From Paenibacillus riograndensis SBR5 (GTDB lineage Bacteria; Bacillota; Bacilli; Paenibacillales; Paenibacillaceae), in the NCBI RefSeq assembly GCF_000981585.1, contig NZ_LN831776.1, positions 1,193,001-1,257,000 of the forward strand: a stretch of 64,000 nt of DNA, written 5' to 3'. The translations under genes and the position numbers were made by a program. Shown piece after piece: positions 1 through 64,000 of this stretch. Under the pieces are notes generated by a model, which saw only the letters and a list, made by a program, of their open reading frames with translations, searched no databases and was not told the origin of the DNA. Position 1 is the stretch's first letter, and every line of letters starts with the position of its first letter.

Positions 1-314
1 TGGCTGTGGCCGCCAATGCAGTGATCGCGGGGCAAGGCGGCTTCTGTGTCGTCTTAGACGGCAAAGTGATTGCTTCACTGGCGCTGCCGGTCGGCGGCAT
101 TCTGACTGAAGCGCCGCTTGAGGAAACGGCTGAGCGGGTGCTCGGATTGCGGACAGCCATGGAATCGCTGGGCTATAACCATTACAATCCGATTATGTCT
201 ATCAGCACGCATTCCCTTCCGGTCAGCCCGGCGCTCAAGATCACGGACCATGGCCTGATTGATGTAGGCACAGGCCGTGTAGTGCCGCTGCTGTTCCCGC
301 TTGGGGAAGAGTAG
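1..314 (+). CDS. ade: Adenine deaminase, C-terminal part (5' end outside window)
   Basis: The reading frame is open from the window edge to a TAG at 312-314, so only about the last 104 residues are present. The visible segment 'LPVGGILTEAPLEE' and the ending 'DHGLIDVGTGRVVPLLF' are typical of the C-terminal domain of bacterial adenine deaminase, the amidohydrolase-fold enzyme that converts adenine to hypoxanthine in purine salvage. The metal-binding residues lie upstream of the window and cannot be checked. No clear intrinsic terminator follows; the downstream gap is rich in repeated motifs. Confidence 0.85.
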   Translation, partial: AVAANAVIAGQGGFCVVLDGKVIASLALPVGGILTEAPLEETAERVLGLRTAMESLGYNHYNPIMSISTHSLPVSPALKITDHGLIDVGTGRVVPLLFPLGEE

Positions 315-477
315 CTGGCCTTTGCGGTGAGATTGTGCAATTAGAGCGGTGCAAAGAGAGGGGTATCCCGGCATGGGGTGCCCTTTTTGCAATTGTCCCG
401 GAAAATTTACGCTTAAGCCAACCCTTTTTTGCTAAATATAATGCGGCTGATTTTTTACGCCATTAACCTTGCAATTG

Positions 478-662
478 TATTTGATGCAGTTAAAAGGCTG
501 TGTAACCCCCCTGTTTTAGCTGTAATTGCATTTTGTACTCTTAAAAATGGCAGTTGGCGCTAATTTGCTGAAATGCAGCTTTTTTAATTGTACGAAGTGC
601 AGCTAGTTTCGTTTTAACACCGATATCGTCACTTATAATTGTACAAAATACATTTGCGAGAT
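478..662. repeat. Four-unit phased intergenic element, TGTAC/GTGCA type (copy C1)
   Basis: Four related units have their core pentamers at 484 (ATGCA), 535 (GTACT), 597 (GTGCA) and 648 (ATACA). The spacings are exactly 51, 62 and 51 bp. Units resemble TTGTACaaaGTGCAnnTAG. The copy at 31205-31397 has the same motif with spacings 52, 62 and 51. Looser TGCA motifs continue upstream (335, 349, 387), so the whole gap 315-690 may be degenerate repeat material. No coding potential is seen here. Confidence 0.6.
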
Positions 663-694
663 GAACACGGAGGGTTAACAGATTTTTAATGGCA

Positions 695-719
695 AGTAGT
701 CAGTAGTCAGTAGTCAGTA
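695..719. repeat. Short tandem repeat AGTAGTC x3
   Basis: Three exact tandem copies of the heptamer AGTAGTC (695-715) are followed by a partial fourth. It lies in the 588 bp non-coding gap before the next gene. No function is evident; it could be a slippage-prone tract. Confidence 0.8.
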
Positions 720-902
720 CATGTAACTTGTAGCCAATAAGCGTAACAGCCACCGTAACTACTAACCATAGCTATAACCACTAATCTGTATCAGCCCTCA
801 ACATAACCCTGAAGCAGAAAAGCAGTGCCGGCAAAAAGTTTTTTGTGCAAGCCATATTATATATAATGGAAGCATTGCTTGAATTCGGAGGAGGCGGTTG
901 TG

Positions 903-1430
903 ATGGCAGAAATGGATCGGATGAACGGGGGAGAACATGCGGATAATTTTAGGGAGAGGAAACATTCGGGAAAGTGGAAGAAGCCAGCCATGACGAAAAT
1001 TTTCCTGACTCTTTTCCTGCTCGGGATTGCTGTGTTTGTGGTGGGGACGATTCTGCAGTCCTTCACGTCCTTCGAGAAACGTGTGTCCGGACGGATTAAC
1101 CTGAACGAGATTACTTCTATTGAAATCATCCGCTCGTTGCCCTCGACAACTGACGAAGTGAAGGTCACTGTGACCGACCCTGCAAAAATAGCGGACATCA
1201 TGAATGCTTTTGCCGGTGTCAAATTGATGAGCTCCAGCATTTCCCACGATTTCAACAGAAGCTATTGGATTAGTATCATTGTAGGCAAATCCTTAAGGTT
1301 CGGCATTCGCCTGGACGACCAAAAGTATATTAACATTAATGACTTGGCCAGAAAGGACAAATACGGCAGCGGGTCTTTTAAGATCATCAATCATTATGAC
1401 ATGCGCTCTATTGACAGCCTGTTCGACTGA
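903..1430 (+). CDS. Hypothetical single-pass membrane protein
   Basis: A protein of about 175 residues. ATG 903 is chosen because GGAGGAGG lies 8-16 bases upstream; an upstream TTG at 879 would overlap that site. The N-terminal 30 residues are charged and lysine-rich, one hydrophobic helix follows ('IFLTLFLLGIAVFVVGTIL', about residues 34-52), and the remaining 120 residues would be extracytoplasmic. The C-terminal part alternates beta-like segments ('EVKVTVTDPAKIADIMNAF', 'RSYWISIIVGKSLRFGIRL'), suggesting a small folded domain outside the membrane. I do not recognise the family. A TATAAT at 863-868 may be its -10 element. It is monocistronic. Confidence 0.75.
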   Translation: MAEMDRMNGGEHADNFRERKHSGKWKKPAMTKIFLTLFLLGIAVFVVGTILQSFTSFEKRVSGRINLNEITSIEIIRSLPSTTDEVKVTVTDPAKIADIMNAFAGVKLMSSSISHDFNRSYWISIIVGKSLRFGIRLDDQKYININDLARKDKYGSGSFKIINHYDMRSIDSLFD

Positions 1431-1490
1431 GTTGGCGGATTCCATTGACTTGCAGATGCCCCGCGCCTATGATGATTAATAATAAAAAAA

Positions 1491-1709
1491 CTATATAAGC
1501 TGAACTTTAAAATGAAATCATAAAGGGGGAAGTAACGGAGGGGAAGTTTGGAACTGCAGGAGCGAACGCGTCCGCCTTTATGTTTGGATTTCTACCGCAA
1601 ATAACGGTTAAAATCAAGAAATCTAAACATAACAGCGGCCGGAAGTCCAAACATTCCCCGCAGTGTACGGCTAAACCCCAGAATGGAAAATTTAAGTTCA
1701 GCTTATATC
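1491..1709. repeat. Long palindromic intergenic element, family A (copy A1)
   Basis: Terminal arms ATATAAGCTGAACTT (1493-1507) and AAGTTCAGCTTATAT (1694-1708) are perfect inverted repeats. Inside are a second pair, TTATGTTTGGATTTCT (1578-1593) with AGAAATCTAAACATAA (1617-1632), and a small apical hairpin ACCG/CGGT (1594-1608). GGGGAAGTTTGG-like and CCAAACATTCCCC-like segments also pair, so the entire element can fold into one long imperfect hairpin. Related copies lie at 39848-40108 and 56761-56979, with a half copy at 27846-27908. It ends 28 bp before the CYTH gene start. There is no transposase or convincing ORF. Confidence 0.75.
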
Positions 1710-1737
1710 AGTGAAACGCACAGAGGAGAGAGACAGC

Positions 1738-2232
1738 ATGGCTATGGAGATTGAACGCAAGTTCCTGCTGCCGGAGTACCCGGAGCGGCTGATTCAGGAA
1801 GGCCAGGTGCAGGTGCTTACGCGGCACAGCATTGACCAGACTTATCTGGCGATTGAGGACGGGCAGGAGCTGAGAGTGCGCAAGATCACTGATCTGGATT
1901 CGGGCGAGATTACGTATACCCATACCTTCAAGGACGGCAAAGGCATCAGCCGCAAGGAGATCGAATATTCCATCTCTGAGGGATTATATAACCAGATGAT
2001 CGAAGCCGTGAAGGCTGTACCGCTGGTGAAGACACGCATTACCGGCATTTGGAACGGCACGACCGTAGAGATTGACCTCTATACCCAACTGGAACTGACT
2101 GTGCTGGAGGTTGAATTCGATTCGCTGGAGGCGGCGGAGAGCTTCGTAGCCCCCGGATGGTTCGGCAAGGATGTCAGCGTGGACAAGAAATACAGTAACA
2201 AAACCGTCTGGAAAGAGCTGCAGAACAAATAA
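1738..2232 (+). CDS. CYTH domain protein (triphosphate tunnel metalloenzyme family)
   Basis: 164 residues from ATG 1738, preceded by GAGGAGAG at 1722-1729; the frame is open a few codons further upstream without a better site. The N-terminal signature ExExK is present as E4-I-E6-R-K8. Alternating acidic and basic strands ('ELRVRKI', 'YTHTFKDGKG', 'TTVEIDLY', 'VLEVEFDS') fit the eight-stranded tunnel fold. Family members include inorganic triphosphatases, thiamine triphosphatases and class IV adenylate cyclases; short stand-alone forms like this are usually triphosphatases, but the substrate cannot be told from sequence. It stands alone, with a family A element immediately upstream. Confidence 0.85.
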   Translation: MAMEIERKFLLPEYPERLIQEGQVQVLTRHSIDQTYLAIEDGQELRVRKITDLDSGEITYTHTFKDGKGISRKEIEYSISEGLYNQMIEAVKAVPLVKTRITGIWNGTTVEIDLYTQLELTVLEVEFDSLEAAESFVAPGWFGKDVSVDKKYSNKTVWKELQNK

Positions 2233-2411
2233 CGTGAAGCTGCCCTGCGGCATCCTATGGATACGCAAAAGTTAACACAGAAGTAACGGACTTTAACGCT
2301 TAAACGTGTTAATATAGAATGAGCTTAGGCGCCGGGCAGCACGGGTACATTTTCTGCACATCAGCCTATACAAGGGTTAACTACAGAGGGGTTCAGGAGG
2401 ATGAGAGAGGT

Positions 2412-3800
2412 ATGGAGTATATAAGCACAAGAGGCAATGTAGAAGCTAAGGGCTTTATTGATACGGTTCTGATGGGGCTGGCGGATGACGGCGGGCTCAT
2501 GGTGCCTTTTCGGATTCCGGTAATTTCCCCTGAGAAGCTGGCGGAATGGCGGAGCCTGAGCTTCCAGGAGCTGTTCCTTGAAATTTTCTCGTATTATACC
2601 AATGATGAAATTCCCTACGAAGATCTAAAAGAAATGGTCTACACCAGCTATGCCAATTTCCGCGCGCCGGAAGTAACGCCGCTGCACCAAGTAAATGATT
2701 CCTTGTATGTGCTGGAGCTGTTCCATGGGCCTACTTTTGCTTTTAAGGATGTAGCGCTGCAGTTCATGGGCGAGCTGTATTCCTACATTTCCCGCAAGCG
2801 CGGCGAGGTTATTCATATCCTTGGTGCTACCTCGGGGGATACGGGGGCGGCTGCCATCCAGGGGGTCCGCGGCAAGGAAGGCATCAAGATCTGCATTCTG
2901 CATCCGCACGGCAAGGTCAGCAAGGTGCAGGAGCTGCAAATGACGACAGTGGACGACAGCAATGTGCTGAATCTGTCTGTTGAAGGCAATTTCGATGACT
3001 GCCAGAAGGTGATTAAGGAACTGTTCGCCGATCTGGATTTTAAGGGCAAATATCACCTGCGGGCGATCAACTCGATCAACTTCGTGCGTATTCTGGCGCA
3101 GACGGTCTATTATTTCTATGCCTATCTGCAAATTGAGGACAGCGATAAGAAGAAGATCAACATCAGTGTGCCATCCGGCAATTTCGGCAACATTTTCTCC
3201 GGTTATTTGGCGAAGAAGATGGGATTGCCGATTCACAAGCTGATTATCGCCACGAATGAAAACAATATCCTGGAACGGTTCGTGAACACCGGTGAATATA
3301 AGCCGGGAAGCTTCACGAGCACCTACAGCCCTTCGATGGATATTCAGGTGGCCAGCAACTTTGAACGGTACCTCTATTACCTGGTGGGCGAGGATGCGGA
3401 GAAGCTCTCTGCCCATATGTCCAAGCTGCAGACCGAAGGGAAGATTACTATCGCGGGCGAAGCACTGCAGCAGGTGCAGGCTGATTTTGCCGCGCTGGGT
3501 GTGAAGAACCAGCAATGTCTGGATACGATCGGGAAGTACAATAAAGAGTATGATTATCTGCTCGATCCGCATACGGCCTGCGGTATTGCAGCATACGAGA
3601 AGTTTAACGGCGCAGGGGAAACGGCCATTACTTTTGCGACAGCCCATCCGGCCAAATTTGACGAGGCTATCGCCTTGGTTGATATCAGGCAGGAGTTCCC
3701 AGAGCAGATTGCGGCCTTGTTCTCGCTGCCACAGCACCAGACGGTAGTGAAGAATGATAAAGATGTGATCGTACGCGAGCTGCAGGCTTTTTACGAATAG
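2412..3800 (+). CDS. thrC: Threonine synthase
   Basis: 462 residues. ATG 2412 starts 'MEYISTRGNVEAKGF', the usual beginning of long-form threonine synthase, with AGGAGG at 2395-2400. The enzyme makes L-threonine from O-phosphohomoserine using PLP. The Schiff-base lysine is K112 in 'GPTFAFKDVALQ', and the phosphate-binding loop reads 'TSGDTGAAA' (about 140-148). The substrate-side segment 'SVPSGNFGNIFSGY' is also present. It stands alone without hom or thrB and is followed by a strong terminator. No T-box leader is evident in the 180 bp upstream. Confidence 0.95.
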   Translation: MEYISTRGNVEAKGFIDTVLMGLADDGGLMVPFRIPVISPEKLAEWRSLSFQELFLEIFSYYTNDEIPYEDLKEMVYTSYANFRAPEVTPLHQVNDSLYVLELFHGPTFAFKDVALQFMGELYSYISRKRGEVIHILGATSGDTGAAAIQGVRGKEGIKICILHPHGKVSKVQELQMTTVDDSNVLNLSVEGNFDDCQKVIKELFADLDFKGKYHLRAINSINFVRILAQTVYYFYAYLQIEDSDKKKINISVPSGNFGNIFSGYLAKKMGLPIHKLIIATNENNILERFVNTGEYKPGSFTSTYSPSMDIQVASNFERYLYYLVGEDAEKLSAHMSKLQTEGKITIAGEALQQVQADFAALGVKNQQCLDTIGKYNKEYDYLLDPHTACGIAAYEKFNGAGETAITFATAHPAKFDEAIALVDIRQEFPEQIAALFSLPQHQTVVKNDKDVIVRELQAFYE

Positions 3801-3842
3801 AACAGTCTCCCGGCTGTCTTCTGCAAGCTTCCGACATACTGT

Positions 3843-3880
3843 AACGGCCCCCGTTCCTGGGATTAGGACGGGGGCCGTTT
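3843..3880 (+). terminator. Intrinsic terminator after threonine synthase
   Basis: Inverted repeat AACGGCCCCCGT / ACGGGGGCCGTT with a 14-base loop, ending in TTT. It lies 42 bases after the thrC stop codon. Confidence 0.8.
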
Positions 3881-4097
3881 GGCGTATAAAAGGCATCTGA
3901 AGCGCATCGGCAAAGCGGATTGATTCTACCGTTTCCAAATTTTTGTAAATTATTGGGTTTTATGTAAGGTGCTTTTTTTCACATTCTCAAACAGCAGAAT
4001 TTGTCGGAAAATTGCCCCAGAAAAGTGGACATCCCTACCCTGGAGTGAGAAAATAGCATGTAGAGTCAGTACGAACTAAAAAGGACGGGATCACTTC

Positions 4098-5084
4098 ATG
4101 ACAATTCGATTCGGGGTTATTGGAACCAACTGGATTACAGACCGTTTCATTCAAGCGGGTCTTGAGAATGAGGAATTTATCCTTACTGCTGTATACTCCC
4201 GTACGGAGGAGAAGGGGCGCGATTTTGCGGCAAAATATGCTGGCGCTTCCATATATACCAATCTGGAGAAAATGGTGGCCAGCGAGGAAGTGGATGCGGT
4301 ATATATTGCCAGCCCCAATTCGATGCATGCTGAACATGCGCTTGTCTGCATGAACCACGGGAAGCATGTGATCTGTGAAAAGCCTGCGGCCTCCAACAGC
4401 GCGGAGCTGCGGGCGATGATCGAAGCGGCGCGGGACAACGATGTGCTGTTTATGGAAGCGATGAAATCCACCTTTATGCCGAACTTCGGGGTGATCCAGG
4501 ACAACCTGTACAAGCTGGGACAAGTGCGCCGTTATTTTGCCGGTTATTGTCAATATTCATCGAGATATGATGCTTACCGCCAGGGGACTGTGCTGAACGC
4601 TTTCAATCCGGCCTTTTCCAACGGGTCCCTGATGGATCTGGGCATCTATTGCCTGTATCCGATGGTGGCGCTGTTCGGCAAACCGGAGTCGGTGCGGGCG
4701 GTAGGCCTGATGCTGGCTTCCGGCGTAGACGGCGAGGGCAGCATTGTGATGCGTTATCCGGATATGGATGCCGTAGTCATGCATTCCAAGATTGCCGACT
4801 CCTATCTGCCTGCCGAGATCCAGGGGGAGAACGGCACGATGGTGATCGACAAGATCAACCAGCCTTACCAGGTCAAAATCCACTACCGCGACGGTACGGT
4901 GGAGGAACTTACCCTGCCGCAGGTATTCGAGCCGATGTATTATGAGGTAGAGGAATTTATCCGCCTGATCCGGAGCGGGCAGCGCGAGAGCAGTGTGAAC
5001 AGCCATGCCAATTCGCTTGCAGTCGCTGAGGTCATGGAGGAAGCCAGAGCACAGATCGGCCTCCGCTATGCCTCGGACCTGTAG
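4098..5084 (+). CDS. Gfo/Idh/MocA family NAD(P)-dependent oxidoreductase
   Basis: 328 residues. The Rossmann dinucleotide site is near the start ('FGVIGTNWI', residues 5-13), and the family EKP motif is at residues 94-96 ('CEKPAAS'). The C-terminal half contains the 'GSLMDLGIYCLYP' helix, which usually carries the catalytic His/Tyr region in GFO_IDH_MocA proteins. Members oxidise or reduce sugars, inositols or dihydrodiols; the substrate is not predictable here. The ribosome binding site is weak (AAGGACGGGA). A radical SAM gene follows after 39 bp, so the two may be co-transcribed. A second paralogue lies at 41220-42218. Confidence 0.9.
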   Translation: MTIRFGVIGTNWITDRFIQAGLENEEFILTAVYSRTEEKGRDFAAKYAGASIYTNLEKMVASEEVDAVYIASPNSMHAEHALVCMNHGKHVICEKPAASNSAELRAMIEAARDNDVLFMEAMKSTFMPNFGVIQDNLYKLGQVRRYFAGYCQYSSRYDAYRQGTVLNAFNPAFSNGSLMDLGIYCLYPMVALFGKPESVRAVGLMLASGVDGEGSIVMRYPDMDAVVMHSKIADSYLPAEIQGENGTMVIDKINQPYQVKIHYRDGTVEELTLPQVFEPMYYEVEEFIRLIRSGQRESSVNSHANSLAVAEVMEEARAQIGLRYASDL

Positions 5085-5123
5085 CTGAAGCTTTTGAACG
5101 AATTTTGAAATGGGGAGCGGAAC

Positions 5124-5999
5124 TTGAAAACTTTTAAAAAAGTCTACATCGAGATTACAAGTGTCTGCAACCTGGCTTGCAGCTTCTGTCCGCCCACGGA
5201 GCGGCAGAAAAACTTCATGAAGCTGGATACCTTTAATACCATTCTCGATGAGATCAAACCGCACAGCAATCATATCTACCTGCATGTCAAAGGCGAGCCG
5301 CTGCTGCATCCGAAGCTTGGCGAGCTGCTGGATGCCGCCCACGCCAAAGGGTTCAGGGTCAACATCACGACCAACGGGACACTGATCCATAAGGCTGGAC
5401 CCAAGCTGCTCGGCAAGCCCGCGCTGCGGCAGATGAATTTCTCGCTGCACAGCTTCGACGGCCATGCGGGCTCGGAGAACCGGGAGGGATATGTGTCGGA
5501 GATTATTTCTTTTGTGCGCGAGGTCACGGCCCAGGGCGTTATTGTCTCCTTCCGGCTGTGGAATCTGACCGAGGACAACCGGACGAATCTGGAGAAGCAG
5601 CGCAACCGCGAGACGCTGGCGCTGCTGGAGGAAGCCTTCAATCTGGATTTTAACATTGAAGAAAAGGTGGTGCCCGGCAGCGGGGTGAAGATTGCCCCGC
5701 GCGTCTATCTGAACCAGGACCACGAGTTCAGATGGCCTGCCTTAAGCGAGCCGGAGGATGACGGCAAAGGCTTCTGCCACGCCCTGCGCAGCCAGGCGGC
5801 GGTGCTGGTCGACGGCACGGTGGTCCCGTGCTGTCTGGATGGCGAGGGCGTAATCAACCTCGGCAATCTCCATGAGAAGCCGTTCTCCGAGATTATCGAG
5901 GGCGAACGCGCGAACAATCTGTTCTATGGCTTCTCCCGCCGGGAAGCGGTAGAGGAGCTGTGCCGCAAATGCGGGTACCGGCAGCGGTTCGGGACGTAG
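5124..5999 (+). CDS. Radical SAM/SPASM domain protein
   Basis: 291 residues from a TTG start, supported by GGGGAG 6-11 bases upstream. The [4Fe-4S] radical SAM motif CxxxCxxC is C15, C19 and C22 in 'CNLACSFCPP'. The C-terminal region has further cysteines ('GFCHALR', 'VVPCCLDGEG', 'LCRKCGYRQRF') in a SPASM-like pattern that would bind an auxiliary Fe-S cluster. The 'LVDGTVVPCCLD' and 'NLGNLHEKPFSEI' segments are typical of SPASM proteins. Such enzymes often modify peptides or act in cofactor synthesis, but no precursor peptide gene is visible nearby. It is probably in an operon with the upstream oxidoreductase. Confidence 0.9.
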   Translation: MKTFKKVYIEITSVCNLACSFCPPTERQKNFMKLDTFNTILDEIKPHSNHIYLHVKGEPLLHPKLGELLDAAHAKGFRVNITTNGTLIHKAGPKLLGKPALRQMNFSLHSFDGHAGSENREGYVSEIISFVREVTAQGVIVSFRLWNLTEDNRTNLEKQRNRETLALLEEAFNLDFNIEEKVVPGSGVKIAPRVYLNQDHEFRWPALSEPEDDGKGFCHALRSQAAVLVDGTVVPCCLDGEGVINLGNLHEKPFSEIIEGERANNLFYGFSRREAVEELCRKCGYRQRFGT

Positions 6000-6113
6000 A
6001 GCTGTTCTTTGAAATAGAAGTACACGAACATTTATAAGAATTACGGATAAGACCGATATTGATATAGAATATACTTTTTTTAGTATATGCATATACAATT
6101 TAGGAGGTAACCT

Positions 6114-6914
6114 ATGAATGTATCGCGTTCTATTCAGCGCCCGCCATTTCCGGTAGCCATTCATGACCGGCAACAGCGAAGGGGAACAGAACAGAACCCC
6201 GGTCCAAACATGAGGATTCCGGGTAAACCGGAATCAAAGCTGCTTGACCATTTGAACAAGCAGAAGCAGTCCCTGATGGACAGGCGTTCCGAGTATCTGG
6301 GCAACGCCCTAAAAAGAGGGGAGAGCCAAGAAGCTATCCAGGCCGAGCTTGCCTCAATGGATGAGCAAATTCAGCAGCTGGAGCAGCAAATTCAAAAGCA
6401 GGCTATCGACAACCAGAACAAGACAAAAGGTCTGGATGAAGACAACCCCAAAAAGAAGGATGAGGCTCTTCAAGAATCGTGGAGTCCGGACAAACAAACG
6501 CCTGAAGAGCAGCAGCTTGCCTATACTACATACAACATGAACGGCGTCATATCTGCGGGCAATGATTTGAAGCAAAGCAGTGCTGTGCGAATAGCCCAAA
6601 CCACCTTGCGGACTGAAGCAAAATCCTGGGAAAACAGCAACCCGGCGAAGTCGGCAGGTCTCCTTCAAAAAGTGACCAATCTGGATCAGAAGCTAATGAG
6701 CATTGCTATGGACGTCCAGGAACAACTGAAAGAAAATGTACAATCGGCACCTTCGCCGGTTATTCGGGACGAATCTCCTGCAAACGTGCAGGATCAGGAG
6801 GACCCGGCCGCCACTGACACCGAAGGCAGTCCTTCCAGACCGGAATTAGAGATCTATGCAGAAGCCAATAAGACAACGGTTCCCCCGGGCAGCCAGATTG
6901 ATAAAGTCGTCTAG
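6114..6914 (+). CDS. Hypothetical coiled-coil, low-complexity protein
   Basis: 266 residues. ATG 6114 has an excellent AGGAGGT at 6102-6108. There is no signal peptide or membrane segment. Residues about 40-110 are rich in Gln, Glu, Lys and Leu ('EQIQQLEQQIQKQAIDNQ') and should form a coiled coil; residues 110-140 and the last 60 are acidic, Pro/Ser-rich and probably disordered. I do not recognise the family. An ATATACT/AGTATAT inverted repeat lies just upstream (about 6069-6088). A 12 bp perfect hairpin separates it from the next gene. Confidence 0.75.
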   Translation: MNVSRSIQRPPFPVAIHDRQQRRGTEQNPGPNMRIPGKPESKLLDHLNKQKQSLMDRRSEYLGNALKRGESQEAIQAELASMDEQIQQLEQQIQKQAIDNQNKTKGLDEDNPKKKDEALQESWSPDKQTPEEQQLAYTTYNMNGVISAGNDLKQSSAVRIAQTTLRTEAKSWENSNPAKSAGLLQKVTNLDQKLMSIAMDVQEQLKENVQSAPSPVIRDESPANVQDQEDPAATDTEGSPSRPELEIYAEANKTTVPPGSQIDKVV

Positions 6915-6938
6915 TACTTGTTCCAGAACAGCATTACG

Positions 6939-6980
6939 CATCAAACAGCAAGCTTCCATCCGGGGGCCTGCTGTTTGATG
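6939..6980 (+). terminator. Hairpin between coiled-coil and methyltransferase genes
   Basis: Perfect 12 bp inverted repeat CATCAAACAGCA (6939-6950) / TGCTGTTTGATG (6969-6980). No run of T follows, so it may be a weak terminator or an RNA-stabilising hairpin rather than a strong stop. Confidence 0.5.
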
Positions 6981-7016
6981 TTACGGCCTATACAACATGA
7001 TCAGGAGGCGATCCGC

Positions 7017-9140
7017 ATGCTGAAATCCCTGCAAGCCATTGAAGCGTACCGTGAGGACGGCAAGCTGTCCGGCGGGAGTTATCCCTGGCTGGACTATATT
7101 GTTCAAGCGGAAGAAACGATAGTCAATCTGGAACGGGTTGACTCGCTGCAAGAGCTGGAATACATCAATCCGGTGCTGGAGTATGTGGAGCGGAGCCTTC
7201 GCCTGCTCGATAGTCTGCCCCTGTCCTACTGGATTAAGGAGCTGGCGGAAGAAACGCTGGTCTGGGCAGAAACGGCCAAAGGCGGAACTCTGCGCCAGCG
7301 CCGTCTGTGGCAGGCAGAGGGCATTAATATTTTTGTACATAATATCGGTTCGGCCGAGTTATACCTGAGACATACGGGTGGAACCGGGATGGAGGTGTAC
7401 GGCGGGCAGGCGTTTCCGGCGCTGGAGCCGGGCGGCACCGAGGCAGCCAAGCAAGAGATCGTGCACCGGCTGATCGGGACCCATGGACTGATCGGACAGC
7501 AGATCCGCGGTGAAGTGCCGCCTTCCGTGAACCGTCCGCTGGCGGCGTTGGTGGAGGAAGGGCTGTTGACCGCCGATGAGCTGGAGCGGCTGCTGTTCGC
7601 GCTGAACCACTGCATTATTTCCGCCGTGTCCCCCGAGCTGTGGCAGGAGGTACGCACCGAAGTGATGGGGCTGATTGCGGTAATCTCTTCCGGGGATTTG
7701 CATGGCGGGGTGCCGATGAAGGAGCGTCTGCGCAGAATGCGTGCCGGGGCGATTGCCGGGGGTGAGGATTATGATGAGGAGTGGAGCAGCCTGCTGGAGG
7801 AGGGCTTCAATCCCGATGTCCTGGAACCTATGCAGCCTATCACTTTCTGGTATGTGGAAGCGGCGCTGCAGACCTTTTCGCTGGAGCAATACCTTAAGGT
7901 AATGGCACTTACCGCCTGCGGCAGCAAGCTGTCCGGCCTGAACCATATCAGCTTCGAGGCAGTCATGAACAGCATTTATTATGACTACAAAGGCGTCAAA
8001 AAGATTAATGTGTATAAGAAACGGATTATCGAAAAGTATCTGTCCGGCCTGGCCTGGGAGGATATTCTGAATGGAGCCACCCCGCCGGGTAATCCGCATC
8101 TGGTTCACCGGCTGCGGCGGGAGGAGCATCTGCCGGACACCCTCTTTTTCAATTTCGAATTCTCTCCGGCGGCTGAGAAGCTGATCGAGTTCTGCATGGA
8201 GGCCGAAAAGTCGGCACTCTACGAACGGGCTGTGCTGATGCTGTTCGATTTGTTCGAGCTGCGCCGCGATGCCTTTGACCGGTTCCATAATGAGGATACG
8301 TATTTGAGCCAAATGAATGAGACGGCAGACTATAAAGCGGTCATCCTGGAGTATGTCACCGGCCGGAAGGTGCTGGACATCGGCCCCGGCGGCGGTGTGC
8401 TGCTGGATCTGATCGAGGAGCGATTGCCGGGAGTCATCCCGGTCGGCATCGACATTTCCAGCAATGTGGTGGAGGCGCTGCGCCAGAGGAAGCAGCGGGA
8501 GGGGCGCCTCTGGGAAGTGCTGCAGGGCGATGCGCTGAACCTGAAGGACTTCGTAGAGCCGGGCACAGTGGATACTGTGATTTTCTCCTCGATTCTGCAT
8601 GAGCTGTATTCCTATGTGCCGCTGAACGGGACAAAGTTCAATCATGCGACCGTAGCAGCGGCACTGGTGAGCAGCTTTGAGGTGCTGGCCGACGGCGGGG
8701 CGATCATTATCCGCGACGGCATTATGACCGAGCCGCTGGATCAGCGGCGGCGGGTCCGTTTCCTGGAGGAGGGAGGAATGGCGGCGCTGGAGCGCTATGC
8801 CAAGGATTTTGCCGGGCGGGTCATTCAATATGAGCGGATTGATGAACAAGAGGTGCTGATGCCGGTCAACGATGCGATGGAGTTTCTGTACACCTATACC
8901 TGGGGGGAAGAGGCCTATGTCCATGAGGTTCAGGAGCAGTTCGGCTATTTCACTCCAAGCCAGTATGCCGATTTTATCAAGCACAATTTGGGCGAGCAGG
9001 CGAAGGTTGAGGTGTTCCGGCACTATTTGCAGGAAGGTTACACGGAGGCGCTGCGGGACAGGGTGGTCGTTATGGACGAAAACGGCGAAGAGGTGGCATT
9101 GCCGGACAGTACCTGCTTTATTGTGATCCGGAAAGCATAA
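7017..9140 (+). CDS. Large class I SAM-dependent methyltransferase with an uncharacterised N-terminal region
   Basis: 707 residues from ATG 7017, chosen because AGGAGG lies at 7003-7008; an in-frame TTG further upstream falls within the intergenic hairpin. The methyltransferase fold begins near residue 440. Motif I is 'VLDIGPGGGVLLDL' from residue 452, followed by 'GIDIS' and 'GDALNLKDF', and a late motif 'LADGGAIIIRDG'. The first 430 residues are mostly helical with no recognised motif, and the last 100 ('EFLYTYTWGEEAYVHEVQEQ') may cap the substrate site. It is much longer than ordinary class I enzymes. The substrate is unknown. Confidence 0.8.
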   Translation: MLKSLQAIEAYREDGKLSGGSYPWLDYIVQAEETIVNLERVDSLQELEYINPVLEYVERSLRLLDSLPLSYWIKELAEETLVWAETAKGGTLRQRRLWQAEGINIFVHNIGSAELYLRHTGGTGMEVYGGQAFPALEPGGTEAAKQEIVHRLIGTHGLIGQQIRGEVPPSVNRPLAALVEEGLLTADELERLLFALNHCIISAVSPELWQEVRTEVMGLIAVISSGDLHGGVPMKERLRRMRAGAIAGGEDYDEEWSSLLEEGFNPDVLEPMQPITFWYVEAALQTFSLEQYLKVMALTACGSKLSGLNHISFEAVMNSIYYDYKGVKKINVYKKRIIEKYLSGLAWEDILNGATPPGNPHLVHRLRREEHLPDTLFFNFEFSPAAEKLIEFCMEAEKSALYERAVLMLFDLFELRRDAFDRFHNEDTYLSQMNETADYKAVILEYVTGRKVLDIGPGGGVLLDLIEERLPGVIPVGIDISSNVVEALRQRKQREGRLWEVLQGDALNLKDFVEPGTVDTVIFSSILHELYSYVPLNGTKFNHATVAAALVSSFEVLADGGAIIIRDGIMTEPLDQRRRVRFLEEGGMAALERYAKDFAGRVIQYERIDEQEVLMPVNDAMEFLYTYTWGEEAYVHEVQEQFGYFTPSQYADFIKHNLGEQAKVEVFRHYLQEGYTEALRDRVVVMDENGEEVALPDSTCFIVIRKA

Positions 9141-9224
9141 GGGCATTGATCTAAGGAAGGCTGAAACAGCGTGTGCAGCGTGTAGAAATGATACGGGACA
9201 ATTGCCTCGCAGTGATGATCTAAC

Positions 9225-9254
9225 TTTACAGATGCTGTATTCAGATAGTATTAT
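9225..9254 (+). promoter_or_regulatory. Predicted sigma-A promoter for the GntR gene
   Basis: TTTACA at 9225-9230 and TATTAT at 9249-9254 with an 18-base spacer, 50 bp before the regulator start codon. Confidence 0.55.
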
Positions 9255-9303
9255 AATCAGCGTATTGTTGTGATGATCATGACCGGTGAAGGAGACTGTG
9301 TAT

Positions 9304-9951
9304 ATGGGCAAGCAGAACCAAGCGCAAATTGCATACGACAGCATTCTTCGGGATATCAAAGAGAACCAGCTAACCCAAGGCCAGCCCATTATAGAAGAAG
9401 AATACGCCAAGAAGCTGGATATGAGCCGGACTCCGGTAAGAGAAGCGATCAGACTATTGTCCGTAGAAGGATTTGTGACCGTTTACCCTCGAAAAGGCGC
9501 GTATGTCAGTGTACTGACAGCAGAAGATGTGAAGGAATGTTACGAAATGATGGAAGCCGTTGAGGGGATGATCGCTTATCTGGCTGCACATCAGCCTTCT
9601 ACTGAGCATGTTAACCAGCTTACGGAACTGATCGGCAGAATGAATGAGCAAAAAAATCTGTCTAACTTCCATCAGTGGAAGGAATATGACATTGAATTTC
9701 ACCGGACCCTGCACCGCATGTGCCCTAATAAGCTACTTATTTATCATGTGGAAAAGCTGTTCCACAAAACCTACCAAATTCAGACCCGGTTTGTGGCCGG
9801 AGTCAATTTGGAGAAGGCGACAGAGGAGCATCAATTCATACTCGATGCAATCATCGCTAAAGATTCCGAGAAAGCCAGGCATTATACACAGCAAAATTGG
9901 AACAGAGCCAGAAATGAACTGGTGAACTACGGATACAACGATAAGCTGTAG
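9304..9951 (+). CDS. GntR-family transcriptional regulator (FadR/FCD subfamily)
   Basis: 215 residues from ATG 9304, with GAAGGA about 10 bases upstream; a GTG at 9286 overlaps that site and is less likely. The N-terminal winged helix (about 10-75) contains 'IIEEEYAKKLDMSRTPVREAI', in which the 'MSRTPVREA' recognition helix is classic GntR, followed by 'RKGAYVSV'. The C-terminal helical FCD ligand domain follows ('EMMEAVEGMIAYLAA', 'DIEFHRTLHRM'). It precedes the amidohydrolase/ABC operon, whose promoter carries a perfect palindrome, so it probably represses that operon until a ligand binds. Confidence 0.92.
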   Translation: MGKQNQAQIAYDSILRDIKENQLTQGQPIIEEEYAKKLDMSRTPVREAIRLLSVEGFVTVYPRKGAYVSVLTAEDVKECYEMMEAVEGMIAYLAAHQPSTEHVNQLTELIGRMNEQKNLSNFHQWKEYDIEFHRTLHRMCPNKLLIYHVEKLFHKTYQIQTRFVAGVNLEKATEEHQFILDAIIAKDSEKARHYTQQNWNRARNELVNYGYNDKL

Positions 9952-10005
9952 GTATTCTGAGAGGTTCATTATGCAGCTTACAACGCATTGGTATTGTATG
10001 GACAA

Positions 10006-10050
10006 GCCATTTGTTGCGCCCCTGTTGGGGCGTGAACGAGTGGTTTTTTT
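10006..10050 (+). terminator. Intrinsic terminator after the GntR gene
   Basis: Long imperfect stem CCATTTGTTGCGCCCC / GGGGCGTGAACGAGTGG with a TGTT loop, followed by seven T. It separates the regulator from the operon that follows. Confidence 0.85.
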
Positions 10051-10119
10051 ATTTAGTGTCATGTTATATTACAATTAATCCGATAAAAATATTTTTTCAT
10101 ACCCTATATGTAACTTTTG

Positions 10120-10158
10120 TTGACAAGAACCATCCTTGTACGTATTATTGTATACAAT
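10120..10158 (+). promoter_or_regulatory. Promoter with overlapping palindromic operator for the amidohydrolase/ABC operon
   Basis: TTGACA at 10120-10125, a 17-base spacer, and TATTAT at 10143-10148 make a near-consensus promoter. A perfect 12 bp palindrome ATTGTATACAAT (10147-10158) overlaps the end of the -10 and the likely transcription start, the ideal place for a repressor. Palindromes of this size suit FadR/FCD-type GntR dimers, and such a regulator is encoded directly upstream. The assignment of the regulator to this site is inference. Confidence 0.7.
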
Positions 10159-10199
10159 AACAAAAACAATTTGTTCACAAAAGATTAAGGGGGATTACC

Positions 10200-11369
10200 A
10201 TGACGATTGATATCAGCCGCTTGCCCATCATTGACGACCATTGTCATCCATTCATGCCGACCAGAGAGAAGAAGAGTTTCGATAATTGCTTCACCCTCTC
10301 GTTGATCCCCCCCAAGAGCCGCGATACCCGAAACACTTTGTTATTCAAAATTGTCCGTAAAGAGATGATCCAGCTGCTTGGGCTTGATCCCCGCGCGACG
10401 GATGACGAACTGATCCTGCAGCGCAATCAGCGTTATCAAGCCAATCCCAAAGAATACGTAGACATGCTTTTCAAGGATGTAGGATTGGAATCACTGCTGG
10501 TGGACTACGGTTTCCCGGTTATGGGATCGCGGTTGGCCCAGGATGAGCTTGACTGGTTCCATCAGACCTCGTCGTCCATTCCGACCCGCCGCATTCACCG
10601 GGTGGAAGCTACCTATCACCGGCTGTTCGAGGAGAAGGTACCCTTCGGGGAATTGGAAGAGACCTACATCCGGGAGCTGCGGGACGAGGTGGAGAATCAG
10701 GGGACTATTGCTTTTAAGACCGTAATTGCCTACCATACCGGACTGAAAATAAACAAGATCAGCAAGAGCCAGGCCGCAGCCAGCTACAGCAGGTTCCTGG
10801 AATCGCCGGATAATACTGAAGCTGAAAAAGATGTCCGTGACTATCTCGTACTGCTCGCGTTCGAGCTGTGCATGGAATATGACATACCAATTCAGATGCA
10901 TTCGGGAGCAGGGGATGCCCCGCTGCTGGATGTGAAGCTTGCAAGTCCGCTGCTGATGCACAGCATTGTCAGCGATCCGCACTATCAGGCTGTAAAGATT
11001 ATTTTTATTCATACCGCATATCCGTTTGTTGAAGAAGCCGGTTACCTGGTCAATCAGTATCATAATGTGTATCTCGACTTGTCCTCCATGATTCCCTTCA
11101 GCAGCATAGGCGTGCAGCCGAAGCTGCGGCAAATCTTTGAAATGGCTCCTTTTACGAAAGTGATGTACGGCTCCGACGGTTTTACGATTCCCGAGGTCAG
11201 CTGGCTGGGCGGCCGGATGATCAAGAAAGAGCTGGGTAAAATGCTAACGGATCTGGTGACAGATGGAATTATTGATGAAGAATATGCTTATACTGCGGCT
11301 GGCCTGGTTCTTTCGGAAAATGCACGCAATCTGTATATCCGCAACTGGGGCGAAAGATCAAACGGCTAA
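10200..11369 (+). CDS. Amidohydrolase 2 family protein (FluG N-terminal type)
   Basis: 389 residues, ATG 10200 after AAGGGGG. The TIM-barrel metal-dependent hydrolase motif HxH is H14 and H16 in 'IDDHCHPFMP'. Further ligand-like segments are 'IQMHSGAGDAPLLD', 'IFIHTAYPF' and the C-terminal 'KVMYGSDGFTIPE', where the Asp after 'GS' is the usual late metal ligand. The overall pattern matches amidohydrolase-related proteins that resemble the N-terminal half of FluG/glutamine synthetase-like fusions. It is the first gene of a five-gene set with an ABC importer, so it probably hydrolyses the imported compound, perhaps a gamma-glutamyl or other amide. The substrate is unproven. Confidence 0.88.
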   Translation: MTIDISRLPIIDDHCHPFMPTREKKSFDNCFTLSLIPPKSRDTRNTLLFKIVRKEMIQLLGLDPRATDDELILQRNQRYQANPKEYVDMLFKDVGLESLLVDYGFPVMGSRLAQDELDWFHQTSSSIPTRRIHRVEATYHRLFEEKVPFGELEETYIRELRDEVENQGTIAFKTVIAYHTGLKINKISKSQAAASYSRFLESPDNTEAEKDVRDYLVLLAFELCMEYDIPIQMHSGAGDAPLLDVKLASPLLMHSIVSDPHYQAVKIIFIHTAYPFVEEAGYLVNQYHNVYLDLSSMIPFSSIGVQPKLRQIFEMAPFTKVMYGSDGFTIPEVSWLGGRMIKKELGKMLTDLVTDGIIDEEYAYTAAGLVLSENARNLYIRNWGERSNG

Positions 11370-11413
11370 ACCAAAGGAATTATCATCATCTAAACGATAA
11401 GGGGATATGCGCG

Positions 11414-12487
11414 ATGCGGAAATGGTTCTATGGAAAAGCTGCGGCAGGTATACTGACACTTCTGATTACGGGAACAGCCTGCAGTTCGGGTAATGATGCT
11501 CCAGCGGCGGCAGCCACAGATAAGCCTTCCGGCGGCAAGCTGGTGGTCACCTCTTTCGGCGGAGCGATTGAAGAAACCCAGCGTGCCTATATCAAACAAT
11601 TTGAAGAGGAGTACAATGCCGAGGTTGAAGTTGTGACGTTGTATTCGGCAGATGCGCTAGCCAAGATTCGTGCGGAGAAGAACAATCAAACCATCGATGT
11701 GGTGCTGTTCTCAGGCGGACAGGAGCAGATTGCAGCGAAAGAGGATCTGATTATGAAGCTCGACCCGGAGCAGATGGAGAACCTGGACCAGCTGTACCCG
11801 GAAGCTCGTAGTGCTGAAGGCTATGGGCCTACCTTCGGCTATGAAGCTCTTGGCATGATTTATAACCGTGATGCAATCCCAACTCCTCCAGCCTCGTGGA
11901 ATGATCTGTGGAAGGAAGAATATAAAGGACAAGTCGGTTTGGTTGATATCTCCAACACCTACGGTAATCAGTTTCTGGTAGCCCTCGCCAAGATGAACGG
12001 CGGCGGAGAAGATAATATTCAGCCTGGACTCGATGCAATCAAGACTTTGCTGCCCAATGCCGCGGCAATTGTGAAATCCAGTCCCGAAGTCGGCAATTTG
12101 TTCGCCCAGGATGAGGCGGTTATTGCCCCGTTCGATTCCGGTTATGCCTATACGTTTGGCAAACAGGGAATTCCCATTAACTTTGCGATTCCCAAAGAAG
12201 GAGCCGTCGGCATCTATATTACTGCCCAAGTGGTGAAAGGCAGCCCGAACCCTGAGCTTGCCCGGAAATATATTGACTTCCTGCTGCGTCCGGAGATTCA
12301 GAAGCTGACCGCTGAGGGAGGCGGCTATTCCCCGACCAATAGCCAGACAGAGTTGTCCGATGATTTGAAAGGCATCCTTCCGAATGGCGAAGATACGTTT
12401 AACGGCCTGATTCATCTTGATTTGGCGCAGGTGAACAACAACAAGGCAGATTGGATGGAGAAGTGGAGCAAATTGATTTCACAGTAG
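11414..12487 (+). CDS. ABC transporter substrate-binding lipoprotein (spermidine/putrescine PotD type)
   Basis: 357 residues with a lipoprotein signal: basic start, hydrophobic core 'AGILTLLITGTAC', and the acylated cysteine at C23. The mature part begins 'KLVVTSFGGAIEETQRAYI', typical of PotD-like extracellular binding proteins, and contains 'FGYEALGMIYNRDAIPTPP', a hinge-region signature of the family. It lies 44 bp after the amidohydrolase and 37 bp before the first permease. Ligands in this family include polyamines, gamma-aminobutyrate-like and opine-like amines and thiamine precursors. The exact ligand is not readable from sequence. Confidence 0.9.
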   Translation: MRKWFYGKAAAGILTLLITGTACSSGNDAPAAAATDKPSGGKLVVTSFGGAIEETQRAYIKQFEEEYNAEVEVVTLYSADALAKIRAEKNNQTIDVVLFSGGQEQIAAKEDLIMKLDPEQMENLDQLYPEARSAEGYGPTFGYEALGMIYNRDAIPTPPASWNDLWKEEYKGQVGLVDISNTYGNQFLVALAKMNGGGEDNIQPGLDAIKTLLPNAAAIVKSSPEVGNLFAQDEAVIAPFDSGYAYTFGKQGIPINFAIPKEGAVGIYITAQVVKGSPNPELARKYIDFLLRPEIQKLTAEGGGYSPTNSQTELSDDLKGILPNGEDTFNGLIHLDLAQVNNNKADWMEKWSKLISQ

Positions 12488-12524
12488 CACTGCATCATTA
12501 CTATTTGAAGGGAGCTGCAATGCC

Positions 12525-13382
12525 ATGCTGAAACGCATTCCCCCTTACTGGATTCTGCTGGCTCCCGGGCTGATAATTTTCCTGCTGGTGTTTGTCCTCC
12601 CGCTTGCCCGGCTGCTGATGCTCAGCTTTTATCAAACGGACTCATCCGGAGGCATGGAAGCGGCGTTCGTCTGGCAGCAATACGGAAGATTCTTCACAGA
12701 TCCGTTTTATCTGCAAATGCTCTGGCGTTCGGTGTATATCGGTGTCGCCGTAAGCTTCATCTGTCTGATTCTGGGATACTGCCTCGCGTATGGGGTATCC
12801 CGGGCTCAGCCCAAACACCATTTTCTGCTGCTCATCTTAATCGCCCTCCCTCTGTTGACAAGCGCCGTAATCCGCAACTTCGGCTGGATTATTATTCTGG
12901 GCCGCAAAGGAATTCTGAATCAATTCCTGCTCGGAATAGGGTTGATCCAGGAGCCGCTTGAGCTAATGTATACTCCTGCGGGTGTGATTATTGCTTTGGT
13001 GCATGTCATGCTTCCTTATATGGTGCTCGTTCTTTACTCGGTGCTGGAAGGCATGGACCGCAATCTTGAAAGTGCGGCCGCCAATCTGGGTGCGTCGAAA
13101 ACAAAGGTATTCTGGTTCGTCACCCTGCCGCTCTCTAAACAGGGGATTATTGCTGGAACATTGCTTGTTTTTTCAATTACATTAAGCTTTTTCGTCACTC
13201 CGTCCCTGATCGGGGGGGCCAAGGTGAAGCTGATGGCTACAGAAATCTACAACCAGACCATTAACCTGCTTAACTGGCCTTATGCTTCTGCAATGGGCGT
13301 CATTTTACTGCTGACCATGCTTGGGGTAACCAGTCTCTACAGACGGATGCTTAGCGGCAGGAAGCCGGGAGGAGTCGTTTGA
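12525..13382 (+). CDS. ABC transporter permease (PotB type)
   Basis: 285 residues, ATG 12525 after AAGGGAGCTG. The N-terminal membrane helix is 'LLAPGLIIFLLVFVLPLARLLML', with about six helices in all. The coupling-helix EAA motif is present in degenerate form ('LESAAANLGASKTKVFWFVTLP'). It pairs with the next permease to form the membrane channel of the polyamine-type importer, whose ATPase is encoded at 14181. Confidence 0.9.
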   Translation: MLKRIPPYWILLAPGLIIFLLVFVLPLARLLMLSFYQTDSSGGMEAAFVWQQYGRFFTDPFYLQMLWRSVYIGVAVSFICLILGYCLAYGVSRAQPKHHFLLLILIALPLLTSAVIRNFGWIIILGRKGILNQFLLGIGLIQEPLELMYTPAGVIIALVHVMLPYMVLVLYSVLEGMDRNLESAAANLGASKTKVFWFVTLPLSKQGIIAGTLLVFSITLSFFVTPSLIGGAKVKLMATEIYNQTINLLNWPYASAMGVILLLTMLGVTSLYRRMLSGRKPGGVV

Positions 13383-13383
13383 T

Positions 13384-14166
13384 ATGAGAAGGAAATTTCC
13401 GCTCCTTACTATAGTAAATACTCTAATCTATCTATTTATTATGGCACCGCTGCTTGTCATCCTCATTTCATCATTTAATTCCGGTGAGTTTCTGGTGTTT
13501 CCTCCCAAAGGCTTCTCCCTGCGATGGTATGAAGAGGTGCTGACAGGCGGGAGGTACACCGGACCCTTCCTGACCAGTATTAAGCTGGCTGTTTTGACTA
13601 CGCTGTTTGCGCTGCCGTTTGGGACGATGATTGCCTACGCCATACAGCGGTTTGAATTTCGGCTGAAGAATGCGCTGCAGGGGCTTTTTCTGTCCCCTCT
13701 GGTTATTCCGACGCTACTGTTCGGCATCGGCCTGCTGATTTTCTTCAGCTACCTGGGCATACGGATGTTCTTCCTGAGATTGCTGCTCGCCCATATCATC
13801 TTAATTATTCCTTATGTCGTGCGGACCATGCTGGCCGGATTCTCGCGGATGGAACGGTCGGTAGAAGAGGCTTCGATCATTCTCGGCGCATCGCCGGTGA
13901 AAACCTTCTTCCTGGTGACACTTCCGTTTGCCAGACCGTCGCTGCTCGCCAGTGCGTTCCTCAGTCTGGTGCTTTCCTTTGATGAACTGGTTATCGCCTT
14001 ATTCCTTACAGGTCCAGGCATCAACACGCTGCCGATGACCATTTATTCGGACATTCAGTTCAATCTGTCCCCTTCGTTGGCTGCGGTATCGTCCATTATT
14101 ATCGTAGGCACGATTCTGATTGGGCTGCTGGGGATCGGCTTTATGCGGTGGGGCAAAAAAACATAG
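13384..14166 (+). CDS. ABC transporter permease (PotC type)
   Basis: 260 residues starting 1 bp after the previous stop codon, implying translational coupling. Six predicted membrane helices; the first is 'TLIYLFIMAPLLVILISSF'. The EAA loop reads 'EEASIILGASPVKTFFLVTLP', which docks on the ATPase. The 'LSFDELVIALFLTGPG' segment is characteristic of PotC-like permeases. Confidence 0.92.
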   Translation: MRRKFPLLTIVNTLIYLFIMAPLLVILISSFNSGEFLVFPPKGFSLRWYEEVLTGGRYTGPFLTSIKLAVLTTLFALPFGTMIAYAIQRFEFRLKNALQGLFLSPLVIPTLLFGIGLLIFFSYLGIRMFFLRLLLAHIILIIPYVVRTMLAGFSRMERSVEEASIILGASPVKTFFLVTLPFARPSLLASAFLSLVLSFDELVIALFLTGPGINTLPMTIYSDIQFNLSPSLAAVSSIIIVGTILIGLLGIGFMRWGKKT

Positions 14167-14180
14167 CGGGGAGGCACACC

Positions 14181-15266
14181 ATGAGCCAACTGATCATCGA
14201 AAATCTCGTAAAAAATTACGGGCAAAAACCCGTAGTCAACAATCTGAATATTACTGTAGAGAGCGGTGAGATGCTGTCGCTTCTCGGACCGAGCGGATGC
14301 GGGAAAACGACAACCCTGCGTATGATTGCAGGCATGCATGATCCGACCTCGGGCTCCATCCGGCTGGATGGCAGGGAACTGACAACTATTGCTCCCCATA
14401 AAAGGAACATTGGACTCGTTTTCCAGAACTATGCCCTCTTCCCTCACTTAAGCGTTTTTGAAAATGTAGCTTTTGGACTGAAGCGTCACGGTGTGCAGAA
14501 ATCGGAAATCAGGGGACGCGTGGAGGCGGCCCTGCATTCCGTGCGGCTAAACGATTTTGCAGAACGGTTCCCCGCACAAATGTCCGGCGGACAGCAGCAG
14601 CGGGTTGCGCTGGCGCGGACTCTTGTGCTTAAACCGCCGCTTGTACTGTTCGATGAGCCGCTCAGTAACCTAGATGCCAAGCTGCGTCAGGCGCTGGGAA
14701 TTGAAATCCGCGTGCTGCAGCGGGAGTATGGTTTTACCGGGATCTTTGTTACTCATGACCAGGAGGAAGCGATGGTCATCTCTGACCGTATTGCCGTAAT
14801 GAACGGCGGGAATATTGTGCAGACCGGAACGCCGCAGCAGATTTATATGCATCCTGCCGACCCGTTCGTGGCCGATTTTGTGGGAGAATCGAACTTGTTT
14901 CCAATCACCAATATCATGGAATCAGAAGGCATGTGGCGTTTCGAACTGACGAAGGGGAACCCCATTTCTGCGGAGAAAACCGGGAACGGGAGCGCTCCGA
15001 CATATGTTATGGTCCGGCCGGAGGCTGTTTCTGTGCGGCGTAAAAGCTTGGAACCTCATCCGGTATCCGGACATGGGCTTAATACGCTGGCGGGTGAAGT
15101 GGCTTTTATCAACTACTCCGGTTCCTCCTATCTGATCGGAGTTGTAATCAAGTCGCTGGACCAGCAATTTATTATCCGGCTGCAGAACACGAGAAGAGAG
15201 CTGAATCTGCGGGTAGGCGAAGAAGCGGTGGTCGAGTGGCCGGTTCACGAAACGCTTACCTTCTGA
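14181..15266 (+). CDS. ABC transporter ATP-binding protein (PotA type)
   Basis: 361 residues from ATG 14181, preceded by GGGGAGG at 14168-14174; an earlier in-frame ATG at 14148 lies within the permease gene and lacks a site. Walker A is 'GPSGCGKTT' (about 36-44), the Q-loop is 'VFQNYALFPH', the signature is 'MSGGQQQ', Walker B is 'LVLFDEPLSNLD', and the H-loop is 'VTHDQEEA'. The C-terminal 120 residues form a TOBE-like domain ('YVMVRPEAVSVRR', 'GEVAFINYSGSSYLIGV'). It energises the importer encoded just upstream and ends the operon. Confidence 0.94.
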   Translation: MSQLIIENLVKNYGQKPVVNNLNITVESGEMLSLLGPSGCGKTTTLRMIAGMHDPTSGSIRLDGRELTTIAPHKRNIGLVFQNYALFPHLSVFENVAFGLKRHGVQKSEIRGRVEAALHSVRLNDFAERFPAQMSGGQQQRVALARTLVLKPPLVLFDEPLSNLDAKLRQALGIEIRVLQREYGFTGIFVTHDQEEAMVISDRIAVMNGGNIVQTGTPQQIYMHPADPFVADFVGESNLFPITNIMESEGMWRFELTKGNPISAEKTGNGSAPTYVMVRPEAVSVRRKSLEPHPVSGHGLNTLAGEVAFINYSGSSYLIGVVIKSLDQQFIIRLQNTRRELNLRVGEEAVVEWPVHETLTF

Positions 15267-15328
15267 TATGTCAGGAAGGGTCCCGCATGCCGCATGGTTC
15301 TGTAACCCTTCAACGAGGCTCATTCATC

Positions 15329-16246
15329 TCACGGATACAGCTGCGACTGTCCGGCACCCTGTACTGCTCCCTTGCGGAACTCTGAAGGCGAGCATTTCAT
15401 CGCCTTGCGGAACACCTTAATGAAATAGCTGACGTTATCGAATCCGACATCCATGGCGATGTCGGATATTTTGCGTTCGCTTTGCTGCAGCAAATCCGCG
15501 GCCTGGCGGATCCGGTAGGAATTGATGTAATCCACCGGCGTCTTACGGGTCATCGCTTTGAAAAAGCGGCAGAACTGCCCTTCGCTCATGGGTATAAGCT
15601 CAGACAAATCGCGGGTACGTATCGGTTCCTGGTAGTTGTCCTGAATGTAAAGGATGACCTTCTTCAGCCGGTTGATCTTGGTTGTATCCGCACCCTCCGA
15701 CTGGGTATGGTTCACGGAGCGGCCCTCGATCGCGATCTGGGAGAGCATGATGAGCAAAGTTCCTTTCATAAAGGCCTCGAATCCGGGCATTTTATTAGCA
15801 TATGCCTCCATTAAACGTTCGAGATGGTGGAGTAATTCCTGCTGCCAGGCCATCTCCGGTGTAAGATGTCTGGGGAAGCTTTGGCGCTTCTCCAGAAGCG
15901 GCAGAATCACCGTCTGCTGAATGGTGTCATATTGGGCGCTGGCCAGAAGATCAGGATGGAAGACCAGTGCGCAGAACCGGCAGGGGCTGTCCTGGAGCGC
16001 ATACGCGGCATGGATGTCACCGGATTCGATGAACACCGCTTCACCCGGACGGAGCGGGAAATAATCGGTATCCACCTGAAACAGAATCTCGCCTTCCAGC
16101 AGCATAAAGAACTCTGCCTCTTCATGCCAGTGCGTATCCAGGACATGGGTTCCGGCCGGAAGCTCAATCCAATAGGCGGCAAGCGGGAACATAACATCAC
16201 CATGTACACGGTCTTCTTTCAGCAGACGCTGAGAGGTACGGTCCAT
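15329..16246 (-). CDS. AraC-family regulator with N-terminal cupin domain
   Basis: 305 residues; ATG at 16246 has AAAGGAGG upstream on the minus strand. An N-terminal cupin-like sensor is seen ('HWHEEAEFFMLLEGEILFQVD', 'PLRPGEAVFIESGDIHAAY'). The C-terminal double helix-turn-helix lies at about 200-300 ('EPIRTRDLSELIPMSEGQF', then 'KISDIAMDVGFDNVSYFIKV' and 'FRKAMKCSPSEFRK'). It is divergent from the alpha-xylosidase gene with 126 bp between starts, so it most likely senses a sugar and activates that gene. Confidence 0.92.
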   Translation of the reverse strand: MDRTSQRLLKEDRVHGDVMFPLAAYWIELPAGTHVLDTHWHEEAEFFMLLEGEILFQVDTDYFPLRPGEAVFIESGDIHAAYALQDSPCRFCALVFHPDLLASAQYDTIQQTVILPLLEKRQSFPRHLTPEMAWQQELLHHLERLMEAYANKMPGFEAFMKGTLLIMLSQIAIEGRSVNHTQSEGADTTKINRLKKVILYIQDNYQEPIRTRDLSELIPMSEGQFCRFFKAMTRKTPVDYINSYRIRQAADLLQQSERKISDIAMDVGFDNVSYFIKVFRKAMKCSPSEFRKGAVQGAGQSQLYP

Positions 16247-16302
16247 AATAAGCCTCCTTTTTGGTGGGACATCAGAATAGTGTTATAAATGAGCTATAAT
16301 AT

Positions 16303-16333
16303 ATTAGTTTTGTCTAATTATTATCGTTATAAT
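16303..16333 (+). promoter_or_regulatory. Putative operator and -10 for the alpha-xylosidase gene
   Basis: An inverted repeat ATTAG-TTTTGT-CTAAT (16303-16318) is followed by TATAAT at 16328-16333. No good -35 precedes the -10, as expected for an activator-dependent promoter. The nonamer TATTAGTTT inside it recurs at 18887-18895, upstream of the SGNH hydrolase gene. Confidence 0.4.
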
Positions 16334-16372
16334 GCAACTATAAACACCAAATTGAAGGGTGGCAAGTCATAC

Positions 16373-18694
16373 ATGAAATTTACAGACGGCCTCTGGCTGG
16401 TTCGCGACGGAATCAATATCAATGGTGCGGTTCAGAACTATGTGGTAGAAAAAACTGCCGAAGGTTTGACCGCTGTTACGCAGACAACTCCAATTACAGG
16501 ACGCGCGGCAACACTGAACTCTACGCTCCTGACTGTGAAATTCCATTCCCCGCTTCCGGGTGTGGTAGGCGTTAAGATTATTCATAATGATGGCGTAGTG
16601 GACCATGGTCCGGCCTTTGAATTGACCAAGGGTACCGGCGATCATGTCCAAATCGAAGAAACCGAAGCACAGACCGTGCTGATCAGCGGCGGGCTTCGTG
16701 TGGTGATCAACAAAGGCACACACTGGTCCGTGGACTTCTACCGGGGCGACGAGCGGATTACCGGCAGCGGTTTCAAATCGATGGCCTACATTACAGACCA
16801 GGACGGCAACACGTTTATGCGTGAAGAGCTGGATCTCGGCGTAGGCGAATTCGTCTATGGTCTGGGCGAGCGCTTTACAGCTTTTGTCAAAAACGGACAA
16901 GTGGTAGACATCTGGAATAAAGATGGCGGCACCAGCTCCGAGCAGGCCTACAAGAACATTCCGTTCTACGTAACAAGCAAGGGCTACGGCGTATTTGTTA
17001 ACCACCCGGAACTGGTTTCGTATGAAATCGCTTCGGAAAAAGTGAAAAAAGCCCAATTCAGCGTAGCAGGCCAAAGCCTGGAGTACTTTGTCATCGAGGG
17101 ACCTTCCATTAAGGAGGTTATTACTAAATATACCTCCCTTACCGGCAAGCCTGCGCTGCCTCCGGCATGGACTTTCGGCCTGTGGCTGACGACTTCGTTC
17201 ACTACCGACTACGATGAAGCGACTGTCAATTCCTTCGTAGAAGGCATGGCCGAACGGGATCTGCCGCTGCATGTTTTCCACTTCGACTGCTTCTGGATGC
17301 GTGAATACCAATGGACCGATTTCCAATGGGACCCGCGCGTATTCCCGGACCCGGTCGGCATGCTGAAACGCCTGAAGGAAAAAGGCCTGAAAATCTGCGT
17401 GTGGATCAACTCTTATATCGGACAGCGCTCACCGCTGTTTGAAGAAGGCAAGAAAAACGGCTATCTGATCAAAAAAGCAAACGGCGACGTGTACCAGACC
17501 GATCTGTGGCAGGCGGGCATGGGACTCGTGGATTTCACGAACCCTGCGGCTTGTGAATGGTATGCAGGCTACCTGCGTGATCTGGTGGATATGGGCGTAG
17601 ACAGCTTCAAGACGGACTTCGGCGAACGGATTCCAACCGATGTGGTGTATTTCGACGGCTCCGATCCGCAGAAAATGCACAACTATTACACACAGCTGTA
17701 TAACAAGGTGGTCTTTGAAGTACTGGAAGAGAAGCTGGGCAAAAATGAAGCCGCCGTATTCGCGCGCTCGGCAACGGCCGGCGGGCAGCAGTTCCCGGTT
17801 CACTGGGGCGGCGACTGTTACGCGGACTACGAGTCGATGGCAGAAAGCCTCCGCGGCGGCTTGTCGCTCGGCCTGTCCGGCTTCGGCTTCTGGAGCCATG
17901 ATATCGGCGGCTTCGAGAATACGGCTCCGGCGCATGTATTCAAACGCTGGCTGGCGTTCGGCCTGCTCTCCAGCCACAGCCGCCTGCACGGCAGCACTTC
18001 GTACCGCGTGCCTTGGGCATACGATGACGAAGCCGTGGATGTTACCCGCTTCTTCACCAAGCTCAAGTGCAGCCTGATGCCTTACCTGTATGATGTCGCC
18101 GGACAGGCACATGAACAGGGCTGGGCCTCGATGCGTGCAATGGTTATGGAGTTCCCGGAAGATCCGACTTGCGAAATTCTGGACCGTCAATACATGCTGG
18201 GAGATTCCCTGCTGGTTGCTCCGATCTTCCAGGAGAACGGCGAAGTGAAATATTATCTGCCGGCTGGCCGCTGGACCCACCTGCTTAGCGGTGAAACCGT
18301 ACAAGGCGGATCATGGCGCAAGGAAACATATGATTTCTTCAGCCTTCCGCTCTTCGTCCGCCAGAACTCGCTGCTGGCTATCGGCAGTGTGGATACCCGT
18401 CCGGATTATGATTTTGCCGATGGCGTGAAATTCGGCCTGTACTCGCTGGAAGACGGTGCGGCAACAACTGCAACGGTCCGTGACATCAAGGGCGCGCCTG
18501 AGCTGACCGTTAAGGCTGAGCGTAAAGGCAGCACCATCTCCGTTACCGCCGAAAGCAGCGGCAAGGCCTTCACCCTGGCTGTGAAGGATCTGGGCACGAT
18601 TGCCTCCGTGAATGGAGCAGAACTGGCAGATGCATCTACAGTGAGTGTAAAAGCAGGGGCGAAGTCCGTAGCATTCACCATTACACTGAACTAA
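16373..18694 (+). CDS. yicI: GH31 alpha-xylosidase (YicI type)
   Basis: 773 residues from ATG 16373 ('MKFTDGLWLVRDG'), with AAGGGTGG upstream; the frame is open further upstream but that part covers the promoter. Length and motifs match the E. coli alpha-xylosidase YicI (772 residues). The catalytic nucleophile is D415 in 'FKTDFGERIP', and the acid/base is probably D481 in 'HWGGDCYADYESMAESL'. 'GLSGFGFWSHDIGGFE' completes the active site. There is no signal peptide, so it acts in the cytosol on imported alpha-xylosides such as isoprimeverose. A strong terminator follows; the divergent AraC protein probably controls it. Confidence 0.93.
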   Translation: MKFTDGLWLVRDGININGAVQNYVVEKTAEGLTAVTQTTPITGRAATLNSTLLTVKFHSPLPGVVGVKIIHNDGVVDHGPAFELTKGTGDHVQIEETEAQTVLISGGLRVVINKGTHWSVDFYRGDERITGSGFKSMAYITDQDGNTFMREELDLGVGEFVYGLGERFTAFVKNGQVVDIWNKDGGTSSEQAYKNIPFYVTSKGYGVFVNHPELVSYEIASEKVKKAQFSVAGQSLEYFVIEGPSIKEVITKYTSLTGKPALPPAWTFGLWLTTSFTTDYDEATVNSFVEGMAERDLPLHVFHFDCFWMREYQWTDFQWDPRVFPDPVGMLKRLKEKGLKICVWINSYIGQRSPLFEEGKKNGYLIKKANGDVYQTDLWQAGMGLVDFTNPAACEWYAGYLRDLVDMGVDSFKTDFGERIPTDVVYFDGSDPQKMHNYYTQLYNKVVFEVLEEKLGKNEAAVFARSATAGGQQFPVHWGGDCYADYESMAESLRGGLSLGLSGFGFWSHDIGGFENTAPAHVFKRWLAFGLLSSHSRLHGSTSYRVPWAYDDEAVDVTRFFTKLKCSLMPYLYDVAGQAHEQGWASMRAMVMEFPEDPTCEILDRQYMLGDSLLVAPIFQENGEVKYYLPAGRWTHLLSGETVQGGSWRKETYDFFSLPLFVRQNSLLAIGSVDTRPDYDFADGVKFGLYSLEDGAATTATVRDIKGAPELTVKAERKGSTISVTAESSGKAFTLAVKDLGTIASVNGAELADASTVSVKAGAKSVAFTITLN

Positions 18695-18728
18695 GAATAG
18701 GCATTCTGAGGAATTCCCGAAAGGAACA

Positions 18729-18789
18729 AAAACCTCTCTGTCCGGCGGCCGCCTGCAAAGGCGTCCCTGCCGCCCTGAGAGGTTTTTTT
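18729..18789 (+). terminator. Intrinsic terminator after yicI
   Basis: Stem AACCTCTC / GAGAGGTT with an internal GC-rich paired region, ending in seven T. Confidence 0.85.
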
Positions 18790-18960
18790 GCTGTGGGGGA
18801 GCTTGTCCGGCTGCGCGCTGAAGCTGTCTGGAAAGGGACATTCCACCCGTTCAAGATCAAAATTGTGTTATATATCGGCTGAATCGTATTAGTTTCATGG
18901 CTATAATGTCCGTATACTGTGATTGTTTACAGATTAGCACGGATGAAGGAGCTACTTCAC

Positions 18961-20142
18961 ATGTACAGTCAAGAGAACCAAGCCAGTGTGTTCAGCCAGT
19001 CTGAGTACACCTCGGCTATGGCGCTGTCCACAGCGGCCAATTACATCATGAACTGGGCGGAACCGTTCACCCGCACCTACCGGACCTACATCCGTCTGCG
19101 CGAGAATGGGAGCCTGACCCTGAAATTCTGGCACAGCAATGCGGTGGATTCCACCTGGGATCTGGGCGTTGAAGCAAGAGGGAGCGAGCCGGGAGGGAAA
19201 TGGAGCATCGAGGCGGCGTACATCGCCGACGGAGGGCTGAAGCCGGATGGTACGGTCATGCAAGGCTCGCAAGTGCCCGTAACTTTCTTGGGAGAAACAG
19301 CCAAGCAAGTGGCACCAGGGGAAGCCTTTTGGAGTGACGAAGCGGCGCTTGTGCTGCCGGAGGGCCACTATCTGGCTTTTACCTGGACGATTAGAACGGC
19401 TGCTCCCGGCAAAACCTTCCCGTACAATGTGGAGGGGATGCTCGTCTCTGCTTATGATGCTCCCGGGAATCACGCCGGTCAGGAAACGAACGCTGCCTTC
19501 AGCGAATCGGACAAGCTCCTGGTGCTGCCAAGCTATATCGGGTATAAGAAAAAGGTGGATAAAAAGCTCGTATTCCTGGGAGATTCCATTACACAAGGGG
19601 TGCGGACCGCAAAGGATGAGTATTCCTACTGGGCGGCACGGATTGCCGAAGGGCTTGGAACCGGGTATGGGCTGTGGAACCTCGGATCAGGGTGGGGGAG
19701 AGCGTATGACGCGGCCACTGACGGCGCCTGGCTGAATAAGGCGAAGCAGGGGGATGAGGTGCTGATCGTGCTGGGTGTGAACGATCTCGATATCGGCAAG
19801 CGCTCTGCGGCAGAGCTTCTAGCAGACCTCGCCTTCATCGTCTCTTCTATCAGAGAGGCTAACCCGGACGTGGAGATCATCCTGGGCACCGTGCCGCCGT
19901 TTAACTTCGAAGGCGAGCGGGAGGAGGCCTGGAGGTGTGTGAATACGCAGATTCTTACGGCTCCGCCGGCGGGGGTTAACCGCGTATTTGATATCGCAGC
20001 CGTGCTGTCCATGCCGGCTCCATTGGACCATAAAGTCCGCGCGGAGTATATGAGCAATACGGACGATCCGCATCCGAACGGCACCGCCGGTAAGGCGGTG
20101 GCGGACGCTTTTCTGAAATGGTACGGGGAAACCATCGGTTAA
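18961..20142 (+). CDS. SGNH/GDSL-type esterase with N-terminal jelly-roll-like domain
   Basis: 393 residues from ATG 18961 (AAGGAG at 18946-18951; an upstream frame extension lacks a site). Residues 1-190 look like a beta-rich accessory domain ('TYIRLRENGSLTLKFWHSN', 'YLAFTWTIRT'). The catalytic SGNH domain follows: block I 'FLGDSITQG' with nucleophile S209, block III 'GVNDLDIG', and block V 'DDPHPNGTAGKAV' with the Asp-x-x-His pair. No signal peptide is seen. Such proteins in sugar regions are commonly carbohydrate acetyl esterases. It lies between yicI and other glycan genes, and a TATAAT at 18902 with a TATTAGTTT motif just upstream hints at co-regulation. Confidence 0.88.
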   Translation: MYSQENQASVFSQSEYTSAMALSTAANYIMNWAEPFTRTYRTYIRLRENGSLTLKFWHSNAVDSTWDLGVEARGSEPGGKWSIEAAYIADGGLKPDGTVMQGSQVPVTFLGETAKQVAPGEAFWSDEAALVLPEGHYLAFTWTIRTAAPGKTFPYNVEGMLVSAYDAPGNHAGQETNAAFSESDKLLVLPSYIGYKKKVDKKLVFLGDSITQGVRTAKDEYSYWAARIAEGLGTGYGLWNLGSGWGRAYDAATDGAWLNKAKQGDEVLIVLGVNDLDIGKRSAAELLADLAFIVSSIREANPDVEIILGTVPPFNFEGEREEAWRCVNTQILTAPPAGVNRVFDIAAVLSMPAPLDHKVRAEYMSNTDDPHPNGTAGKAVADAFLKWYGETIG

Positions 20143-20230
20143 GTAAGGCTGAACAGCCGGGTATCTTATGAACACCCAAAGCACACTAGGCATACTATGT
20201 AGTACTTTTAACAGGAAGGTAGTGCTTACC

Positions 20231-20539
20231 ATGGGTATCCAAATGGCGTCACAGCAAAAAGTGCTGTATCAAGCTGACAATAATTATGTCCAGAACCTGG
20301 CATCCGTTAGACATCACTTACACAGTATATGCAGACAACATGCCAATCAGTTTGTTCGCGTACAGACATTAGACGGTCAAGTCATCACCGGGAGAATTTT
20401 GGGATGCGATAGAGGGTTGTTTTATTTGGGAGTGAAGAAACACGAAGGACAACGCGCTTTTTTCGGAAGCAGCAGTGATGAAGCAATATTAACCCTTGTG
20501 CTTTATGAATTGCTTGTTATCACCCTATTGTACACGTAA
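20231..20539 (+). CDS. Small hypothetical protein with a small-beta-barrel-like segment
   Basis: 102 residues from ATG 20231 (AGGAAGGT 11 bases upstream). The middle part 'FVRVQTLDGQVITGRILGCD' followed by 'RGLFYLGV' has the strand-turn-strand rhythm of Sm-like or SH3-like small beta barrels, though this is only a resemblance. The C-terminus is hydrophobic ('LTLVLYELLVITLLYT'). I do not recognise the family. It is followed by a strong terminator shared with the convergent small gene. Confidence 0.65.
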   Translation: MGIQMASQQKVLYQADNNYVQNLASVRHHLHSICRQHANQFVRVQTLDGQVITGRILGCDRGLFYLGVKKHEGQRAFFGSSSDEAILTLVLYELLVITLLYT

Positions 20540-20547
20540 TAGTCGAA

Positions 20548-20583
20548 TGAGAACCTACACGAATGTAGGCTCTCATTTTTTTT
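20548..20583 (+). terminator. Intrinsic terminator
   Basis: Stem TGAGAACCTAC / GTAGGCTCTCA followed by eight T, directly after the small gene ending at 20539. It may also stop the convergent YjcZ-type gene. Confidence 0.85.
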
Positions 20584-20597
20584 GGGCTTAAGTCTGA

Positions 20598-20693
20598 TTA
20601 GAATGTTTTGAGGATAATCACCAACAGAATATACAGCACCAAGATTGTAGTAGTGGAAGTAACAAGTCCTCCAATATTTCCGCAACCGCTCAT
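20598..20693 (-). CDS. YjcZ-type small sporulation-associated protein
   Basis: An ORF of 31 residues on the minus strand, with a textbook AAGGAGG 7 bases before ATG 20693. The peptide is Gly/Cys-rich at the start ('MSGCGNIGG') and ends in a hydrophobic helix ('TTTILVLYILLVIILKTF'). This matches the YjcZ family of tiny spore-associated proteins, whose hallmark is a glycine-rich head and an 'ILVLFILLVII' tail. It is short enough to be missed by length-filtered gene calling. The function is unknown. Confidence 0.75.
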   Translation of the reverse strand: MSGCGNIGGLVTSTTTILVLYILLVIILKTF

Positions 20694-20790
20694 TGCACTA
20701 CCTCCTTCGCGTTATTATCTTACAGACCCAAGATATGCACCTTCCTCAATCCCTGTATGGACGAATGACCCGATTAAAAAAAATGAATAA

Positions 20791-22419
20791 TCAGGGGGTA
20801 ATCTGGGCCCGGTAGTCCTTGGGCGAGAGGCCAACCTGTTTTTTGAATACCTTGCTGAAATATTTGACATCGTGAAAGCCGACCATCTCCGAAATCTGCG
20901 ACAGCTTCAGGTTGGGATTCTGCAGCAGCAGTTTGGCCTTTTCGATCCTGACACTGCCGATATAATCGGAGAAATTGATGCCGTATTCCTGCTTGAATTT
21001 GCGGGAGATGTATTCACGGCTGACGTAGAATTTGCCGGCCACTTCTTGCAGCGACAGGTCAGATGGATAATTCTGTTCAATGTATTTCACAATTTCCGCC
21101 ATCGGGTTGCGCTCCTTCACTGCTCTGGCCGTAAGCTCCTGCGAGAGGCGCTGCAGCACAGCAAAGGACCAGTCGCGCCAGGCGAACAAAGAGAAGGAAT
21201 AGCCGCTGGGCAGGGGAGCAGGGTTCAATGCATCTGCACGCTCAAGCTCTGCCAGTGCGTTGTCTGCTTGTCCGCCAAGGGCTTCCCGTACCAGCCGGGA
21301 ACGGAACAGCAGGGCATCGGCCTTCCAGGAATTCAGCATCTCCGGGGTAACGACACCCCGGCGGCTCAGCTCCTGAGTCCAGTGCCGGGCTGCGGCGGAC
21401 AGCACCTCCGGGTTGCCGCTGATGACCGCCATTCTCCATTCCTCCTGTACGTCGGCAAAGATAACCGGAGGTTCACTTCCGGTATCTGCAGGTTCAGAGG
21501 AGGAGAAATGGCAGTAATCCTCATGTCTTAGCAGATTCCGCCGGAGCAAGGCTTCAGCGGCTTCTGTGCGTTCAGCCGGCAGGCCCCCCGGCAGGGCTCC
21601 CACGGAGCTGATGCCAAAATGCATCCGGAACTGCAGCGTCATGTAAATGCCCTCGTTGATCCGGTTGATCAGCTCGGCAACAGGCTCCCGGACATCCCAC
21701 AGGATCATGGCGATTTCCGGCGGGCCTCCCCAATACCGGAAGGCAATTCCCTTGTTCTGCAGGTGCAGGAATTCGTTGCAGATGTTGACGATGGCGTAAT
21801 ACAGCAGTTCGCTGTCTCCTCCAAAGCGTTTGATCAGCGGGTTGTTGCCGGGATCGGTCTGCACCAGAATCAGCCGTGAGACTGTGGCGGTATGCGGGAT
21901 TACCCCGTCGTCCCACAGCCTGCGCAGTGAGGCTTCCGCATTGATCGGATCATCGATCAGCGCCGACAGCAGCTTCTCCCCGTAAATGGGTCTGATTTCA
22001 TTCAGACGGATGCTCTGCTGCTGCCGGTGGCTGCGTTCTTCTTCCTCGGACCGCCAGGCGGCTACCGCCTTGGCTACTGCGTTATTGATCATTTCCGGCT
22101 CGATGGGCTTCAGAATATAGTCAATCCCGCCATGGCGGACCGTCTGGCGGACAAAATCAAAATCATTATGGCCGCTGACTACAATAAATTTGGTGTTGCC
22201 GGCGAATTCATTGACCCAGGACATCAGCTCGATCCCGTTGCCGGATTCCATCATCATATCCATGATGACCAGTGCAGGCTTCTCCTTGCGGATCAGCTCT
22301 ATGGCTTCGTTGCCGTTGCCGGCCTCCAGAACTTCCCCGATCTGATGGGCATCCCAGTCGACCAGAAGTCTGACCGCCTTCCGGACTCTGGCTTCGTCGT
22401 CTACAATCAGCGCCTTCAT
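20791..22419 (-). CDS. YesN-type response regulator (receiver plus AraC DNA-binding domain)
   Basis: 542 residues. The receiver domain occupies about 1-120, with acidic pocket D7/D8, phospho-acceptor D54 ('VIMDMMMESG'), and conserved Lys in 'YILKPIEP'. A linker of about 300 residues follows, then the AraC helix-turn-helix pair at about 440-540 ('LSLQEVAGKFYVSREYISRKF', 'LKLSQISEMVGFHDVKYFSKV'). Its ATG overlaps the kinase stop by 4 bp, so the two are coupled. It likely activates the divergent sugar ABC operon at 24382. Confidence 0.93.
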   Translation of the reverse strand: MKALIVDDEARVRKAVRLLVDWDAHQIGEVLEAGNGNEAIELIRKEKPALVIMDMMMESGNGIELMSWVNEFAGNTKFIVVSGHNDFDFVRQTVRHGGIDYILKPIEPEMINNAVAKAVAAWRSEEEERSHRQQQSIRLNEIRPIYGEKLLSALIDDPINAEASLRRLWDDGVIPHTATVSRLILVQTDPGNNPLIKRFGGDSELLYYAIVNICNEFLHLQNKGIAFRYWGGPPEIAMILWDVREPVAELINRINEGIYMTLQFRMHFGISSVGALPGGLPAERTEAAEALLRRNLLRHEDYCHFSSSEPADTGSEPPVIFADVQEEWRMAVISGNPEVLSAAARHWTQELSRRGVVTPEMLNSWKADALLFRSRLVREALGGQADNALAELERADALNPAPLPSGYSFSLFAWRDWSFAVLQRLSQELTARAVKERNPMAEIVKYIEQNYPSDLSLQEVAGKFYVSREYISRKFKQEYGINFSDYIGSVRIEKAKLLLQNPNLKLSQISEMVGFHDVKYFSKVFKKQVGLSPKDYRAQITP

Positions 22420-24248
22420 ATGGTTTCACTCTCCACTACAATATCAATTTCCAATCGGACGATTACTCCGCCGGCCTTATCATTGTCCACAATCAGCAGA
22501 GCGCTGTCCCCGCAGACCAGCCGCAGCCGGGCCAGCACGTTGGGCAGGCCGATCCGGGCCCCCGGAGCATCCCGCTTGCTGTCGTTGCTGTCAGTCTCCT
22601 TCAGCGTGTCTATATCCAGCCTGCCGGGATGCTGAAGCTCCTCCCGGAGGGCTTCCAGCTTCGCTGCGGGAATGGAGCTGCCGTTGTTCCGGACGGTAAT
22701 CTCCATCCGCCCGGTGGCGAGCCGGGCCGCCTTAATTTCAATCAGGCCGTCGGTGCGGGCGAGATTGAAGCCATGCTTGAAGTAATTCTCCACGATGGGC
22801 TGGAGGATCATTTTGGGCATCAGCGCCTTCAGCAGCGATTCTTCCATATCGTAGCGGAAAGTGAACTTATTTTCAAAACGTTCCTTTTGCAGCTCGACAT
22901 AGGCTTTTACATGGTCCAGTTCATCTTGTACCGTAACAATCTTTTCATCATTGTACATACTGTAGCGCATCATCTTGGCCAGCGCGGAGAGCAGGGCATA
23001 GATCTGCGGCACCTTAAGCTCCAGAGCAAGGGTACCGATAATCTGCAGCGTATTGTTCAGGAAATGAGGATTGATCTGCGATTGCAGCGCCCTCAGCTCA
23101 TTGGTTTTATTCGACAGCTCCAGCCGGTACTCCCGCAGAATCAGGTTGTTGATCGTATCCATCATGCTGCGGAAGCGCTCGGTAACGAGGCCGATTTCAT
23201 CCTTGCCGGCAGGCCGGATATCAATCTCAAGATTGCCGGTCTGCACCTGATTCATGTACCGGGTCAGCTGCTTAATGGGGGCTGTGATCCGGAAGGAGAT
23301 CAGAATCGTCAGCGCAATGATCATAACCATCAGCAGCACCAGCAGCAGAATATTGATTCTTGCCGCTTCCTTAGCTTCACGGAACAGGTAGGAGACCGGA
23401 ATCTGCTTCACCAGCGTCCAGTTCAGTCCCGGGCTTTCAATCTTCTGATAGATAAACACGGCGCCGTCTTTTTCAAAATATCCCTGGGACAGGCCTTTTT
23501 CCGCGATTGGCTTGTCATACCAGGAGGCCTTCAGCGGCTTGCCGAGAGCGGCTTCATCATGGCTGTAGACGAGAGTGCCGCTGTCATCCACCAGGTAGAT
23601 GTTTTCCTTATCCTGTTCGTACAGCTGATTCATGATATCCGTAAAAGCAGTCAGCTTCACATCAATGGAAAGGTAGCCCAGCGCCTCGGTGGAAGGAATC
23701 CGTTCAATCCTTCTGTGCAGGGTGAATACCGGCTCGGCCGTGAGCTGCGGGATCGGTGAATTCAGCCCGTAGGTATTGCTGATATGGGTGCTCTGAATGG
23801 ATAAGGGATAGGCATCCGTGATCCTGGAGTCACTGTAGGGAGGGATTCCCTGCCAGCGCTTTGGCGTGGCGTTATGGGATAAGAGCGTCGCTTTGCTGTC
23901 CTTGACGCGGTATAGATAGACCTGAAAGATGTCAGGCATGGAGGTCAGGATATAATTCAGCGAAGAATAAATGCGGATGTTGGCCGACATATCATCGTAG
24001 CCCGCTTCAAGCTGCCGGTAAAAGTCCGAGTCCGAGTAGATCGTCAGGGACAGCCGGTTTACGTCCTGAATGAAGCTGCTGATATTTTTGGAGCCTTGGT
24101 ATAGAAGATTCGTATTCTCATCCACCGCCCGGGTCCGCAGAGACTTCGTCGTGTAGGAATAGCTGATAAACATCGTAGCCAGAATACAAACCAGAGTTGG
24201 AAGGAGTAAAAAAACAATCAGTTTCGTGCGGATACTGTTCCATTTCAT
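22416..24248 (-). CDS. YesM-type sensor histidine kinase
   Basis: 610 residues. First membrane helix about 10-30 ('IVFLLLPTLVCILATMFISY'), a dCache-like extracellular sensor of about 250 residues, and second helix near 290-310 ('ILLLVLLMVMIIALTILISF'). HAMP follows, then the His_kinase domain with 'QSQINPHFLNNTLQII' (phospho-acceptor His) and the ATP-binding domain ('PIVENYFKHGF', 'ARIGLPNVLARL'). This is the usual partner of YesN regulators and probably senses an extracellular carbohydrate. It is divergent from the MalF-type permease gene. Confidence 0.93.
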   Translation of the reverse strand: MKWNSIRTKLIVFLLLPTLVCILATMFISYSYTTKSLRTRAVDENTNLLYQGSKNISSFIQDVNRLSLTIYSDSDFYRQLEAGYDDMSANIRIYSSLNYILTSMPDIFQVYLYRVKDSKATLLSHNATPKRWQGIPPYSDSRITDAYPLSIQSTHISNTYGLNSPIPQLTAEPVFTLHRRIERIPSTEALGYLSIDVKLTAFTDIMNQLYEQDKENIYLVDDSGTLVYSHDEAALGKPLKASWYDKPIAEKGLSQGYFEKDGAVFIYQKIESPGLNWTLVKQIPVSYLFREAKEAARINILLLVLLMVMIIALTILISFRITAPIKQLTRYMNQVQTGNLEIDIRPAGKDEIGLVTERFRSMMDTINNLILREYRLELSNKTNELRALQSQINPHFLNNTLQIIGTLALELKVPQIYALLSALAKMMRYSMYNDEKIVTVQDELDHVKAYVELQKERFENKFTFRYDMEESLLKALMPKMILQPIVENYFKHGFNLARTDGLIEIKAARLATGRMEITVRNNGSSIPAAKLEALREELQHPGRLDIDTLKETDSNDSKRDAPGARIGLPNVLARLRLVCGDSALLIVDNDKAGGVIVRLEIDIVVESETI

Positions 24249-24275
24249 CGATTCTTGTCACATCCGATCAATATT

Positions 24276-24307
24276 TTACACCTGAAAGATCACCTGAGTA
24301 GGTGTAA
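24276..24307. promoter_or_regulatory. Inverted repeat in the YesMN / sugar ABC divergent region
   Basis: TTACACCT (24276-24283) and AGGTGTAA (24300-24307) form a perfect 8 bp inverted repeat with 16 bases between. CACCTGA also occurs twice as a direct repeat within it. The site lies between the divergent kinase and permease genes, so it is a plausible binding site for the YesN-type regulator. Confidence 0.5.
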
Positions 24308-24381
24308 GAGACCCTTCAAAAAACAGATAATATGTTTAGATCATAAACAAGTAAGTGAGTAAAAGAAAGGGGGACGGGTGA

Positions 24382-25263
24382 ATGCGCGGTTCAAAGTTGT
24401 CCCAATTTGGTCAACAGACTTTTTTCGTCGGTCCGGCATTATTGTTTTTCACCCTGATTACGATTATTCCATTTCTGATGGGGATGTACTATTCCTTCAC
24501 GGACTGGAATGGGGTATCGGGGAACGTGAGCTGGGTTGGCGCTGATAACTTTAAAGCGATATTTACAAACGATCCGGATTTCTGGTCATCCTTCTGGTTC
24601 ACCGTGAGATTTACTGTGCTGGGAGTAGTTTTGACCAATATAGTAGGTTTTTTTCTGGCCTATTTTCTGACAAAACCATTAAAAACACGCAATATGCTCC
24701 GTACCATTTTTTTCATGCCGAATGTGATCGGGGGATTGCTGCTTGGGTTTATATGGCAGTTCATTTTTATCAAGGGTTTTGCCACGATGGGCGATATCAC
24801 CGGCTGGTCCTTCTTTAATCTTCCCTGGCTCGGGGATGCAACCACCGGCTTCTGGGCGATTGTCATGGTTTTTGTCTGGCAGTCCTCAGGTTATCTGATG
24901 GTGATCTACATCGCTTCACTCAGCAATGTATCCAAAGAGGTGCTGGAGGCGGCTGAGATTGACGGGGCTTCCCGCATGCAGGTGCTCCGCAGCATTATTG
25001 TTCCTTTGATTATGCCTGCGGTAACGATTGGCCTGTTCCTGGCCATTTCCTGGTCCTTCAAAATGTTCGACCTGAACCTGTCCCTGACGAAAGGCGGACC
25101 GTTCAAATCTACGGAATCTGTGGCCATGAATATTTACAATGAAGCCTTCCTGAACAACCGTTATGGTCTGGGCACGGCCAAAGCGCTGCTCTTCTTCCTG
25201 ATTGTAGCGATCATCACCGTCATTCAGGTCCGTGTGACGAAGAGCAAGGAGGTAGAAGCTTAA
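24382..25263 (+). CDS. Carbohydrate ABC transporter permease (MalF/UgpA type)
   Basis: 293 residues, ATG 24382 after AAGGGGGACGGG. Six membrane helices; the first is 'VGPALLFFTLITIIPFLMGMYY'. The EAA loop reads 'EVLEAAEIDGASRMQVLRSIIVP'-like across 24935-25010, matching CUT1-family sugar permeases. It is the first gene of a permease-permease-binding protein operon and is divergent from the YesMN pair that probably controls it. Confidence 0.93.
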   Translation: MRGSKLSQFGQQTFFVGPALLFFTLITIIPFLMGMYYSFTDWNGVSGNVSWVGADNFKAIFTNDPDFWSSFWFTVRFTVLGVVLTNIVGFFLAYFLTKPLKTRNMLRTIFFMPNVIGGLLLGFIWQFIFIKGFATMGDITGWSFFNLPWLGDATTGFWAIVMVFVWQSSGYLMVIYIASLSNVSKEVLEAAEIDGASRMQVLRSIIVPLIMPAVTIGLFLAISWSFKMFDLNLSLTKGGPFKSTESVAMNIYNEAFLNNRYGLGTAKALLFFLIVAIITVIQVRVTKSKEVEA

Positions 25264-26096
25264 TGAAAGCAAAGTCTAAAGGCAGATTGAATATTGGAAT
25301 TGAAGTGCTTATGATCCTGCTGGCCTTGCTGTTTCTTTCCCCATTCTATTTCCTGCTGGCGAACTCGGTGAAGTCCTTCGGTGAGATTCTAAGCAATGCG
25401 GCAAGCTGGCCGCAGGAATTCATGTGGTCCAACTACACGAATGCCTGGAAGTTAGCCCGCTTCTCCGAAGCGTTCCGCAATTCACTGATTGTGACCATCA
25501 TCTCAGTGGTTCTGATCTCGCTGTTCAGCGCAATGGCTGCTTACCGGATGGTCCGCGCCAACACACGGTTCAATCAAATTCTGCTGCTGCTGTTCGTAGC
25601 GGCGATGGTGGTTCCGTTTCAGACCATTATGATTCCGATCCTGAAAGTCGTTAATATCCTTGGGGTCAATAACTCCTTTGCCGGTCTGATTATCTCCAAT
25701 CTGGGGTTAAGTATTCCGATGGCGATCTTCCTGTTCCACGGCTTCATCAAATCGGTGCCGCTTGAGATTGAAGAGGCGGCAACCGTTGACGGGTGTAATC
25801 CGATCTCGGCATTCTTCCGGATCGTGCTTCCTTTGCTGAAGCCGATGCTGATGACGATCATCGTCTTAAACGCGCTAGGCATCTGGAACGATTATTTGCT
25901 CCCGTCGCTGATTCTTCAGGCGCCCGGGCTGCGCACCATTCCGCTGGCTACCTTCTCGTTCTTCGGGCAATATACGAAGCAATGGGATATGGCGCTTCCG
26001 GCACTGACCCTTGGGGTTGCTCCAATCGTTATTTTCTATCTGTTCATGCAGCGTTACATTGTTGAGGGAATAGCGGCAGGCTCGGTGAAGGGTTAA
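25263..26096 (+). CDS. Carbohydrate ABC transporter permease (MalG type)
   Basis: 277 residues; its ATG overlaps the previous stop codon by one base (TAATG), implying coupled translation. Six helices, with EAA loop 'EEAATVDGCNPISAFFRIVLP' and terminal 'YIVEGIAAGSVKG', a hallmark of CUT1 permeases. It forms the channel with the preceding permease. No ATPase gene is nearby; systems of this type usually share an MsmX-like ATPase encoded elsewhere. Confidence 0.93.
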   Translation: MKAKSKGRLNIGIEVLMILLALLFLSPFYFLLANSVKSFGEILSNAASWPQEFMWSNYTNAWKLARFSEAFRNSLIVTIISVVLISLFSAMAAYRMVRANTRFNQILLLLFVAAMVVPFQTIMIPILKVVNILGVNNSFAGLIISNLGLSIPMAIFLFHGFIKSVPLEIEEAATVDGCNPISAFFRIVLPLLKPMLMTIIVLNALGIWNDYLLPSLILQAPGLRTIPLATFSFFGQYTKQWDMALPALTLGVAPIVIFYLFMQRYIVEGIAAGSVKG

Positions 26097-26156
26097 TTCC
26101 CCGGGCCCCCGTTCCAAATATACCAGCAGTTAATTTATTCAAGGGGGAAATTAGAA

Positions 26157-27464
26157 ATGATGAAGAAACGTTCTGCAGTGATGCTGTCATCTGTAATGCT
26201 AATGTCAGTTGTGCTTGCGGCCTGTGGCGGAAATTCCAATAATACCGCATCTAATAATGCATCAAATGGAAGCGCTGGCAATACATCCGGCGCAGTGAAA
26301 ACGGTTAAAATCTTTCAGTTCAAAACGGAAATCGTTGAAGGCCTGAATGAGCTGAAGGTGGAATTCGAAAAAGAGCATCCTAACATCAAGCTGGATATTC
26401 AAACAGTCGGCGGCGGTGCAGACTATGGGGCAGCCCTGAAAACCAAATTTGCTTCCGGCGATGCGCCCGATATTTTCTCCAATGGGGGATATGCCGAAAT
26501 GGCCCTGTGGGCAGACAAGCTGGAAGACCTGTCCGACCAGCCTTGGGTGAAGGATCTGATCCCGATGGCGGCAGAGCCTATGACCAAAGACGGCAAAACC
26601 TACGGTATGCCCATGAACCTTGAAGGAATCGGCTATGTGTACAACAAGGATTTGTTCGCCAAAGCCGGCATCACTGAAACGCCAAAAACCATCACCGAGC
26701 TAGAAGCAGCCGCTAAAAAGCTGCAGGCTATCAATGTCACACCTTTCGGCAACGCGTATCAGGAATGGTGGCTGCTGGGCAACCAGGGCATCAGCGTAGC
26801 CTTTGCACAGCAGGATAACGTAGATGAGTTCATCAAAGGCCTCAATGCAGGCACTGCAAGTATCGTAGGCAACCCGGTATTCAAGGACTGGAGCAACCTG
26901 CTTAATTTGACCGTGAAATACGGCCAGAAAAATCCGCTGACCACCGATGCCAATACTCACCTGGCTCTGTTCGCCAAGGGTGAAACGGCTATGATGCAGG
27001 AAGGCAACTGGGCTCAAACGCTTGTGGACAACATTACGCCTAACATGAACATCGGCATGTTCCCTATGCCAATCAATGATAATGCAGAGAAGAATGATAA
27101 GCTGACTGTAGGGATTCCTGCCAACCTGGTTGTGAACAAGGATTCCGCTTCCAAAGAAGAAGCCAAAACATTCTTGAACTGGCTCGTAACTTCCGATATG
27201 GGTAAAGAATATATCACTAAAAAATGGAAGTTCATCCCTGCGTTGAAAACCATTGAAGCTACTCCGGAGGATATCGGGGCACTCGGTTCCGATGTATGGA
27301 AATATGTGCAGGACGGCAAGGTGTATGGTCTGCAATCCTCCAAATTCCCTGATGGTGTGACTCAAGAATTTGCCAGTGTCATTCAAGAGCTGATCGCGGG
27401 TAAAACGGACGAAGCCGGCTGGGAAAAAAGCATGCAGGCCGCTTGGGATAAGCTGAAGAAATAG
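26157..27464 (+). CDS. Carbohydrate ABC transporter substrate-binding lipoprotein
   Basis: 435 residues, ATG 26157 (or the adjacent ATG 26160) after AAGGGGGAAA. Lipoprotein signal 'MLMSVVLAACGGNSN', with the Cys near residue 23, then a low-complexity Asn/Ser/Ala linker. The mature fold is a family 1 extracellular solute-binding protein ('VEFEKEHPNIKLDIQTVGGG', 'YGMPMNLEGIGYVYNKDLF', 'MMQEGNWAQTLV'). Here the binding protein is the last gene of the operon, whereas it is more often first. The ligand is probably an oligosaccharide. Confidence 0.93.
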   Translation: MMKKRSAVMLSSVMLMSVVLAACGGNSNNTASNNASNGSAGNTSGAVKTVKIFQFKTEIVEGLNELKVEFEKEHPNIKLDIQTVGGGADYGAALKTKFASGDAPDIFSNGGYAEMALWADKLEDLSDQPWVKDLIPMAAEPMTKDGKTYGMPMNLEGIGYVYNKDLFAKAGITETPKTITELEAAAKKLQAINVTPFGNAYQEWWLLGNQGISVAFAQQDNVDEFIKGLNAGTASIVGNPVFKDWSNLLNLTVKYGQKNPLTTDANTHLALFAKGETAMMQEGNWAQTLVDNITPNMNIGMFPMPINDNAEKNDKLTVGIPANLVVNKDSASKEEAKTFLNWLVTSDMGKEYITKKWKFIPALKTIEATPEDIGALGSDVWKYVQDGKVYGLQSSKFPDGVTQEFASVIQELIAGKTDEAGWEKSMQAAWDKLKK

Positions 27465-27567
27465 GCGGACTTTTGATCCTGTACTTGTTCCATGGAGCCG
27501 GAACGCATCAGCCGGGGTATTATTCTCGGGAACTCACGGGTATAATGGATAAAAGGAGATGATTTCC

Positions 27568-27759
27568 ATGTCTGACTTTTTTAATCCGGGCCCTACTGTA
27601 CCCAGGCCGGACCCCTACGCCCACAAAGCCAAGCATGATGCCGACGCGCATAAATATCATCACAAAGGCATAACCGGCTTCTGGAGGCAGGTTACCGATC
27701 TGGTGATAGCGGTAGGTGTGCTCGCGGTTATCGTGGGCCTGTGTATCTGGCTCTTTTAA
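27568..27759 (+). CDS. Small C-terminally anchored membrane protein
   Basis: 63 residues, ATG 27568 with AAAAGGAGATG upstream. The N-terminal 40 residues are Pro/His/Lys-rich ('HKAKHDADAHKYHHKG'), and the C-terminal 25 form one hydrophobic helix ('VTDLVIAVGVLAVIVGLCIW'). I do not recognise the family. It is followed by a long stable hairpin. Confidence 0.7.
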   Translation: MSDFFNPGPTVPRPDPYAHKAKHDADAHKYHHKGITGFWRQVTDLVIAVGVLAVIVGLCIWLF

Positions 27760-27788
27760 CGAATTTACCTCATGGTCCTATGCAAAAT

Positions 27789-27840
27789 ACACAAGCAGCG
27801 GACCCCGGCTGGTTCAGCCCCGGGTGCCGCTGCTTGTGTT
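27789..27840 (+). terminator. Long GC-rich hairpin, probable terminator
   Basis: ACACAAGCAGCGG and CCGCTGCTTGTGT pair as outer arms, with ACCCCGG / CCGGGT-like inner pairing. It ends in TGTTCTG, so the T tract is weak. Confidence 0.65.
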
Positions 27841-27845
27841 CTGAG

Positions 27846-27908
27846 GCCGGAATTCCAAACATTCCCCGGAGTTACGACCCTACCCCCATAATGTAAAACT
27901 AAAATTCA
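27846..27908. repeat. Half copy of family A palindromic element (A4)
   Basis: Runs from GCCGGAATTCCAAACATT to AAAATTCA and matches the right half of copy A1 (1639-1700) with few changes. The left half is missing; the hairpin of the preceding gene occupies its place. It is a remnant or a minimal form, immediately adjacent to element B1. Confidence 0.6.
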
Positions 27909-27912
27909 TCAT

Positions 27913-28110
27913 CCTTAGTGGGAAAAAGTACCACTAATCAAGCTCATTTAGCTTATGGAGCAGCCTATGTTGGAAAAAGTACCACTAATTCGGCTGAAAG
28001 TGGCCGTATGGGGGAAATAGGCATGAATTAGGTGGACGAAATCCCACTAAAACCTTCTGTAGCCCGGATTTCAGCGAATTAGTTTTACTTTTTCCACTTA
28101 GCTTCAGTCC
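27913..28110. repeat. Four-unit phased intergenic element, GTGGAAAAAG type (copy B1)
   Basis: Units with GGAAAAAG at 27921 and 27972, a diverged forward unit GGACGAAAT at 28034, and an inverted unit CTTTTTCC at 28088. The spacings are 51, 62 and 54 bp. Unit consensus here is TTGGAAAAAGTACCACTAATT. It lies in the 408 bp gap between convergent genes ending at 27759 and 28168. Confidence 0.65.
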
Positions 28111-28167
28111 CTTATGAACCTCACTCACGTTCCCCAAGTTTTCCACTTCTCCACTTCATAAAGAAAA

Positions 28168-29028
28168 TCAATGCAGCCGCCGGAATTGATCCGGCGTGGT
28201 TCCGGACTGCTTGCGGAAAGTGGCCACGAAGTGGCTGACATCGCGGAAGCCGACCTGCTGCGAAATGGCTTTTACGGTTAGATCGGGCTGGCTGACCAGC
28301 AGCTCCTTGCTCTTGCGGATACGCAGGCGGACGAAATAGGCATATGGCGAAAGGCCGAAGGTCTGCAGAAACAGGCTGTTAAGGTAGCGGCCCGACACAT
28401 CAAGCTGCAGAGCCAGGTCATGCAGGCCGATATCGGGATCGCCATAATGGCTGTCCATCCATTTCAGCAGTGGCTGCACCTTGTCCACATTGCGGGAGAT
28501 GGCGGTATTGTTGTGCAGGTGCCCGTATTTGCTGAGCGTCAGGAGGAACCGGTAGGCATCGGTAGAAGCACCAAGGCTGAACATATCCTCAGCGGCATCG
28601 TGCCGGTCGAGCATTTCCTTCAGCATCAGGGGCAACGGCGCCTCGCTCTCCCAGCGGTAAAAGGAGTTGGCGTTCATGCCGAGTGAATCCAGAATCTGCC
28701 GGGCAGAGCTTCCCCCAAAGGTCAGATAATAGGTGCACCACGGTTCAGCGGACAGCGCTTCGTACCTATGGGAGATCCCCGGGAGCAGGAGTACGCCGCT
28801 GCCTTCGGCGAGCGTAAGCTTTTTATTCTCGAAATGGATGATTCCCTCACCCTGCGAGGTCTGGAGCCAATGATAGGCGTGGTAGCCCTCAGGGCGGGAT
28901 ACCTTCTCCTGATCGGGGTTGTAGCCCATGCTGTCGAGTGTAATCGGCAGGTGGTATCCGCCTTCTTGGCCGAACACAATTCTGCGGGGGGCTGTCACGG
29001 GCAAATGCATCCTCTCCTTTTGTTCCAT
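28168..29028 (-). CDS. AraC-family regulator with N-terminal arabinose-binding-like domain
   Basis: 286 residues. An N-terminal cupin/AraC ligand domain ('GYHAYHWLQTSQGEGIIHFEN', 'LLPGISHRYEAL') and a C-terminal double helix-turn-helix ('IGLHDLALQLDVSGRYLNSLF', 'LTVKAISQQVGFRDVSHFVATF'). The first ATG (29028) lacks a clear ribosome site, and the next, six codons in (29010), sits too close to AAGGAGAGG; the exact start is uncertain. It is divergent from the GH42 beta-galactosidase gene and presumably activates it. Confidence 0.9.
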   Translation of the reverse strand: MEQKERMHLPVTAPRRIVFGQEGGYHLPITLDSMGYNPDQEKVSRPEGYHAYHWLQTSQGEGIIHFENKKLTLAEGSGVLLLPGISHRYEALSAEPWCTYYLTFGGSSARQILDSLGMNANSFYRWESEAPLPLMLKEMLDRHDAAEDMFSLGASTDAYRFLLTLSKYGHLHNNTAISRNVDKVQPLLKWMDSHYGDPDIGLHDLALQLDVSGRYLNSLFLQTFGLSPYAYFVRLRIRKSKELLVSQPDLTVKAISQQVGFRDVSHFVATFRKQSGTTPDQFRRLH

Positions 29029-29079
29029 ATTATTATATGTCTTGGTGGTAATTTTATATTTAAAGGGAATCGTAGAGCG

Positions 29080-29109
29080 TTTACAATAAGAATATACTTA
29101 TACTATAAA
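29080..29109 (+). promoter_or_regulatory. Predicted promoter for the GH42 gene
   Basis: TTTACA at 29080-29085 and TATAAA at 29104-29109 with an 18-base spacer, between the divergent AraC and GH42 genes. Confidence 0.45.
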
Positions 29110-29122
29110 GGATGTGCGATAC

Positions 29123-31153
29123 GTGATCAACGATAAATTGCCAAAGATTTGGTACGGCGGAGATTACAATCCCGAGCAGTGGGACGCCCCGGTATGGGCA
29201 GAGGATGAACGGATGTTCAAGCTGGCGGGTATTGATGTTGCTACGATTAATGTATTTTCATGGGCGCTGATTCAGCCTTCGGAGGATACCTATGATTTCT
29301 CCGGCCTGGATGAATTGATGGACCGTTTATATAACAATGGAACCTATGTCTGCCTGGCTACAAGCACAGGAGCCCATCCGGCCTGGATGGCCCACCGCTA
29401 TCCTGAAGTGACCCGGGTCGATGTGCAGGGCAGAAAGCGTAAATTCGGCGGACGCCACAACTCCAACCCGAACAGTCCGGTCTACCGTAAATTCGCTGCC
29501 AAGCTGGCGGGCAAGCTGGCTGAGCGCTACAAGGACCATCCGGGGCTGGTGGCCTGGCATATTTCTAATGAATACGGCGGCTACGACTATTCCGAGCAGT
29601 CTGAAGCAGCTTTCCGGGTCTGGCTGAAGAACCGTTACGGCTCGCTGGATGCGCTCAATAAAGCCTGGAACACCCGCTTTTGGGGGCACACCTTTTATGA
29701 TTGGGAAGAAATTGTTGTACCAAGCGAATTGAGTGAGGAATGGAACGGCAACCGGACCAACTTCCAGGGAATTTCCCTTGATTACCGCAGATTTATGTCG
29801 CATAGTCTGCTGGAATGCTACAAGCTGGAATATGATGCCATCAAGGAGCATAGCACGAACGTTCCGGTGACCACCAACCTGATGGGCTTTTACCCCGAGC
29901 TGGATTATTTCGAGTGGGCTAAGCATATGGATGTTGTCTCCTGGGATAACTACCCGTCGCTGGATACGCCGGTCAGCCATACGGCCATGACGCATGACCT
30001 GATGCGCGGTCTGAAGAACGGCCAGCCGTTTATGCTGATGGAGCAGACGCCAAGCCAGCAGAACTGGCAGCCGTACAACTCGCTGAAGCGTCCAGGTGTA
30101 ATGCGCCTGTGGAGCTATCAGGCGGTAGCGCGGGGTGCGGATACGGTGCTGTTTTTCCAGCTCCGCCGTTCCATCGGCGCCTGCGAGAAGTATCATGGCG
30201 CTGTCATTGAGCATGTAGGACATGAGCATACCCGGGTCTTCCGTGAATGTGCCGAGCTTGGCAGAGAGCTGGGGCTGCTGGGCGACCAGCTGCTGGATGC
30301 GCGCAGTGCAGCGCAGATCGGCATTATCTACGACTGGGAAAACCGCTGGGCGCTTGACCTGTCAAGCGGACCTTCCGTAGCGCTGGATTATGTGAACGAA
30401 GTGCATAAATATTACGACGCGCTGTATCAGCAGAATATCGAAGCCGATATGATCGGTGTTGAAGAAGACCTCTCCAGGTATAAGATTGTTATCGCTCCGG
30501 TGCTGTATATGATCAAGCCGGGATTTGCCGAAAAGGTTGAAGCCTTCGTGAAGGCGGGCGGCACCTTCGTTACGACTTATTTCAGCGGCATCGTGAACGA
30601 AAATGATCTGGTTACCGTCGGAGGCTACCCGGGCGAGCTGCGCAAGGTGCTCGGCATTTGGGCTGAGGAAATCGACGCCCTGCTGCCGGGAATGAGCAAT
30701 GAAATCGTGATGAGCAAAGAATGGGGCGCACTGAACCGCACTTACCCGTGCGATCTGCTGTGCGATCTGATTCACGCGGAAGGCGCTGAAGTGCTGGCTG
30801 AGTATGGCGCTGATTTTTACAAAGGGATGCCGGCTCTAACCGTGAACCGCTTTGGCGAAGGCAAGGCTTACTACGTGGCAACCAGCCCGGATGCGGCGTT
30901 CCTGCAAGGGTTCCTGTCAAACCTGTGTGCAGAAAAAGAGATTCAGCCGCTGGTCAGCGCACCGGAAGGCATCGAATCCGTACAGCGCGTCAAGGACGGT
31001 GTATCCTATCTGTTCCTGCTGAACCATAAGGAAGGCGAGCTTAGCGCTGATATCGGTTCCGTGCAGCGCACCGATCTGCTGACGGGCAAAACTTTCAGCG
31101 GCACGGCCGTGGTTCCGGGGCGGAGCGTTCTGATTTTGTCAGACAAGAACTAG
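29123..31153 (+). CDS. GH42 beta-galactosidase
   Basis: 676 residues from GTG 29123, which is about 11 bases after AAAGGA; a GTG at 29114 is too close to that site. The start 'WYGGDYNPEQWD' is the usual GH42 opening. The acid/base is E150 in 'WHISNEYGG' and the nucleophile is E307 in 'FMLMEQTPS'. The trimerisation and small beta domains follow ('VIAPVLYMIKPGFAEKVEAF', 'FLLNHKEGELS'). There is no signal peptide, so it acts in the cytosol on imported beta-galactosides or galacto-oligosaccharides. The divergent AraC gene is its likely regulator. Confidence 0.94.
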   Translation: MINDKLPKIWYGGDYNPEQWDAPVWAEDERMFKLAGIDVATINVFSWALIQPSEDTYDFSGLDELMDRLYNNGTYVCLATSTGAHPAWMAHRYPEVTRVDVQGRKRKFGGRHNSNPNSPVYRKFAAKLAGKLAERYKDHPGLVAWHISNEYGGYDYSEQSEAAFRVWLKNRYGSLDALNKAWNTRFWGHTFYDWEEIVVPSELSEEWNGNRTNFQGISLDYRRFMSHSLLECYKLEYDAIKEHSTNVPVTTNLMGFYPELDYFEWAKHMDVVSWDNYPSLDTPVSHTAMTHDLMRGLKNGQPFMLMEQTPSQQNWQPYNSLKRPGVMRLWSYQAVARGADTVLFFQLRRSIGACEKYHGAVIEHVGHEHTRVFRECAELGRELGLLGDQLLDARSAAQIGIIYDWENRWALDLSSGPSVALDYVNEVHKYYDALYQQNIEADMIGVEEDLSRYKIVIAPVLYMIKPGFAEKVEAFVKAGGTFVTTYFSGIVNENDLVTVGGYPGELRKVLGIWAEEIDALLPGMSNEIVMSKEWGALNRTYPCDLLCDLIHAEGAEVLAEYGADFYKGMPALTVNRFGEGKAYYVATSPDAAFLQGFLSNLCAEKEIQPLVSAPEGIESVQRVKDGVSYLFLLNHKEGELSADIGSVQRTDLLTGKTFSGTAVVPGRSVLILSDKN

Positions 31154-31204
31154 AAAACGCCGTAGTCCTCTTTTTGGATAACTATTGCGGTGGATCTTTT
31201 ATAT

Positions 31205-31397
31205 GAGTGCACTTTGTGCAATAGAAAACTTTTTTATTCTGCATAGAATCGCCTTCTCCTGTATTTCGTGCAACAGATTTGCGGATTTGGAGTCAAAAAC
31301 TGCTTTTCCAGCGGATTCAAATGTACAAAGTACATTAGATTGAGTTTTTCGGCCGATTTATGGGTCATCAGCTGTACAAAGTGCAATAGATGGCGGG
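31205..31397. repeat. Four-unit phased intergenic element, TGTAC/GTGCA type (copy C2)
   Basis: Core pentamers GTGCA at 31216, GTGCA at 31268, GTACA at 31330 and GTGCA at 31381, spaced 52, 62 and 51 bp, all in the same orientation. The unit consensus is TGTACAAAGTGCAATAGAT. It has the same geometry as copy C1 (484-652). It lies between the GH42 gene and the candidate toxin locus. Confidence 0.7.
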
Positions 31398-31463
31398 TGA
31401 GACTATCCGGTACAACTGGAGTGTTTCACTCGCCTCATTCTATTCTTGACGTTGGTTACCCAA

Positions 31464-31493
31464 TGGACACGTCATTATTCTGCGTGTTAAAAT
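31464..31493 (+). promoter_or_regulatory. Predicted promoter for a plus-strand RNA
   Basis: TGGACA (31464-31469), an 18-base spacer, and TAAAAT (31488-31493) preceded by a TG extended -10 dinucleotide. No open reading frame follows; instead there is a structured segment that runs antisense into the candidate toxin gene. Confidence 0.45.
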
Positions 31494-31499
31494 AGTGGG

Positions 31500-31676
31500 T
31501 ATAAAGAAGATCAACGGTTCCGTATACTAAAAAAGGAGATCCCGCCGCGCCAACGGCAAAGTCTCCTTAGGACCAGTAAGGCTGTGGATCACCACGGCGC
31601 GCACGAACAAAATTGCTAGTTCAAGCGAAACCCACCGTTAAGGCGCCAACCTATTTCGCGGTGGGTTTTCGCTTGT
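31500..31676 (+). ncRNA. Candidate antisense RNA (type I antitoxin-like)
   Basis: Starts about 7 bases after the predicted promoter and ends at the hairpin 31622-31675. It contains AAGGAGA/TCTCCTT and GCCGCGCC/GGCGCGC pairing segments. Its 3' end is complementary to the 3' end of the minus-strand small ORF. Two segments (CCAGTAAGGCTG at 31573-31584 and ACCACGGCGC at 31591-31600) are related to the toxin 5' leader region (CCGGTAAGCTG at 31801-31811 and GCGCCGTGGT at 31811-31820), so contacts at both ends of the toxin message are possible. All of this is inference from layout. Confidence 0.4.
31622..31675. terminator. Bidirectional terminator shared by convergent RNAs
   Basis: Stem CAAGCGAAACCCACCG / CGGTGGGTTTTCGCTTG, about 16 bp with one bulge. 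It lies between the plus-strand RNA and the minus-strand ORF, and the last codons of that ORF are inside the stem. Tails are only moderately T-rich. Confidence 0.6.
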
Positions 31677-31785
31677 TCCGAAGTTTCCGACGCAGTATAC
31701 GATAGAGCTTCCGTACACTGAACACAAGGCTCAGTAACGAAACGATCCAGCGCAGTACATCGTAGCACGACACAAGGTTGACCAT
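31651..31785 (-). CDS. Candidate type I toxin-like small membrane peptide
   Basis: 44 residues from ATG 31785, with GAAGGGGG 8-14 bases upstream on the minus strand. A hydrophobic stretch ('LRWIVSLLSLVFSV', about 11-24) is followed by a strongly basic tail ('RKLYRILRRKLRNKRKPTAK'). This is the usual design of Fst/TxpA-like membrane toxins. The promoter has an extended -10 (TGCTATAAT). The frame is open further upstream but without a ribosome site. No close family is recognised; it could also be a non-toxic small protein. Confidence 0.5.
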   Translation of the reverse strand: MVNLVSCYDVLRWIVSLLSLVFSVRKLYRILRRKLRNKRKPTAK

Positions 31786-31857
31786 CGGTGCCACCCCCTT
31801 CCGGTAAGCTGCGCCGTGGTCCGAAAACATCCACCACATTAAAAGTCCATGGAGCAA

Positions 31858-31866
31858 ATTATAGCA
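31858..31866 (-). promoter_or_regulatory. Extended -10 promoter for the small basic peptide gene
   Basis: On the minus strand TGCTATAAT gives a consensus -10 with the TG extension (hexamer at 31858-31863). The -35 region is poor. The start site would leave a 5' leader of about 65 bases. Confidence 0.5.
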
Positions 31867-32005
31867 TGGCCCATCCGCTCACACTACAATTCATTCAACC
31901 CCAGAACAAGAAAATTGTTTGAAAGACAAAGAATGTTCGATCTTTGCTTTTGCGAACTTCGTTAATTAGTTGGCGAAGAGTAACGGTTCAGGAGAGAGGC
32001 AGCAC

Positions 32006-32563
32006 ATGACAACATTACTGGTAACAGGCTACCGTGCGCATGAGCTCGGGATTTTTGACAGCAAACATCAGGGGATTCCTTATATCAAAAAAGCGCTGAT
32101 GAACAGATTGGTTCCGCTGGTTGAGGAGGGGGTGGACTGGATCATTACGCCCGGCCAATACGGTGTGGATCTGTGGGCCTGTGAAGTGGTGCTTGAGCTG
32201 AAGCAGCAGTACCCCGGATTGAAGCTGGGCATTATTACAGCACATGCCGCACCGGAGGAGAAGTGGAAGGAAGAGAAGCAGAATGAGTACCGGCGGATTG
32301 TGGCCGGGGCCGATTACTGCGGGGCGGTCAGCAATGCTCCGTATGACGGCAGTTGGCAGTTCCGGGCTAGAGATGACCTGTTATTCCGCAAAAGCGATGC
32401 AATTCTGCTGTTCTATGACGAAGATGCCGCCGAGGGGAGTCCGAAATTTTTCAAGGAGCGTGCATCGAAGCTGAATGAAGAAGGAGACTATGGCCTCTAT
32501 CTAATGCATGCCGAGGAGATTCAGAATATCGCCGATGAAGAGAGCCAGCAAGGTTATGAATAA
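32006..32563 (+). CDS. ypsA: YpsA/DUF1273 SLOG superfamily protein
   Basis: 185 residues from ATG 32006, with GGAGAGAGG upstream. It resembles B. subtilis YpsA along its length: 'LLVTGYRAHELGIFDSKH', 'DWIITPGQYGVDLWACEVV', 'ADYCGAVSNAPYDGSWQF', 'KSDAILLFYDEDAAEGSPKFF'. The fold is a SLOG Rossmann-like nucleotide-binding domain. YpsA has been linked to cell-division control in Firmicutes; the biochemical role is unresolved. A YCII gene follows after 12 bp, so they form a likely operon. Confidence 0.92.
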   Translation: MTTLLVTGYRAHELGIFDSKHQGIPYIKKALMNRLVPLVEEGVDWIITPGQYGVDLWACEVVLELKQQYPGLKLGIITAHAAPEEKWKEEKQNEYRRIVAGADYCGAVSNAPYDGSWQFRARDDLLFRKSDAILLFYDEDAAEGSPKFFKERASKLNEEGDYGLYLMHAEEIQNIADEESQQGYE

Positions 32564-32575
32564 GGAGGACAACAA

Positions 32576-32896
32576 ATGAGTGCTGTGAATAGCGAAGAGG
32601 ATATTTGTTATGTCATTTTATTAAGTCCAACCCCGCAGGACCGGAGGGATATGGATATCATCCGGGCGCATGTCAAGCATTTGCAGGAGCTTGAACGCAG
32701 CGGACAGCTGGTCATGTGCGGCCCCTTCAGCGACAGTCCGGGCGGCATGGTTATTATCCGTGCGGAATCCCGTGAAGAAGCTGAACGGATCGCTCAGCGT
32801 GATCCGTACATTCTTACGGGAATCCGCAGCTATGAGCTGCGCACCTGGGGACTGTCGCATGCAGGTAATCGGCACATGGGCATCGCAGAGGAATAG
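32576..32896 (+). CDS. YCII-related domain protein
   Basis: 106 residues; ATG 32576 has AAGGAGG 8 bases upstream. The family features are visible: 'CYVILLSPT' first strand, 'HVKHLQELERSGQLVMCGPF', and 'GGMVIIRAESREEAERIAQRDP'. YCII proteins have a ferredoxin-like fold with a conserved His-Asp pair, and some act as dehydrochlorinase or dehydratase-like enzymes. The substrate is unknown. It is co-directional with ypsA. Confidence 0.88.
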   Translation: MSAVNSEEDICYVILLSPTPQDRRDMDIIRAHVKHLQELERSGQLVMCGPFSDSPGGMVIIRAESREEAERIAQRDPYILTGIRSYELRTWGLSHAGNRHMGIAEE

Positions 32897-33062
32897 AGGA
32901 GGAATAGAAGAGGCAGCTCTATGATTACTTCCATATGTGGATAAAAATATGCTTGAAGTTGTGTAACGAGCAACGGCAGAAATACCGTTGTAGGAGTAGC
33001 GAAGGCCGAGTTCTGAGGGGGTAGCCGGTCTAGCAATTACTTTCCGGTTTCTTCGCAGGTGC

Positions 33063-33248
33063 TAGTTGGAAAAAGGGAGCTTATTTTTCCGGATATCAAG
33101 AAATCCTGAGAGTTAAGTGGAAAAAGTAAACTTAATTGGGCTACTTTTCTTGTCCAATGGCGAAATGAGCTGAATTAGTGACCCTTTTTCCACTTCATCT
33201 GCCCGAGGATAGGGTACTCCGGCAAATTAGGCTCCCTTTTTCCACCTA
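33063..33248. repeat. Four-unit phased intergenic element, GTGGAAAAAG type (copy B2)
   Basis: GGAAAAAG at 33068 and 33119 and inverted CTTTTTCC at 33184 and 33236, spaced 51, 65 and 52 bp. The sequence aligns along its whole length with copy B3 (56976-57167), including the central GGCGAAATGAGCTGAATTAG. It lies in the 448 bp gap between convergent genes. The rest of the gap (32897-33062) holds nothing recognisable. Confidence 0.75.
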
Positions 33249-33302
33249 AAGAGTTGCCGCAGGATTCATGGGGAATCGTTCTCCAGGTAACGCTAGAACC
33301 AA

Positions 33303-33343
33303 GACGGCTGCACTGTCCCATGGAGGACGGCACAGCCGTTTTT
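33303..33343. terminator. Intrinsic terminator, possibly bidirectional
   Basis: ACGGCTG / CAGCCGT arms with inner TGTCC / GGAC pairing, followed by five T on the plus strand. On the minus strand it begins 2 bases after the amidase stop, with a weaker T tail. Confidence 0.65.
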
Positions 33344-33344
33344 G

Positions 33345-34847
33345 TTATAGAAAGCTTCGCAGCGAAGGTGCTTTGCGGATCTTGTAGTTCTGCTCGTAGG
33401 CATAGGCCAGCCGGATCAGCACCGGCTCCTGATAGGCCCGGGCAGAAAAGGTCACGCCAAAGGGAACGCCGGCGGAGGTGTAGCCGGAAGGCACGACGAT
33501 GGACGGATAACCTGCCCTTGAGGTAATCCGCGCGCCGAAATCGGCCGGGAACAGCAGTGCGTCAAGCTGATGCTCCTTCATGGCGGCATCGATTCCGAGC
33601 TCCTTGCAGAGCCGGAGGTCCGTTGCCCGGTCGCGCAGATACTGCGGCTCGGTGAACGTTCCGGAGGAGGTATATTCGGCATCCAGCAGCGTGGATTGTC
33701 CATATCTCAGAGTCTCCATAGGATGGGCATGATTGAAATCGATGATATCCTTCAGCGTGCGCATCGGGGCTCCCGGGCCGAGACGGGCCAGATAGGCATT
33801 CAGTGAGGTTTTGAATTCATTCAGCACAACGGAAGAGTACTTGATTTCCCTCGCTGTCCGGATGTCTGCAGGATCAATGATGGTGGCGCCAAGCCCGCGC
33901 ATCCGCTCCACCGAAGCATTGAACAGCGCCAGCTGCTCGTCTGTCAGCTCCTCAAAATAATAATCCCGCGGAATGCCGATCCGCGCGCCCTGCAGCCCGT
34001 TCGGGTCGAGGAAAACCGTATAATCCTCATGCAGACGGCCAACGCCTGTGCCCATGGCGGCGTCGCTGTCATCCTTGCCCAGCATCGCGTTCAGCAGCAG
34101 AACAGCATCGCGGACAGTGCGCGCCATGGGACCGGCGGTGTCCTGTGTGTTGGAGAGCGGCAGGATGCCGGAACGGCTCAGCATACCCACAGTCGGCTTG
34201 ATGCCGATGATCGAGCCGAGATTTCCGGGATTAAGAATCGACCCGGAGGTTTCCGTACCTACGGATACTGTGCAGAAATTGCAGGCCACAGCTACGGCAG
34301 AACCGGCGCTGGAGCCGCCGGTCGGAGTGGATATATTGTAGGGATTAAGCACCTGTCCGCCGCGCGAGCTGTAGCCGGAAGGCATGCCGTTCGTCATGAA
34401 GTTGGCGAATTCCGTCATATTGGCTTTGCCCATAATGACTGCCCCGGCATCGCGCAGCCTGGTTACAATAAAGGCATCTTCCCCGGCAAAAGAATCCGCC
34501 AAAGCCAGCGAGCCTGCGCTGGTGTGCATTTTGTCGCCTGTGTTGATATTGTCTTTGAGCAAGACCGGGATACCGTGCAGCGGCCCGCGCGGTCCTTGCA
34601 GGGAGCGTTCCACATCCAGAGCTTCGGCGATGAAAAGGGCATCGGGATTAATCTCCAGGACGGAGTTCACCGTCAGCCCGCTTTTGTCATGCTCGGCGAT
34701 GCGCTCAAGATACATGAGGACTAATTGTCTGGACGTCATTTGGCCGGTTTCAAGCGCAGCTTGAATCTCCGGAATGGTAGCCTCTACGATTTCAAAACCC
34801 ATGCGGTTCACGCTTCTTTCCCTGTAGGTTATGGCCTTCTTGTTCAT
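33345..34847 (-). CDS. Amidase signature family hydrolase
   Basis: 500 residues if read from ATG 34847; an internal ATG at 34802 ('MGFEIVEATIPEIQ') matches the usual family start and would give 485 residues. Neither has a strong ribosome site, so the start is uncertain. The Ser-cisSer-Lys triad is visible: Lys in 'VLLKDNINTGD', Ser in the 'GGSSAGSAVAVA' loop, and nucleophile Ser in 'GTETSGSILNPG'. There is no glutamine-tRNA amidotransferase context, so it is a stand-alone amidase of unknown substrate. Confidence 0.9.
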   Translation of the reverse strand: MNKKAITYRERSVNRMGFEIVEATIPEIQAALETGQMTSRQLVLMYLERIAEHDKSGLTVNSVLEINPDALFIAEALDVERSLQGPRGPLHGIPVLLKDNINTGDKMHTSAGSLALADSFAGEDAFIVTRLRDAGAVIMGKANMTEFANFMTNGMPSGYSSRGGQVLNPYNISTPTGGSSAGSAVAVACNFCTVSVGTETSGSILNPGNLGSIIGIKPTVGMLSRSGILPLSNTQDTAGPMARTVRDAVLLLNAMLGKDDSDAAMGTGVGRLHEDYTVFLDPNGLQGARIGIPRDYYFEELTDEQLALFNASVERMRGLGATIIDPADIRTAREIKYSSVVLNEFKTSLNAYLARLGPGAPMRTLKDIIDFNHAHPMETLRYGQSTLLDAEYTSSGTFTEPQYLRDRATDLRLCKELGIDAAMKEHQLDALLFPADFGARITSRAGYPSIVVPSGYTSAGVPFGVTFSARAYQEPVLIRLAYAYEQNYKIRKAPSLRSFL

Positions 34848-35004
34848 CTAACCATAATTTGCCTTGTGTTGATAGGGGATTCTTTCCAAAAAAAGTAATG
34901 TTAGAAATCCCGCCCGATGGGTTAATAGTTGACATACACACCATGGCAGATGTTACCATCTATAAATCTAAGGGGCATCGGCACACTTTGCGTAGGAGGA
35001 AGAC

Positions 35005-35934
35005 ATGTTGAAGAAATGGATTGCGGTAGTAATGGGGGCAGCGCTGGCCTTAAGCCTGAGCGCTTGCGGAAACGACAAGAACACAGAGAATTCTGCAGAG
35101 GCATCAACTGCGCCTAACAATGCAAGCAGTGCGGCTCCTTCGGCCTCTACGGCTCCATCGGCGTCTGCGTCGGCCGCGCCTGTAGAGCAAGCCTCAGAGC
35201 AAGGGGTTCCAACGTTAGATGAGCTTATCCGGAAGTCGGCAGAAGCCGCCAAGGACCTCAAAAGCTTCGGGATGGATTCGCAGGTCTCGCAGAATATGAC
35301 CATCAAGGGCGAAACGGCCAAGCAGCAAAAAGTAGAAATGACTACTAAATCTGAGTTAATCAAGGAACCGCTGCAAATGCATCAGGCTGTCAAGGTGGAT
35401 AGCGGGCAAGGTGTACAGAATGTGGAGCAGTATATCACCGGTTCGGGCATCTACTCCCAGACAGGCGGGCGCTGGTTGAAAATACCGGCAGAGATGTCAA
35501 AACAGATGACAGCTTCGCTGGAGCAATCTGCCAATCCGGAGGCGCAACTGGAGCAATTCAAAACCATTGCCAAGGATACGAAGGTCACCGAAGACGGCAA
35601 TAATTATCTGCTGACGGCGGATGTATCGGGGGATAGCGTCAAAGAGCTGGCTAAAAGCTATCTTGAACAGAACGGCGGTGACAAGAGTCAGGCGGCGCTG
35701 GTAGAGCAGATGGACATCAAGAGTATGAAGCTAGTATATGCGGTGGACAAGAAGACTTATCTGCCCACCCGTACGGATGTTGAAATCATGATGGATATGA
35801 CCAATGATGGCCAGAGCATCAGCATGGACACCAAGATGAAGACAACGATTAATCAGCATAATGAGATCAGTAAGATTACAGTGCCGGAAGAAGCACTAAG
35901 TGCCAAGGAAGTACAGATGCCTGCAACAAAATAA
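35005..35934 (+). CDS. DUF6612-like lipoprotein
   Basis: 309 residues, ATG 35005 after TAGGAGGAAG. Lipobox 'LALSLSAC' with the acylated cysteine C21, then about 45 residues of Ala/Ser/Pro linker. The mature domain ('SFGMDSQVSQNMTI', 'YITGSGIYSQTGGRWLKIP', 'AVDKKTYLPTRTDVEIMMDM') has the LolA/LppX-like beta pattern of DUF6612-type surface lipoproteins. It would be anchored outside the membrane; ligand and role are unknown. It is monocistronic with a terminator. Confidence 0.82.
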   Translation: MLKKWIAVVMGAALALSLSACGNDKNTENSAEASTAPNNASSAAPSASTAPSASASAAPVEQASEQGVPTLDELIRKSAEAAKDLKSFGMDSQVSQNMTIKGETAKQQKVEMTTKSELIKEPLQMHQAVKVDSGQGVQNVEQYITGSGIYSQTGGRWLKIPAEMSKQMTASLEQSANPEAQLEQFKTIAKDTKVTEDGNNYLLTADVSGDSVKELAKSYLEQNGGDKSQAALVEQMDIKSMKLVYAVDKKTYLPTRTDVEIMMDMTNDGQSISMDTKMKTTINQHNEISKITVPEEALSAKEVQMPATK

Positions 35935-35983
35935 TGCGGATAGCGGCACGCTGCTATTAACTTTGAAATATTGTGTATTTAAT

Positions 35984-36030
35984 AAAGGACAGTTCCTGGG
36001 CCGAAACGGCTACCGGGACTGTCCTTTGTT
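35984..36030 (+). terminator. Intrinsic terminator after the lipoprotein gene
   Basis: AAAGGACAGT / ACTGTCCTTT outer stem with inner GGGCCG-like pairing, followed by TTGTTG. Confidence 0.75.
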
Positions 36031-36077
36031 GTCCGATGAGAATCGTCGGTCTCTAAATCCGGGAAGCACACTTGATC

Positions 36078-36262
36078 GTTCCGGACACAGGAGCTCTTAT
36101 TTCGCAGAATTCTTCTGTTCAGCCATTCTTGCGGACTGAGAATACGTTATTTATGCCCATTCCCCTTCATACGTATCATTTGAGCTCAACTAACGTCTTC
36201 TGAGTCCGCATTCCCGGCAAAATAGAGGTTTTGAGCCTAATAAGGGCTCTGTAGTCCGCATG
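36078..36262. repeat. Four-unit phased intergenic element, TGCGGACT type (copy D)
   Basis: Two forward units (GGACAC at 36083, GGACTG at 36133) and two inverted units (AGTCC at 36203 and 36253). The spacings are 50, 70 and 50 bp, the same forward-forward-reverse-reverse plan as copies B2 and B3. The unit is TGCGGACTcAGAanacGTTATT. The two central units alone could form a hairpin with a stem of about 20 bp. It lies between convergent genes ending at 35934 and 36291. Confidence 0.6.
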
Positions 36263-36290
36263 AGCAAATTTGAATTAAAATGCAGGGAAT

Positions 36291-36779
36291 CTAGCCCTGA
36301 GTCCGGGCAAATCCTTCTTCCGCCAGATATTCCTCGGCTTCTTCAAGTGTCTCAAAGGCCATCTCCAGCTGAAGCCCGGCGTAGAGATACCACAGGTCAT
36401 CCTCCGGCTTCAGGCTCAGCGTGTGCCCTTCATGATTGGTCCACAGCGACCCGGCTGCGGGTTTTTTCTTTCTTTTGCCGGGTGCGGGCGCCTCCGGAAT
36501 AAACATGGACAGGGAGGCAATAGACGCCTCCAGCAGGCTCCGCAGCTCGGGTTCCCCGTAGTCGCGGATATTTACCATGCCCTTGTCATCCGTCTCATAA
36601 CCGCGCAGCAGTCCCCCATACACAAACCCGTTGCCATTCGGATGGAGATGGAAGGCTACGGTTTTTTTCTCGTGGCGGCTTTGCTCCAAGTGATAATTCA
36701 CCCGGCCGAGCGATACATTTCTCCGCTCCAGCTCGGGATAGGAATCAAGAATAGCCAGTTTCTGTTCAAAAGTAAGCAT
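36291..36779 (-). CDS. Hypothetical cytosolic protein
   Basis: 162 residues from ATG 36779, with GGAGG 8 bases upstream on the minus strand; the open frame extends upstream without a site. There is no signal or membrane segment. Features are an N-terminal 'LTFEQKLAILDSYPEL', a middle 'FHLHPNGNGFVYGGLL', a basic KRKKK cluster near residue 110, and an acidic tail 'ETLEEAEEYLAEEGF'. I do not recognise the family. It is monocistronic. Confidence 0.75.
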   Translation of the reverse strand: MLTFEQKLAILDSYPELERRNVSLGRVNYHLEQSRHEKKTVAFHLHPNGNGFVYGGLLRGYETDDKGMVNIRDYGEPELRSLLEASIASLSMFIPEAPAPGKRKKKPAAGSLWTNHEGHTLSLKPEDDLWYLYAGLQLEMAFETLEEAEEYLAEEGFARTQG

Positions 36780-36872
36780 ATACAGCCTCCGGTTTACGGT
36801 TTCAAATACAGTCGCCTGATTATACCATGCCGTCCGCTTCAAGGACCAGAACCGGACACCAGCCAGCCGGGC

Positions 36873-38291
36873 CTACCGCCATAGCGGCAGGGTTATTACA
36901 AACGTGCAGCCTTGCTCCGGCCCGTCGCCAAGCCGGAGGCTTCCGCCCATCGCTTCGGCAAGCAGACGGCTGAAGGTAAGGCCAAGCCCCAGCCCCCGGA
37001 GCGTGCTTTGCTTGCCGCTGCTGCGGAAGAAGGCCTCGAAGATCCGCTCGCGGTTCTCCTCGGGGATGCCCGTTCCATTATCCGTAACGGTAATCTCTGC
37101 ATAGCCCTGCGGGTTCTCTTCCAGGCGGAGGTCCAACTGAAGCATCTGTCCCGGCAGCTTGGCCTGAACGCTGTTGTTGAGCAGATTGACAAGAATCTGC
37201 TGAATGCGCAGCGGATCGCCCCGCAGGAACAGGGGCTGCCTGGGCAGTTGAAGCTCCGGCGTACAGACTTCCCCGTCCTGGGTCAGCTTCCATTGGTAGA
37301 CGATCTCCTCCAGCAGCGGAACGGCCTCCAGCCTGTCATGGCGGATGGCGACAATGCCAGCGGCCAGGGCGTTGTAATCCAGCAGATCTGCGACCATGCG
37401 CTGCAGCCGCCCGGCCTCCAGCAGAGCAATGTCGAGGAATTCGCCGGCCTCCTCGCCTTCGACAATGCCCTCACGCACCGCATGCACCAGTCCTTTGATG
37501 GAGGTGACCGGGGTTTTCAGTTCATGAGACACCCCGGCCAGCATCACCGCCCTGGACTGCTCGAATTGCTGCAGCTTGCCCGCCATCTCCTGGAAGGAGA
37601 GCAGCAGCTCGTGAATCTCGCGCTCCTTGGCCTCCGTCTCCAGGATGATGTTATATTTCCCTCCGCTGATCTGTGAGGCCGCGGAGGCTACACGCTGAAT
37701 CGGCTTCGCCAGCTTGATGGACAGGAGATAGATGGTCAGCCAGCTTAAGATAATCAGGAAGACGATCAGAATAGAGAAGAAGGTGATCTCTTCCCGGGGA
37801 ATGTAGCGGAGCGAGCGTTTGGATTGCAGCACCATCACCTGTCCCAGCGTTTCGCCGTTTCCCTGAATCCGGGCGCCGGCCGCCTTGAACCCTGGACTTC
37901 GCGCCGCGTCCAGGCTGTCGTTAAGCTCGTAGCGCATCTCCTTCTCGGTCATCTCTGGCTGTGAGAAGAGCAGCTCGCCCTTGGGACCGGTGATAATGAC
38001 GCACATTTCCTGCGTCAATTTGAAGAACCGCTTGCGGTCCTCAATCAGCTGATGCAGAGCCGGGGTGACATTCAGGCTGCCGTCTGCACTGACGCTGCGG
38101 TCGGCTATCTCCTGGGCGAGCAGGGCCGTGGTCTGCATCCGGTTGCTCATCGCCTCCTGCTGAATCCACCAAAAGGTCACAAGCGCGGTGAGCAGGAGGC
38201 CGGTGCCAATAATCAGCAGATAACGGACCGTCCAGTAGGAGAGGATGGAGGTGTGCTTTTTCCGCTTCTGCTTCCGCTTCAGGTGGTCCAT
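36873..38291 (-). CDS. OmpR-type system sensor histidine kinase
   Basis: 472 residues. Membrane helices at about 24-43 ('YLLIIGTGLLLTALVTFWWI') and 171-192 ('FFSILIVFLIILSWLTIYLL') flank an extracellular sensor of about 125 residues. HAMP (193-245), then the dimerisation box with H256 in 'AGVSHELKTPVTSIKGL', and ATPase boxes N ('ILVNLLNNSVQA'), G1 ('VTDNGTGIP') and G2 ('RGLGLGLTFSRLL'). It follows the response regulator with a 13 bp overlap. The stimulus is unknown. Confidence 0.93.
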   Translation of the reverse strand: MDHLKRKQKRKKHTSILSYWTVRYLLIIGTGLLLTALVTFWWIQQEAMSNRMQTTALLAQEIADRSVSADGSLNVTPALHQLIEDRKRFFKLTQEMCVIITGPKGELLFSQPEMTEKEMRYELNDSLDAARSPGFKAAGARIQGNGETLGQVMVLQSKRSLRYIPREEITFFSILIVFLIILSWLTIYLLSIKLAKPIQRVASAASQISGGKYNIILETEAKEREIHELLLSFQEMAGKLQQFEQSRAVMLAGVSHELKTPVTSIKGLVHAVREGIVEGEEAGEFLDIALLEAGRLQRMVADLLDYNALAAGIVAIRHDRLEAVPLLEEIVYQWKLTQDGEVCTPELQLPRQPLFLRGDPLRIQQILVNLLNNSVQAKLPGQMLQLDLRLEENPQGYAEITVTDNGTGIPEENRERIFEAFFRSSGKQSTLRGLGLGLTFSRLLAEAMGGSLRLGDGPEQGCTFVITLPLWR

Positions 38292-38962
38292 AATTGATAC
38301 CCCGTTCCTCTAAGCGTGCGGATTTCGCCTTCTTCGGCAGGCCAGTGCGAAAGGGCCTGGCGCAGCCTTTTGATCGACAGATCCACCGCCCGGTCGCTTC
38401 CGTCATAGTCCATTTCCCATACATGCTCCAGCAGCTGATCCCTGGTGCAGATCTGATTCGGGCGCTCTGCGAGGAAGAGCAGCACCGACAGATCGCGGGG
38501 GCTTAAGGATACCTCGGCCCCGTTCAGGAATACACTGCGGGCGCCAAAATCTATAAACAGGCTGCCGTAATGGCGCTTGCGGCTGCCGTCGGACCACTGT
38601 GAAGGGCGGCGCAGCACCGCATTTACGCGGGCCACCACCTCTTCGGGAATGAAGGGCTTGGACATGTAATCGTCGGCCCCTCCGTCCAGTCCGGCCAGAC
38701 GGTCGCCGATAGAGTCTCTGGCCGTCAGCATAATCACGGGACAGCTGCTTTTCTCACGGATCAGACCCAGCAGCTCGAAGCCATCCATATTCGGCAGATT
38801 AATATCGAGCAGAATCAGGGAAGGCGGTGCAGTCTCAAAGGCTTCCAGCGCGGTGCGCCCGTCTGCAGCGAGGGTGACCTGAAAGCCCGCCTTTTTGAGA
38901 TAGGCCGCAAGCACGCGGGCAATCGCTTCCTCATCTTCGACAATCAGAATGGATTTCATCAT
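38279..38962 (-). CDS. OmpR/PhoB-family response regulator
   Basis: 228 residues from ATG 38962 ('MMKSILIVEDEE'), with AAGGAG about 12 bases upstream; an upstream in-frame ATG (38992) overlaps that region. Receiver with acidic residues at 10-11 and phospho-acceptor D53 ('LLDINLPNMDG'), 'MLTARD' and 'YMSKPF'. The C-terminal winged helix (about 130-225) has 'DQLLEHVWEMDYDGSDRAVDL' and 'IRTLRGTGYQL'. It forms an operon with the kinase. No obvious target gene lies next to it, apart from the divergent YceI gene. Confidence 0.94.
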   Translation of the reverse strand: MMKSILIVEDEEAIARVLAAYLKKAGFQVTLAADGRTALEAFETAPPSLILLDINLPNMDGFELLGLIREKSSCPVIMLTARDSIGDRLAGLDGGADDYMSKPFIPEEVVARVNAVLRRPSQWSDGSRKRHYGSLFIDFGARSVFLNGAEVSLSPRDLSVLLFLAERPNQICTRDQLLEHVWEMDYDGSDRAVDLSIKRLRQALSHWPAEEGEIRTLRGTGYQLWTT

Positions 38963-39126
38963 AGATACTCCAGTCTCCTTAACAGCATTCAACGGTTAGT
39001 TAAAATTACGACAATTTTACCACAATGCCGTTCACGCTGCTTTGACTTATTCCCGACATATTGCTTTGTTAGAATGGGAACCAAGCCATAGACGGCATTT
39101 GCAAAAATTTGGATGGAGGGAATAGG

Positions 39127-39843
39127 ATGAAGAAAAAAACAATCGCCATAACCGCTGCCGGAGTCGTTATCGCAGGAGCTATTACAGCATTTACACTACT
39201 CAATAACACCCTGGGCAATAATGTTGAAATCGAGTCCGTTATTCCGGCACAGGAGACAGGAGCGTCAAGCGGCACGAACACGGCGGATGCAGCAGCCGCA
39301 CCGGCAGGAGCCGCCGTTACAGCAGAGCAGTTAAATGGTGCCTGGAACATCGCTGACACCTCAAAAGTATACTGGTCGGTAACGACCTCCAAGGAAACCG
39401 TCAATTTCGTAGACCCGGCAGTTACAGGAACCTGGAATGTGAACCTGGACGACGCGGGCGCGATGACCGGCGAAGGAACGGTAGAGATGAGCGCCCTGGA
39501 CTCCGGCAACGCGCAGAGGGACGAGCATGTAAAAGGAGCGGACTTCCTGTCCGTCACAGAATTCCCGCAGTCCACCTTTACCGTCAAATCCTTCTCGGAG
39601 CTGCCGGCGGAATGGACGGAAGGTACAGCAGTACCGGTTCAGCTGCAAGGCACGATGACAGTAAAAGGCATTGAAAAAGAGGTCACCTTTGATTCCCAGG
39701 CCGTATACAGCGGCGGGCAGCTTATGCTCTCAGGTACAACCACTGTAACCTTTGAGGATTTCGGCATGGCCAACCCGCACTCAATTGTACTGGACACCGA
39801 AAATAATCTGGAGGTCCGCCTGGAGCTTGTACTGTCGAAATAA
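39127..39843 (+). CDS. YceI-like domain protein with N-terminal membrane anchor
   Basis: 238 residues from ATG 39127 (GGAGGGAATAGG upstream). A single N-terminal hydrophobic helix ('TIAITAAGVVIAGAITAF') is followed by a Thr/Ala-rich linker and a YceI lipocalin-like barrel: 'LNGAWNIADTSKVYWSV', 'VTGTWNVNLDDAGAMTGEG', 'GADFLSVTEFPQSTF', 'LQGTMTVKGIEKEVTF'. YceI proteins bind isoprenoid or other amphiphilic molecules. It is divergent from the two-component genes, so it could be a target of that system. Confidence 0.88.
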   Translation: MKKKTIAITAAGVVIAGAITAFTLLNNTLGNNVEIESVIPAQETGASSGTNTADAAAAPAGAAVTAEQLNGAWNIADTSKVYWSVTTSKETVNFVDPAVTGTWNVNLDDAGAMTGEGTVEMSALDSGNAQRDEHVKGADFLSVTEFPQSTFTVKSFSELPAEWTEGTAVPVQLQGTMTVKGIEKEVTFDSQAVYSGGQLMLSGTTTVTFEDFGMANPHSIVLDTENNLEVRLELVLSK

Positions 39844-39847
39844 CAGG

Positions 39848-40108
39848 ACTATACAGAGTGAACTTGAAAAACGAACAAAAGGGAAAAGGGATGGAGGGGA
39901 AGTTTGGATACTTACGGAGCGAATGCGTCCGCCTAAAAGCTTTCCTACGGAAAGCTCGCTATCTTCAGCATAGGCAGTCTGCGGATTTCCACCGCGAACA
40001 GCGGTACAAATCAAGAAATCTGCAGATGGGCAGCGGCCGGAAGTCCAAACATTCTCCGGAGTCCCGACGAAGTCCCTAATGTAAAGATCTTAAGTTCACT
40101 CTATATAG
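39848..40108. repeat. Long palindromic intergenic element, family A (copy A2)
   Basis: Terminal arms CTATACAGAGTGAACTT (39849-39865) and AAGTTCACTCTATATAG (40092-40108) match at 16 of 17 positions when inverted. Inner arms are TCTGCGGATTTC (39978-39989) and GAAATCTGCAGA (40015-40026). Compared with A1 and A3 it carries an extra insertion of about 45 bp with its own hairpin (AGCTTTCC-TAC-GGAAAGCT near 39938-39956). Together with the following terminator it fills the 402 bp gap between YceI and the Nudix gene. Confidence 0.75.
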
Positions 40109-40126
40109 CTCAGTGAAAACAATAAA

Positions 40127-40177
40127 AAACTCTTCCCGGCTGCACCCTATTAGCAGCTTTCGGGAAGGGTTTTTTTG
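40127..40177 (+). terminator. Intrinsic terminator
   Basis: CTCTTCCCG / CGGGAAGGG stem with an inner GCTG/CAGC pair, followed by seven T. It lies after family A element A2 and would end transcription from the YceI gene. Confidence 0.8.
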
Positions 40178-40245
40178 ATTTTCGCTGGATATCCAATCTG
40201 CTGAGAGGTATATTTTTACTTATACTGTGTGAAGGGGGAAGCTCT

Positions 40246-40635
40246 GTGATTGAAGTAGCAGCGGCGATTATACATAACGATGAAGGCTGTATCCTGATCG
40301 CCCGGCGGCGGCAGGGCAAATCACAGGCGGGCTTGTGGGAATTTCCCGGTGGCAAGCTGGAGGACGGCGAAGACGCGCCGGCTTGCCTGCGCAGAGAGCT
40401 GATGGAGGAGATGGGCATCGCGATCCTCCCTTACGCGGCTTTTGGAGTGAATGAGCATGACTATGACGGATTCACGATCAGGCTGATGGCCTGGGAGGCC
40501 GAATTTCTGGAAGGCAGAATCACGCTGAGCGACCATGACGCTTTCCGCTGGGTGACTGCGAAGGAGCTGGACGGGTTTGCTTTTGCTCCGGCAGATATCC
40601 CTTTTGTGAACAGGCTGCTGGAGCCGTTAAGGTAA
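40246..40635 (+). CDS. Nudix hydrolase, MutT/8-oxo-dGTPase type
   Basis: 129 residues from GTG 40246, with GAAGGGGG 8-15 bases upstream. The Nudix box is complete: 'GGKLEDGEDAPACLRRELME' followed by EMGI, fitting GX5EX7REUXEEXGU. The start 'IEVAAAIIHNDEGCILIARR' and 'GLWEFPGGKLE' are typical of MutT enzymes that hydrolyse 8-oxo-dGTP. The length matches the family. It is monocistronic. Confidence 0.9.
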   Translation: MIEVAAAIIHNDEGCILIARRRQGKSQAGLWEFPGGKLEDGEDAPACLRRELMEEMGIAILPYAAFGVNEHDYDGFTIRLMAWEAEFLEGRITLSDHDAFRWVTAKELDGFAFAPADIPFVNRLLEPLR

Positions 40636-40782
40636 GCGGGCCAGCAGACGATATACTATATAATGGAAGGTGAAGAGTACATACTTGAGCTGCGGATTTT
40701 AAAAGCGGATTTATTTGCTGCGGGTAGACGCAGGCAGCTTGCGGCGCACCCGATGTTTGTAGCAACAGGAGGTTGACATTGT

Positions 40783-41133
40783 ATGTTCAAAAGCAGACTG
40801 ACGATGATCTTATGCAGTGCTGCGGCTATGGTTCCTATTGTGCTGTATTTCTATCTCTACCCGCGGCTGCCGGATTTCGTGCCGATTCATTACACCGGAG
40901 CCACGGCTGACCGGTTTGTGAATAAATGGAGTGTGGATGTCGCCACGCTTTGCCTGCTCGGCTGGTTCGGCTTCGGCTGTATGCGGCTGCTGCAATTCTT
41001 ATTGCGCAAAATATTCCTGAGCAGCTATATCCACAATCTGGCGTCCATTCACCGGATCTGGAATGCGGCAACCTTGCTTGTGACGGCCGCCTTTGCCGCG
41101 ATTAGCGTCTGTGCCCTGCTCGCTATGGTGTAG
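40783..41133 (+). CDS. DUF1648 membrane protein
   Basis: 116 residues, ATG 40783 after CAGGAGG. Three predicted helices: about 7-26, 52-72 and 93-115. The loop 'RLPDFVPIHYTGATADRFVNKW' is the DUF1648 signature, also found at the N-terminus of SdpI-like immunity proteins. As a stand-alone domain its role is unknown. Confidence 0.85.
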   Translation: MFKSRLTMILCSAAAMVPIVLYFYLYPRLPDFVPIHYTGATADRFVNKWSVDVATLCLLGWFGFGCMRLLQFLLRKIFLSSYIHNLASIHRIWNAATLLVTAAFAAISVCALLAMV

Positions 41134-41219
41134 CGGGCCGGGTCCGCTGACTGTACTCGTAAAATACATTTTGATAGAATCAAAGAGAACTGAGGTCCAA
41201 TCATAAGGAGGATTCATCA

Positions 41220-42218
41220 ATGACAATCGATAACGCTTACAAGGTAAAGTGGGGAATTCTCAGCACCGGCTGGATCGCGCACCAGTTCGCAACCGATCTG
41301 GCCCATGCATCGAACGGGGTTGCCTATGCTGTAGGTTCACGCAATCAGGAGAGCGCGGATGAATTTGCCAAAAACCACGGCATTCCGGTAGCCCATGCCA
41401 CGTACGAGGATTTGGTCAATGATCCGGAGGTGGATGCCGTGTATATCGGGACCCCGCATCCTTTTCATAAAGACAATGCGCTGCTCGCGCTGCGTGCAGG
41501 CAAGGCGGTGCTCTGCGAGAAGCCGTTTACGGTGAACAGCGGTGAGCTGGAGGAGATCGTGGCGTATGCCCGTGAACATAAGCTGTTCCTTATGGAAGCG
41601 ATGTGGAGCCGCTACATTCCCGCTAATGTCAAGGTCAGAGAGTGGGTTGCCGCACAGCGGATCGGAGACGTCCGGCTGGTCAAGGCGGATCTCGGCTTCC
41701 GGGCCGGCTGGAATCCGGAGGGCCGTCTGCTGAACCCGGCGCTGGGCGGCGGTGCGCTGCTGGACGTCGGCATTTATCCGGTTTCTTTTGCCTCCATGAT
41801 CTTTGGACCTCACCCGGAGAGTGTAGCCAGCACTGTACATATGGGTGAAACGGGAGTGGATGAGCATTTCTCGCTGCTGCTGTCCTATGGCGGCGGCAAA
41901 ACGGCTTCCCTTAACGGCGGGGTGCGCTTGAATATGCTGCAGGAGGCCTATGTGTTCGGGACGGAAGGGCATATTGTTGTAAAGGGCTCTTTTGTCAATC
42001 CAAGGTCAGCTGAGTTGTATGTCGGAGGTGAGCTTGTGGAGACCTTTGAAGATGACCGGACTTCTATCGGGTATGCCTTTGAAGCGGAAGAAGTGGGGCG
42101 CTGTCTGCAGGCGGGACTTACGGAGAGCCCGGCGCTGACGCTGGATGAATCGTTAGCGATTCTGAAGCTGCTGGATCGGGTGCGTGCGGAGTGGGGACTT
42201 GTGTATCCCGGGGAATAA
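41220..42218 (+). CDS. Gfo/Idh/MocA family oxidoreductase (dihydrodiol dehydrogenase-like)
   Basis: 332 residues, ATG 41220 with AAGGAGG 9 bases upstream. Dinucleotide-binding start 'KWGILSTGWIAHQFATDL', 'VDAVYIGTPHPFHKDNALLAL', EKP motif in 'AVLCEKPFTVNSGEL', and 'LLDVGIYPVSFASMIFG' in the catalytic half. 'LMEAMWSRYIP' is typical of the dihydrodiol dehydrogenase/xylose dehydrogenase branch. The ADP-ribosylglycohydrolase gene follows after 83 bp. Confidence 0.9.
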   Translation: MTIDNAYKVKWGILSTGWIAHQFATDLAHASNGVAYAVGSRNQESADEFAKNHGIPVAHATYEDLVNDPEVDAVYIGTPHPFHKDNALLALRAGKAVLCEKPFTVNSGELEEIVAYAREHKLFLMEAMWSRYIPANVKVREWVAAQRIGDVRLVKADLGFRAGWNPEGRLLNPALGGGALLDVGIYPVSFASMIFGPHPESVASTVHMGETGVDEHFSLLLSYGGGKTASLNGGVRLNMLQEAYVFGTEGHIVVKGSFVNPRSAELYVGGELVETFEDDRTSIGYAFEAEEVGRCLQAGLTESPALTLDESLAILKLLDRVRAEWGLVYPGE

Positions 42219-42301
42219 ACGGCGAATGGGCGTATGGACACAATGATTGCCTGGTTCAATGACGGGCGATAGAGAGAAGATGAATTACAGGAGGTGCGAA
42301 A

Positions 42302-43228
42302 ATGGCACTGGACAGCGACCGGTATCAAGGCTGCCTGCAAGGGCTGGCAGCAGGTGATGCGCTGGGGACTACCGCCGAGTTCAAGGCACCGGGGAGCTTT
42401 GCGCCGCTCGAGGACATTGTAGGCGGCGGAGTGTTCGGCCTGCAGCCGGGACAATGGACCGACGATACTTCGATGGCGCTGTGCCTGGCGGACAGCTTGT
42501 TGGCGTCACCGGGGTTTGATCCCGCCGATCAGATGCGGCGGTATGTGCGGTGGTTCCGCGAAGGATACCTCAGCAGCACGGGGGAGTGCTTCGACATCGG
42601 GAACGCTACGCGCGCTGCGCTGCTGCAGTTCGAGGCCGGCGGCGAAGCGTACAGCGGCTCGGAAGATCCGCGCAGTGCCGGGAACGGCCCGATTATGCGC
42701 CTGGCCCCGGTGGTGATGTACTATGCGGAGGACCCGGCGGCAGCCATAGAGTACGCTGCGCGAAGCTCGCGGACCACCCATGCCGCCGCAGAGTGCGTGG
42801 ATGCCTGCCGCCTGATGGCAGCTTATATCCTCGCCGGGCTGCACGGCTGGAGCAAGCAGGAACTGCTGGCCCCGGACGCCTTCGGCGGCTGGCTGGAGGA
42901 GGAGGCACTGTCCCGCAGCATCCTGGACATTAAGCGGGGATCTTACAAGCTCAAGGCTCCGCCGGAGATTAAGGGCTCCGGCTATGTAGTGCAATCGCTG
43001 GAAGCGGCGCTATGGGCATTCCACGGGTCGTCCAGCTTCGCCGAAGGCGCGCTGCTGGCCGTGAATCTGGGCGATGATGCCGATACTACCGGCGCGGTCT
43101 ACGGCCAGATTGCCGGAGCCTATTACGGCCTCAGCGGCATACCCGCGCAATGGTCGGGCAGACTTGCCATGCGTGATCTGATCAGCGATTTCGCCGGACG
43201 GCTATACAACGAGCGGGCAGGAAGGTAA
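42302..43228 (+). CDS. ADP-ribosylglycohydrolase family protein
   Basis: 308 residues, ATG 42302 after CAGGAGG. Opening 'YQGCLQGLAAGDALGTTAEF' and the metal-binding 'GQWTDDTSMALCLADSL' (TDDT) match DraG/ARH-type hydrolases, as does the C-terminal 'NLGDDADTTGAVYGQIAGAYYG' (GDDADT). These residues coordinate two Mg ions. Members remove ADP-ribose from proteins or nucleic acids, or hydrolyse related glycosides. No partner transferase is seen nearby. A strong terminator follows. Confidence 0.93.
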   Translation: MALDSDRYQGCLQGLAAGDALGTTAEFKAPGSFAPLEDIVGGGVFGLQPGQWTDDTSMALCLADSLLASPGFDPADQMRRYVRWFREGYLSSTGECFDIGNATRAALLQFEAGGEAYSGSEDPRSAGNGPIMRLAPVVMYYAEDPAAAIEYAARSSRTTHAAAECVDACRLMAAYILAGLHGWSKQELLAPDAFGGWLEEEALSRSILDIKRGSYKLKAPPEIKGSGYVVQSLEAALWAFHGSSSFAEGALLAVNLGDDADTTGAVYGQIAGAYYGLSGIPAQWSGRLAMRDLISDFAGRLYNERAGR

Positions 43229-43270
43229 GCGATAGAAGACGGCAGGTAGCTAAATAAATAGAACGTCAAA

Positions 43271-43298
43271 GAAGCTCCGCGGCTGCGGAGCTTTTTTG
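43271..43298 (+). terminator. Intrinsic terminator after the ADP-ribosylglycohydrolase gene
   Basis: Perfect 9 bp stem AAGCTCCGC / GCGGAGCTT with a GGCT loop, then TTTTTT. Confidence 0.9.
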
Positions 43299-43462
43299 AT
43301 GTTCGGGAAGTTATGATTTTCTTCCGTTTTGGATAAGGAAGGATAGTTGCGGGTTCACTTTGACCCGCTTGGGGCGGATTTGCTCACACACCGTGGTTCA
43401 CAGCCTGAGGCATTAACCTAACACGACATAATCAATGGCTGTGCAGCGGTCCGGTCCAGAAT

Positions 43463-44368
43463 TCAAGAGCTGCTGTTTTGAGCGAAATGATCAATGATAA
43501 TTTTCTTTACATGTCTTTCTACATGACTGTACCGGTCTTTTGCCGGCTGGCAAAGAATGACCTTCCAAGTGATCGGTTGATGAAAGGGAACTTCAATGAT
43601 GTCAGAAATATTGAAAAAATCATGAACGGGTGAAGGCAAAATTGTTATGAATTTAGAGCGTTTGGTTACTTGTAAAAGGAAGTCCCAGGACGCTGACAAA
43701 ATCGAGATCTGCGGCTGAATATTCTCTTTTTTAAATTGCTCCAGCAGTTTATGGTGAATCATAAAAGTATGATTAAAGATAGCTAAGGGTTCGTTATTAA
43801 GCTGCTTCCAATGGATTTTCTCATGGTTTGCCAGAGGATTGCTTGAACTCATAAAGGCGGTTAATTCATCCTCTTGCAGCAGATATTCGTTAATCGTAGT
43901 AGGATCGATATTTGTAGGCTGCAGTAAAATAGCAAAATCCAACTCTTTTAAGGTCAGCATTCTCCGCAATTCATATGCCCCGGCTTCGATGATTTCAAAT
44001 TTAATATCAGGATTGGTCGACAGCATGCCGGATAGGATATCGGCAAAGACAATTCCTAATATAAGCGGCGGGATGCCGATTACTATTTTGCCTTTGAATT
44101 GAAAAGAGTCCTCGCGCAGCTCGGCCAGCATGTTTTGATAAGTCTTCACAAGAATTTTTGCGTTTTCAAAAAACCTTTCCCCGGCAGGCGTTAAGTTCTG
44201 TAATCTTCCTTTGTAGCGTTCGAATAGATTGACGTTTTCTTCGTCTTCAAAATTTTTAATTAATAGGCTAAGGGACGGCTGTGTAACACATAATTTTTTG
44301 GCGGCAACAGATAGATTACAGCTGGAATTTACGATTTCAATAAAGTACTCTAAATGTTTTATATCCAC
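43463..44368 (-). CDS. LysR-family transcriptional regulator
   Basis: 301 residues from GTG 44368 ('MDIKHLEYFIEIVN'), the usual LysR opening; AGGAAG lies about 7-12 bases upstream. An earlier GTG at 44383 is possible but overlaps that site. The N-terminal helix-turn-helix contains 'NLSVAAKKLCVTQPSLSLLI', and the effector domain starts near 90 ('KIVIGIPPLILGIVFADIL'). It is divergent from the thiolase/CoA-transferase operon and probably regulates it. Codon use is AT-rich, like that operon and unlike the flanks. Confidence 0.92.
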   Translation of the reverse strand: MDIKHLEYFIEIVNSSCNLSVAAKKLCVTQPSLSLLIKNFEDEENVNLFERYKGRLQNLTPAGERFFENAKILVKTYQNMLAELREDSFQFKGKIVIGIPPLILGIVFADILSGMLSTNPDIKFEIIEAGAYELRRMLTLKELDFAILLQPTNIDPTTINEYLLQEDELTAFMSSSNPLANHEKIHWKQLNNEPLAIFNHTFMIHHKLLEQFKKENIQPQISILSASWDFLLQVTKRSKFITILPSPVHDFFNISDIIEVPFHQPITWKVILCQPAKDRYSHVERHVKKIIIDHFAQNSSS

Positions 44369-44644
44369 TACGAGCTTCCTCACTTCTATAAATTTTATCT
44401 ATAGCATGTGATATGAATAGTCGTGCAAGTTATCACGGGTTACCGGAAAAAAGGCTGGTCTTAAGCTGTATTCTTCTTGAAAATAGCAAATTACACTTGG
44501 TTTGTCCACGATGTTTATCCTGATTTTGGTTTTTATTTTTTTTTATAGCTGAATTTTTTTAGAAATAGCTTTCCTGGCAAGGATTTCCCCATAGTATTAA
44601 TTTATTTTACAGCTTATATAAAAATTTGGTTTTAGACAGAATTT

Positions 44645-44658
44645 TGAAAGCGGTTTAT
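44645..44658 (+). promoter_or_regulatory. Candidate cre (CcpA) site in the LysR/thiolase divergent region
   Basis: TGAAAGCGGTTTAT differs from the consensus TGWAANCGNTNWCW at one position and lies 90 bp before the thiolase start. Catabolite repression would suit a ketone-body operon. The rest of the 379 bp AT-rich divergent gap (44369-44747) contains a CACGGTG palindrome near 44703 within a TGAA/TTCA pair, a possible LysR site; nothing else is clear. Confidence 0.45.
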
Positions 44659-44747
44659 TGTTATTCGCGTAAGCAGTTCAGTTGCACTTGTGAATCATAT
44701 TACACGGTGTGTTCACCAGTAACCTGGGAAAGAAAGCGGGGAAGAGT

Positions 44748-45932
44748 ATGAAGGAAGTTGTTATTGTGTCAGCGGTGAGAACCGCAGTGGGCTCTTTTGG
44801 GGGAGTTTTTAAAAATGTACCGGCTGTTACCTTAGGAACAGTTGCTGTAAAGGGAGCATTGGCAAAAATTAATTTAGACCCTGCAGAAGTTGATGAAGTT
44901 ATTTTAGGTAATGTTTTACAGGCCGGGTTAGGGCAAAATGTCGCAAGGCAGATATCTATACAAGCCGGGATTCCAATGGAAGTGCCGTCATATACCATCA
45001 ATAAAGTTTGCGGTTCAGGCTTAAAGTCCGTTCAGCTTGCGGCTCAGACAATCCTGGCCGGCCAGGCGGAGGTTGTAGTTGCAGGCGGAGCAGAGAATAT
45101 GAGCCAGGCGCCTTATCTGCTGCCGACAACCCGGTGGGGACAAAGAATGGGTGACGGAATCGTTATAGATTCGATGGTTCATGATGGATTAACGGATGCT
45201 TTTAATCAATATCATATGGGAATTACTGCTGAAAATATCGCTGAAAAATACAATATTACGAGAGAAATGCAAGATAAATTAGCGGCAGCAAGCCAAAATA
45301 AAGCAGAGAAAGCCATCAAAGAAGGGAAATTCAAAGAGGAGATTATTCCTGTTGAGATTCCGCAGCGGAAAGGCGCGCCAGTGGTAGCGAACACCGATGA
45401 GTACCCTCGAATGGGAGTGACCGCAGAAAGCCTGGCTGAATTAAAACCGGCTTTTAAAAAGGACGGCACAGTAACAGCAGCCAATGCTTCAGGCCTGAAT
45501 GACGGTGCGGCAATATTGATTGTGATGAGCAAAAGTAAAGCTGAACGTTTAGGCTTAAAACCGCTTGTAACGATTAAAGCTGTTGAATGTGCAGGGGTTG
45601 CCCCGGAAATTATGGGTACAGGACCCATTCCGGCAACAAAAAAAGCCTTGGCGACAGCCGGTATAACGGTGCAGGATTTGGATCTAGTTGAAGCGAATGA
45701 AGCCTTTGCGTCACAAGCATTATGTGTCGTAAATGAATTAGGAATAAACATGGATATGGTCAATGTAAACGGCGGAGCCATTGCTTTGGGGCATCCCATT
45801 GGCGCCAGCGGTGCACGCATATTGGTAACACTGATTCATGAAATGGAAAGAAGAAAGGTTCAAACTGGTTTGGCAACTCTATGTATCGGCGGTGGGCAAG
45901 GCATTGCCATGATTGTAGAGAGAGAGGGGTAA
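44748..45932 (+). CDS. Acetyl-CoA C-acetyltransferase (thiolase)
   Basis: 394 residues from ATG 44748 (GGGGAAGAG upstream). The acyl-accepting cysteine is C88 in '[12 protein letters not shown]', the catalytic His is in '[14 protein letters not shown]', and the C-terminal Cys is in '[14 protein letters not shown]'. The length fits biosynthetic/degradative short-chain thiolases. Followed after 4 bp by CoA-transferase genes, it would cleave acetoacetyl-CoA into two acetyl-CoA. Confidence 0.94.
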
Positions 45933-45936
45933 GAGG

Positions 45937-46590
45937 ATGAATAAAGTAGTGGCTTTAGATGAGGCGATCGCTCATATCAAAGACGGGGATGTTGTGATGA
46001 TCGGCGGGTTCATGGCTAACGGGACTCCTGAAAAACTAGTGGATGCCCTTGTTGAAGCAAACATCAAAGATATTACTTTGATTTGCAATGATACAGGATT
46101 TATCAATAGAGGCTCAGGTAAGCTGGTATCCAATAAGCAATGCAAAAAAATTATGGCCTCTCATATTGGAACAAATAAAGAAACCGGCAGACAGATGACT
46201 GAGGGAGAGACAGAAGTGGTGCTTATTCCTCAAGGGACATTGGTGGAGCAAATCCGTGCGGGCGGCTATGGTCTAGGCGGCGTATTGACAGCTACCGGAA
46301 TAGGCACGCTGGTTGAAGAAGGCAAAGAAAAAATTGTAGTCGATGGAAAAGAGTATTTACTAGAGAAACCAATAACTGCCGATGTGGCACTTCTTTACGC
46401 CGCTAAGGCGGATAAGGCCGGGAATATGGTATACAAAGGCTCGGCAAACAATTTTAACAATATTATGGCAGGTGCGGCAAAGACAACCATTGTTGAAGTG
46501 GGAGAATTAGTAGAAATAGGGGAGATTGATCCCAATGAAGTCGTTACGCCAAATATCTTCGTGAACTATATAGTTGAAGGAGGTAAGTGA
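45937..46590 (+). CDS. atoD: 3-oxoacid/acetoacetate CoA-transferase subunit A (AtoD/ScoA type)
   Basis: 217 residues, ATG 45937 with AAGAGG upstream and only 4 bp after the thiolase stop. '[22 protein letters not shown]' is the CoA-binding glycine-rich start, and '[19 protein letters not shown]' and '[18 protein letters not shown]' are typical of the alpha subunit. It works with subunit B to transfer CoA onto acetoacetate. Confidence 0.93.
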
Positions 46591-46592
46591 AA

Positions 46593-47249
46593 ATGGATAA
46601 GGCAGAGCTGCAAAACATGATCGCCAAACGTGTGGCCCAGGAACTCAAGGACGGAGAGCTGGTGAACCTGGGAATTGGCTTACCAACCAAAGTCGCAAAC
46701 TTTGTTTCAGAAGAGGTTCACGTTACTTTTCACTCGGAAAATGGATTTGTCGGGTTAGGACCGGCCCAAGGAGAAGAAATAACCGATCCAACGATTGTTA
46801 ATGCCGGCGGGCAATATGTAACCATTAATCCGAACGGCTGCTTTTTCGACAGTGCTACTTCCTTTGGAATTATCCGCGGCGGGCATGTGGATTTAACGGT
46901 TTTGGGAGCCCTTCAAGTTGATGAAAAGGGGAATATCGCCAACTATATGATTCCTGGAAAGATGGTGCCGGGAATGGGGGGCGCAATGGACTTGTTGACG
47001 GGAGCGAAAAAAGTAATTGTAGCCATGGAGCATACCTCACAAGGAAAAGCTAAAATTTTGAAGGAATGCACATTGCCGCTGACGGCCAAAAATGCGGTGG
47101 ATTTAATTATCACTGAAATGGCTGTTATCGAAGTTACTCCGGAAGGATTCCTGTTACAAGAGATAAATTCTGCTTATACCCTGGAAGAGGTGCTAGCGGC
47201 AACAGAAGCAAAGCTGTTGATTAGTGAGAAATTAAAAGAAACTGCTTAA
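46593..47249 (+). CDS. atoA: 3-oxoacid/acetoacetate CoA-transferase subunit B (AtoA/ScoB type)
   Basis: 218 residues from ATG 46593 (GGAGG upstream, 2 bases after the previous stop); a GTG two codons earlier overlaps that stop. The catalytic glutamate is in '[12 protein letters not shown]'. '[15 protein letters not shown]' and '[20 protein letters not shown]' are family signatures. It forms the active transferase with the A subunit. Confidence 0.94.
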
Positions 47250-47286
47250 GGCCTGATCAATTCAAAATCTTGTGGGGGGAATTAAC

Positions 47287-48063
47287 ATGGAAGAAACTAA
47301 AGTTGTTTTTGTAACAGGTGCCGCAAGCGGAATTGGAAAACAAATTGGAGAAACTTTTTTGAAGCAGGGCTCAAAAGTTGTTTTTTCAGATATTAATGAT
47401 GAAATTTTACAAGAGATGGTTAATGTGCTGAAAAATGAAGGATTCGATTGCCACGGAATTAAATGCGATGTAACCAAAGAGGATGAAATCAATTCAGCGA
47501 TTGATGAAACGGTAGAAAAATATGGCCGTTTGGATGTTTTGATCAACAATGCCGGATTACAGCACGTATCCTTAATTGAGGATTTCCCGACCCATAAATT
47601 TGAATTTATGTTGAAAGTCATGTTAGTGGCTCCATTTATTGCAACCAAAAGAGCATTCCCAATTATGAAAAAACAAGGTTTTGGACGCATTATTAATATG
47701 GCATCGATTAACGGAGTCATTGGCTTTGCCGGAAAATCAGCATACAACTCCGCGAAGCATGGGGTTATTGGTCTGACGAAAGTAACAGCCTTAGAAGCAG
47801 CAAACTCTGGTATAACAGTAAATGCCATTTGTCCAGGATATGTGGATACACCGCTTGTTAGAGGCCAATTCGAGGATTTATCTAAAACCCGCAATATCCC
47901 GTTAGAGAATGTATTAGAGGAGGTTCTTTATCCATTAGTTCCGCAAAAGCGTCTAATCGATGTTCAGGAAATTGCCGATTATGCAGTGTTCCTGGCCAGC
48001 GAGCAGGCAAAAGGAATTACAGGTCAAGCCTGTCTAATCGATGGTGGCTATACAGCGCAGTAA
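47287..48063 (+). CDS. 3-hydroxybutyrate dehydrogenase (short-chain dehydrogenase)
   Basis: 258 residues from ATG 47287 after GGGGGG. NAD-binding motif 'VTGAASGIGKQIG' (9-21), 'NNAGLQHVSLIEDFP', and catalytic 'SAYNSAKHGVIGLTK' (Tyr-x-x-x-Lys). 'NAICPGYVDTPLV' and 'ITGQACLIDGGYTAQ' resemble bacterial D-3-hydroxybutyrate dehydrogenases. In this operon it would oxidise 3-hydroxybutyrate to acetoacetate, the substrate of the CoA transferase. Confidence 0.9.
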   Translation: MEETKVVFVTGAASGIGKQIGETFLKQGSKVVFSDINDEILQEMVNVLKNEGFDCHGIKCDVTKEDEINSAIDETVEKYGRLDVLINNAGLQHVSLIEDFPTHKFEFMLKVMLVAPFIATKRAFPIMKKQGFGRIINMASINGVIGFAGKSAYNSAKHGVIGLTKVTALEAANSGITVNAICPGYVDTPLVRGQFEDLSKTRNIPLENVLEEVLYPLVPQKRLIDVQEIADYAVFLASEQAKGITGQACLIDGGYTAQ

Positions 48064-48116
48064 CATACAGGCTAACTCTACTCACCCCTTCTTTTATCTA
48101 ATCTGGAGGAGTACAA

Positions 48117-49451
48117 ATGGAAATTATAGGATCAATAGGAATTATATTAGGAGTTATAGCCATCATCCTTTTTGCCCTAAAAGAAATTCATATTACAGTG
48201 GCTGCCCCGTTAGCGACATTAATTGTAGTTCTTTTAAATCAAATGGATATTGTCACCTTTATGCTGGGTTCGGAGAGCGGCAATTTTATGGGGGCTCTCG
48301 GGAACTACATTGTGAAATTTTTTGCGATTTTCCTGCTCGGAGCCGTATTAGCCAAGTTTATGGAGGAAAGCGGAGCTACAATCTCGATCGCCGATTTTAT
48401 ATTGAAGAAATTCGGCACCCAGAACCCGTATCGGGTACTTGTAGCCATTTTTATTGTTGCCGTTATATTAACTTACGGAGGAATTAGCCTTTTTGTAGTT
48501 ATGTTTGCAGTCATTCCACTGGCACGCACGTTGTTTAAAAAGCTGGACATCGCTTGGAATTTAATCCAAATTCCAGTATGGCTTGGGATCGGAACGGTTA
48601 CCATGACTATATTGCCGGGAACTCCGGCTATCCAGAATGTCATTCCCATTCAGTTTTTAGGAACTTCTCTAGTGGCAGCGGCCATACCAAGTATAGCGGG
48701 GGCTCTCGGGTGTACCGCATTTGGTCTCTTCTATATGAAGTACTGTCTGAACAAGAGCCTGAAAGCTGGAGAAACTTATGCAACCTATGCTGACGATGTA
48801 GAGGAAAGCAGGGCTGAAAGAGAATTACCCGGTTTTTTTGCAAGTATTTTACCGCTTGTTACATTAATTATTATTGCTGTTTTGGGCAGTACTTTCGGTA
48901 ATGAATTTGTTCGCAAGAATGTGATTTATGTGGCATTGATAGTAGCTATTTTACTAGCAGTAGTGCTGTTTAATAAACATATTCCTGATAAGATCCGTAC
49001 GTTAAGTATTGGGGCGAGCGGCTCCATTGCCCCTATTTTTGCTACCGCTTCAGCAGTAGCTTTTGGTTCCGTGCTGATGGCTGCACCAGGATTTGAATTT
49101 TTCTCGAATTTGATTACTTCTATACCAGGTGACCCCTTAATAAGCTTGACTGTACTAACGGCATGTATATCGGCAATTACAGGATCTTCTTCCGGAACCT
49201 TGGGGATCGTGATGCCTAACTTTACCGATTTTTATCTCAATGCCGGCATCCATCCGGAATTAATTCACCGTGTAGCAGCGATCGCTTCGAATATTACAAC
49301 ACTTGTTCCACAAAGCGGCGTTCTCTTAACATTCTTAGCTTTGACAAAACTAAACCATAAAAACGGATTTAAAGAAGCGTTCATCACGGTGACCGTCGGG
49401 TGTGCGATTGCGGTTGTCATTGTAATAGTACTAGGAAAATTTATGTTGTAA
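48117..49451 (+). CDS. GntP-family permease (YxjC-like), probable 3-hydroxybutyrate/acetoacetate transporter
   Basis: 444 residues, ATG 48117 after TGGAGGAG. About 12 membrane helices; 'ALGNYIVKFFAIFLLGAVLAKF' and 'GGISLFVVMFAVIPLARTLF' are typical of the GntP superfamily. It lies last in an operon with 3-hydroxybutyrate dehydrogenase, CoA transferase and thiolase. The same gene set in B. subtilis (yxjC, scoA, scoB, yxjF) points to uptake of short hydroxy- or keto-acids. The substrate is inferred from context. Confidence 0.9.
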   Translation: MEIIGSIGIILGVIAIILFALKEIHITVAAPLATLIVVLLNQMDIVTFMLGSESGNFMGALGNYIVKFFAIFLLGAVLAKFMEESGATISIADFILKKFGTQNPYRVLVAIFIVAVILTYGGISLFVVMFAVIPLARTLFKKLDIAWNLIQIPVWLGIGTVTMTILPGTPAIQNVIPIQFLGTSLVAAAIPSIAGALGCTAFGLFYMKYCLNKSLKAGETYATYADDVEESRAERELPGFFASILPLVTLIIIAVLGSTFGNEFVRKNVIYVALIVAILLAVVLFNKHIPDKIRTLSIGASGSIAPIFATASAVAFGSVLMAAPGFEFFSNLITSIPGDPLISLTVLTACISAITGSSSGTLGIVMPNFTDFYLNAGIHPELIHRVAAIASNITTLVPQSGVLLTFLALTKLNHKNGFKEAFITVTVGCAIAVVIVIVLGKFML

Positions 49452-49478
49452 GGGTTTTCTAATAAGAAACCGGTATTC

Positions 49479-49512
49479 CAAAAACCTCCCCCGGCCAGGC
49501 GGAGGTTTTTGG
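49479..49512 (+). terminator. Intrinsic terminator ending the ketone-body operon
   Basis: CAAAAACCTCC / GGAGGTTTTTG stem with a GC loop; the arm itself provides the T tract. Confidence 0.85.
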
Positions 49513-49597
49513 CTTTTGCAGTGTTAACGGCTTGTGTCCAGCCCTCGATGGGCCCACTCAAGGCTTGTGCGAGCGATGGGGGTTGTTCGTTGGAAAG

Positions 49598-50314
49598 CTA
49601 GGTCTGCTGTCTGGTCAGCAGCTCTTCCGTGGCTACCGGGAACAAGGTTTTCACGATATTCAGAATGGCTTTCGCATAGTCCTGGATCTCTTGCTGGGCA
49701 TCATGCTCCAGCCGCTGGTTCAGGAAATGGGTAACGGACTGCAGAGAGGCCGTCCAATACCATCGCACATACAGGCCGTAAGCCGCAAGGAACAGTCTGG
49801 CCTGTTCGGCGCAGATGCCATCGGCCAAAGCGGCTTCGTATTTCTGAATGCCCAGCTGGGTGTACTCCATAAGTTCCCGCGTATATTTTTCGCCAAGCTC
49901 CCAGGCCACCAGACCGCCGCTGCCTTGTTTTGAATTCTCGGGTGCTCCTCTCCACTGTCCGGCAGAAGGGATATAAAAAGCGGGTTCCTCCGTAATATAC
50001 CTGCGGCTGGATTCATTCCATGCCTCCAGACTGTCTCCAGTGCCCTCATAATGGGCTGAACCTACTACGTATTTCCACCACTGCCTGGCGACCATGAGCG
50101 GAGCATAGATTTCCAGTTGGATTACGGCGTGTCTGAAGGGGGAAGTGTGTCCTTCCCGTGCGAGAAACTGAATCAGCCGGATATCTTTTTCCGTCAGTGC
50201 TTCAGATTGTTTGGCGTAGGATACGCGCGCCGCATTCACAACGGTCAGATCGCTGCCCATATGGTTAACCAAGCGGACATATCCTTTGTCCAGTACGTTA
50301 ATATGCAAAATCAT
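49598..50314 (-). CDS. thyX: Flavin-dependent thymidylate synthase (ThyX), variant signature
   Basis: 238 residues from ATG 50314; however, AGGAGG sits only 2 bases before that ATG, and a TTG two codons later (50308) has ideal 8-base spacing, so the real start may be TTG. The ThyX core is seen in 'EGHTSPFRHAVIQLEI', 'MVARQWWKYVVGSAH' and 'WNESSRRYITEEPAFY'. The classical RHRxxSxNxxSxRY motif is altered: the RHR triplet is replaced by 'WKYVVGSAH' and an insertion precedes 'NESSRRY'. It makes dTMP using FAD and methylene-tetrahydrofolate. Confidence 0.9.
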   Translation of the reverse strand: MILHINVLDKGYVRLVNHMGSDLTVVNAARVSYAKQSEALTEKDIRLIQFLAREGHTSPFRHAVIQLEIYAPLMVARQWWKYVVGSAHYEGTGDSLEAWNESSRRYITEEPAFYIPSAGQWRGAPENSKQGSGGLVAWELGEKYTRELMEYTQLGIQKYEAALADGICAEQARLFLAAYGLYVRWYWTASLQSVTHFLNQRLEHDAQQEIQDYAKAILNIVKTLFPVATEELLTRQQT

Positions 50315-50465
50315 AACCTCCTAATTGAGTTGGACTCTCTAATTCTAATTCTGGAGTAGGGGACTTTCTCCTGCATCCAGTCCTTCATTTATCTCTTCTA
50401 TAATAGCATGGTATAATTTACCTCAGATGATCTCATTTCTATTGGATTGAAAGAGGCGACAGCAG

Positions 50466-50984
50466 ATGCAGCTTAGGCAAATGGCCGTAGCATTCATATT
50501 CAATGAACACAGAGAAGTGTTATTTCTGCAAAAAAAACCAACCAGCGCCTTTCTTCCAGGAATGCTTGTTCCCATCGGAGGGCATATGGAAAGCGGTGAG
50601 ATCAGCGATCCGAAGCGGGCCTGCCTTAGGGAGATTCAAGAGGAGACGGGATTGGGGGAACACGAGCTTGCAGGTTTAGAACTCCGGTACATCGTGCACC
50701 GGATGAAGGATGAGCGGGAGATCCGCATTCAATACATTTTCACAGGGGAGGCAGCGGCAGGCAGCAAACTGGTGGAGAGCAAGGAAGGCCGGCTGCTCTG
50801 GGTAGATTGCAGCACAGTATCCAGCCGGCATGTCTCAGCCTCCACTGAAGAGGCCATGCGGCACTTTCTTGAGACGGGAATACATAATCACAAAACTTAT
50901 ATTGGCACCATGCACGGTATGCAGGGACAAGCTGTAATGAACTGGGCGGTGCTGGAGGATTGGGAAAGCAGGGTGAACCTATGA
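50466..50984 (+). CDS. Nudix hydrolase
   Basis: 172 residues, ATG 50466 after AAGAGGCGA. The Nudix region 'GGHMESGEISDPKRACLREI' followed by QEETGL has nine instead of seven residues between the first Glu and the REUXEEXGU part, a small insertion in the loop. The substrate is unknown. The stop overlaps the next start by 4 bp (ATGA), so it is coupled to the glycosyltransferase gene. Confidence 0.87.
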   Translation: MQLRQMAVAFIFNEHREVLFLQKKPTSAFLPGMLVPIGGHMESGEISDPKRACLREIQEETGLGEHELAGLELRYIVHRMKDEREIRIQYIFTGEAAAGSKLVESKEGRLLWVDCSTVSSRHVSASTEEAMRHFLETGIHNHKTYIGTMHGMQGQAVMNWAVLEDWESRVNL

Positions 50985-51730
50985 ACGGAACGGTGAGTAT
51001 TTTAGGTGTGCGATTTTCCAAGCTGACGCTTGAAGAGACGGTACTTCATTTAGCTGAACAAATTGAGAACAAGCGGGACAAGCTGTTTCATCTGATCACG
51101 GCAAACCCGGAAATTACGCTCGCAAGCCAATCGGATGAGCTGCTGCAGCGCATTATTCAATCAGCGGATATGGTTGTTCCGGATGGGATCGGCATCGTAT
51201 TGGCGGCGAGAAGACAAGGTAATCCCATCCCCGAAAGGGTTACGGGATATGATCTTCTACTCAAACTATTAGAGCAGGGGAATGAGCGGACCTGGAGTTT
51301 TTATTTTTTGGGCACAGATGAAGAAACCAGCAGGCAAGCAGTGGAAAAGATCACGCACAGCTACCCAAAAGTCAGGATTGCCGGCAGGCATCATGGATTT
51401 TTTGACGCAGCGGAGGAACCGGAGATTATCGCCGGCATTCAACAGTCCAGACCGGACATTCTCATTCTTGCCATGGGTGCCCCCTATTCGGATAAATGGC
51501 TTCACAAGCATAAAGATGAGCTTGCCGGAGTCAAGCTGGTTTTTGGTGTAGGGGGCAGTCTAGATGTGATTTCGGGAAAAGTGAAACCCACGCCGCCTGT
51601 GTGGAAAAAGCTTAACCTGGAGTGGGCGCACCGTTTGCTGTTTTCACCCGTTGCCAAGGGACAAAAGTCGCGCTGGCGCAGACAATCCGCACTGCCGAAA
51701 TTTGTATACCGGACGATGATCCGGAGATAG
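50981..51730 (+). CDS. WecG/TagA/CpsF family glycosyltransferase
   Basis: 249 residues from ATG 50981, overlapping the Nudix stop. Family motifs: 'TANPEITLASQSDEL', 'MVVPDGIGIVLAARRQGNPIP' (with the conserved Asp), 'RVTGYDLLLKLLEQ', 'FFLGTDEETSRQAVEKI', 'ILAMGAPYSDKWLHKHKDEL', and C-terminal 'EWAHRLLFSP'. TagA-type enzymes transfer N-acetylmannosamine to a lipid-linked acceptor in wall teichoic acid linkage units. No other teichoic acid genes are here. It is membrane-associated and cytosolic. Confidence 0.92.
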   Translation: MNGTVSILGVRFSKLTLEETVLHLAEQIENKRDKLFHLITANPEITLASQSDELLQRIIQSADMVVPDGIGIVLAARRQGNPIPERVTGYDLLLKLLEQGNERTWSFYFLGTDEETSRQAVEKITHSYPKVRIAGRHHGFFDAAEEPEIIAGIQQSRPDILILAMGAPYSDKWLHKHKDELAGVKLVFGVGGSLDVISGKVKPTPPVWKKLNLEWAHRLLFSPVAKGQKSRWRRQSALPKFVYRTMIRR

Positions 51731-51772
51731 TCAGAAGGACAACTTCATGAAGACAGCGAAGGAGAGACGCCT

Positions 51773-52267
51773 ATGATTCGATTGTGTGAGAAGAAGGACG
51801 AGGAAAATATGTACCGGATTATCAACGATGCTGCCAAGGCATACCAGGGCGTCATTCCGGGAGACCGGTATCATGAGCCGTACATGAGCAGAGATGAACT
51901 TGTTCACGAAATTCAGCATGGGGTCGTCTTTTGGGGATTCGAAGACAATGGGGAGCTGTGTGGTGTGATGGGGATTCAGGATAAAGGCGAGGTGTCTCTA
52001 ATCAGACATGCCTATGTCCGAACGGCTCAGCGCCAAGGCGGGATTGGAAGCAAGCTGCTAAAGCACCTCATAGAACGTACAAGCAAGCCGATCCTGATCG
52101 GCACATGGGAAGCGGCAGAGTGGGCAATTTCGTTTTACATCAAAAATGGCTTCAAGCTGGTACCCGCCGGCGAGAAACGAAACCTGCTCAGCAAATACTG
52201 GAACATCCCGGAGCGGCAGATCGAAACATCAGTAGTTCTGAGTAACCTGGGCAGGCCGGGTAGATGA
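51773..52267 (+). CDS. GNAT-family N-acetyltransferase
   Basis: 164 residues, ATG 51773 with GAAGGAGAG upstream. Acetyl-CoA loop 'RTAQRQGGIGSKLLKHLIE' fits the RxxGxG/A motif, preceded by 'VSLIRHAYVRTA'. 'EWAISFYIKNGFKLV' is the usual C-terminal strand-helix. The substrate is unknown. It lies 42 bp after the glycosyltransferase. Confidence 0.9.
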   Translation: MIRLCEKKDEENMYRIINDAAKAYQGVIPGDRYHEPYMSRDELVHEIQHGVVFWGFEDNGELCGVMGIQDKGEVSLIRHAYVRTAQRQGGIGSKLLKHLIERTSKPILIGTWEAAEWAISFYIKNGFKLVPAGEKRNLLSKYWNIPERQIETSVVLSNLGRPGR

Positions 52268-52310
52268 TATGAGCAAGTGTAACTAAACTTTAGAGTGGAT
52301 GTACAAAAGA

Positions 52311-52342
52311 GAGAGGGTGTCCCAAATGGGATGCCCTCTTGC
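52311..52342. terminator. Bidirectional terminator between GNAT and MFS genes
   Basis: AGAGGGTGTCCC / GGGATGCCCTCT stem with an AAAT loop and a TTGCC tail. A nearly identical hairpin closes the other side of the MFS/TetR pair at 54339-54373. Confidence 0.75.
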
Positions 52343-52356
52343 CGTGAGTGTAGAAA

Positions 52357-53535
52357 TTATCTGGAATCCTTGCGGATTCTGGAAGAACATAGTGCAAAGA
52401 CAAGCGCCAGGGCACTGACGAGCGTGCCTAGCAAGCATACCCCATTCCATCCTGCGTAACCGTAGACCCGGGTGGAGGCGATGGAGCCGGTGGCGCTGCC
52501 CAGAGAATAGAAAATCATATAACCGGCAGTAAGTCTGCTGCGTGCTTCGGGCCGCACCTTGAAGATCAGGCTCTGGTTGGTGACATGTACGGCTTGTACC
52601 GCCAGATCCAGAACGATAATACCTATGGCTAAAATAAAAAGCGAATGCTCTGCGCGGCTGATCGGCAGCCAGGACAACAGCAGGAGACCTAGGGCGATGA
52701 CGGTGGTATGCTGGCCGAAGCCCCGGTCTGCAAGCCTCCCTGCCTTGGCTGCACCTAAGGCTCCGGCTGCTCCGGCCAGACCGAACGCTCCGATAGCGGT
52801 ATGCGAAAGTGAATAAGGCGGTGCACTGAGGGGCAGCACCAGCGGGGTCCATAATATGCTGAAAGCGGTAAAAATTAAGAAAGCGAGAACGGCGCGCACC
52901 CGCAATATTTGTTCATGGGCGAACAACAGGAACACGGAATGAATCAGATTCAGGTAGGACAAGGATTTCTTGGCGGTCTCTACAGAAGGAAGTACTTTGT
53001 ACAAGGCAGCGGCCATAAGCAGTGTCATTCCCGCAGATGCCAGGTATACAGCCCGCCAGCCCGCCACGTCCGTCAATAAACCCGCAAAAGTCCGCGCCAG
53101 CAGAATCCCTATCACGATTCCGCTGGTCACCAGACCAACCACCCGCCCCCGCTCGGCAGGAGAGGCGAGACTCGCCGCGAACGCTACGAGTGTCTGCGCA
53201 GCAACAGCGAGTAATCCTATCCCCGCTATGCCTATGGACAGCATAGTTCCGCTTGAGGCAGTTCCAACTATTAAAAGAGCCAAGACGGATAACAGCATCT
53301 GTCCGGTGATTAAGCGGCGCCGATTCAGCAAATCGCCAAGCGGAACCAGCAGCAGCAGTCCTGCCGCATAACAGATTTGAGTAAGCGTGATGATAATGCC
53401 GACTGCAGAATGCCGGATACCGAACTCCGCGGCGATGGCATCCAGTAAAGGCTGCGCGAAATAGATGTTGGCGACGGAAAGCCCGCTGGCGGCTGCAAAC
53501 AAGAGGGCAGTCTTTTGCGAAATTGAAGGGATCAA
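52357..53535 (-). CDS. MFS transporter (DHA1-like efflux family)
   Basis: 392 residues from TTG 53535 (AGGAGTG upstream). Twelve hydrophobic helices; motif A between helices 2 and 3 reads 'PLGDLLNRRRLI'. 'ANIYFAQPLLDAIAAEFG' is the opening of a subfamily of small-molecule efflux proteins related to NepI and YtbD. It is divergent from a TetR gene across a 200 bp region with repeated operator-like sequences, a common drug-efflux arrangement. The substrate is unknown. Confidence 0.9.
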   Translation of the reverse strand: MIPSISQKTALLFAAASGLSVANIYFAQPLLDAIAAEFGIRHSAVGIIITLTQICYAAGLLLLVPLGDLLNRRRLITGQMLLSVLALLIVGTASSGTMLSIGIAGIGLLAVAAQTLVAFAASLASPAERGRVVGLVTSGIVIGILLARTFAGLLTDVAGWRAVYLASAGMTLLMAAALYKVLPSVETAKKSLSYLNLIHSVFLLFAHEQILRVRAVLAFLIFTAFSILWTPLVLPLSAPPYSLSHTAIGAFGLAGAAGALGAAKAGRLADRGFGQHTTVIALGLLLLSWLPISRAEHSLFILAIGIIVLDLAVQAVHVTNQSLIFKVRPEARSRLTAGYMIFYSLGSATGSIASTRVYGYAGWNGVCLLGTLVSALALVFALCSSRIRKDSR

Positions 53536-53571
53536 TTGCTGTTCACTCCTAAAAAGTATTGTGGAATCATA

Positions 53572-53722
53572 ACATACTGATCGGTATATAAAGATTCCCG
53601 ATTAATATAACCTTGAGAAATAAAAAATGTCAATATCCATCCATGAATATAAGGGGGATCGGTATAACGATTGACAGTCCGTACTTGAATAATTAGAATA
53701 ATAACATACCAATCGATATGTA
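53572..53722. promoter_or_regulatory. Repeated operator-like sites between the MFS and TetR genes
   Basis: Site 1 (53572-53589) and site 2 (53704-53722) share ACATACnnATCGnTATnTAA, an imperfect palindrome; site 1 is near the MFS start and site 2 is just before the TetR start. A central site ATCGGTATAACGAT (53658-53671) has related arms. Such paired sites fit autoregulation by the TetR protein. Confidence 0.6.
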
Positions 53723-53735
53723 AAGGGATGAAGTT

Positions 53736-54326
53736 ATGGTACGGCCACGTGAGTTCGACGAAGAGAAGGCGCTGCATGCTGCCATGCAGATTTTTTGGGA
53801 AAAAGGCTATGAAGCGACATCGCTAAGCGACCTTACTGCGACAATGGGCATTCAGCGGCCAAGCATCTATTCAGCTTTCGGGGACAAGAAGGGTTTGTTT
53901 GAAGCGGCCTTGCGGATGTATACCAAATCCCATGCGGCCAGTGTGCGGGCCAGCCTTCACAAGAAAGCTTCTGTGAAGGCAGCCTTCCGCGCTTTTTTTG
54001 AACATTTGGTGGAGGAAGAGTACAGGGAAGAAGGTTCGAATAAAGGCTGCTTCTGCATCAACACAATGGTAGAGCTATCACCGCATGATGCGAAGTTTGA
54101 GATACTGACCAGAGAACACCAGATGTATCTTGCCGTGATTTTTCAGGAAACGCTTGAACGGGGAATACAGTCAGGGGAGCTTGATTCCGGTACGGATGCC
54201 AAAGGGCTGGCCCATTCGCTGGTCATTGCACTGATTGGGCTTACTGTAATGATGAAATGCCGTCCCGAGCGGAATTTTATGGATCAGGCTGTATATTCGA
54301 TGCTTAGCAGTAACGGCTTATATTAA
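53736..54326 (+). CDS. TetR-family transcriptional regulator
   Basis: 196 residues, ATG 53736 after AAAGGGATG. The N-terminal helix-turn-helix contains 'TSLSDLTATMGIQRPSIYSAF' followed by GDKKGLF, the standard TetR recognition helix. The ligand domain starts near 80 and includes 'GCFCINTMVELSP'. It probably represses the divergent MFS gene and itself via the sites at 53572-53722. Confidence 0.93.
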   Translation: MVRPREFDEEKALHAAMQIFWEKGYEATSLSDLTATMGIQRPSIYSAFGDKKGLFEAALRMYTKSHAASVRASLHKKASVKAAFRAFFEHLVEEEYREEGSNKGCFCINTMVELSPHDAKFEILTREHQMYLAVIFQETLERGIQSGELDSGTDAKGLAHSLVIALIGLTVMMKCRPERNFMDQAVYSMLSSNGLY

Positions 54327-54338
54327 GTGTGTAAAAGC

Positions 54339-54373
54339 AAGAGGGTGTCCCTACAGACCGGGACACCCTCTTG
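54339..54373. terminator. Bidirectional terminator between TetR and rRNA methyltransferase genes
   Basis: Perfect 13-base stem AAGAGGGTGTCCC / GGGACACCCTCTT with an 8-base loop. It serves convergent genes ending at 54326 and 54382. Confidence 0.8.
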
Positions 54374-54381
54374 GTGTTAGG

Positions 54382-55281
54382 TTATGAAGGCAACTTCCTG
54401 CCCTCCAATACACTCAGATCCACCGAAATCTCCAGTTCATTCAGTTGGAGCACGGTCTGAAGCTTGTTTTGGGCCGCAGCCCAGGACAAGGGAGTCATAC
54501 GTACCAGCTGCTGAAGGAGAGGTGGCTGTAGGCTGACCTTGTACTGAAAGTGCCGGGCCTCGGTGATTTCAAAAGTCTCACTAAAGCGTTCGCGGATTTC
54601 GCTGTCCGCGTTCGGTTGTTGTCTGCTTGAGCGTCCATAGAGCAGTTCGCGCAGCTCCTGAAGATAGTTTTGTCCGGGAATGACTTTGATGACTCTCCCG
54701 TCAGCAGTAAGCAGCCGCTGAAATTCCGCATAATTGGAAGGGGACAGGATGTTGAGAATCGTATGAAACTGCCCGCTGCCAAAGGGGGAGTGAGCAAGGT
54801 CGCCTACACACCAGAGGGTGCTTGCGTTATTGTTCTTGGCAGCGAGCGCGATGCCTTCCTTTGAGATATCGAGTCCCACTCCAAGCAGTGACTGGTGCGG
54901 GCCAGCCGCCGCGAGTTCCTGAATGGCTGCCAGATGCGAGCCTTCCCCGCAGCCGGCGTCGAGAATCCGGTGCGGACCGTTACCGGCAAGCTTCCGGCCC
55001 GCAATCAGCCCGGAAATATAGGTGTCAACGGGTTCAAAAAACCCGCCGTTTACGATTGCTTTTCTGGAGGCAAACAGCTCTTTGCCGTATTTTCCTCCCG
55101 CCGGGCGGGAGAGCAGATTGATATATCCGTTCCTGGCCAGGTCAAAGCAGTGATGATTGCTGCAGATCAGGCTTTTATACTCGGTCAGGCTCATGGGACT
55201 TGCGCAAAGCGGACAGCAGAACAGTCTCGGATTAGCAGCCATAAGCCCGGCGAGAATCATTTTTTTCGTTGTTGTGGACAT
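54382..55281 (-). CDS. rlmA: 23S rRNA (guanine-N1)-methyltransferase, RlmA/TlrB type
   Basis: 299 residues from ATG 55281 (GGGGTG 7 bases upstream); an ATG five codons earlier lacks a site. The N-terminal zinc ribbon reads 'CCPLCASPM' and 'ICSNHHCFDLARNGYINLL', typical of RlmA enzymes. The SAM-binding motif I is 'ILDAGCGEGSHLAAI', followed by 'GVGLDISKEGIALAA'. RlmA(II)/TlrB methylates N1 of G748 in 23S rRNA, near the macrolide tunnel site, and TlrB gives tylosin resistance. The 5' leader has an attenuator with a short macrolide-arrest-like peptide. Confidence 0.9.
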   Translation of the reverse strand: MSTTTKKMILAGLMAANPRLFCCPLCASPMSLTEYKSLICSNHHCFDLARNGYINLLSRPAGGKYGKELFASRKAIVNGGFFEPVDTYISGLIAGRKLAGNGPHRILDAGCGEGSHLAAIQELAAAGPHQSLLGVGLDISKEGIALAAKNNNASTLWCVGDLAHSPFGSGQFHTILNILSPSNYAEFQRLLTADGRVIKVIPGQNYLQELRELLYGRSSRQQPNADSEIRERFSETFEITEARHFQYKVSLQPPLLQQLVRMTPLSWAAAQNKLQTVLQLNELEISVDLSVLEGRKLPS

Positions 55282-55315
55282 GTGAAAACACCCCATTCAT
55301 TCGTTATGGTTGAAT

Positions 55316-55387
55316 GAAAAAGGCACAAACAAATAAACCCGGGTCCTTGTCTTTTCAAAAAAAGACCGGGTTCAATGTAATGTGCCT
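55316..55387 (-). terminator. Leader attenuator hairpin upstream of rlmA
   Basis: On the minus strand the outer arms AGGCACA (55381-55387) and TGTGCCT (55321-55327) enclose inner arms AACCCGGTC (55364-55372) and GACCCGGGTT (55336-55345). A T tract follows (55317-55320). An alternative small hairpin GTCTTTT/AAAAGAC lies inside. It sits between the leader peptide stop and the rlmA start, so it would end transcription before rlmA unless disrupted. Confidence 0.7.
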
Positions 55388-55391
55388 CTCA

Positions 55392-55421
55392 TTAACGTAA
55401 ACGAATGAATTTTATGATCAT
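55392..55421 (-). CDS. Leader peptide MIIKFIRLR for rlmA attenuation
   Basis: A 9-codon ORF on the minus strand, ATG 55419-55421 to TAA 55392-55394, with TTGGAG 9 bases upstream of the start. The peptide ends Arg-Leu-Arg, the '+X+' motif known to arrest macrolide-bound ribosomes in ErmDL-type leaders (MRLR). The stop codon lies 4 bases before the first arm of the attenuator hairpin, so a ribosome stalled at the last Arg would cover that arm and let transcription continue into rlmA. The mechanism is inferred. Confidence 0.65.
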   Translation of the reverse strand: MIIKFIRLR

Positions 55422-55465
55422 GGCCGCTCGCTCCAATTCGAAAAGTAGGGGGAGACCCCTTTTCC

Positions 55466-55493
55466 AATATAGCATTATTGGCCGCCGGGTCAA
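55466..55493 (-). promoter_or_regulatory. Promoter for the rlmA leader
   Basis: On the minus strand TTGACC (55488-55493), a 16-base spacer, and TATATT (55466-55471) with a TG extended -10. The start site would be about 35-40 bases before the leader peptide ATG. Confidence 0.6.
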
Positions 55494-55567
55494 AGAGGCA
55501 GGAGAATATTCCCTTGTGGCGAATCCTATCTAGATGATGTTCAAGTTTGAGGAAAAGAGGTTTTGTC

Positions 55568-56710
55568 ATGTCCCGAACCTTTCAGGTGATGCTGAAAAAG
55601 GTAGTCGATGACTCCTACGCGATTGAGATTGGGGAGCAACTGTTCGATTCGCTGATTGCGGATTTGCAGCAAGGATTGGTGCCGAATGTGAGCAAATACG
55701 CCATTATTACAGATTCTACGGTAGAGCCGCTCTATGGCCGGCCTTTGCTTGAACGGCTGCGGCAAAATGGCTTTGCGGCTGAATTGTTTTCTTTTCCGGC
55801 AGGGGAAGCGTCCAAAACCCGGGAAACGAAGGCGCTGCTGGAGGATCAACTGCTAAGCCGCGCTTACGGGCGGGACTCCTGCATTATCGCTGTAGGCGGC
55901 GGGGCGGTGACTGATCTGGCCGGATTTCTGGCCGGAACCTTTGGCCGCGGAGTGCCGAGCCTGAATTATGCGACAACGCTGCTGGCCGCAGCGGATGCAT
56001 CGGTCGGCGGCAAAACCGGTGTGAATACGCCGGTGGCCACAAATCTGATCGGCCTCTTCCACCAGCCGCGTAAGGTGTACATAGATTTGGCCGCTTGGCG
56101 CACCCTTCCCGCACGTGAGTTCAGAAGCGGGCTGGCCGAAACCATCAGGCATGCGTGCCTGGGGGATGCGGATTTTTTCAGCTATCTGGAAGAGAATATG
56201 GGCAAGGTCATTTCGGATCGCGGGCAGCTCGTGCTTGATGCCGGGGTCTGTGAGCATATTGCGCTGGCCAACTGCCGGATCAAATACGAAGTCGTAGAGC
56301 AGGATGAGCGTGAGAGCAATTTGCGGCAGATTCTGAATCTGGGCCATACCGCCGGGCGGGCGCTTGAGGCGCTAAGCGGCTATACCCTGCTGCATGGAGA
56401 AGCGGTTGCGATAGGGCTGGTTGTTCAGGCTAAGCTGGGAGTGAAGCGCGGATACATGACTGAAGATCAGGCGGAGCGGTTAATTGCGCTGCTGAAGAAG
56501 GCGGGCTTGCCGACGGAAATGCCGGCTTCCATCCCGAACAGACAGCTGGTGGATAAGATGTATACCGATAAAAAAGTACGCAGCGGCCGCATCCGTTTTG
56601 TGTTCCAGGACGGGATCGGCGCGATGAAGCGTTTTGCGGATGGCTCCTATTCCATCCCGGTCGAAGAAGCCGACATCCTGGCTGCGCTGGAAGAGATGCC
56701 GCGCGTGTAG
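55568..56710 (+). CDS. 3-dehydroquinate synthase-like protein (sugar phosphate cyclase superfamily)
   Basis: 380 residues from ATG 55568 (AAGAGG upstream). NAD-binding 'IIAVGGGAVTDLAGFLAGTF', 'TTLLAAADASVGGKTGVN' and zinc ligands E191, H260 and the His of 'LLHGEAVAIGL' are all present. Two usually conserved substrate-binding residues are changed: the Lys of the AE-x-IK motif is R194 ('AETIRHA'), and the second His of GHTxGH is R264 ('GHTAGRALE'). No shikimate genes are adjacent. It may be a divergent AroB or a paralogous sugar phosphate cyclase with another product. Confidence 0.8.
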   Translation: MSRTFQVMLKKVVDDSYAIEIGEQLFDSLIADLQQGLVPNVSKYAIITDSTVEPLYGRPLLERLRQNGFAAELFSFPAGEASKTRETKALLEDQLLSRAYGRDSCIIAVGGGAVTDLAGFLAGTFGRGVPSLNYATTLLAAADASVGGKTGVNTPVATNLIGLFHQPRKVYIDLAAWRTLPAREFRSGLAETIRHACLGDADFFSYLEENMGKVISDRGQLVLDAGVCEHIALANCRIKYEVVEQDERESNLRQILNLGHTAGRALEALSGYTLLHGEAVAIGLVVQAKLGVKRGYMTEDQAERLIALLKKAGLPTEMPASIPNRQLVDKMYTDKKVRSGRIRFVFQDGIGAMKRFADGSYSIPVEEADILAALEEMPRV

Positions 56711-56760
56711 GTTTTTTTGAGGTATTAGTAGAAATCGGCCGAATTCGATCACCTTTTTAT

Positions 56761-56979
56761 TATATAGATTGAACTTGGGGAATTTAGGATTAAGTGAAAA
56801 GTGGCGGAGGAGAAGTTTGGAACTGGAGGAGTGGTAGCGTCCGCCTTTGTCTGCGGATTTCAACCGTGAACAGCGGGTTATAATCATGAAATCTGCAGAC
56901 AACAGCGGCCGGAAGTCCAAACATTCTCTGGAGTCACGGCCAATGCCAAAATCGAAAAATCTCAAGTTCAGTTTATATA
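56761..56979. repeat. Long palindromic intergenic element, family A (copy A3)
   Basis: Terminal arms TATATAGATTGAACTT (56761-56776) and AAGTTCAGTTTATATA (56964-56979) pair at 14 of 16 positions, and both mismatches would be G-U pairs in RNA. Inner arms GTCTGCGGATTTCA (56849-56862) and TGAAATCTGCAGAC (56887-56900) pair with one G-U. The right end touches element B3. It lies between convergent genes ending at 56710 and 57486. Confidence 0.75.
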
Positions 56980-57167
56980 GTTGGAAAAAGGGAGCTTATT
57001 TCTCTCAGAAATCAGTAATTATGAGATTTAGGTGGAAAAAGGGAACTTAATTGGACTATATTCCCTACTTAGAGGCGAAATGAGCTGAATTAGTTGCCCT
57101 TTTTCCACTTCACCGACGGAGAACAGGGGAATTGAGCAAATTAGTTGCCCTTTTTCCACTTGAAATT
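56976..57167. repeat. Four-unit phased intergenic element, GTGGAAAAAG type (copy B3)
   Basis: GGAAAAAG at 56983 and 57034 and inverted CTTTTTCC at 57099 and 57150, spaced 51, 65 and 51 bp. It aligns over its full length with copy B2 at 33063-33248. The unit is GTGGAAAAAGGGAACTTAATT. It is joined directly to family A copy A3. Confidence 0.75.
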
Positions 57168-57316
57168 GTCGAAGAAGGGCATATAAAGGGTACCCCTAAG
57201 GTGTTAACCCTCGAACATCCTGCATGTTGTGCAACAAATGCGGACTTCCGTCGAACCAACAGCCGTTCACGGAACGCCCTCCCTGAGGTTAACGTGGGTT
57301 CTATTCAAAACAACAA

Positions 57317-57366
57317 GGGCTGACCCAAGCAGCCACTTTATGGCTTTTGGGTCAGCCTCTTTTTTA
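57317..57366 (+). terminator. Strong orphan intrinsic terminator
   Basis: GGCTGACCCAA / TTGGGTCAGCC arms with an inner GCAGCC/GGC pairing, then TCTTTTTT. The nearest plus-strand gene ends 600 bp upstream, so it ends either a long 3' region or an unannotated RNA starting within 57168-57316. The remaining bases to 57485 show no coding signal. Confidence 0.8.
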
Positions 57367-57485
57367 AATATAAGGATTTCTATGCTTCACGCTATAAATT
57401 ATCCTTCTATTTCTCGCTGAACGGGTACCGTCCTAATAAGGACGGCGTAGCGTTTCTACTTGTTATACTTATTGCGGGACTTCGC

Positions 57486-59174
57486 TTATTTCGCTGATAC
57501 GGACTTGTACCAGTCGTTGACTTCCTTCGTGATTTGGTCGCCGCCGTTAGCTTTCCAGTTGGTGACGAATTCGTCAAAGGCATCGACCGGCAGTTTGCCG
57601 TAGATGATTTTGTTGAAGGTTTCCATCTCGGACTGGCGCAGCAGGTTCCACTTGGAGACCATCGTTGGTGTGGCTGCACCGGTGAAATAATTCTGCTTGC
57701 GGATATTTTGCTGCGACATTACGATCTTGGCGGCCGCCCAGTTCTCCGGCTTGCGGAACTCAGCCATCTGTTTTTCATAAGGTGTTACCGGTTTTTCACC
57801 GTTTGCAAGCTTGACGAGTGTCTTCATATACAGATCAGGAATACGGGCCGGGCCGGTCAGGAACGGGAATTCATTGGAGAAGTCCTTGATCTTTTCTTTG
57901 TCGCTGGTTGGCTGGCCGTCAATGATATCCCAATCGTAGCCTTTGGCAAAGCCATATTCATACGGGCTGCCTGCGGTCGGATTAGCCATGTTGTCGAGCA
58001 AATAATTGTAGTACAGGAAGATAGCCTCCGGATGCTTGGCATCCTTATTGATCATAATGCTGGCATTCACACCGGAATTTTGCCATTTGGTGCCGATCAG
58101 GCCGTCCGGTCCTGCAGGAATAGGATAGGCCTTGTACTTGGAGCCTTTTACATTCTTGAGCAGATCGGGAGCAGGCCAGTCCGGTACCCAGTTGGCCCCT
58201 GGCAGAATGCCTGCGGTGCCTTTGGTCCAGCTTTCGGCTGATTTGCCTTCATCCCAGAGTGCGGAGTCAGCATGAATATAACCTTTATCCATCCATTCCT
58301 TCAGCTTCGCGAGGGCCTGCTTCGCACCCGGATTCACGGAACCATACTCCAGATTGCCGTTCGCATCCTTGTTCCATTGCTCCTCGATGGTGCCGTAAGC
58401 GCCAAACAGCCAGTCCAGCGAGCCCATCCAGGTGTTAGTTTTGTTTTTTAGTGAAATCGCAAGCGGATACACATCTTTGGGGGCCAGACCATCAGGGTTC
58501 TGATTCTTGAATTTATCCATAATATTTTCCAGGTCGGCGATGGTCTTGGGCGCCTCAAGCTTCAGCTTCTCCATCCAATCCTCGCGGAGCCACAGCAGCG
58601 TATCGTCATTGTCGGTGTACTCGAGGATCGGCATATTATATTTTTTGCCGTCTCTCATGAACGGGTACCAGAGCTCGGGATGTGCCGCCGCATGGTCCTT
58701 CAGGATTTTGTTGGCGTACTTGTCAAACAGCTCATCAATCGGAATGAACTGGCCGGAATCAATCAATTGGTTGGTTAATACCGCATTGGTCGGTACCGAT
58801 ACGAAATCAGGCAGCTTCTCGCCGGAGGAGATGGCAAGCTGAAGCTTTTGTCTATATTGGTCGTCATTGGCGGGGTACCAGGTATCTTTATGTTTGATCC
58901 CCAGCGTCTCCAGCATCCAGCGGTCATGTACATTGTTTTCCTTCGTGTCGCCGTGCACGTATTTCTTCGGCATTAATACGGAGCTGATCTCAATCGGCGG
59001 ATCGTATTTGCCTTTGGCGAAGGCCGCATCGGCTTCAGACGTGCTGGCACTGCTATTGGAAGCGGCATTGCCTTTTGATGCATTCTCATTCGATGCTCCG
59101 CTGCAGGCTGTAAGTGTGACGAGAGCCGTAATCATGAGGAACGAGCCTAATTTGTTGAGCTTAACCATCATCAT
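57486..59174 (-). CDS. Extracellular solute-binding lipoprotein (LipO/YtcQ type)
   Basis: 562 residues; three consecutive ATG codons follow AGGGGGAA, and the third (59168) has the best spacing. Lipobox 'ITALVTLTAC' with the Cys near residue 24, then a Ser/Asn/Ala linker. 'KYDPPIEISSVLMPKKYVHGD', 'PDFVSVPTNAVLTNQLIDSG' and 'LLWLREDWMEKLKLEAPKTI' match the large binding proteins of YtcQ/LplA-type oligosaccharide importers. It follows the YesMN genes on the same strand; the permeases are divergent at 62843. Confidence 0.92.
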   Translation of the reverse strand: MMMVKLNKLGSFLMITALVTLTACSGASNENASKGNAASNSSASTSEADAAFAKGKYDPPIEISSVLMPKKYVHGDTKENNVHDRWMLETLGIKHKDTWYPANDDQYRQKLQLAISSGEKLPDFVSVPTNAVLTNQLIDSGQFIPIDELFDKYANKILKDHAAAHPELWYPFMRDGKKYNMPILEYTDNDDTLLWLREDWMEKLKLEAPKTIADLENIMDKFKNQNPDGLAPKDVYPLAISLKNKTNTWMGSLDWLFGAYGTIEEQWNKDANGNLEYGSVNPGAKQALAKLKEWMDKGYIHADSALWDEGKSAESWTKGTAGILPGANWVPDWPAPDLLKNVKGSKYKAYPIPAGPDGLIGTKWQNSGVNASIMINKDAKHPEAIFLYYNYLLDNMANPTAGSPYEYGFAKGYDWDIIDGQPTSDKEKIKDFSNEFPFLTGPARIPDLYMKTLVKLANGEKPVTPYEKQMAEFRKPENWAAAKIVMSQQNIRKQNYFTGAATPTMVSKWNLLRQSEMETFNKIIYGKLPVDAFDEFVTNWKANGGDQITKEVNDWYKSVSAK

Positions 59175-59271
59175 TTCCCCCTACTGTGTATAATGCTTAC
59201 ATGTGTACTGTACCAACTGCGAGGGGAGCGTATCTATATGAGTTTCTTAGTTTCGATAGGACTCTATTATG

Positions 59272-60882
59272 CTATTTTTTCCCGTCCCGGTATTCCTGCG
59301 GCGTGACCCCAAACTGGCGTTTGAATACTTTGATGAAATAGGCAGGGTCCATATATCCGATGTCATTGCTGATTTCATACACCTTTTTGCCGGTGGTCTT
59401 CAGCATATGGCAGGCACGGTCCATGCGCAGGCGGGAGATGTATTCGCTGATGCCTTCGCCCGTTTCAATCTTGTAGATTTTGGACAAATGGGTCGGGTGC
59501 AGATTGACATGGTCGGCCAGAACCCGCAAGGAGACATCAAGATGCAGATTCTTATCCGTAAACTCCTGAATCTTCTTCACGTAGAGGGAACGGATGTCTT
59601 TGATCTCGCTGGAGGTTCCCTCTTTCAGCTTGCCGAGCACGCTAAGTGACCACACTCTGAGCTTGTTGATAGAGGTAAAAGCTTCCCCGCTCTGCAGCTC
59701 TTCGATATCTGTCCCCAGCAGCTTCGCCAGGGTATGTCCATTCCGGTGCGCCAGATTGGAGAAAGCGGCCGTGATCAAAAATCCGGCCTCCATGCAGTGC
59801 TCCCAGGACTCAGGCCATTTCTCATCCAGCTCTGCACAGACATCCATCAGCTTGGCCCCGGCTGCTTCCCAGTGGCCGGATTCTAGCAGGTTAATCAAGG
59901 AAGGCGGGGTGTACAGCGCGTCCAGCGGCCCTTGTTCGGACGGTTCGTGCAAGTCGCTTACCCTCATGACGAATTCCCGCTCGTCTCCGACAATCTGGCG
60001 GAAATAGGCTGAAGCCTGGCGGAATTGTTCGGGCAGCTGGTCAGGGAACCTGAACCATTCCGTGATCACAATCGACAGGGAACCCTTCAGGAATTGCTTT
60101 ACCTTATACTGCAGCTGCACGGACAGCTGCTCCAAAAGGCCGTCTGTCCCCAGGTCTGCAGCTTTTTCCTTCAGCTGCAGCAGAAATACAAGATATCCGT
60201 GCTCTTCCTTGACCCCCCACACCTCCATACATTCGCCAATGATCTCTTCGGCCATATTGATAACCGCATATTCGATGAGCGGCTGGCCGTTGTTTTTATA
60301 TTGACCGAATTCTTCTTCCAGCCGGACAAGCATCAGTGCACAATCCCCATTGCGGAAGGGCAGACCGTAATTTTCCAGCTTGCGTTCCCATTCGTCGGCC
60401 GGCATCCGTTGGCCCTGCAGGGCACTTAGCAGGAGCTGGCCGCGCAGCAGCGGCAGATTCTCCCTTAGGGTATACTGGGTCCGTTCCAGGGAGCTGATCA
60501 GCTCCCACTCCGCGTTCAGTTGTGCAATCGCGGTTTGGACGGCGCCTAACAGCTCGCTGTCTGTCGGGGGCTTGAGCAGATAATCGACTGCGCTGTGCTG
60601 AATGGCGCTTTTGGCGAATTCAAATTCCGAGTGCCCGGATAAGATAATGCATTTGATTTTCTTATCCCGTCTCCGTATCCGCTCCATCAGCTCAAGTCCC
60701 GTCATTTCAGGCATTTGAATATCGGAGATCACAATGTCTATAGGGTGTGTCTCAATGATCTGAAGCGCCTCGGAAGCGGAGTAAGCCTTGTGTACTTGTT
60801 CGATGCCCAGCGTGTGCCAGGGTTTGGTCATGGACAGGTTGTCTACCCAGTGGGCTTCATCGTCAACAATGATCATTTGCAT
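59272..60882 (-). CDS. YesN-type response regulator (receiver plus AraC domain)
   Basis: 536 residues from ATG 60882 ('MQMIIVDDEAHW'), with AAGGAGA 9 bases upstream; the frame extends upstream into the kinase gene. Receiver with 'VDDEAHWVDNL', phospho-acceptor Asp in 'IDIVISDIQMPEMTG', and Lys in 'YLLKPPTD'. The C-terminal AraC domain has 'HLDVSLRVLADHVNLHPTHLS' and 'KVYEISNDIGYMDPAYFIKVF'. It overlaps the kinase gene by 20 bp and probably activates the divergent lplB-type operon and the binding protein gene. Confidence 0.93.
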   Translation of the reverse strand: MQMIIVDDEAHWVDNLSMTKPWHTLGIEQVHKAYSASEALQIIETHPIDIVISDIQMPEMTGLELMERIRRRDKKIKCIILSGHSEFEFAKSAIQHSAVDYLLKPPTDSELLGAVQTAIAQLNAEWELISSLERTQYTLRENLPLLRGQLLLSALQGQRMPADEWERKLENYGLPFRNGDCALMLVRLEEEFGQYKNNGQPLIEYAVINMAEEIIGECMEVWGVKEEHGYLVFLLQLKEKAADLGTDGLLEQLSVQLQYKVKQFLKGSLSIVITEWFRFPDQLPEQFRQASAYFRQIVGDEREFVMRVSDLHEPSEQGPLDALYTPPSLINLLESGHWEAAGAKLMDVCAELDEKWPESWEHCMEAGFLITAAFSNLAHRNGHTLAKLLGTDIEELQSGEAFTSINKLRVWSLSVLGKLKEGTSSEIKDIRSLYVKKIQEFTDKNLHLDVSLRVLADHVNLHPTHLSKIYKIETGEGISEYISRLRMDRACHMLKTTGKKVYEISNDIGYMDPAYFIKVFKRQFGVTPQEYRDGKK

Positions 60883-62698
60883 ATGAGGTGTCTCCTTGTA
60901 AGTTAGTGGGCAGAGGCTGCTCTTCCTGGGCCGGAATTTCCCAGACAATCTCTGTCCGGAAGCCGCCCAGCGGCGATTCTGTGAAGTGCAGGGCGGAGTG
61001 ATTGCCGAACTGGTGAATGAGCCGCTGATTCGTATTCCAAAGACCGCAGCCCATCTCCTCCTGCAGCGGCTCCCGCATCTTGCGGTTGAGCGCTTCCTGC
61101 TGCTCCGGGCTTAGGCCCGGTCCGTCGTCGTCGATATACACCCGGCAGCAGCCGCCGGAGCACTCCCCGCTGATCCTGATTTCACCGGAGCTGTACGATT
61201 TGCCGACCCCGTGGATGACCGAGTTCTCCACAATCGGCTGCAGGAGAAGGCGGGGGATAGAATAACTCAGCATCTCCTGCGGGATATCAATGTGATATTC
61301 GATCCGGCCATTGCGCAGCTTCTGGATGTCCAGATAGTTGACGAGCAGACGGACTTCATCATCCAACGTGGCGGTGTCCCGCTCCATCCGGGTAGTATAG
61401 CGATAGTAGGCGCTAAGATTATAGGCCATCGATACGACAGCTTCTTCATCCTTCATCTGGGCCATGTTAATAATAAAACCCAGGCAATTGTAGAGAAAAT
61501 GCGGATTGATCTGAGCTTGAAGCTGCTTCAGGGTGGCTTCCCGGGCCCGGATTTTTTCGTTGAAGACATTTTCGATGAGATCCTGAATCTGATGGGACAT
61601 ATCATTGAACCGGTAAAAGAGGAACGAGAATTCGTTATGATCCTCCGAGTGAAGGCGTACGGAGTAGTCGCCCCGCTGCACCCGCCGGAGTCCTTTGATC
61701 AGCTTTTTGATGGGCCGCTGCACATTCTGGTAGAGCAGAATAGAGGCCGAAATCCCCACAACAAACAGCAGCAGCATGGATACATAGAATAAATTGCGGC
61801 TGACAGATATAGGCCCGAGAATGCGGTCGAGCGGCACAACGTCAACCAGATACCATTCCAGATATGAGGATTTGACGGAGCTGACCAGATAATTTTTATG
61901 TCCCAGACTGATTACATGCTGTGTGCTGCTGTCCGGCGAATGCTTATCCAGATAACGGATCAAATCAGCGGTTAACTTCTGGTCCGCAGTACGGTTCAAA
62001 ATCGGCGTTTCGCCTTTGTGATAGAGAAACGGATCACCCTGTCCCCCCGTTTTATACGTATCCAGCATGTTCTGGATATTCTCCGAACTGAAGCTTGCTT
62101 CAACCACCAGATCGCTTCCGGTAAGCGTTCCCTGCGGGGCGATAGAATCGCTGTGGAACCAGTAAAAGGCCTTGGAGCTGCTGGAGGAACCCGTCCCGTC
62201 GTCACTGTAAGTCCATTTGCCGCTCATATTTTGAATCAGGTAATTTTCATCATACCCGGTGGGTTTGTCGTAATTGGAAATGACATCCTTGTTCTGCTGG
62301 GAATATACAGCGTACCTGGACGGCCAGACGTCGGTTAAGCCGGACTGGAGCATCATCTTCTCCTGAATGACAAAACGGGTCTGCATGCGGTCATACCGGT
62401 CCTCCCAGATGCCCAGGCCGTTGAATTTCCGCACATTCGGATCCTTGGAGAACACCACGCTGAAATCCATCATCTGGTTGATCCGCGAATCAATCTGGCT
62501 GGACAAAAAAGTGAGCTGTTTGGTGTTGGACTCCTGCAGTTCTTTGCTGACCACATCGAAGGTAACGTTGTTTGAATACGTATACACAATAATGATCGGC
62601 ACAAACAGCACGATAATCAGGCTGTTCATTTTGGCGAATAAACTGAATCTGCTCCAGGATCTTTCTTTCACAAACATAAAAGCTTGGCTAAAACCCAT
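60863..62698 (-). CDS. YesM-type sensor histidine kinase
   Basis: 611 residues from ATG 62698 (GGGGGGAC upstream); a longer frame to 62749 lacks a site. Helix 1 near 25-45 ('SLIIVLFVPIIIVYTYS'), an extracellular sensor of about 230 residues, helix 2 near 285-305 ('LFYVSMLLLFVVGISASILLY'), HAMP, 'QAQINPHFLYNCLGFIIN' with the phospho-acceptor His, and ATPase motifs 'PIVENSVIHGV' and 'GCGLWNTNQRLIHQFG'. It presumably senses the sugar taken up by the adjacent system. Confidence 0.93.
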   Translation of the reverse strand: MGFSQAFMFVKERSWSRFSLFAKMNSLIIVLFVPIIIVYTYSNNVTFDVVSKELQESNTKQLTFLSSQIDSRINQMMDFSVVFSKDPNVRKFNGLGIWEDRYDRMQTRFVIQEKMMLQSGLTDVWPSRYAVYSQQNKDVISNYDKPTGYDENYLIQNMSGKWTYSDDGTGSSSSSKAFYWFHSDSIAPQGTLTGSDLVVEASFSSENIQNMLDTYKTGGQGDPFLYHKGETPILNRTADQKLTADLIRYLDKHSPDSSTQHVISLGHKNYLVSSVKSSYLEWYLVDVVPLDRILGPISVSRNLFYVSMLLLFVVGISASILLYQNVQRPIKKLIKGLRRVQRGDYSVRLHSEDHNEFSFLFYRFNDMSHQIQDLIENVFNEKIRAREATLKQLQAQINPHFLYNCLGFIINMAQMKDEEAVVSMAYNLSAYYRYTTRMERDTATLDDEVRLLVNYLDIQKLRNGRIEYHIDIPQEMLSYSIPRLLLQPIVENSVIHGVGKSYSSGEIRISGECSGGCCRVYIDDDGPGLSPEQQEALNRKMREPLQEEMGCGLWNTNQRLIHQFGNHSALHFTESPLGGFRTEIVWEIPAQEEQPLPTNLQGDTSYANDHC

Positions 62699-62842
62699 TT
62701 TTGTCCCCCCAGACAATGCCCCTAATAAATCCCTATGTGAGCCTAACAAAGTAATATAGTCAAAGCTCAGAAATGCTTGCTACTATTTATATCAGAGATT
62801 CATACAACACACAAAATAATTTTTTGAAAGCGGGAGAGAGCG

Positions 62843-63793
62843 ATGGAAGCTAACACTATACAGCAGGTGAATCCTGGAAAACCGCTGCGCCAATCGAGGA
62901 AAAAGAAGGTTAAGCAGCCGTGGATGCTCCACCTTATGGTGCTGCCGGCGGCGGTTATGGTGTTTATATTTTCTTATATTCCCATGGGTGGAATTCTTAT
63001 GGCCTTTCAGGATTATAAGCCGAAGCCCGGATTATTTGGCTCTCCTTGGGTAGGACTGAAACATTTCGAATACATGTGGCAGAACGATTATTTCCTGCAG
63101 ATAACCTGGAATACACTGTTCTTCGCCGGCACTAAAATAATCATGAACCTGATTATCCCGTTCTTCTTCGCGCTGCTGCTCAATGAGGTCAGAAAAATGG
63201 CGCTCAAAAGAACCATCCAGACACTGGTCTATCTGCCGCACTTTCTATCCTGGGTTACCCTTTCGGGGATTCTGATTGATATGCTTGCCCAGACGGGGCT
63301 CATCAACCAGTTCATTTCCAGTGTTTTCGGCATTAAGCCGATTTTTTTCCTGGGTGACGGCAGCTGGTTCCGGTTCACAATCATTTTCAGTGATGTCTGG
63401 AAGGAATTCGGGTTCAACATGATTATCTTCCTGGCCGCATTGTCCGGGATCAGTCCCTCCTTGTACGAAGCTGCGGAAGTGGATGGGGCGGGGCGCTGGA
63501 AGCAGACGATCTATATTACCATTCCGGCGTTGATCCCGATTGCGATTGTTGTAGCCACCCTGGCACTGGGCAACGTGCTGAACGCGAACTTTGACCAGGT
63601 GTTCAACCTGTACAGTCCTTTGATCTATCAGCAAGGCGACATTATTGACACGTTTGTCTACAGAGAAGGTCTCCTCAGCGGACAGTTCAGCTTTGCTACA
63701 GCCGTGAATTTGTTCAAATCGGCGATAAGCTTAATTCTGATCGTGATCTCCTACCGGCTGGCGTACCGTTTTGCAGGCTACAGAATCTTCTAG
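62843..63793 (+). CDS. Carbohydrate ABC transporter permease (LplB type)
   Basis: 316 residues, ATG 62843 after GGGAGAGAG. Six membrane helices after a basic N-terminus ('QSRKKKVKQPWMLHLMVLP'). The signature 'FSYIPMGGILMAFQDYKP' is highly characteristic of LplB/YtcP-type permeases. The EAA loop 'LYEAAEVDGAGRWKQTIYIT' contacts the ATPase. It is followed after 15 bp by the partner permease. Confidence 0.94.
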   Translation: MEANTIQQVNPGKPLRQSRKKKVKQPWMLHLMVLPAAVMVFIFSYIPMGGILMAFQDYKPKPGLFGSPWVGLKHFEYMWQNDYFLQITWNTLFFAGTKIIMNLIIPFFFALLLNEVRKMALKRTIQTLVYLPHFLSWVTLSGILIDMLAQTGLINQFISSVFGIKPIFFLGDGSWFRFTIIFSDVWKEFGFNMIIFLAALSGISPSLYEAAEVDGAGRWKQTIYITIPALIPIAIVVATLALGNVLNANFDQVFNLYSPLIYQQGDIIDTFVYREGLLSGQFSFATAVNLFKSAISLILIVISYRLAYRFAGYRIF

Positions 63794-63808
63794 AAAGGAG
63801 GACATTCC

Positions 63809-64000
63809 ATGTATCACAAAACAGTGTCCTACCGCGTATTCAGCGTATTCAATAATGTCTTCCTGACGCTTATTTCCGTGCTGTGCCTGCTTCCGCTCTT
63901 TCATCTGCTGATGGTGTCCCTCAGCTCAACGGCTCCGGCCAATGCCGGGCTGGTGACCTTTTGGCCGATCGGCTTCACCCTTGAAGCCTATGCAAAAACG
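63809..64000 (+). CDS. Carbohydrate ABC transporter permease (LplC/YtcP type), N-terminal part
   Basis: The gene runs off the window; 64 residues are visible. ATG 63809 has AAAGGAGG 8 bases upstream. 'YRVFSVFNNVFLTLISVLCL' followed by 'PLFHLLMVSLSS' is the usual first membrane helix of this family, and 'WPIGFTLEAY' is also conserved. It would complete the permease pair of the preceding gene. Confidence 0.88.
   Translation, partial: MYHKTVSYRVFSVFNNVFLTLISVLCLLPLFHLLMVSLSSTAPANAGLVTFWPIGFTLEAYAKT

Follow-up and report, generated by a model that had tools for sequence, protein, structure and literature searches.

Four-site intergenic elements spaced at 51/62/51 bp in Paenibacillus riograndensis SBR5, and their possible role as DNA scaffolds

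Background

The NIME/dRS3 of Neisseria are 20-bp dyads with variable centres which flank repeat modules between genes, and to our knowledge they have no fixed four-site geometry. The BIME/REP of enterobacteria and pseudomonads are portrayed, in the parts of the literature cited here, as short, regularly spaced intergenic palindromic units assembled in mosaics, high in copy number and targeted by insertion sequences (PMC2817692, PMC1525189). The STAR of Staphylococcus are described as short intergenic units separated by 40 bp or more of recurring sequence; they vary in number, occupy different positions from one species to another, and are GC-rich 14-bp direct repeats with a single consensus (PMC3532100).

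The elements described here resemble REP/BIME in being high-copy extragenic palindromic units joined in composites and in hosting insertion sequences, an IS110-family IS having been noticed at the same place inside four elements of our family A. They share with STAR their short units, intergenic location, variable unit number and differing placement between species. Unlike STAR units, theirs are dyads of several different words, arranged in twofold symmetry at a fixed 51/62/51 bp, and they do not follow a GC-rich 14-bp consensus. Unlike the alternating units of REP/BIME, A elements have two forward units followed by two inverted ones, and here one spacing goes with several words across a family of bacteria. 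A CRISPR array differs as well, as the units here are imperfect and in 2+2 orientation, with spacers common to several copies. We tentatively favour, with a confidence just short of even, the reading that the elements are twofold-symmetric DNA scaffolds for a putative dimeric protein, organised like BIME mosaics.

Results

The window, which is the whole 64,000-nt stretch of DNA analysed, contains six four-unit elements, all located where an earlier note made from the letters alone had placed them, and a larger repeated block:

476..652, + strand: B-type four-site element; cores TGNA-N5-TNCA at 476-488, 527-539, 589-601 and 640-652, spacing 51/62/51 (sequence, and row 476-664 of alignment A1)
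27916..28099, + strand: A-like element with GTGG..CCAC arms; U1 27916-27938, U2 27967-27989, U3 inverted at about 28026-28050, U4 inverted at 28077-28099
31203..31389, + strand: B-type four-site element; cores from 31208, 31260, 31322 and 31373, spacing 52/62/51 (alignment A1)
32918..33344, + strand: larger repeated block, comprising an A element, the dyad unit AACGGCAGAAATACCGTT and, on the 3' side, a hairpin resembling a terminator
33063..33247, + strand: A-type element; U1 33063-33085, U2 33115-33137, U3' 33173-33195, U4' 33225-33247
36078..36262, + strand: C-type element; units GCGGAC...TTATT, d1 = 50
56978..57161, + strand: A-type element; U1 56978-57000, U2 57029-57051, U3' 57088-57110, U4' 57139-57161

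Three unit families are represented among the six: A comprises 33063-33248 and 56976-57167, with 27913-28110 as a variant; B comprises 478-662 and 31205-31397; and C has the single element 36078-36262. The words of A, B and C indeed differ, as had been proposed for subfamilies, but elements 478 and 31205 belong together in B. The last base of core 527-539 is off-pattern. An arrangement with all units forward, also proposed, fails for the B elements, in which the asymmetric centres point two one way and two the other between near-palindromic arms. How complete the dyad is varies from unit to unit, an observation that goes beyond the earlier note; dyad symmetry is poor in the C units and in many of the A units, which counts against the scaffold reading.

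Related genomes differ at these loci. The ortholog of element 27916..28099 is without the U1-U2 half in G033, the element is absent from G027, and G035 has 2.4 kb in place of the gap that holds it. The A element at 33063..33247 is present in G015 and G033 and absent from G030, while that at 56978..57161 keeps three units in G033 and is reduced to a short hairpin in G030. The C element has lost one unit in G033, and C-like elements with d1 = 50 also occur in G001, G007 and G014. Unit number in relatives ranges over 3 or 5 units, half elements and a single collapsed hairpin, a variation that speaks against a scaffold.

When spacing was compared genome-wide, as the earlier note had wanted, pairs of similar 20-mers lying 20-150 bp apart in 449 kb outside called genes peaked at 50-52 bp (205/761); in 650 kb of coding DNA such pairs were mainly at multiples of 3, and 9 of them were 51 bp apart. 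A 2+2 scan (d1 = 30-80), which is also satisfied by palindromic tandem arrays and counts each copy of a family, gave d1 = 50-52 in 77/103 matches in the window's genome and in 32/37 matches in nine relatives. All four units could be located in 44 of the 52 non-redundant A copies examined, and among these 44 the U1-U2 distance was 51 in 40 and 52 in 3, the U2-U3 distance was identical in 43, and U3-U4 was 51-52 in 42. The middle gap between A dyad centres, derived by hand, is 62, and the values of 65 and 70 given earlier partly reflect the reference point chosen inside the unit. The earlier observation is confirmed by these data and is larger than could be seen from the window, and a superfamily of four-site elements with 51/62/51 spacing is supported. 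The 50-52 bp period is common to several unit words (A, C, T3/E, G and H, with unit pairs grouped by average linkage, single linkage merging nearly everything), which supports the view that geometry is kept more than sequence.

Several spacing results run counter to the scaffold reading. At the same period, further unit words occur as open tandem arrays of about 2-20 units, and no spacing was favoured among dyads of unlike sequence (a comparison of low power, with 37 pairs). The indel/substitution ratio was 0.061 for A, 0.156 for B and 0.184 for the separate family F1, and ranged from 0.058 to 0.277 by relative in ordinary intergenic DNA; in this test, dominated by alignment noise, no spacing constraint beyond that of neutral DNA was found. 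The spacings of 51, 62 and 51 bp lie near 5, 6 and 5 helical turns, and the helical phasing proposed from them is compatible with the data but not proven, because no alternative spacings one turn apart were seen.

The B site has the core TGYA-N5-TRCA, with 263 sites in 1.66 Mb of the window's genome. These sites form 137 pairs within 14-200 bp, 119 of which are at 51, 52, 62, 104, 113, 114, 164 or 165, while N4, N6 and three control dyads (51-196 sites) in the same DNA gave 1, 0, 0, 0 and 5 pairs. Nine other genomes held 36 such pairs, 28 of them at 51, 113, 62, 52 or 164. G000 had 14 complete four-site sets (51 ±1, 113 ±2, 164 ±2), four genomes (G030, G001, G007 and G022) had one apiece, and G033, G015, G027, G035 and G014 had none. 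In alignment A1 (16 B elements, four species) 21 of the 22 invariant columns are inside site cores, while the spacers look unrelated between species. Site information peaks at -6, -5, -3 and +3, +5, +6, with position 4 tolerant, as in the half sites of a dimer. In the window's genome 40 B matches were scored, some of them partial, and among the matches listed for the B model, all from genomes of the window's genus, most were 180-187 bp long. The B architecture is spread over the Paenibacillaceae, beyond the scope of the earlier note: the B model matched 55/148 genomes and 12/19 genera of the family, and 3/299 genomes drawn across the phylum, all three of the same genus.

Genes were called by a simple script (coding fraction 0.73), and the counts of element context are approximate, because missed genes count as intergenic. 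B loci were outside called genes in 13/13 cases (several species), and 2/24 B matches were in gaps called divergent, a count unfavourable to the scaffold reading. A elements are rare between divergent genes, as 0/34 stronger matches were in divergent gaps, which make up 116/826 of all gaps; two A copies in gaps called divergent, at 597435 (score 48.7) and at L005, count against the same reading. A elements were co-oriented with replication at 67/68 loci, and in convergent gaps their orientation followed replication and not either gene (15/15), whereas B orientation had no clear replication bias (14/24). Polarisation with replication, seen in A and F1, is a further feature absent from the earlier note.

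Discussion

Binding by an oligomeric protein, proposed in the earlier note, is supported as the leading idea. Each element would act as a double-stranded DNA scaffold: its four sites of about 23 bp, inverted repeats of varying completeness, are set between genes in twofold symmetry, two one way and two the other, at 51/62/51 bp. A dimeric protein may read the half sites (TGYA in B) and oligomerise, so that dimers bound on one face of the helix would form a single complex bending or looping about 190 bp, with a role in nucleoid organisation or in insulation at gene ends. A chromosome-level role rather than local gene control is suggested because the copies are very many and are placed differently between related species.

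The best-placed alternative, although unlikely on the whole, is that these are non-autonomous mobile elements (MITE or REPIN-like), with doublets as inverted ends, sites that bind a transposase or recombinase, and each lineage expanding its own word. High copy number and twofold symmetry agree with this, as does the absence of A at L013 (G033, G030), L020 (G030), L010 and L030 (G033) and 33063 (G030); the replication strand bias of A is that expected from insertion into the lagging-strand template, but B lacks clear polarity. Of the features of a MITE, inverted symmetry is present, and F1 fits with TA at both ends, but the A loci compared offered no clean empty site, and none of the four-unit elements was seen to have a precise insertion site or a target duplication. 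Recent duplicates moreover reach past the element (-22 to +366 and -3 to +547), and no doublet-bounded coding element was noticed in passing in the sample. Unlike in REP/BIME, no RAYT flanked by inverted units was found: none of the eight Y1-transposase loci scanned (of 12 matches, the remaining 4 being partial) had units on both sides by A, B and F1 profiles, the B core or the 50-52 bp pair scan, with one-sided units at some (A at L032 and L035; F1 at L032, L035 and L036). A halves about 1.55 kb apart were considered as an autonomous transposon and rejected, the insert being an IS110-family IS (PF01548, PF02371, copy in L073).

A structured RNA or single-stranded DNA, with units as hairpins or with U1 pairing U4 and U2 pairing U3, seems improbable to us, and the RNA alternative raised earlier is the less supported one. 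The A elements have nested complementarity, and their RNA folds better than shuffles on both strands (z -4.25 on the + strand, -3.66 on the other), which counts against a DNA scaffold, but Rfam gave 0 matches above the gathering score in the window, and A follows replication rather than the genes in convergent gaps. G.T exceeds A.C mispairs in A U1:U4 (119 vs 4, by reading largely a few fixed columns) and over the four units of B (141 vs 104), a total that likewise counts against the scaffold; the B excess, however, is one column (66 vs 10 at offset 4, and 75 vs 94 without it), and by column the B mispairs split 11 to 10. In alignment A1 the two mutually exclusive pairings score about equally, with 81.7% (local) and 79.9% (nested) of cells paired against 79.3% and 77.6% in shuffles; both outdo nearly all of the 500 shuffles, by small margins, in cells paired and in covariation score, but not in the number of pairs changed on both sides. 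The evidence for a strand-specific fold of the elements is weak.

Least probable of all is an absence of present function, in which the period of a single ancestral array became fixed, recombination and tandem duplication spread the array, and its words drift in concert; gains and losses of units in steps of about 51 bp (L029 in G030, losses in G033), the period shared with tandem arrays of other words and an indel/substitution ratio not clearly under that of neutral DNA agree with it, but not the invariance of B cores between unrelated-looking spacers, nor lengths within a few bases among the B matches listed, from genomes of the window's genus.

If the elements are scaffolds, the differences between the words of A, B and C would point to proteins that are paralogous or that co-evolve. 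The strict orientation of A with replication implies that whether it is gained or persists depends on the direction of the fork. It is possible, though rather doubtful, that the Paenibacillaceae have a chromosome-organising system in which a dimeric protein family acts on four helically phased sites in many intergenic copies, with lineages co-evolving the words while the geometry stays fixed, and with A installed or kept by the direction of replication. Sequence is what normally identifies a bacterial repeat family, whereas here the spacing is conserved and the letters change. Four TGYA-N5-TRCA cores at 51/62/51 make a precise and testable bait for the putative binding protein, and the replication-polarised A family offers a way to ask how a non-coding repeat detects the direction of a replication fork.

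Four-unit elements and their families

The six four-unit elements claimed in the earlier note were all found at their places, and the proposed difference in unit sequence among them was borne out, with families A, an A-like variant, B and C told apart.

Four-unit elements of the window, by start position
478: B element; cores TGNA-N5-TNCA start at 476, 527, 589 and 640, exactly 51/62/51 bp apart; the last base of the second core deviates
27913: A-like variant; arms GTGG..CCAC
31205: B element, same family as 478; four cores TGNA-N5-TNCA
33063: A element; AGTGGAAAAAGG...CTTAATT, two units forward and two inverted
36078: C element; units GCGGAC...TTATT
56976: A element; AGTGGAAAAAGG...CTTAATT, two units forward and two inverted

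Regular spacing

The earlier note had called for a genome-wide test of the regular spacing, which held up in four tests. Similar 20-mers lying 20–150 bp apart formed 761 pairs in 449 kb free of called genes, drawn from the window and from 80 stretches of 20 kb at even intervals; 26 of the pairs lay at 50 bp, 121 at 51 bp and 58 at 52 bp. In 650 kb of coding DNA they lay chiefly at multiples of three, with 9 pairs at 51 bp. Tandem Repeats Finder (period ≥30) gave a period of 50–52 in 22/38 intergenic rows versus 0/10 genic rows, some arrays being entered twice. A 2+2 scan with the distance between the first two units (d1) left free from 30 to 80, which palindromic arrays also pass and in which copies within one family were left unmerged, returned d1 = 50–52 in 77/103 matches in this genome and 32/37 in nine relatives. 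Fifteen of the remaining matches in this genome, at 65–68 bp, all came from one CRISPR-like array (stretch L054, 1,583,905–1,603,904), whose regular 65–68 bp repeat GTCGCTCCTTATGTGGGAGC is probably a CRISPR array.

The B core alone, searched without any similarity step, gave 263 sites in the sample of this genome and 137 pairs within 14–200 bp, at distances of 51 (29 pairs), 113 (23), 52 (21), 62 (16), 164 (9), 114 (8), 104 (7) and 165 bp (6), with each distance among the remaining 18 pairs occurring once or twice. Controls with N4, N6 and three control dyads yielded 1, 0, 0, 0 and 5 pairs from 51–196 sites. The nine other genomes provided 36 pairs, including 51 (9), 113 (8), 62 (5), 52 (3) and 164 bp (3). 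Four-site B sets, with a tolerance of one or two bases, numbered 14 in the sample of this genome and one each in relatives G030, G001, G007 and G022, with none in the samples of G033, G015, G027, G035 and G014. Among dyads of unlike sequence (37 pairs only) no spacing preference was found.

Unit words sharing the period

Clustering of 205 pairs at 50–52 bp gave the following larger groups, with long arrays in stretches L097, L115 and L069.

Unit words among pairs at 50–52 bp
A: 78 pairs, 47 regions
B: 26 pairs, 18 regions
E, AAAGGTATTTTTACCTTT: 16 pairs, 6 regions
C: 13 pairs, 11 regions, all at 50 bp
T3, AACAACGGCAGAAATGCCGTTGTT: 13 pairs, 9 regions
G, TGTTCGGTTTTTCGCATACA: 10 pairs, 2 regions
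H, TTGTACGTTATACAACA: 8 pairs, 4 regions

L097 carries two 51-bp tandem arrays (18398–19396 and 1706–2168; 19.5 and 9 copies) of the dyad TGTGTTCGGTTTTTCGCATACA. We infer from G027 that E and T3 may belong to a single family whose arms have changed, and a common origin of all unit words is possible. In smaller samples of the relatives, the share of pairs at 50–52 bp was 14/28 (G033), 15/64 (G030), 9/65 (G015), 10/29 (G027), 4/16 (G035), 3/42 (G001), 4/12 (G007), 3/16 (G022) and, with genes unmasked, 7/103 (G014).

A elements in L002, L003 and L007 have up to four direct units (TTGTAC..TACAACA) about 52 bp apart downstream. Several stretches, L003 and L009 among them, have a further inverted unit (CCTTTTTCCAACTAACGCT or similar) about 35 bp upstream of U1, the first unit, with which it could pair.

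Distribution among genomes

An alignment of 16 B elements, to which this genome contributed 13 and G001, G007 and G022 one each, has 22 invariant columns, and 21 of them fall on the T, G, A / T, C, A of the four cores. Site information is maximal at positions 3, 5 and 6 either side of the centre, and the spacers show no visible relatedness between species. A sequence-only model built from this alignment (E ≤ 1e-4) matched 55/148 genomes of the Paenibacillaceae in 12/19 genera, with at least 17 matches in each of 15 genomes of this genus, its own included, where an element may count twice, once per strand. Among the matches listed, all were in this genus and mostly 180–187 bp long; best E-values in other genera were 1e-5 to 1e-15. 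Across a sample of the phylum 3/299 genomes matched, all of this genus and its own among them; the border of the range is approximate, as weak matches are lost to strict filters and E-values are rough. A-type DNA matched 9/60 genomes, its own among them, and all 19 named stretches matched by the A unit were Paenibacillus jilunlii, in a set from which near records are possibly missing. With differing letters, G001 and G007 have both C-like (d1 = 50) and B-like (d1 = 51) elements, G022 has B-like ones, and G014 has C-like and probably also B-like ones.

Orientation, neighbours and turnover

The window (bases 1,193,001–1,257,000) belongs to a single 7.92-Mb contig and has 51% GC. GC skew changes sign at two places, between the stretches at 4.06 and 4.16 Mb and at the contig ends, which were taken as terminus and origin, respectively. 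Of 68 unique placed A loci, 67 follow the replication fork (exception 6,750,811), as do 50 of 54 sample matches including weak ones; 2475079, 2475175 and 4266546 (scores 26–33) run against it. One strand switch is seen among the 13 A matches listed in G030, between 3.37 and 3.81 Mb, and likewise one among those listed in G033, 13 in number and all within the first 3.3 Mb. Gene direction alone does not explain this orientation, because all 15 A copies that the sample has between convergent genes are fork-directed; among the few cases in tandem gaps with genes against the fork, the match at 6144814 and the weaker matches at 5260660 and 3171529 follow it too. B has no clear bias (10/15 full copies, 14/24 matches).

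A separate repeat family, F1 (about 220–260 bp, inverted ends CTATATAG...AAGTTCA, TA at both ends), lies in the window at 1488–1711, 39850–40106 and 56758–56977, the first two being empty sites in relatives. Of its 38 sample matches, 33 follow the fork. F1 directly abuts the outer edge of U1 of an A element in the window (56976–56978) and in L021, L087 and L089, as if the TA there were a preferred F1 target. An IS110-family insertion sequence occupied the identical place in the A element in 4/4 noticed copies; the L073 copy matched PF01548 and PF02371 of Pfam.

IS110-family insertion sequences in A elements
L063, 8434–10196: ORF interrupted
L073, 9948–11712
L077, 3166–4932
L050, 18509–end

Seven of ten chosen orthologous A loci could be aligned. 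The element is present in this genome, G033 and G030 at L004, L025 and L029, the last of which carries a fifth unit in G030, and is missing at L010 and L030 in G033, at L020 in G030 (compared with G030 alone) and at L013 in both. Window elements 27913, 31205, 36078 and 56976 have lost units in G033, and G030 has just a bare hairpin at 56976. Recent duplicates reach beyond the element, one pair stopping at a terminator-like hairpin. This, with the orthologous presence and absence, indicates that elements are gained and lost, often within larger mosaics.

Nature of the elements

The elements may be mobile, given the high copy number, the turnover among relatives and the strand bias of A. Counts of indels did not tell constraint apart from neutrality. 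For a structured RNA or single-stranded DNA, the strand evidence is weak and mixed: across the four B units G.T exceeds A.C (141 versus 104), with the excess from one column (66 versus 10) and the columns split 11 to 10, and local and nested pairing in the B alignment each exceed nearly all shuffles, which do not preserve the relatedness of the sequences, the margin in paired cells being about two percentage points.

The titles and abstract openings of open-licence PubMed Central papers yielded no prior description of these Paenibacillus repeats. BIME/REP and the STAR of Staphylococcus (PMC3532100) are the nearest known kinds. Insertion sequences target REPs (PMC2817692, PMC1525189), much as the IS110-family element sits in A elements here. 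None of the 8 Y1-transposase loci scanned had units on both sides, as a RAYT of REP/BIME would. The units have dyad half sites that tolerate change at a middle position, and they are arranged with twofold symmetry at a fixed spacing; together these features point to a predicted protein dimer on double-stranded DNA.
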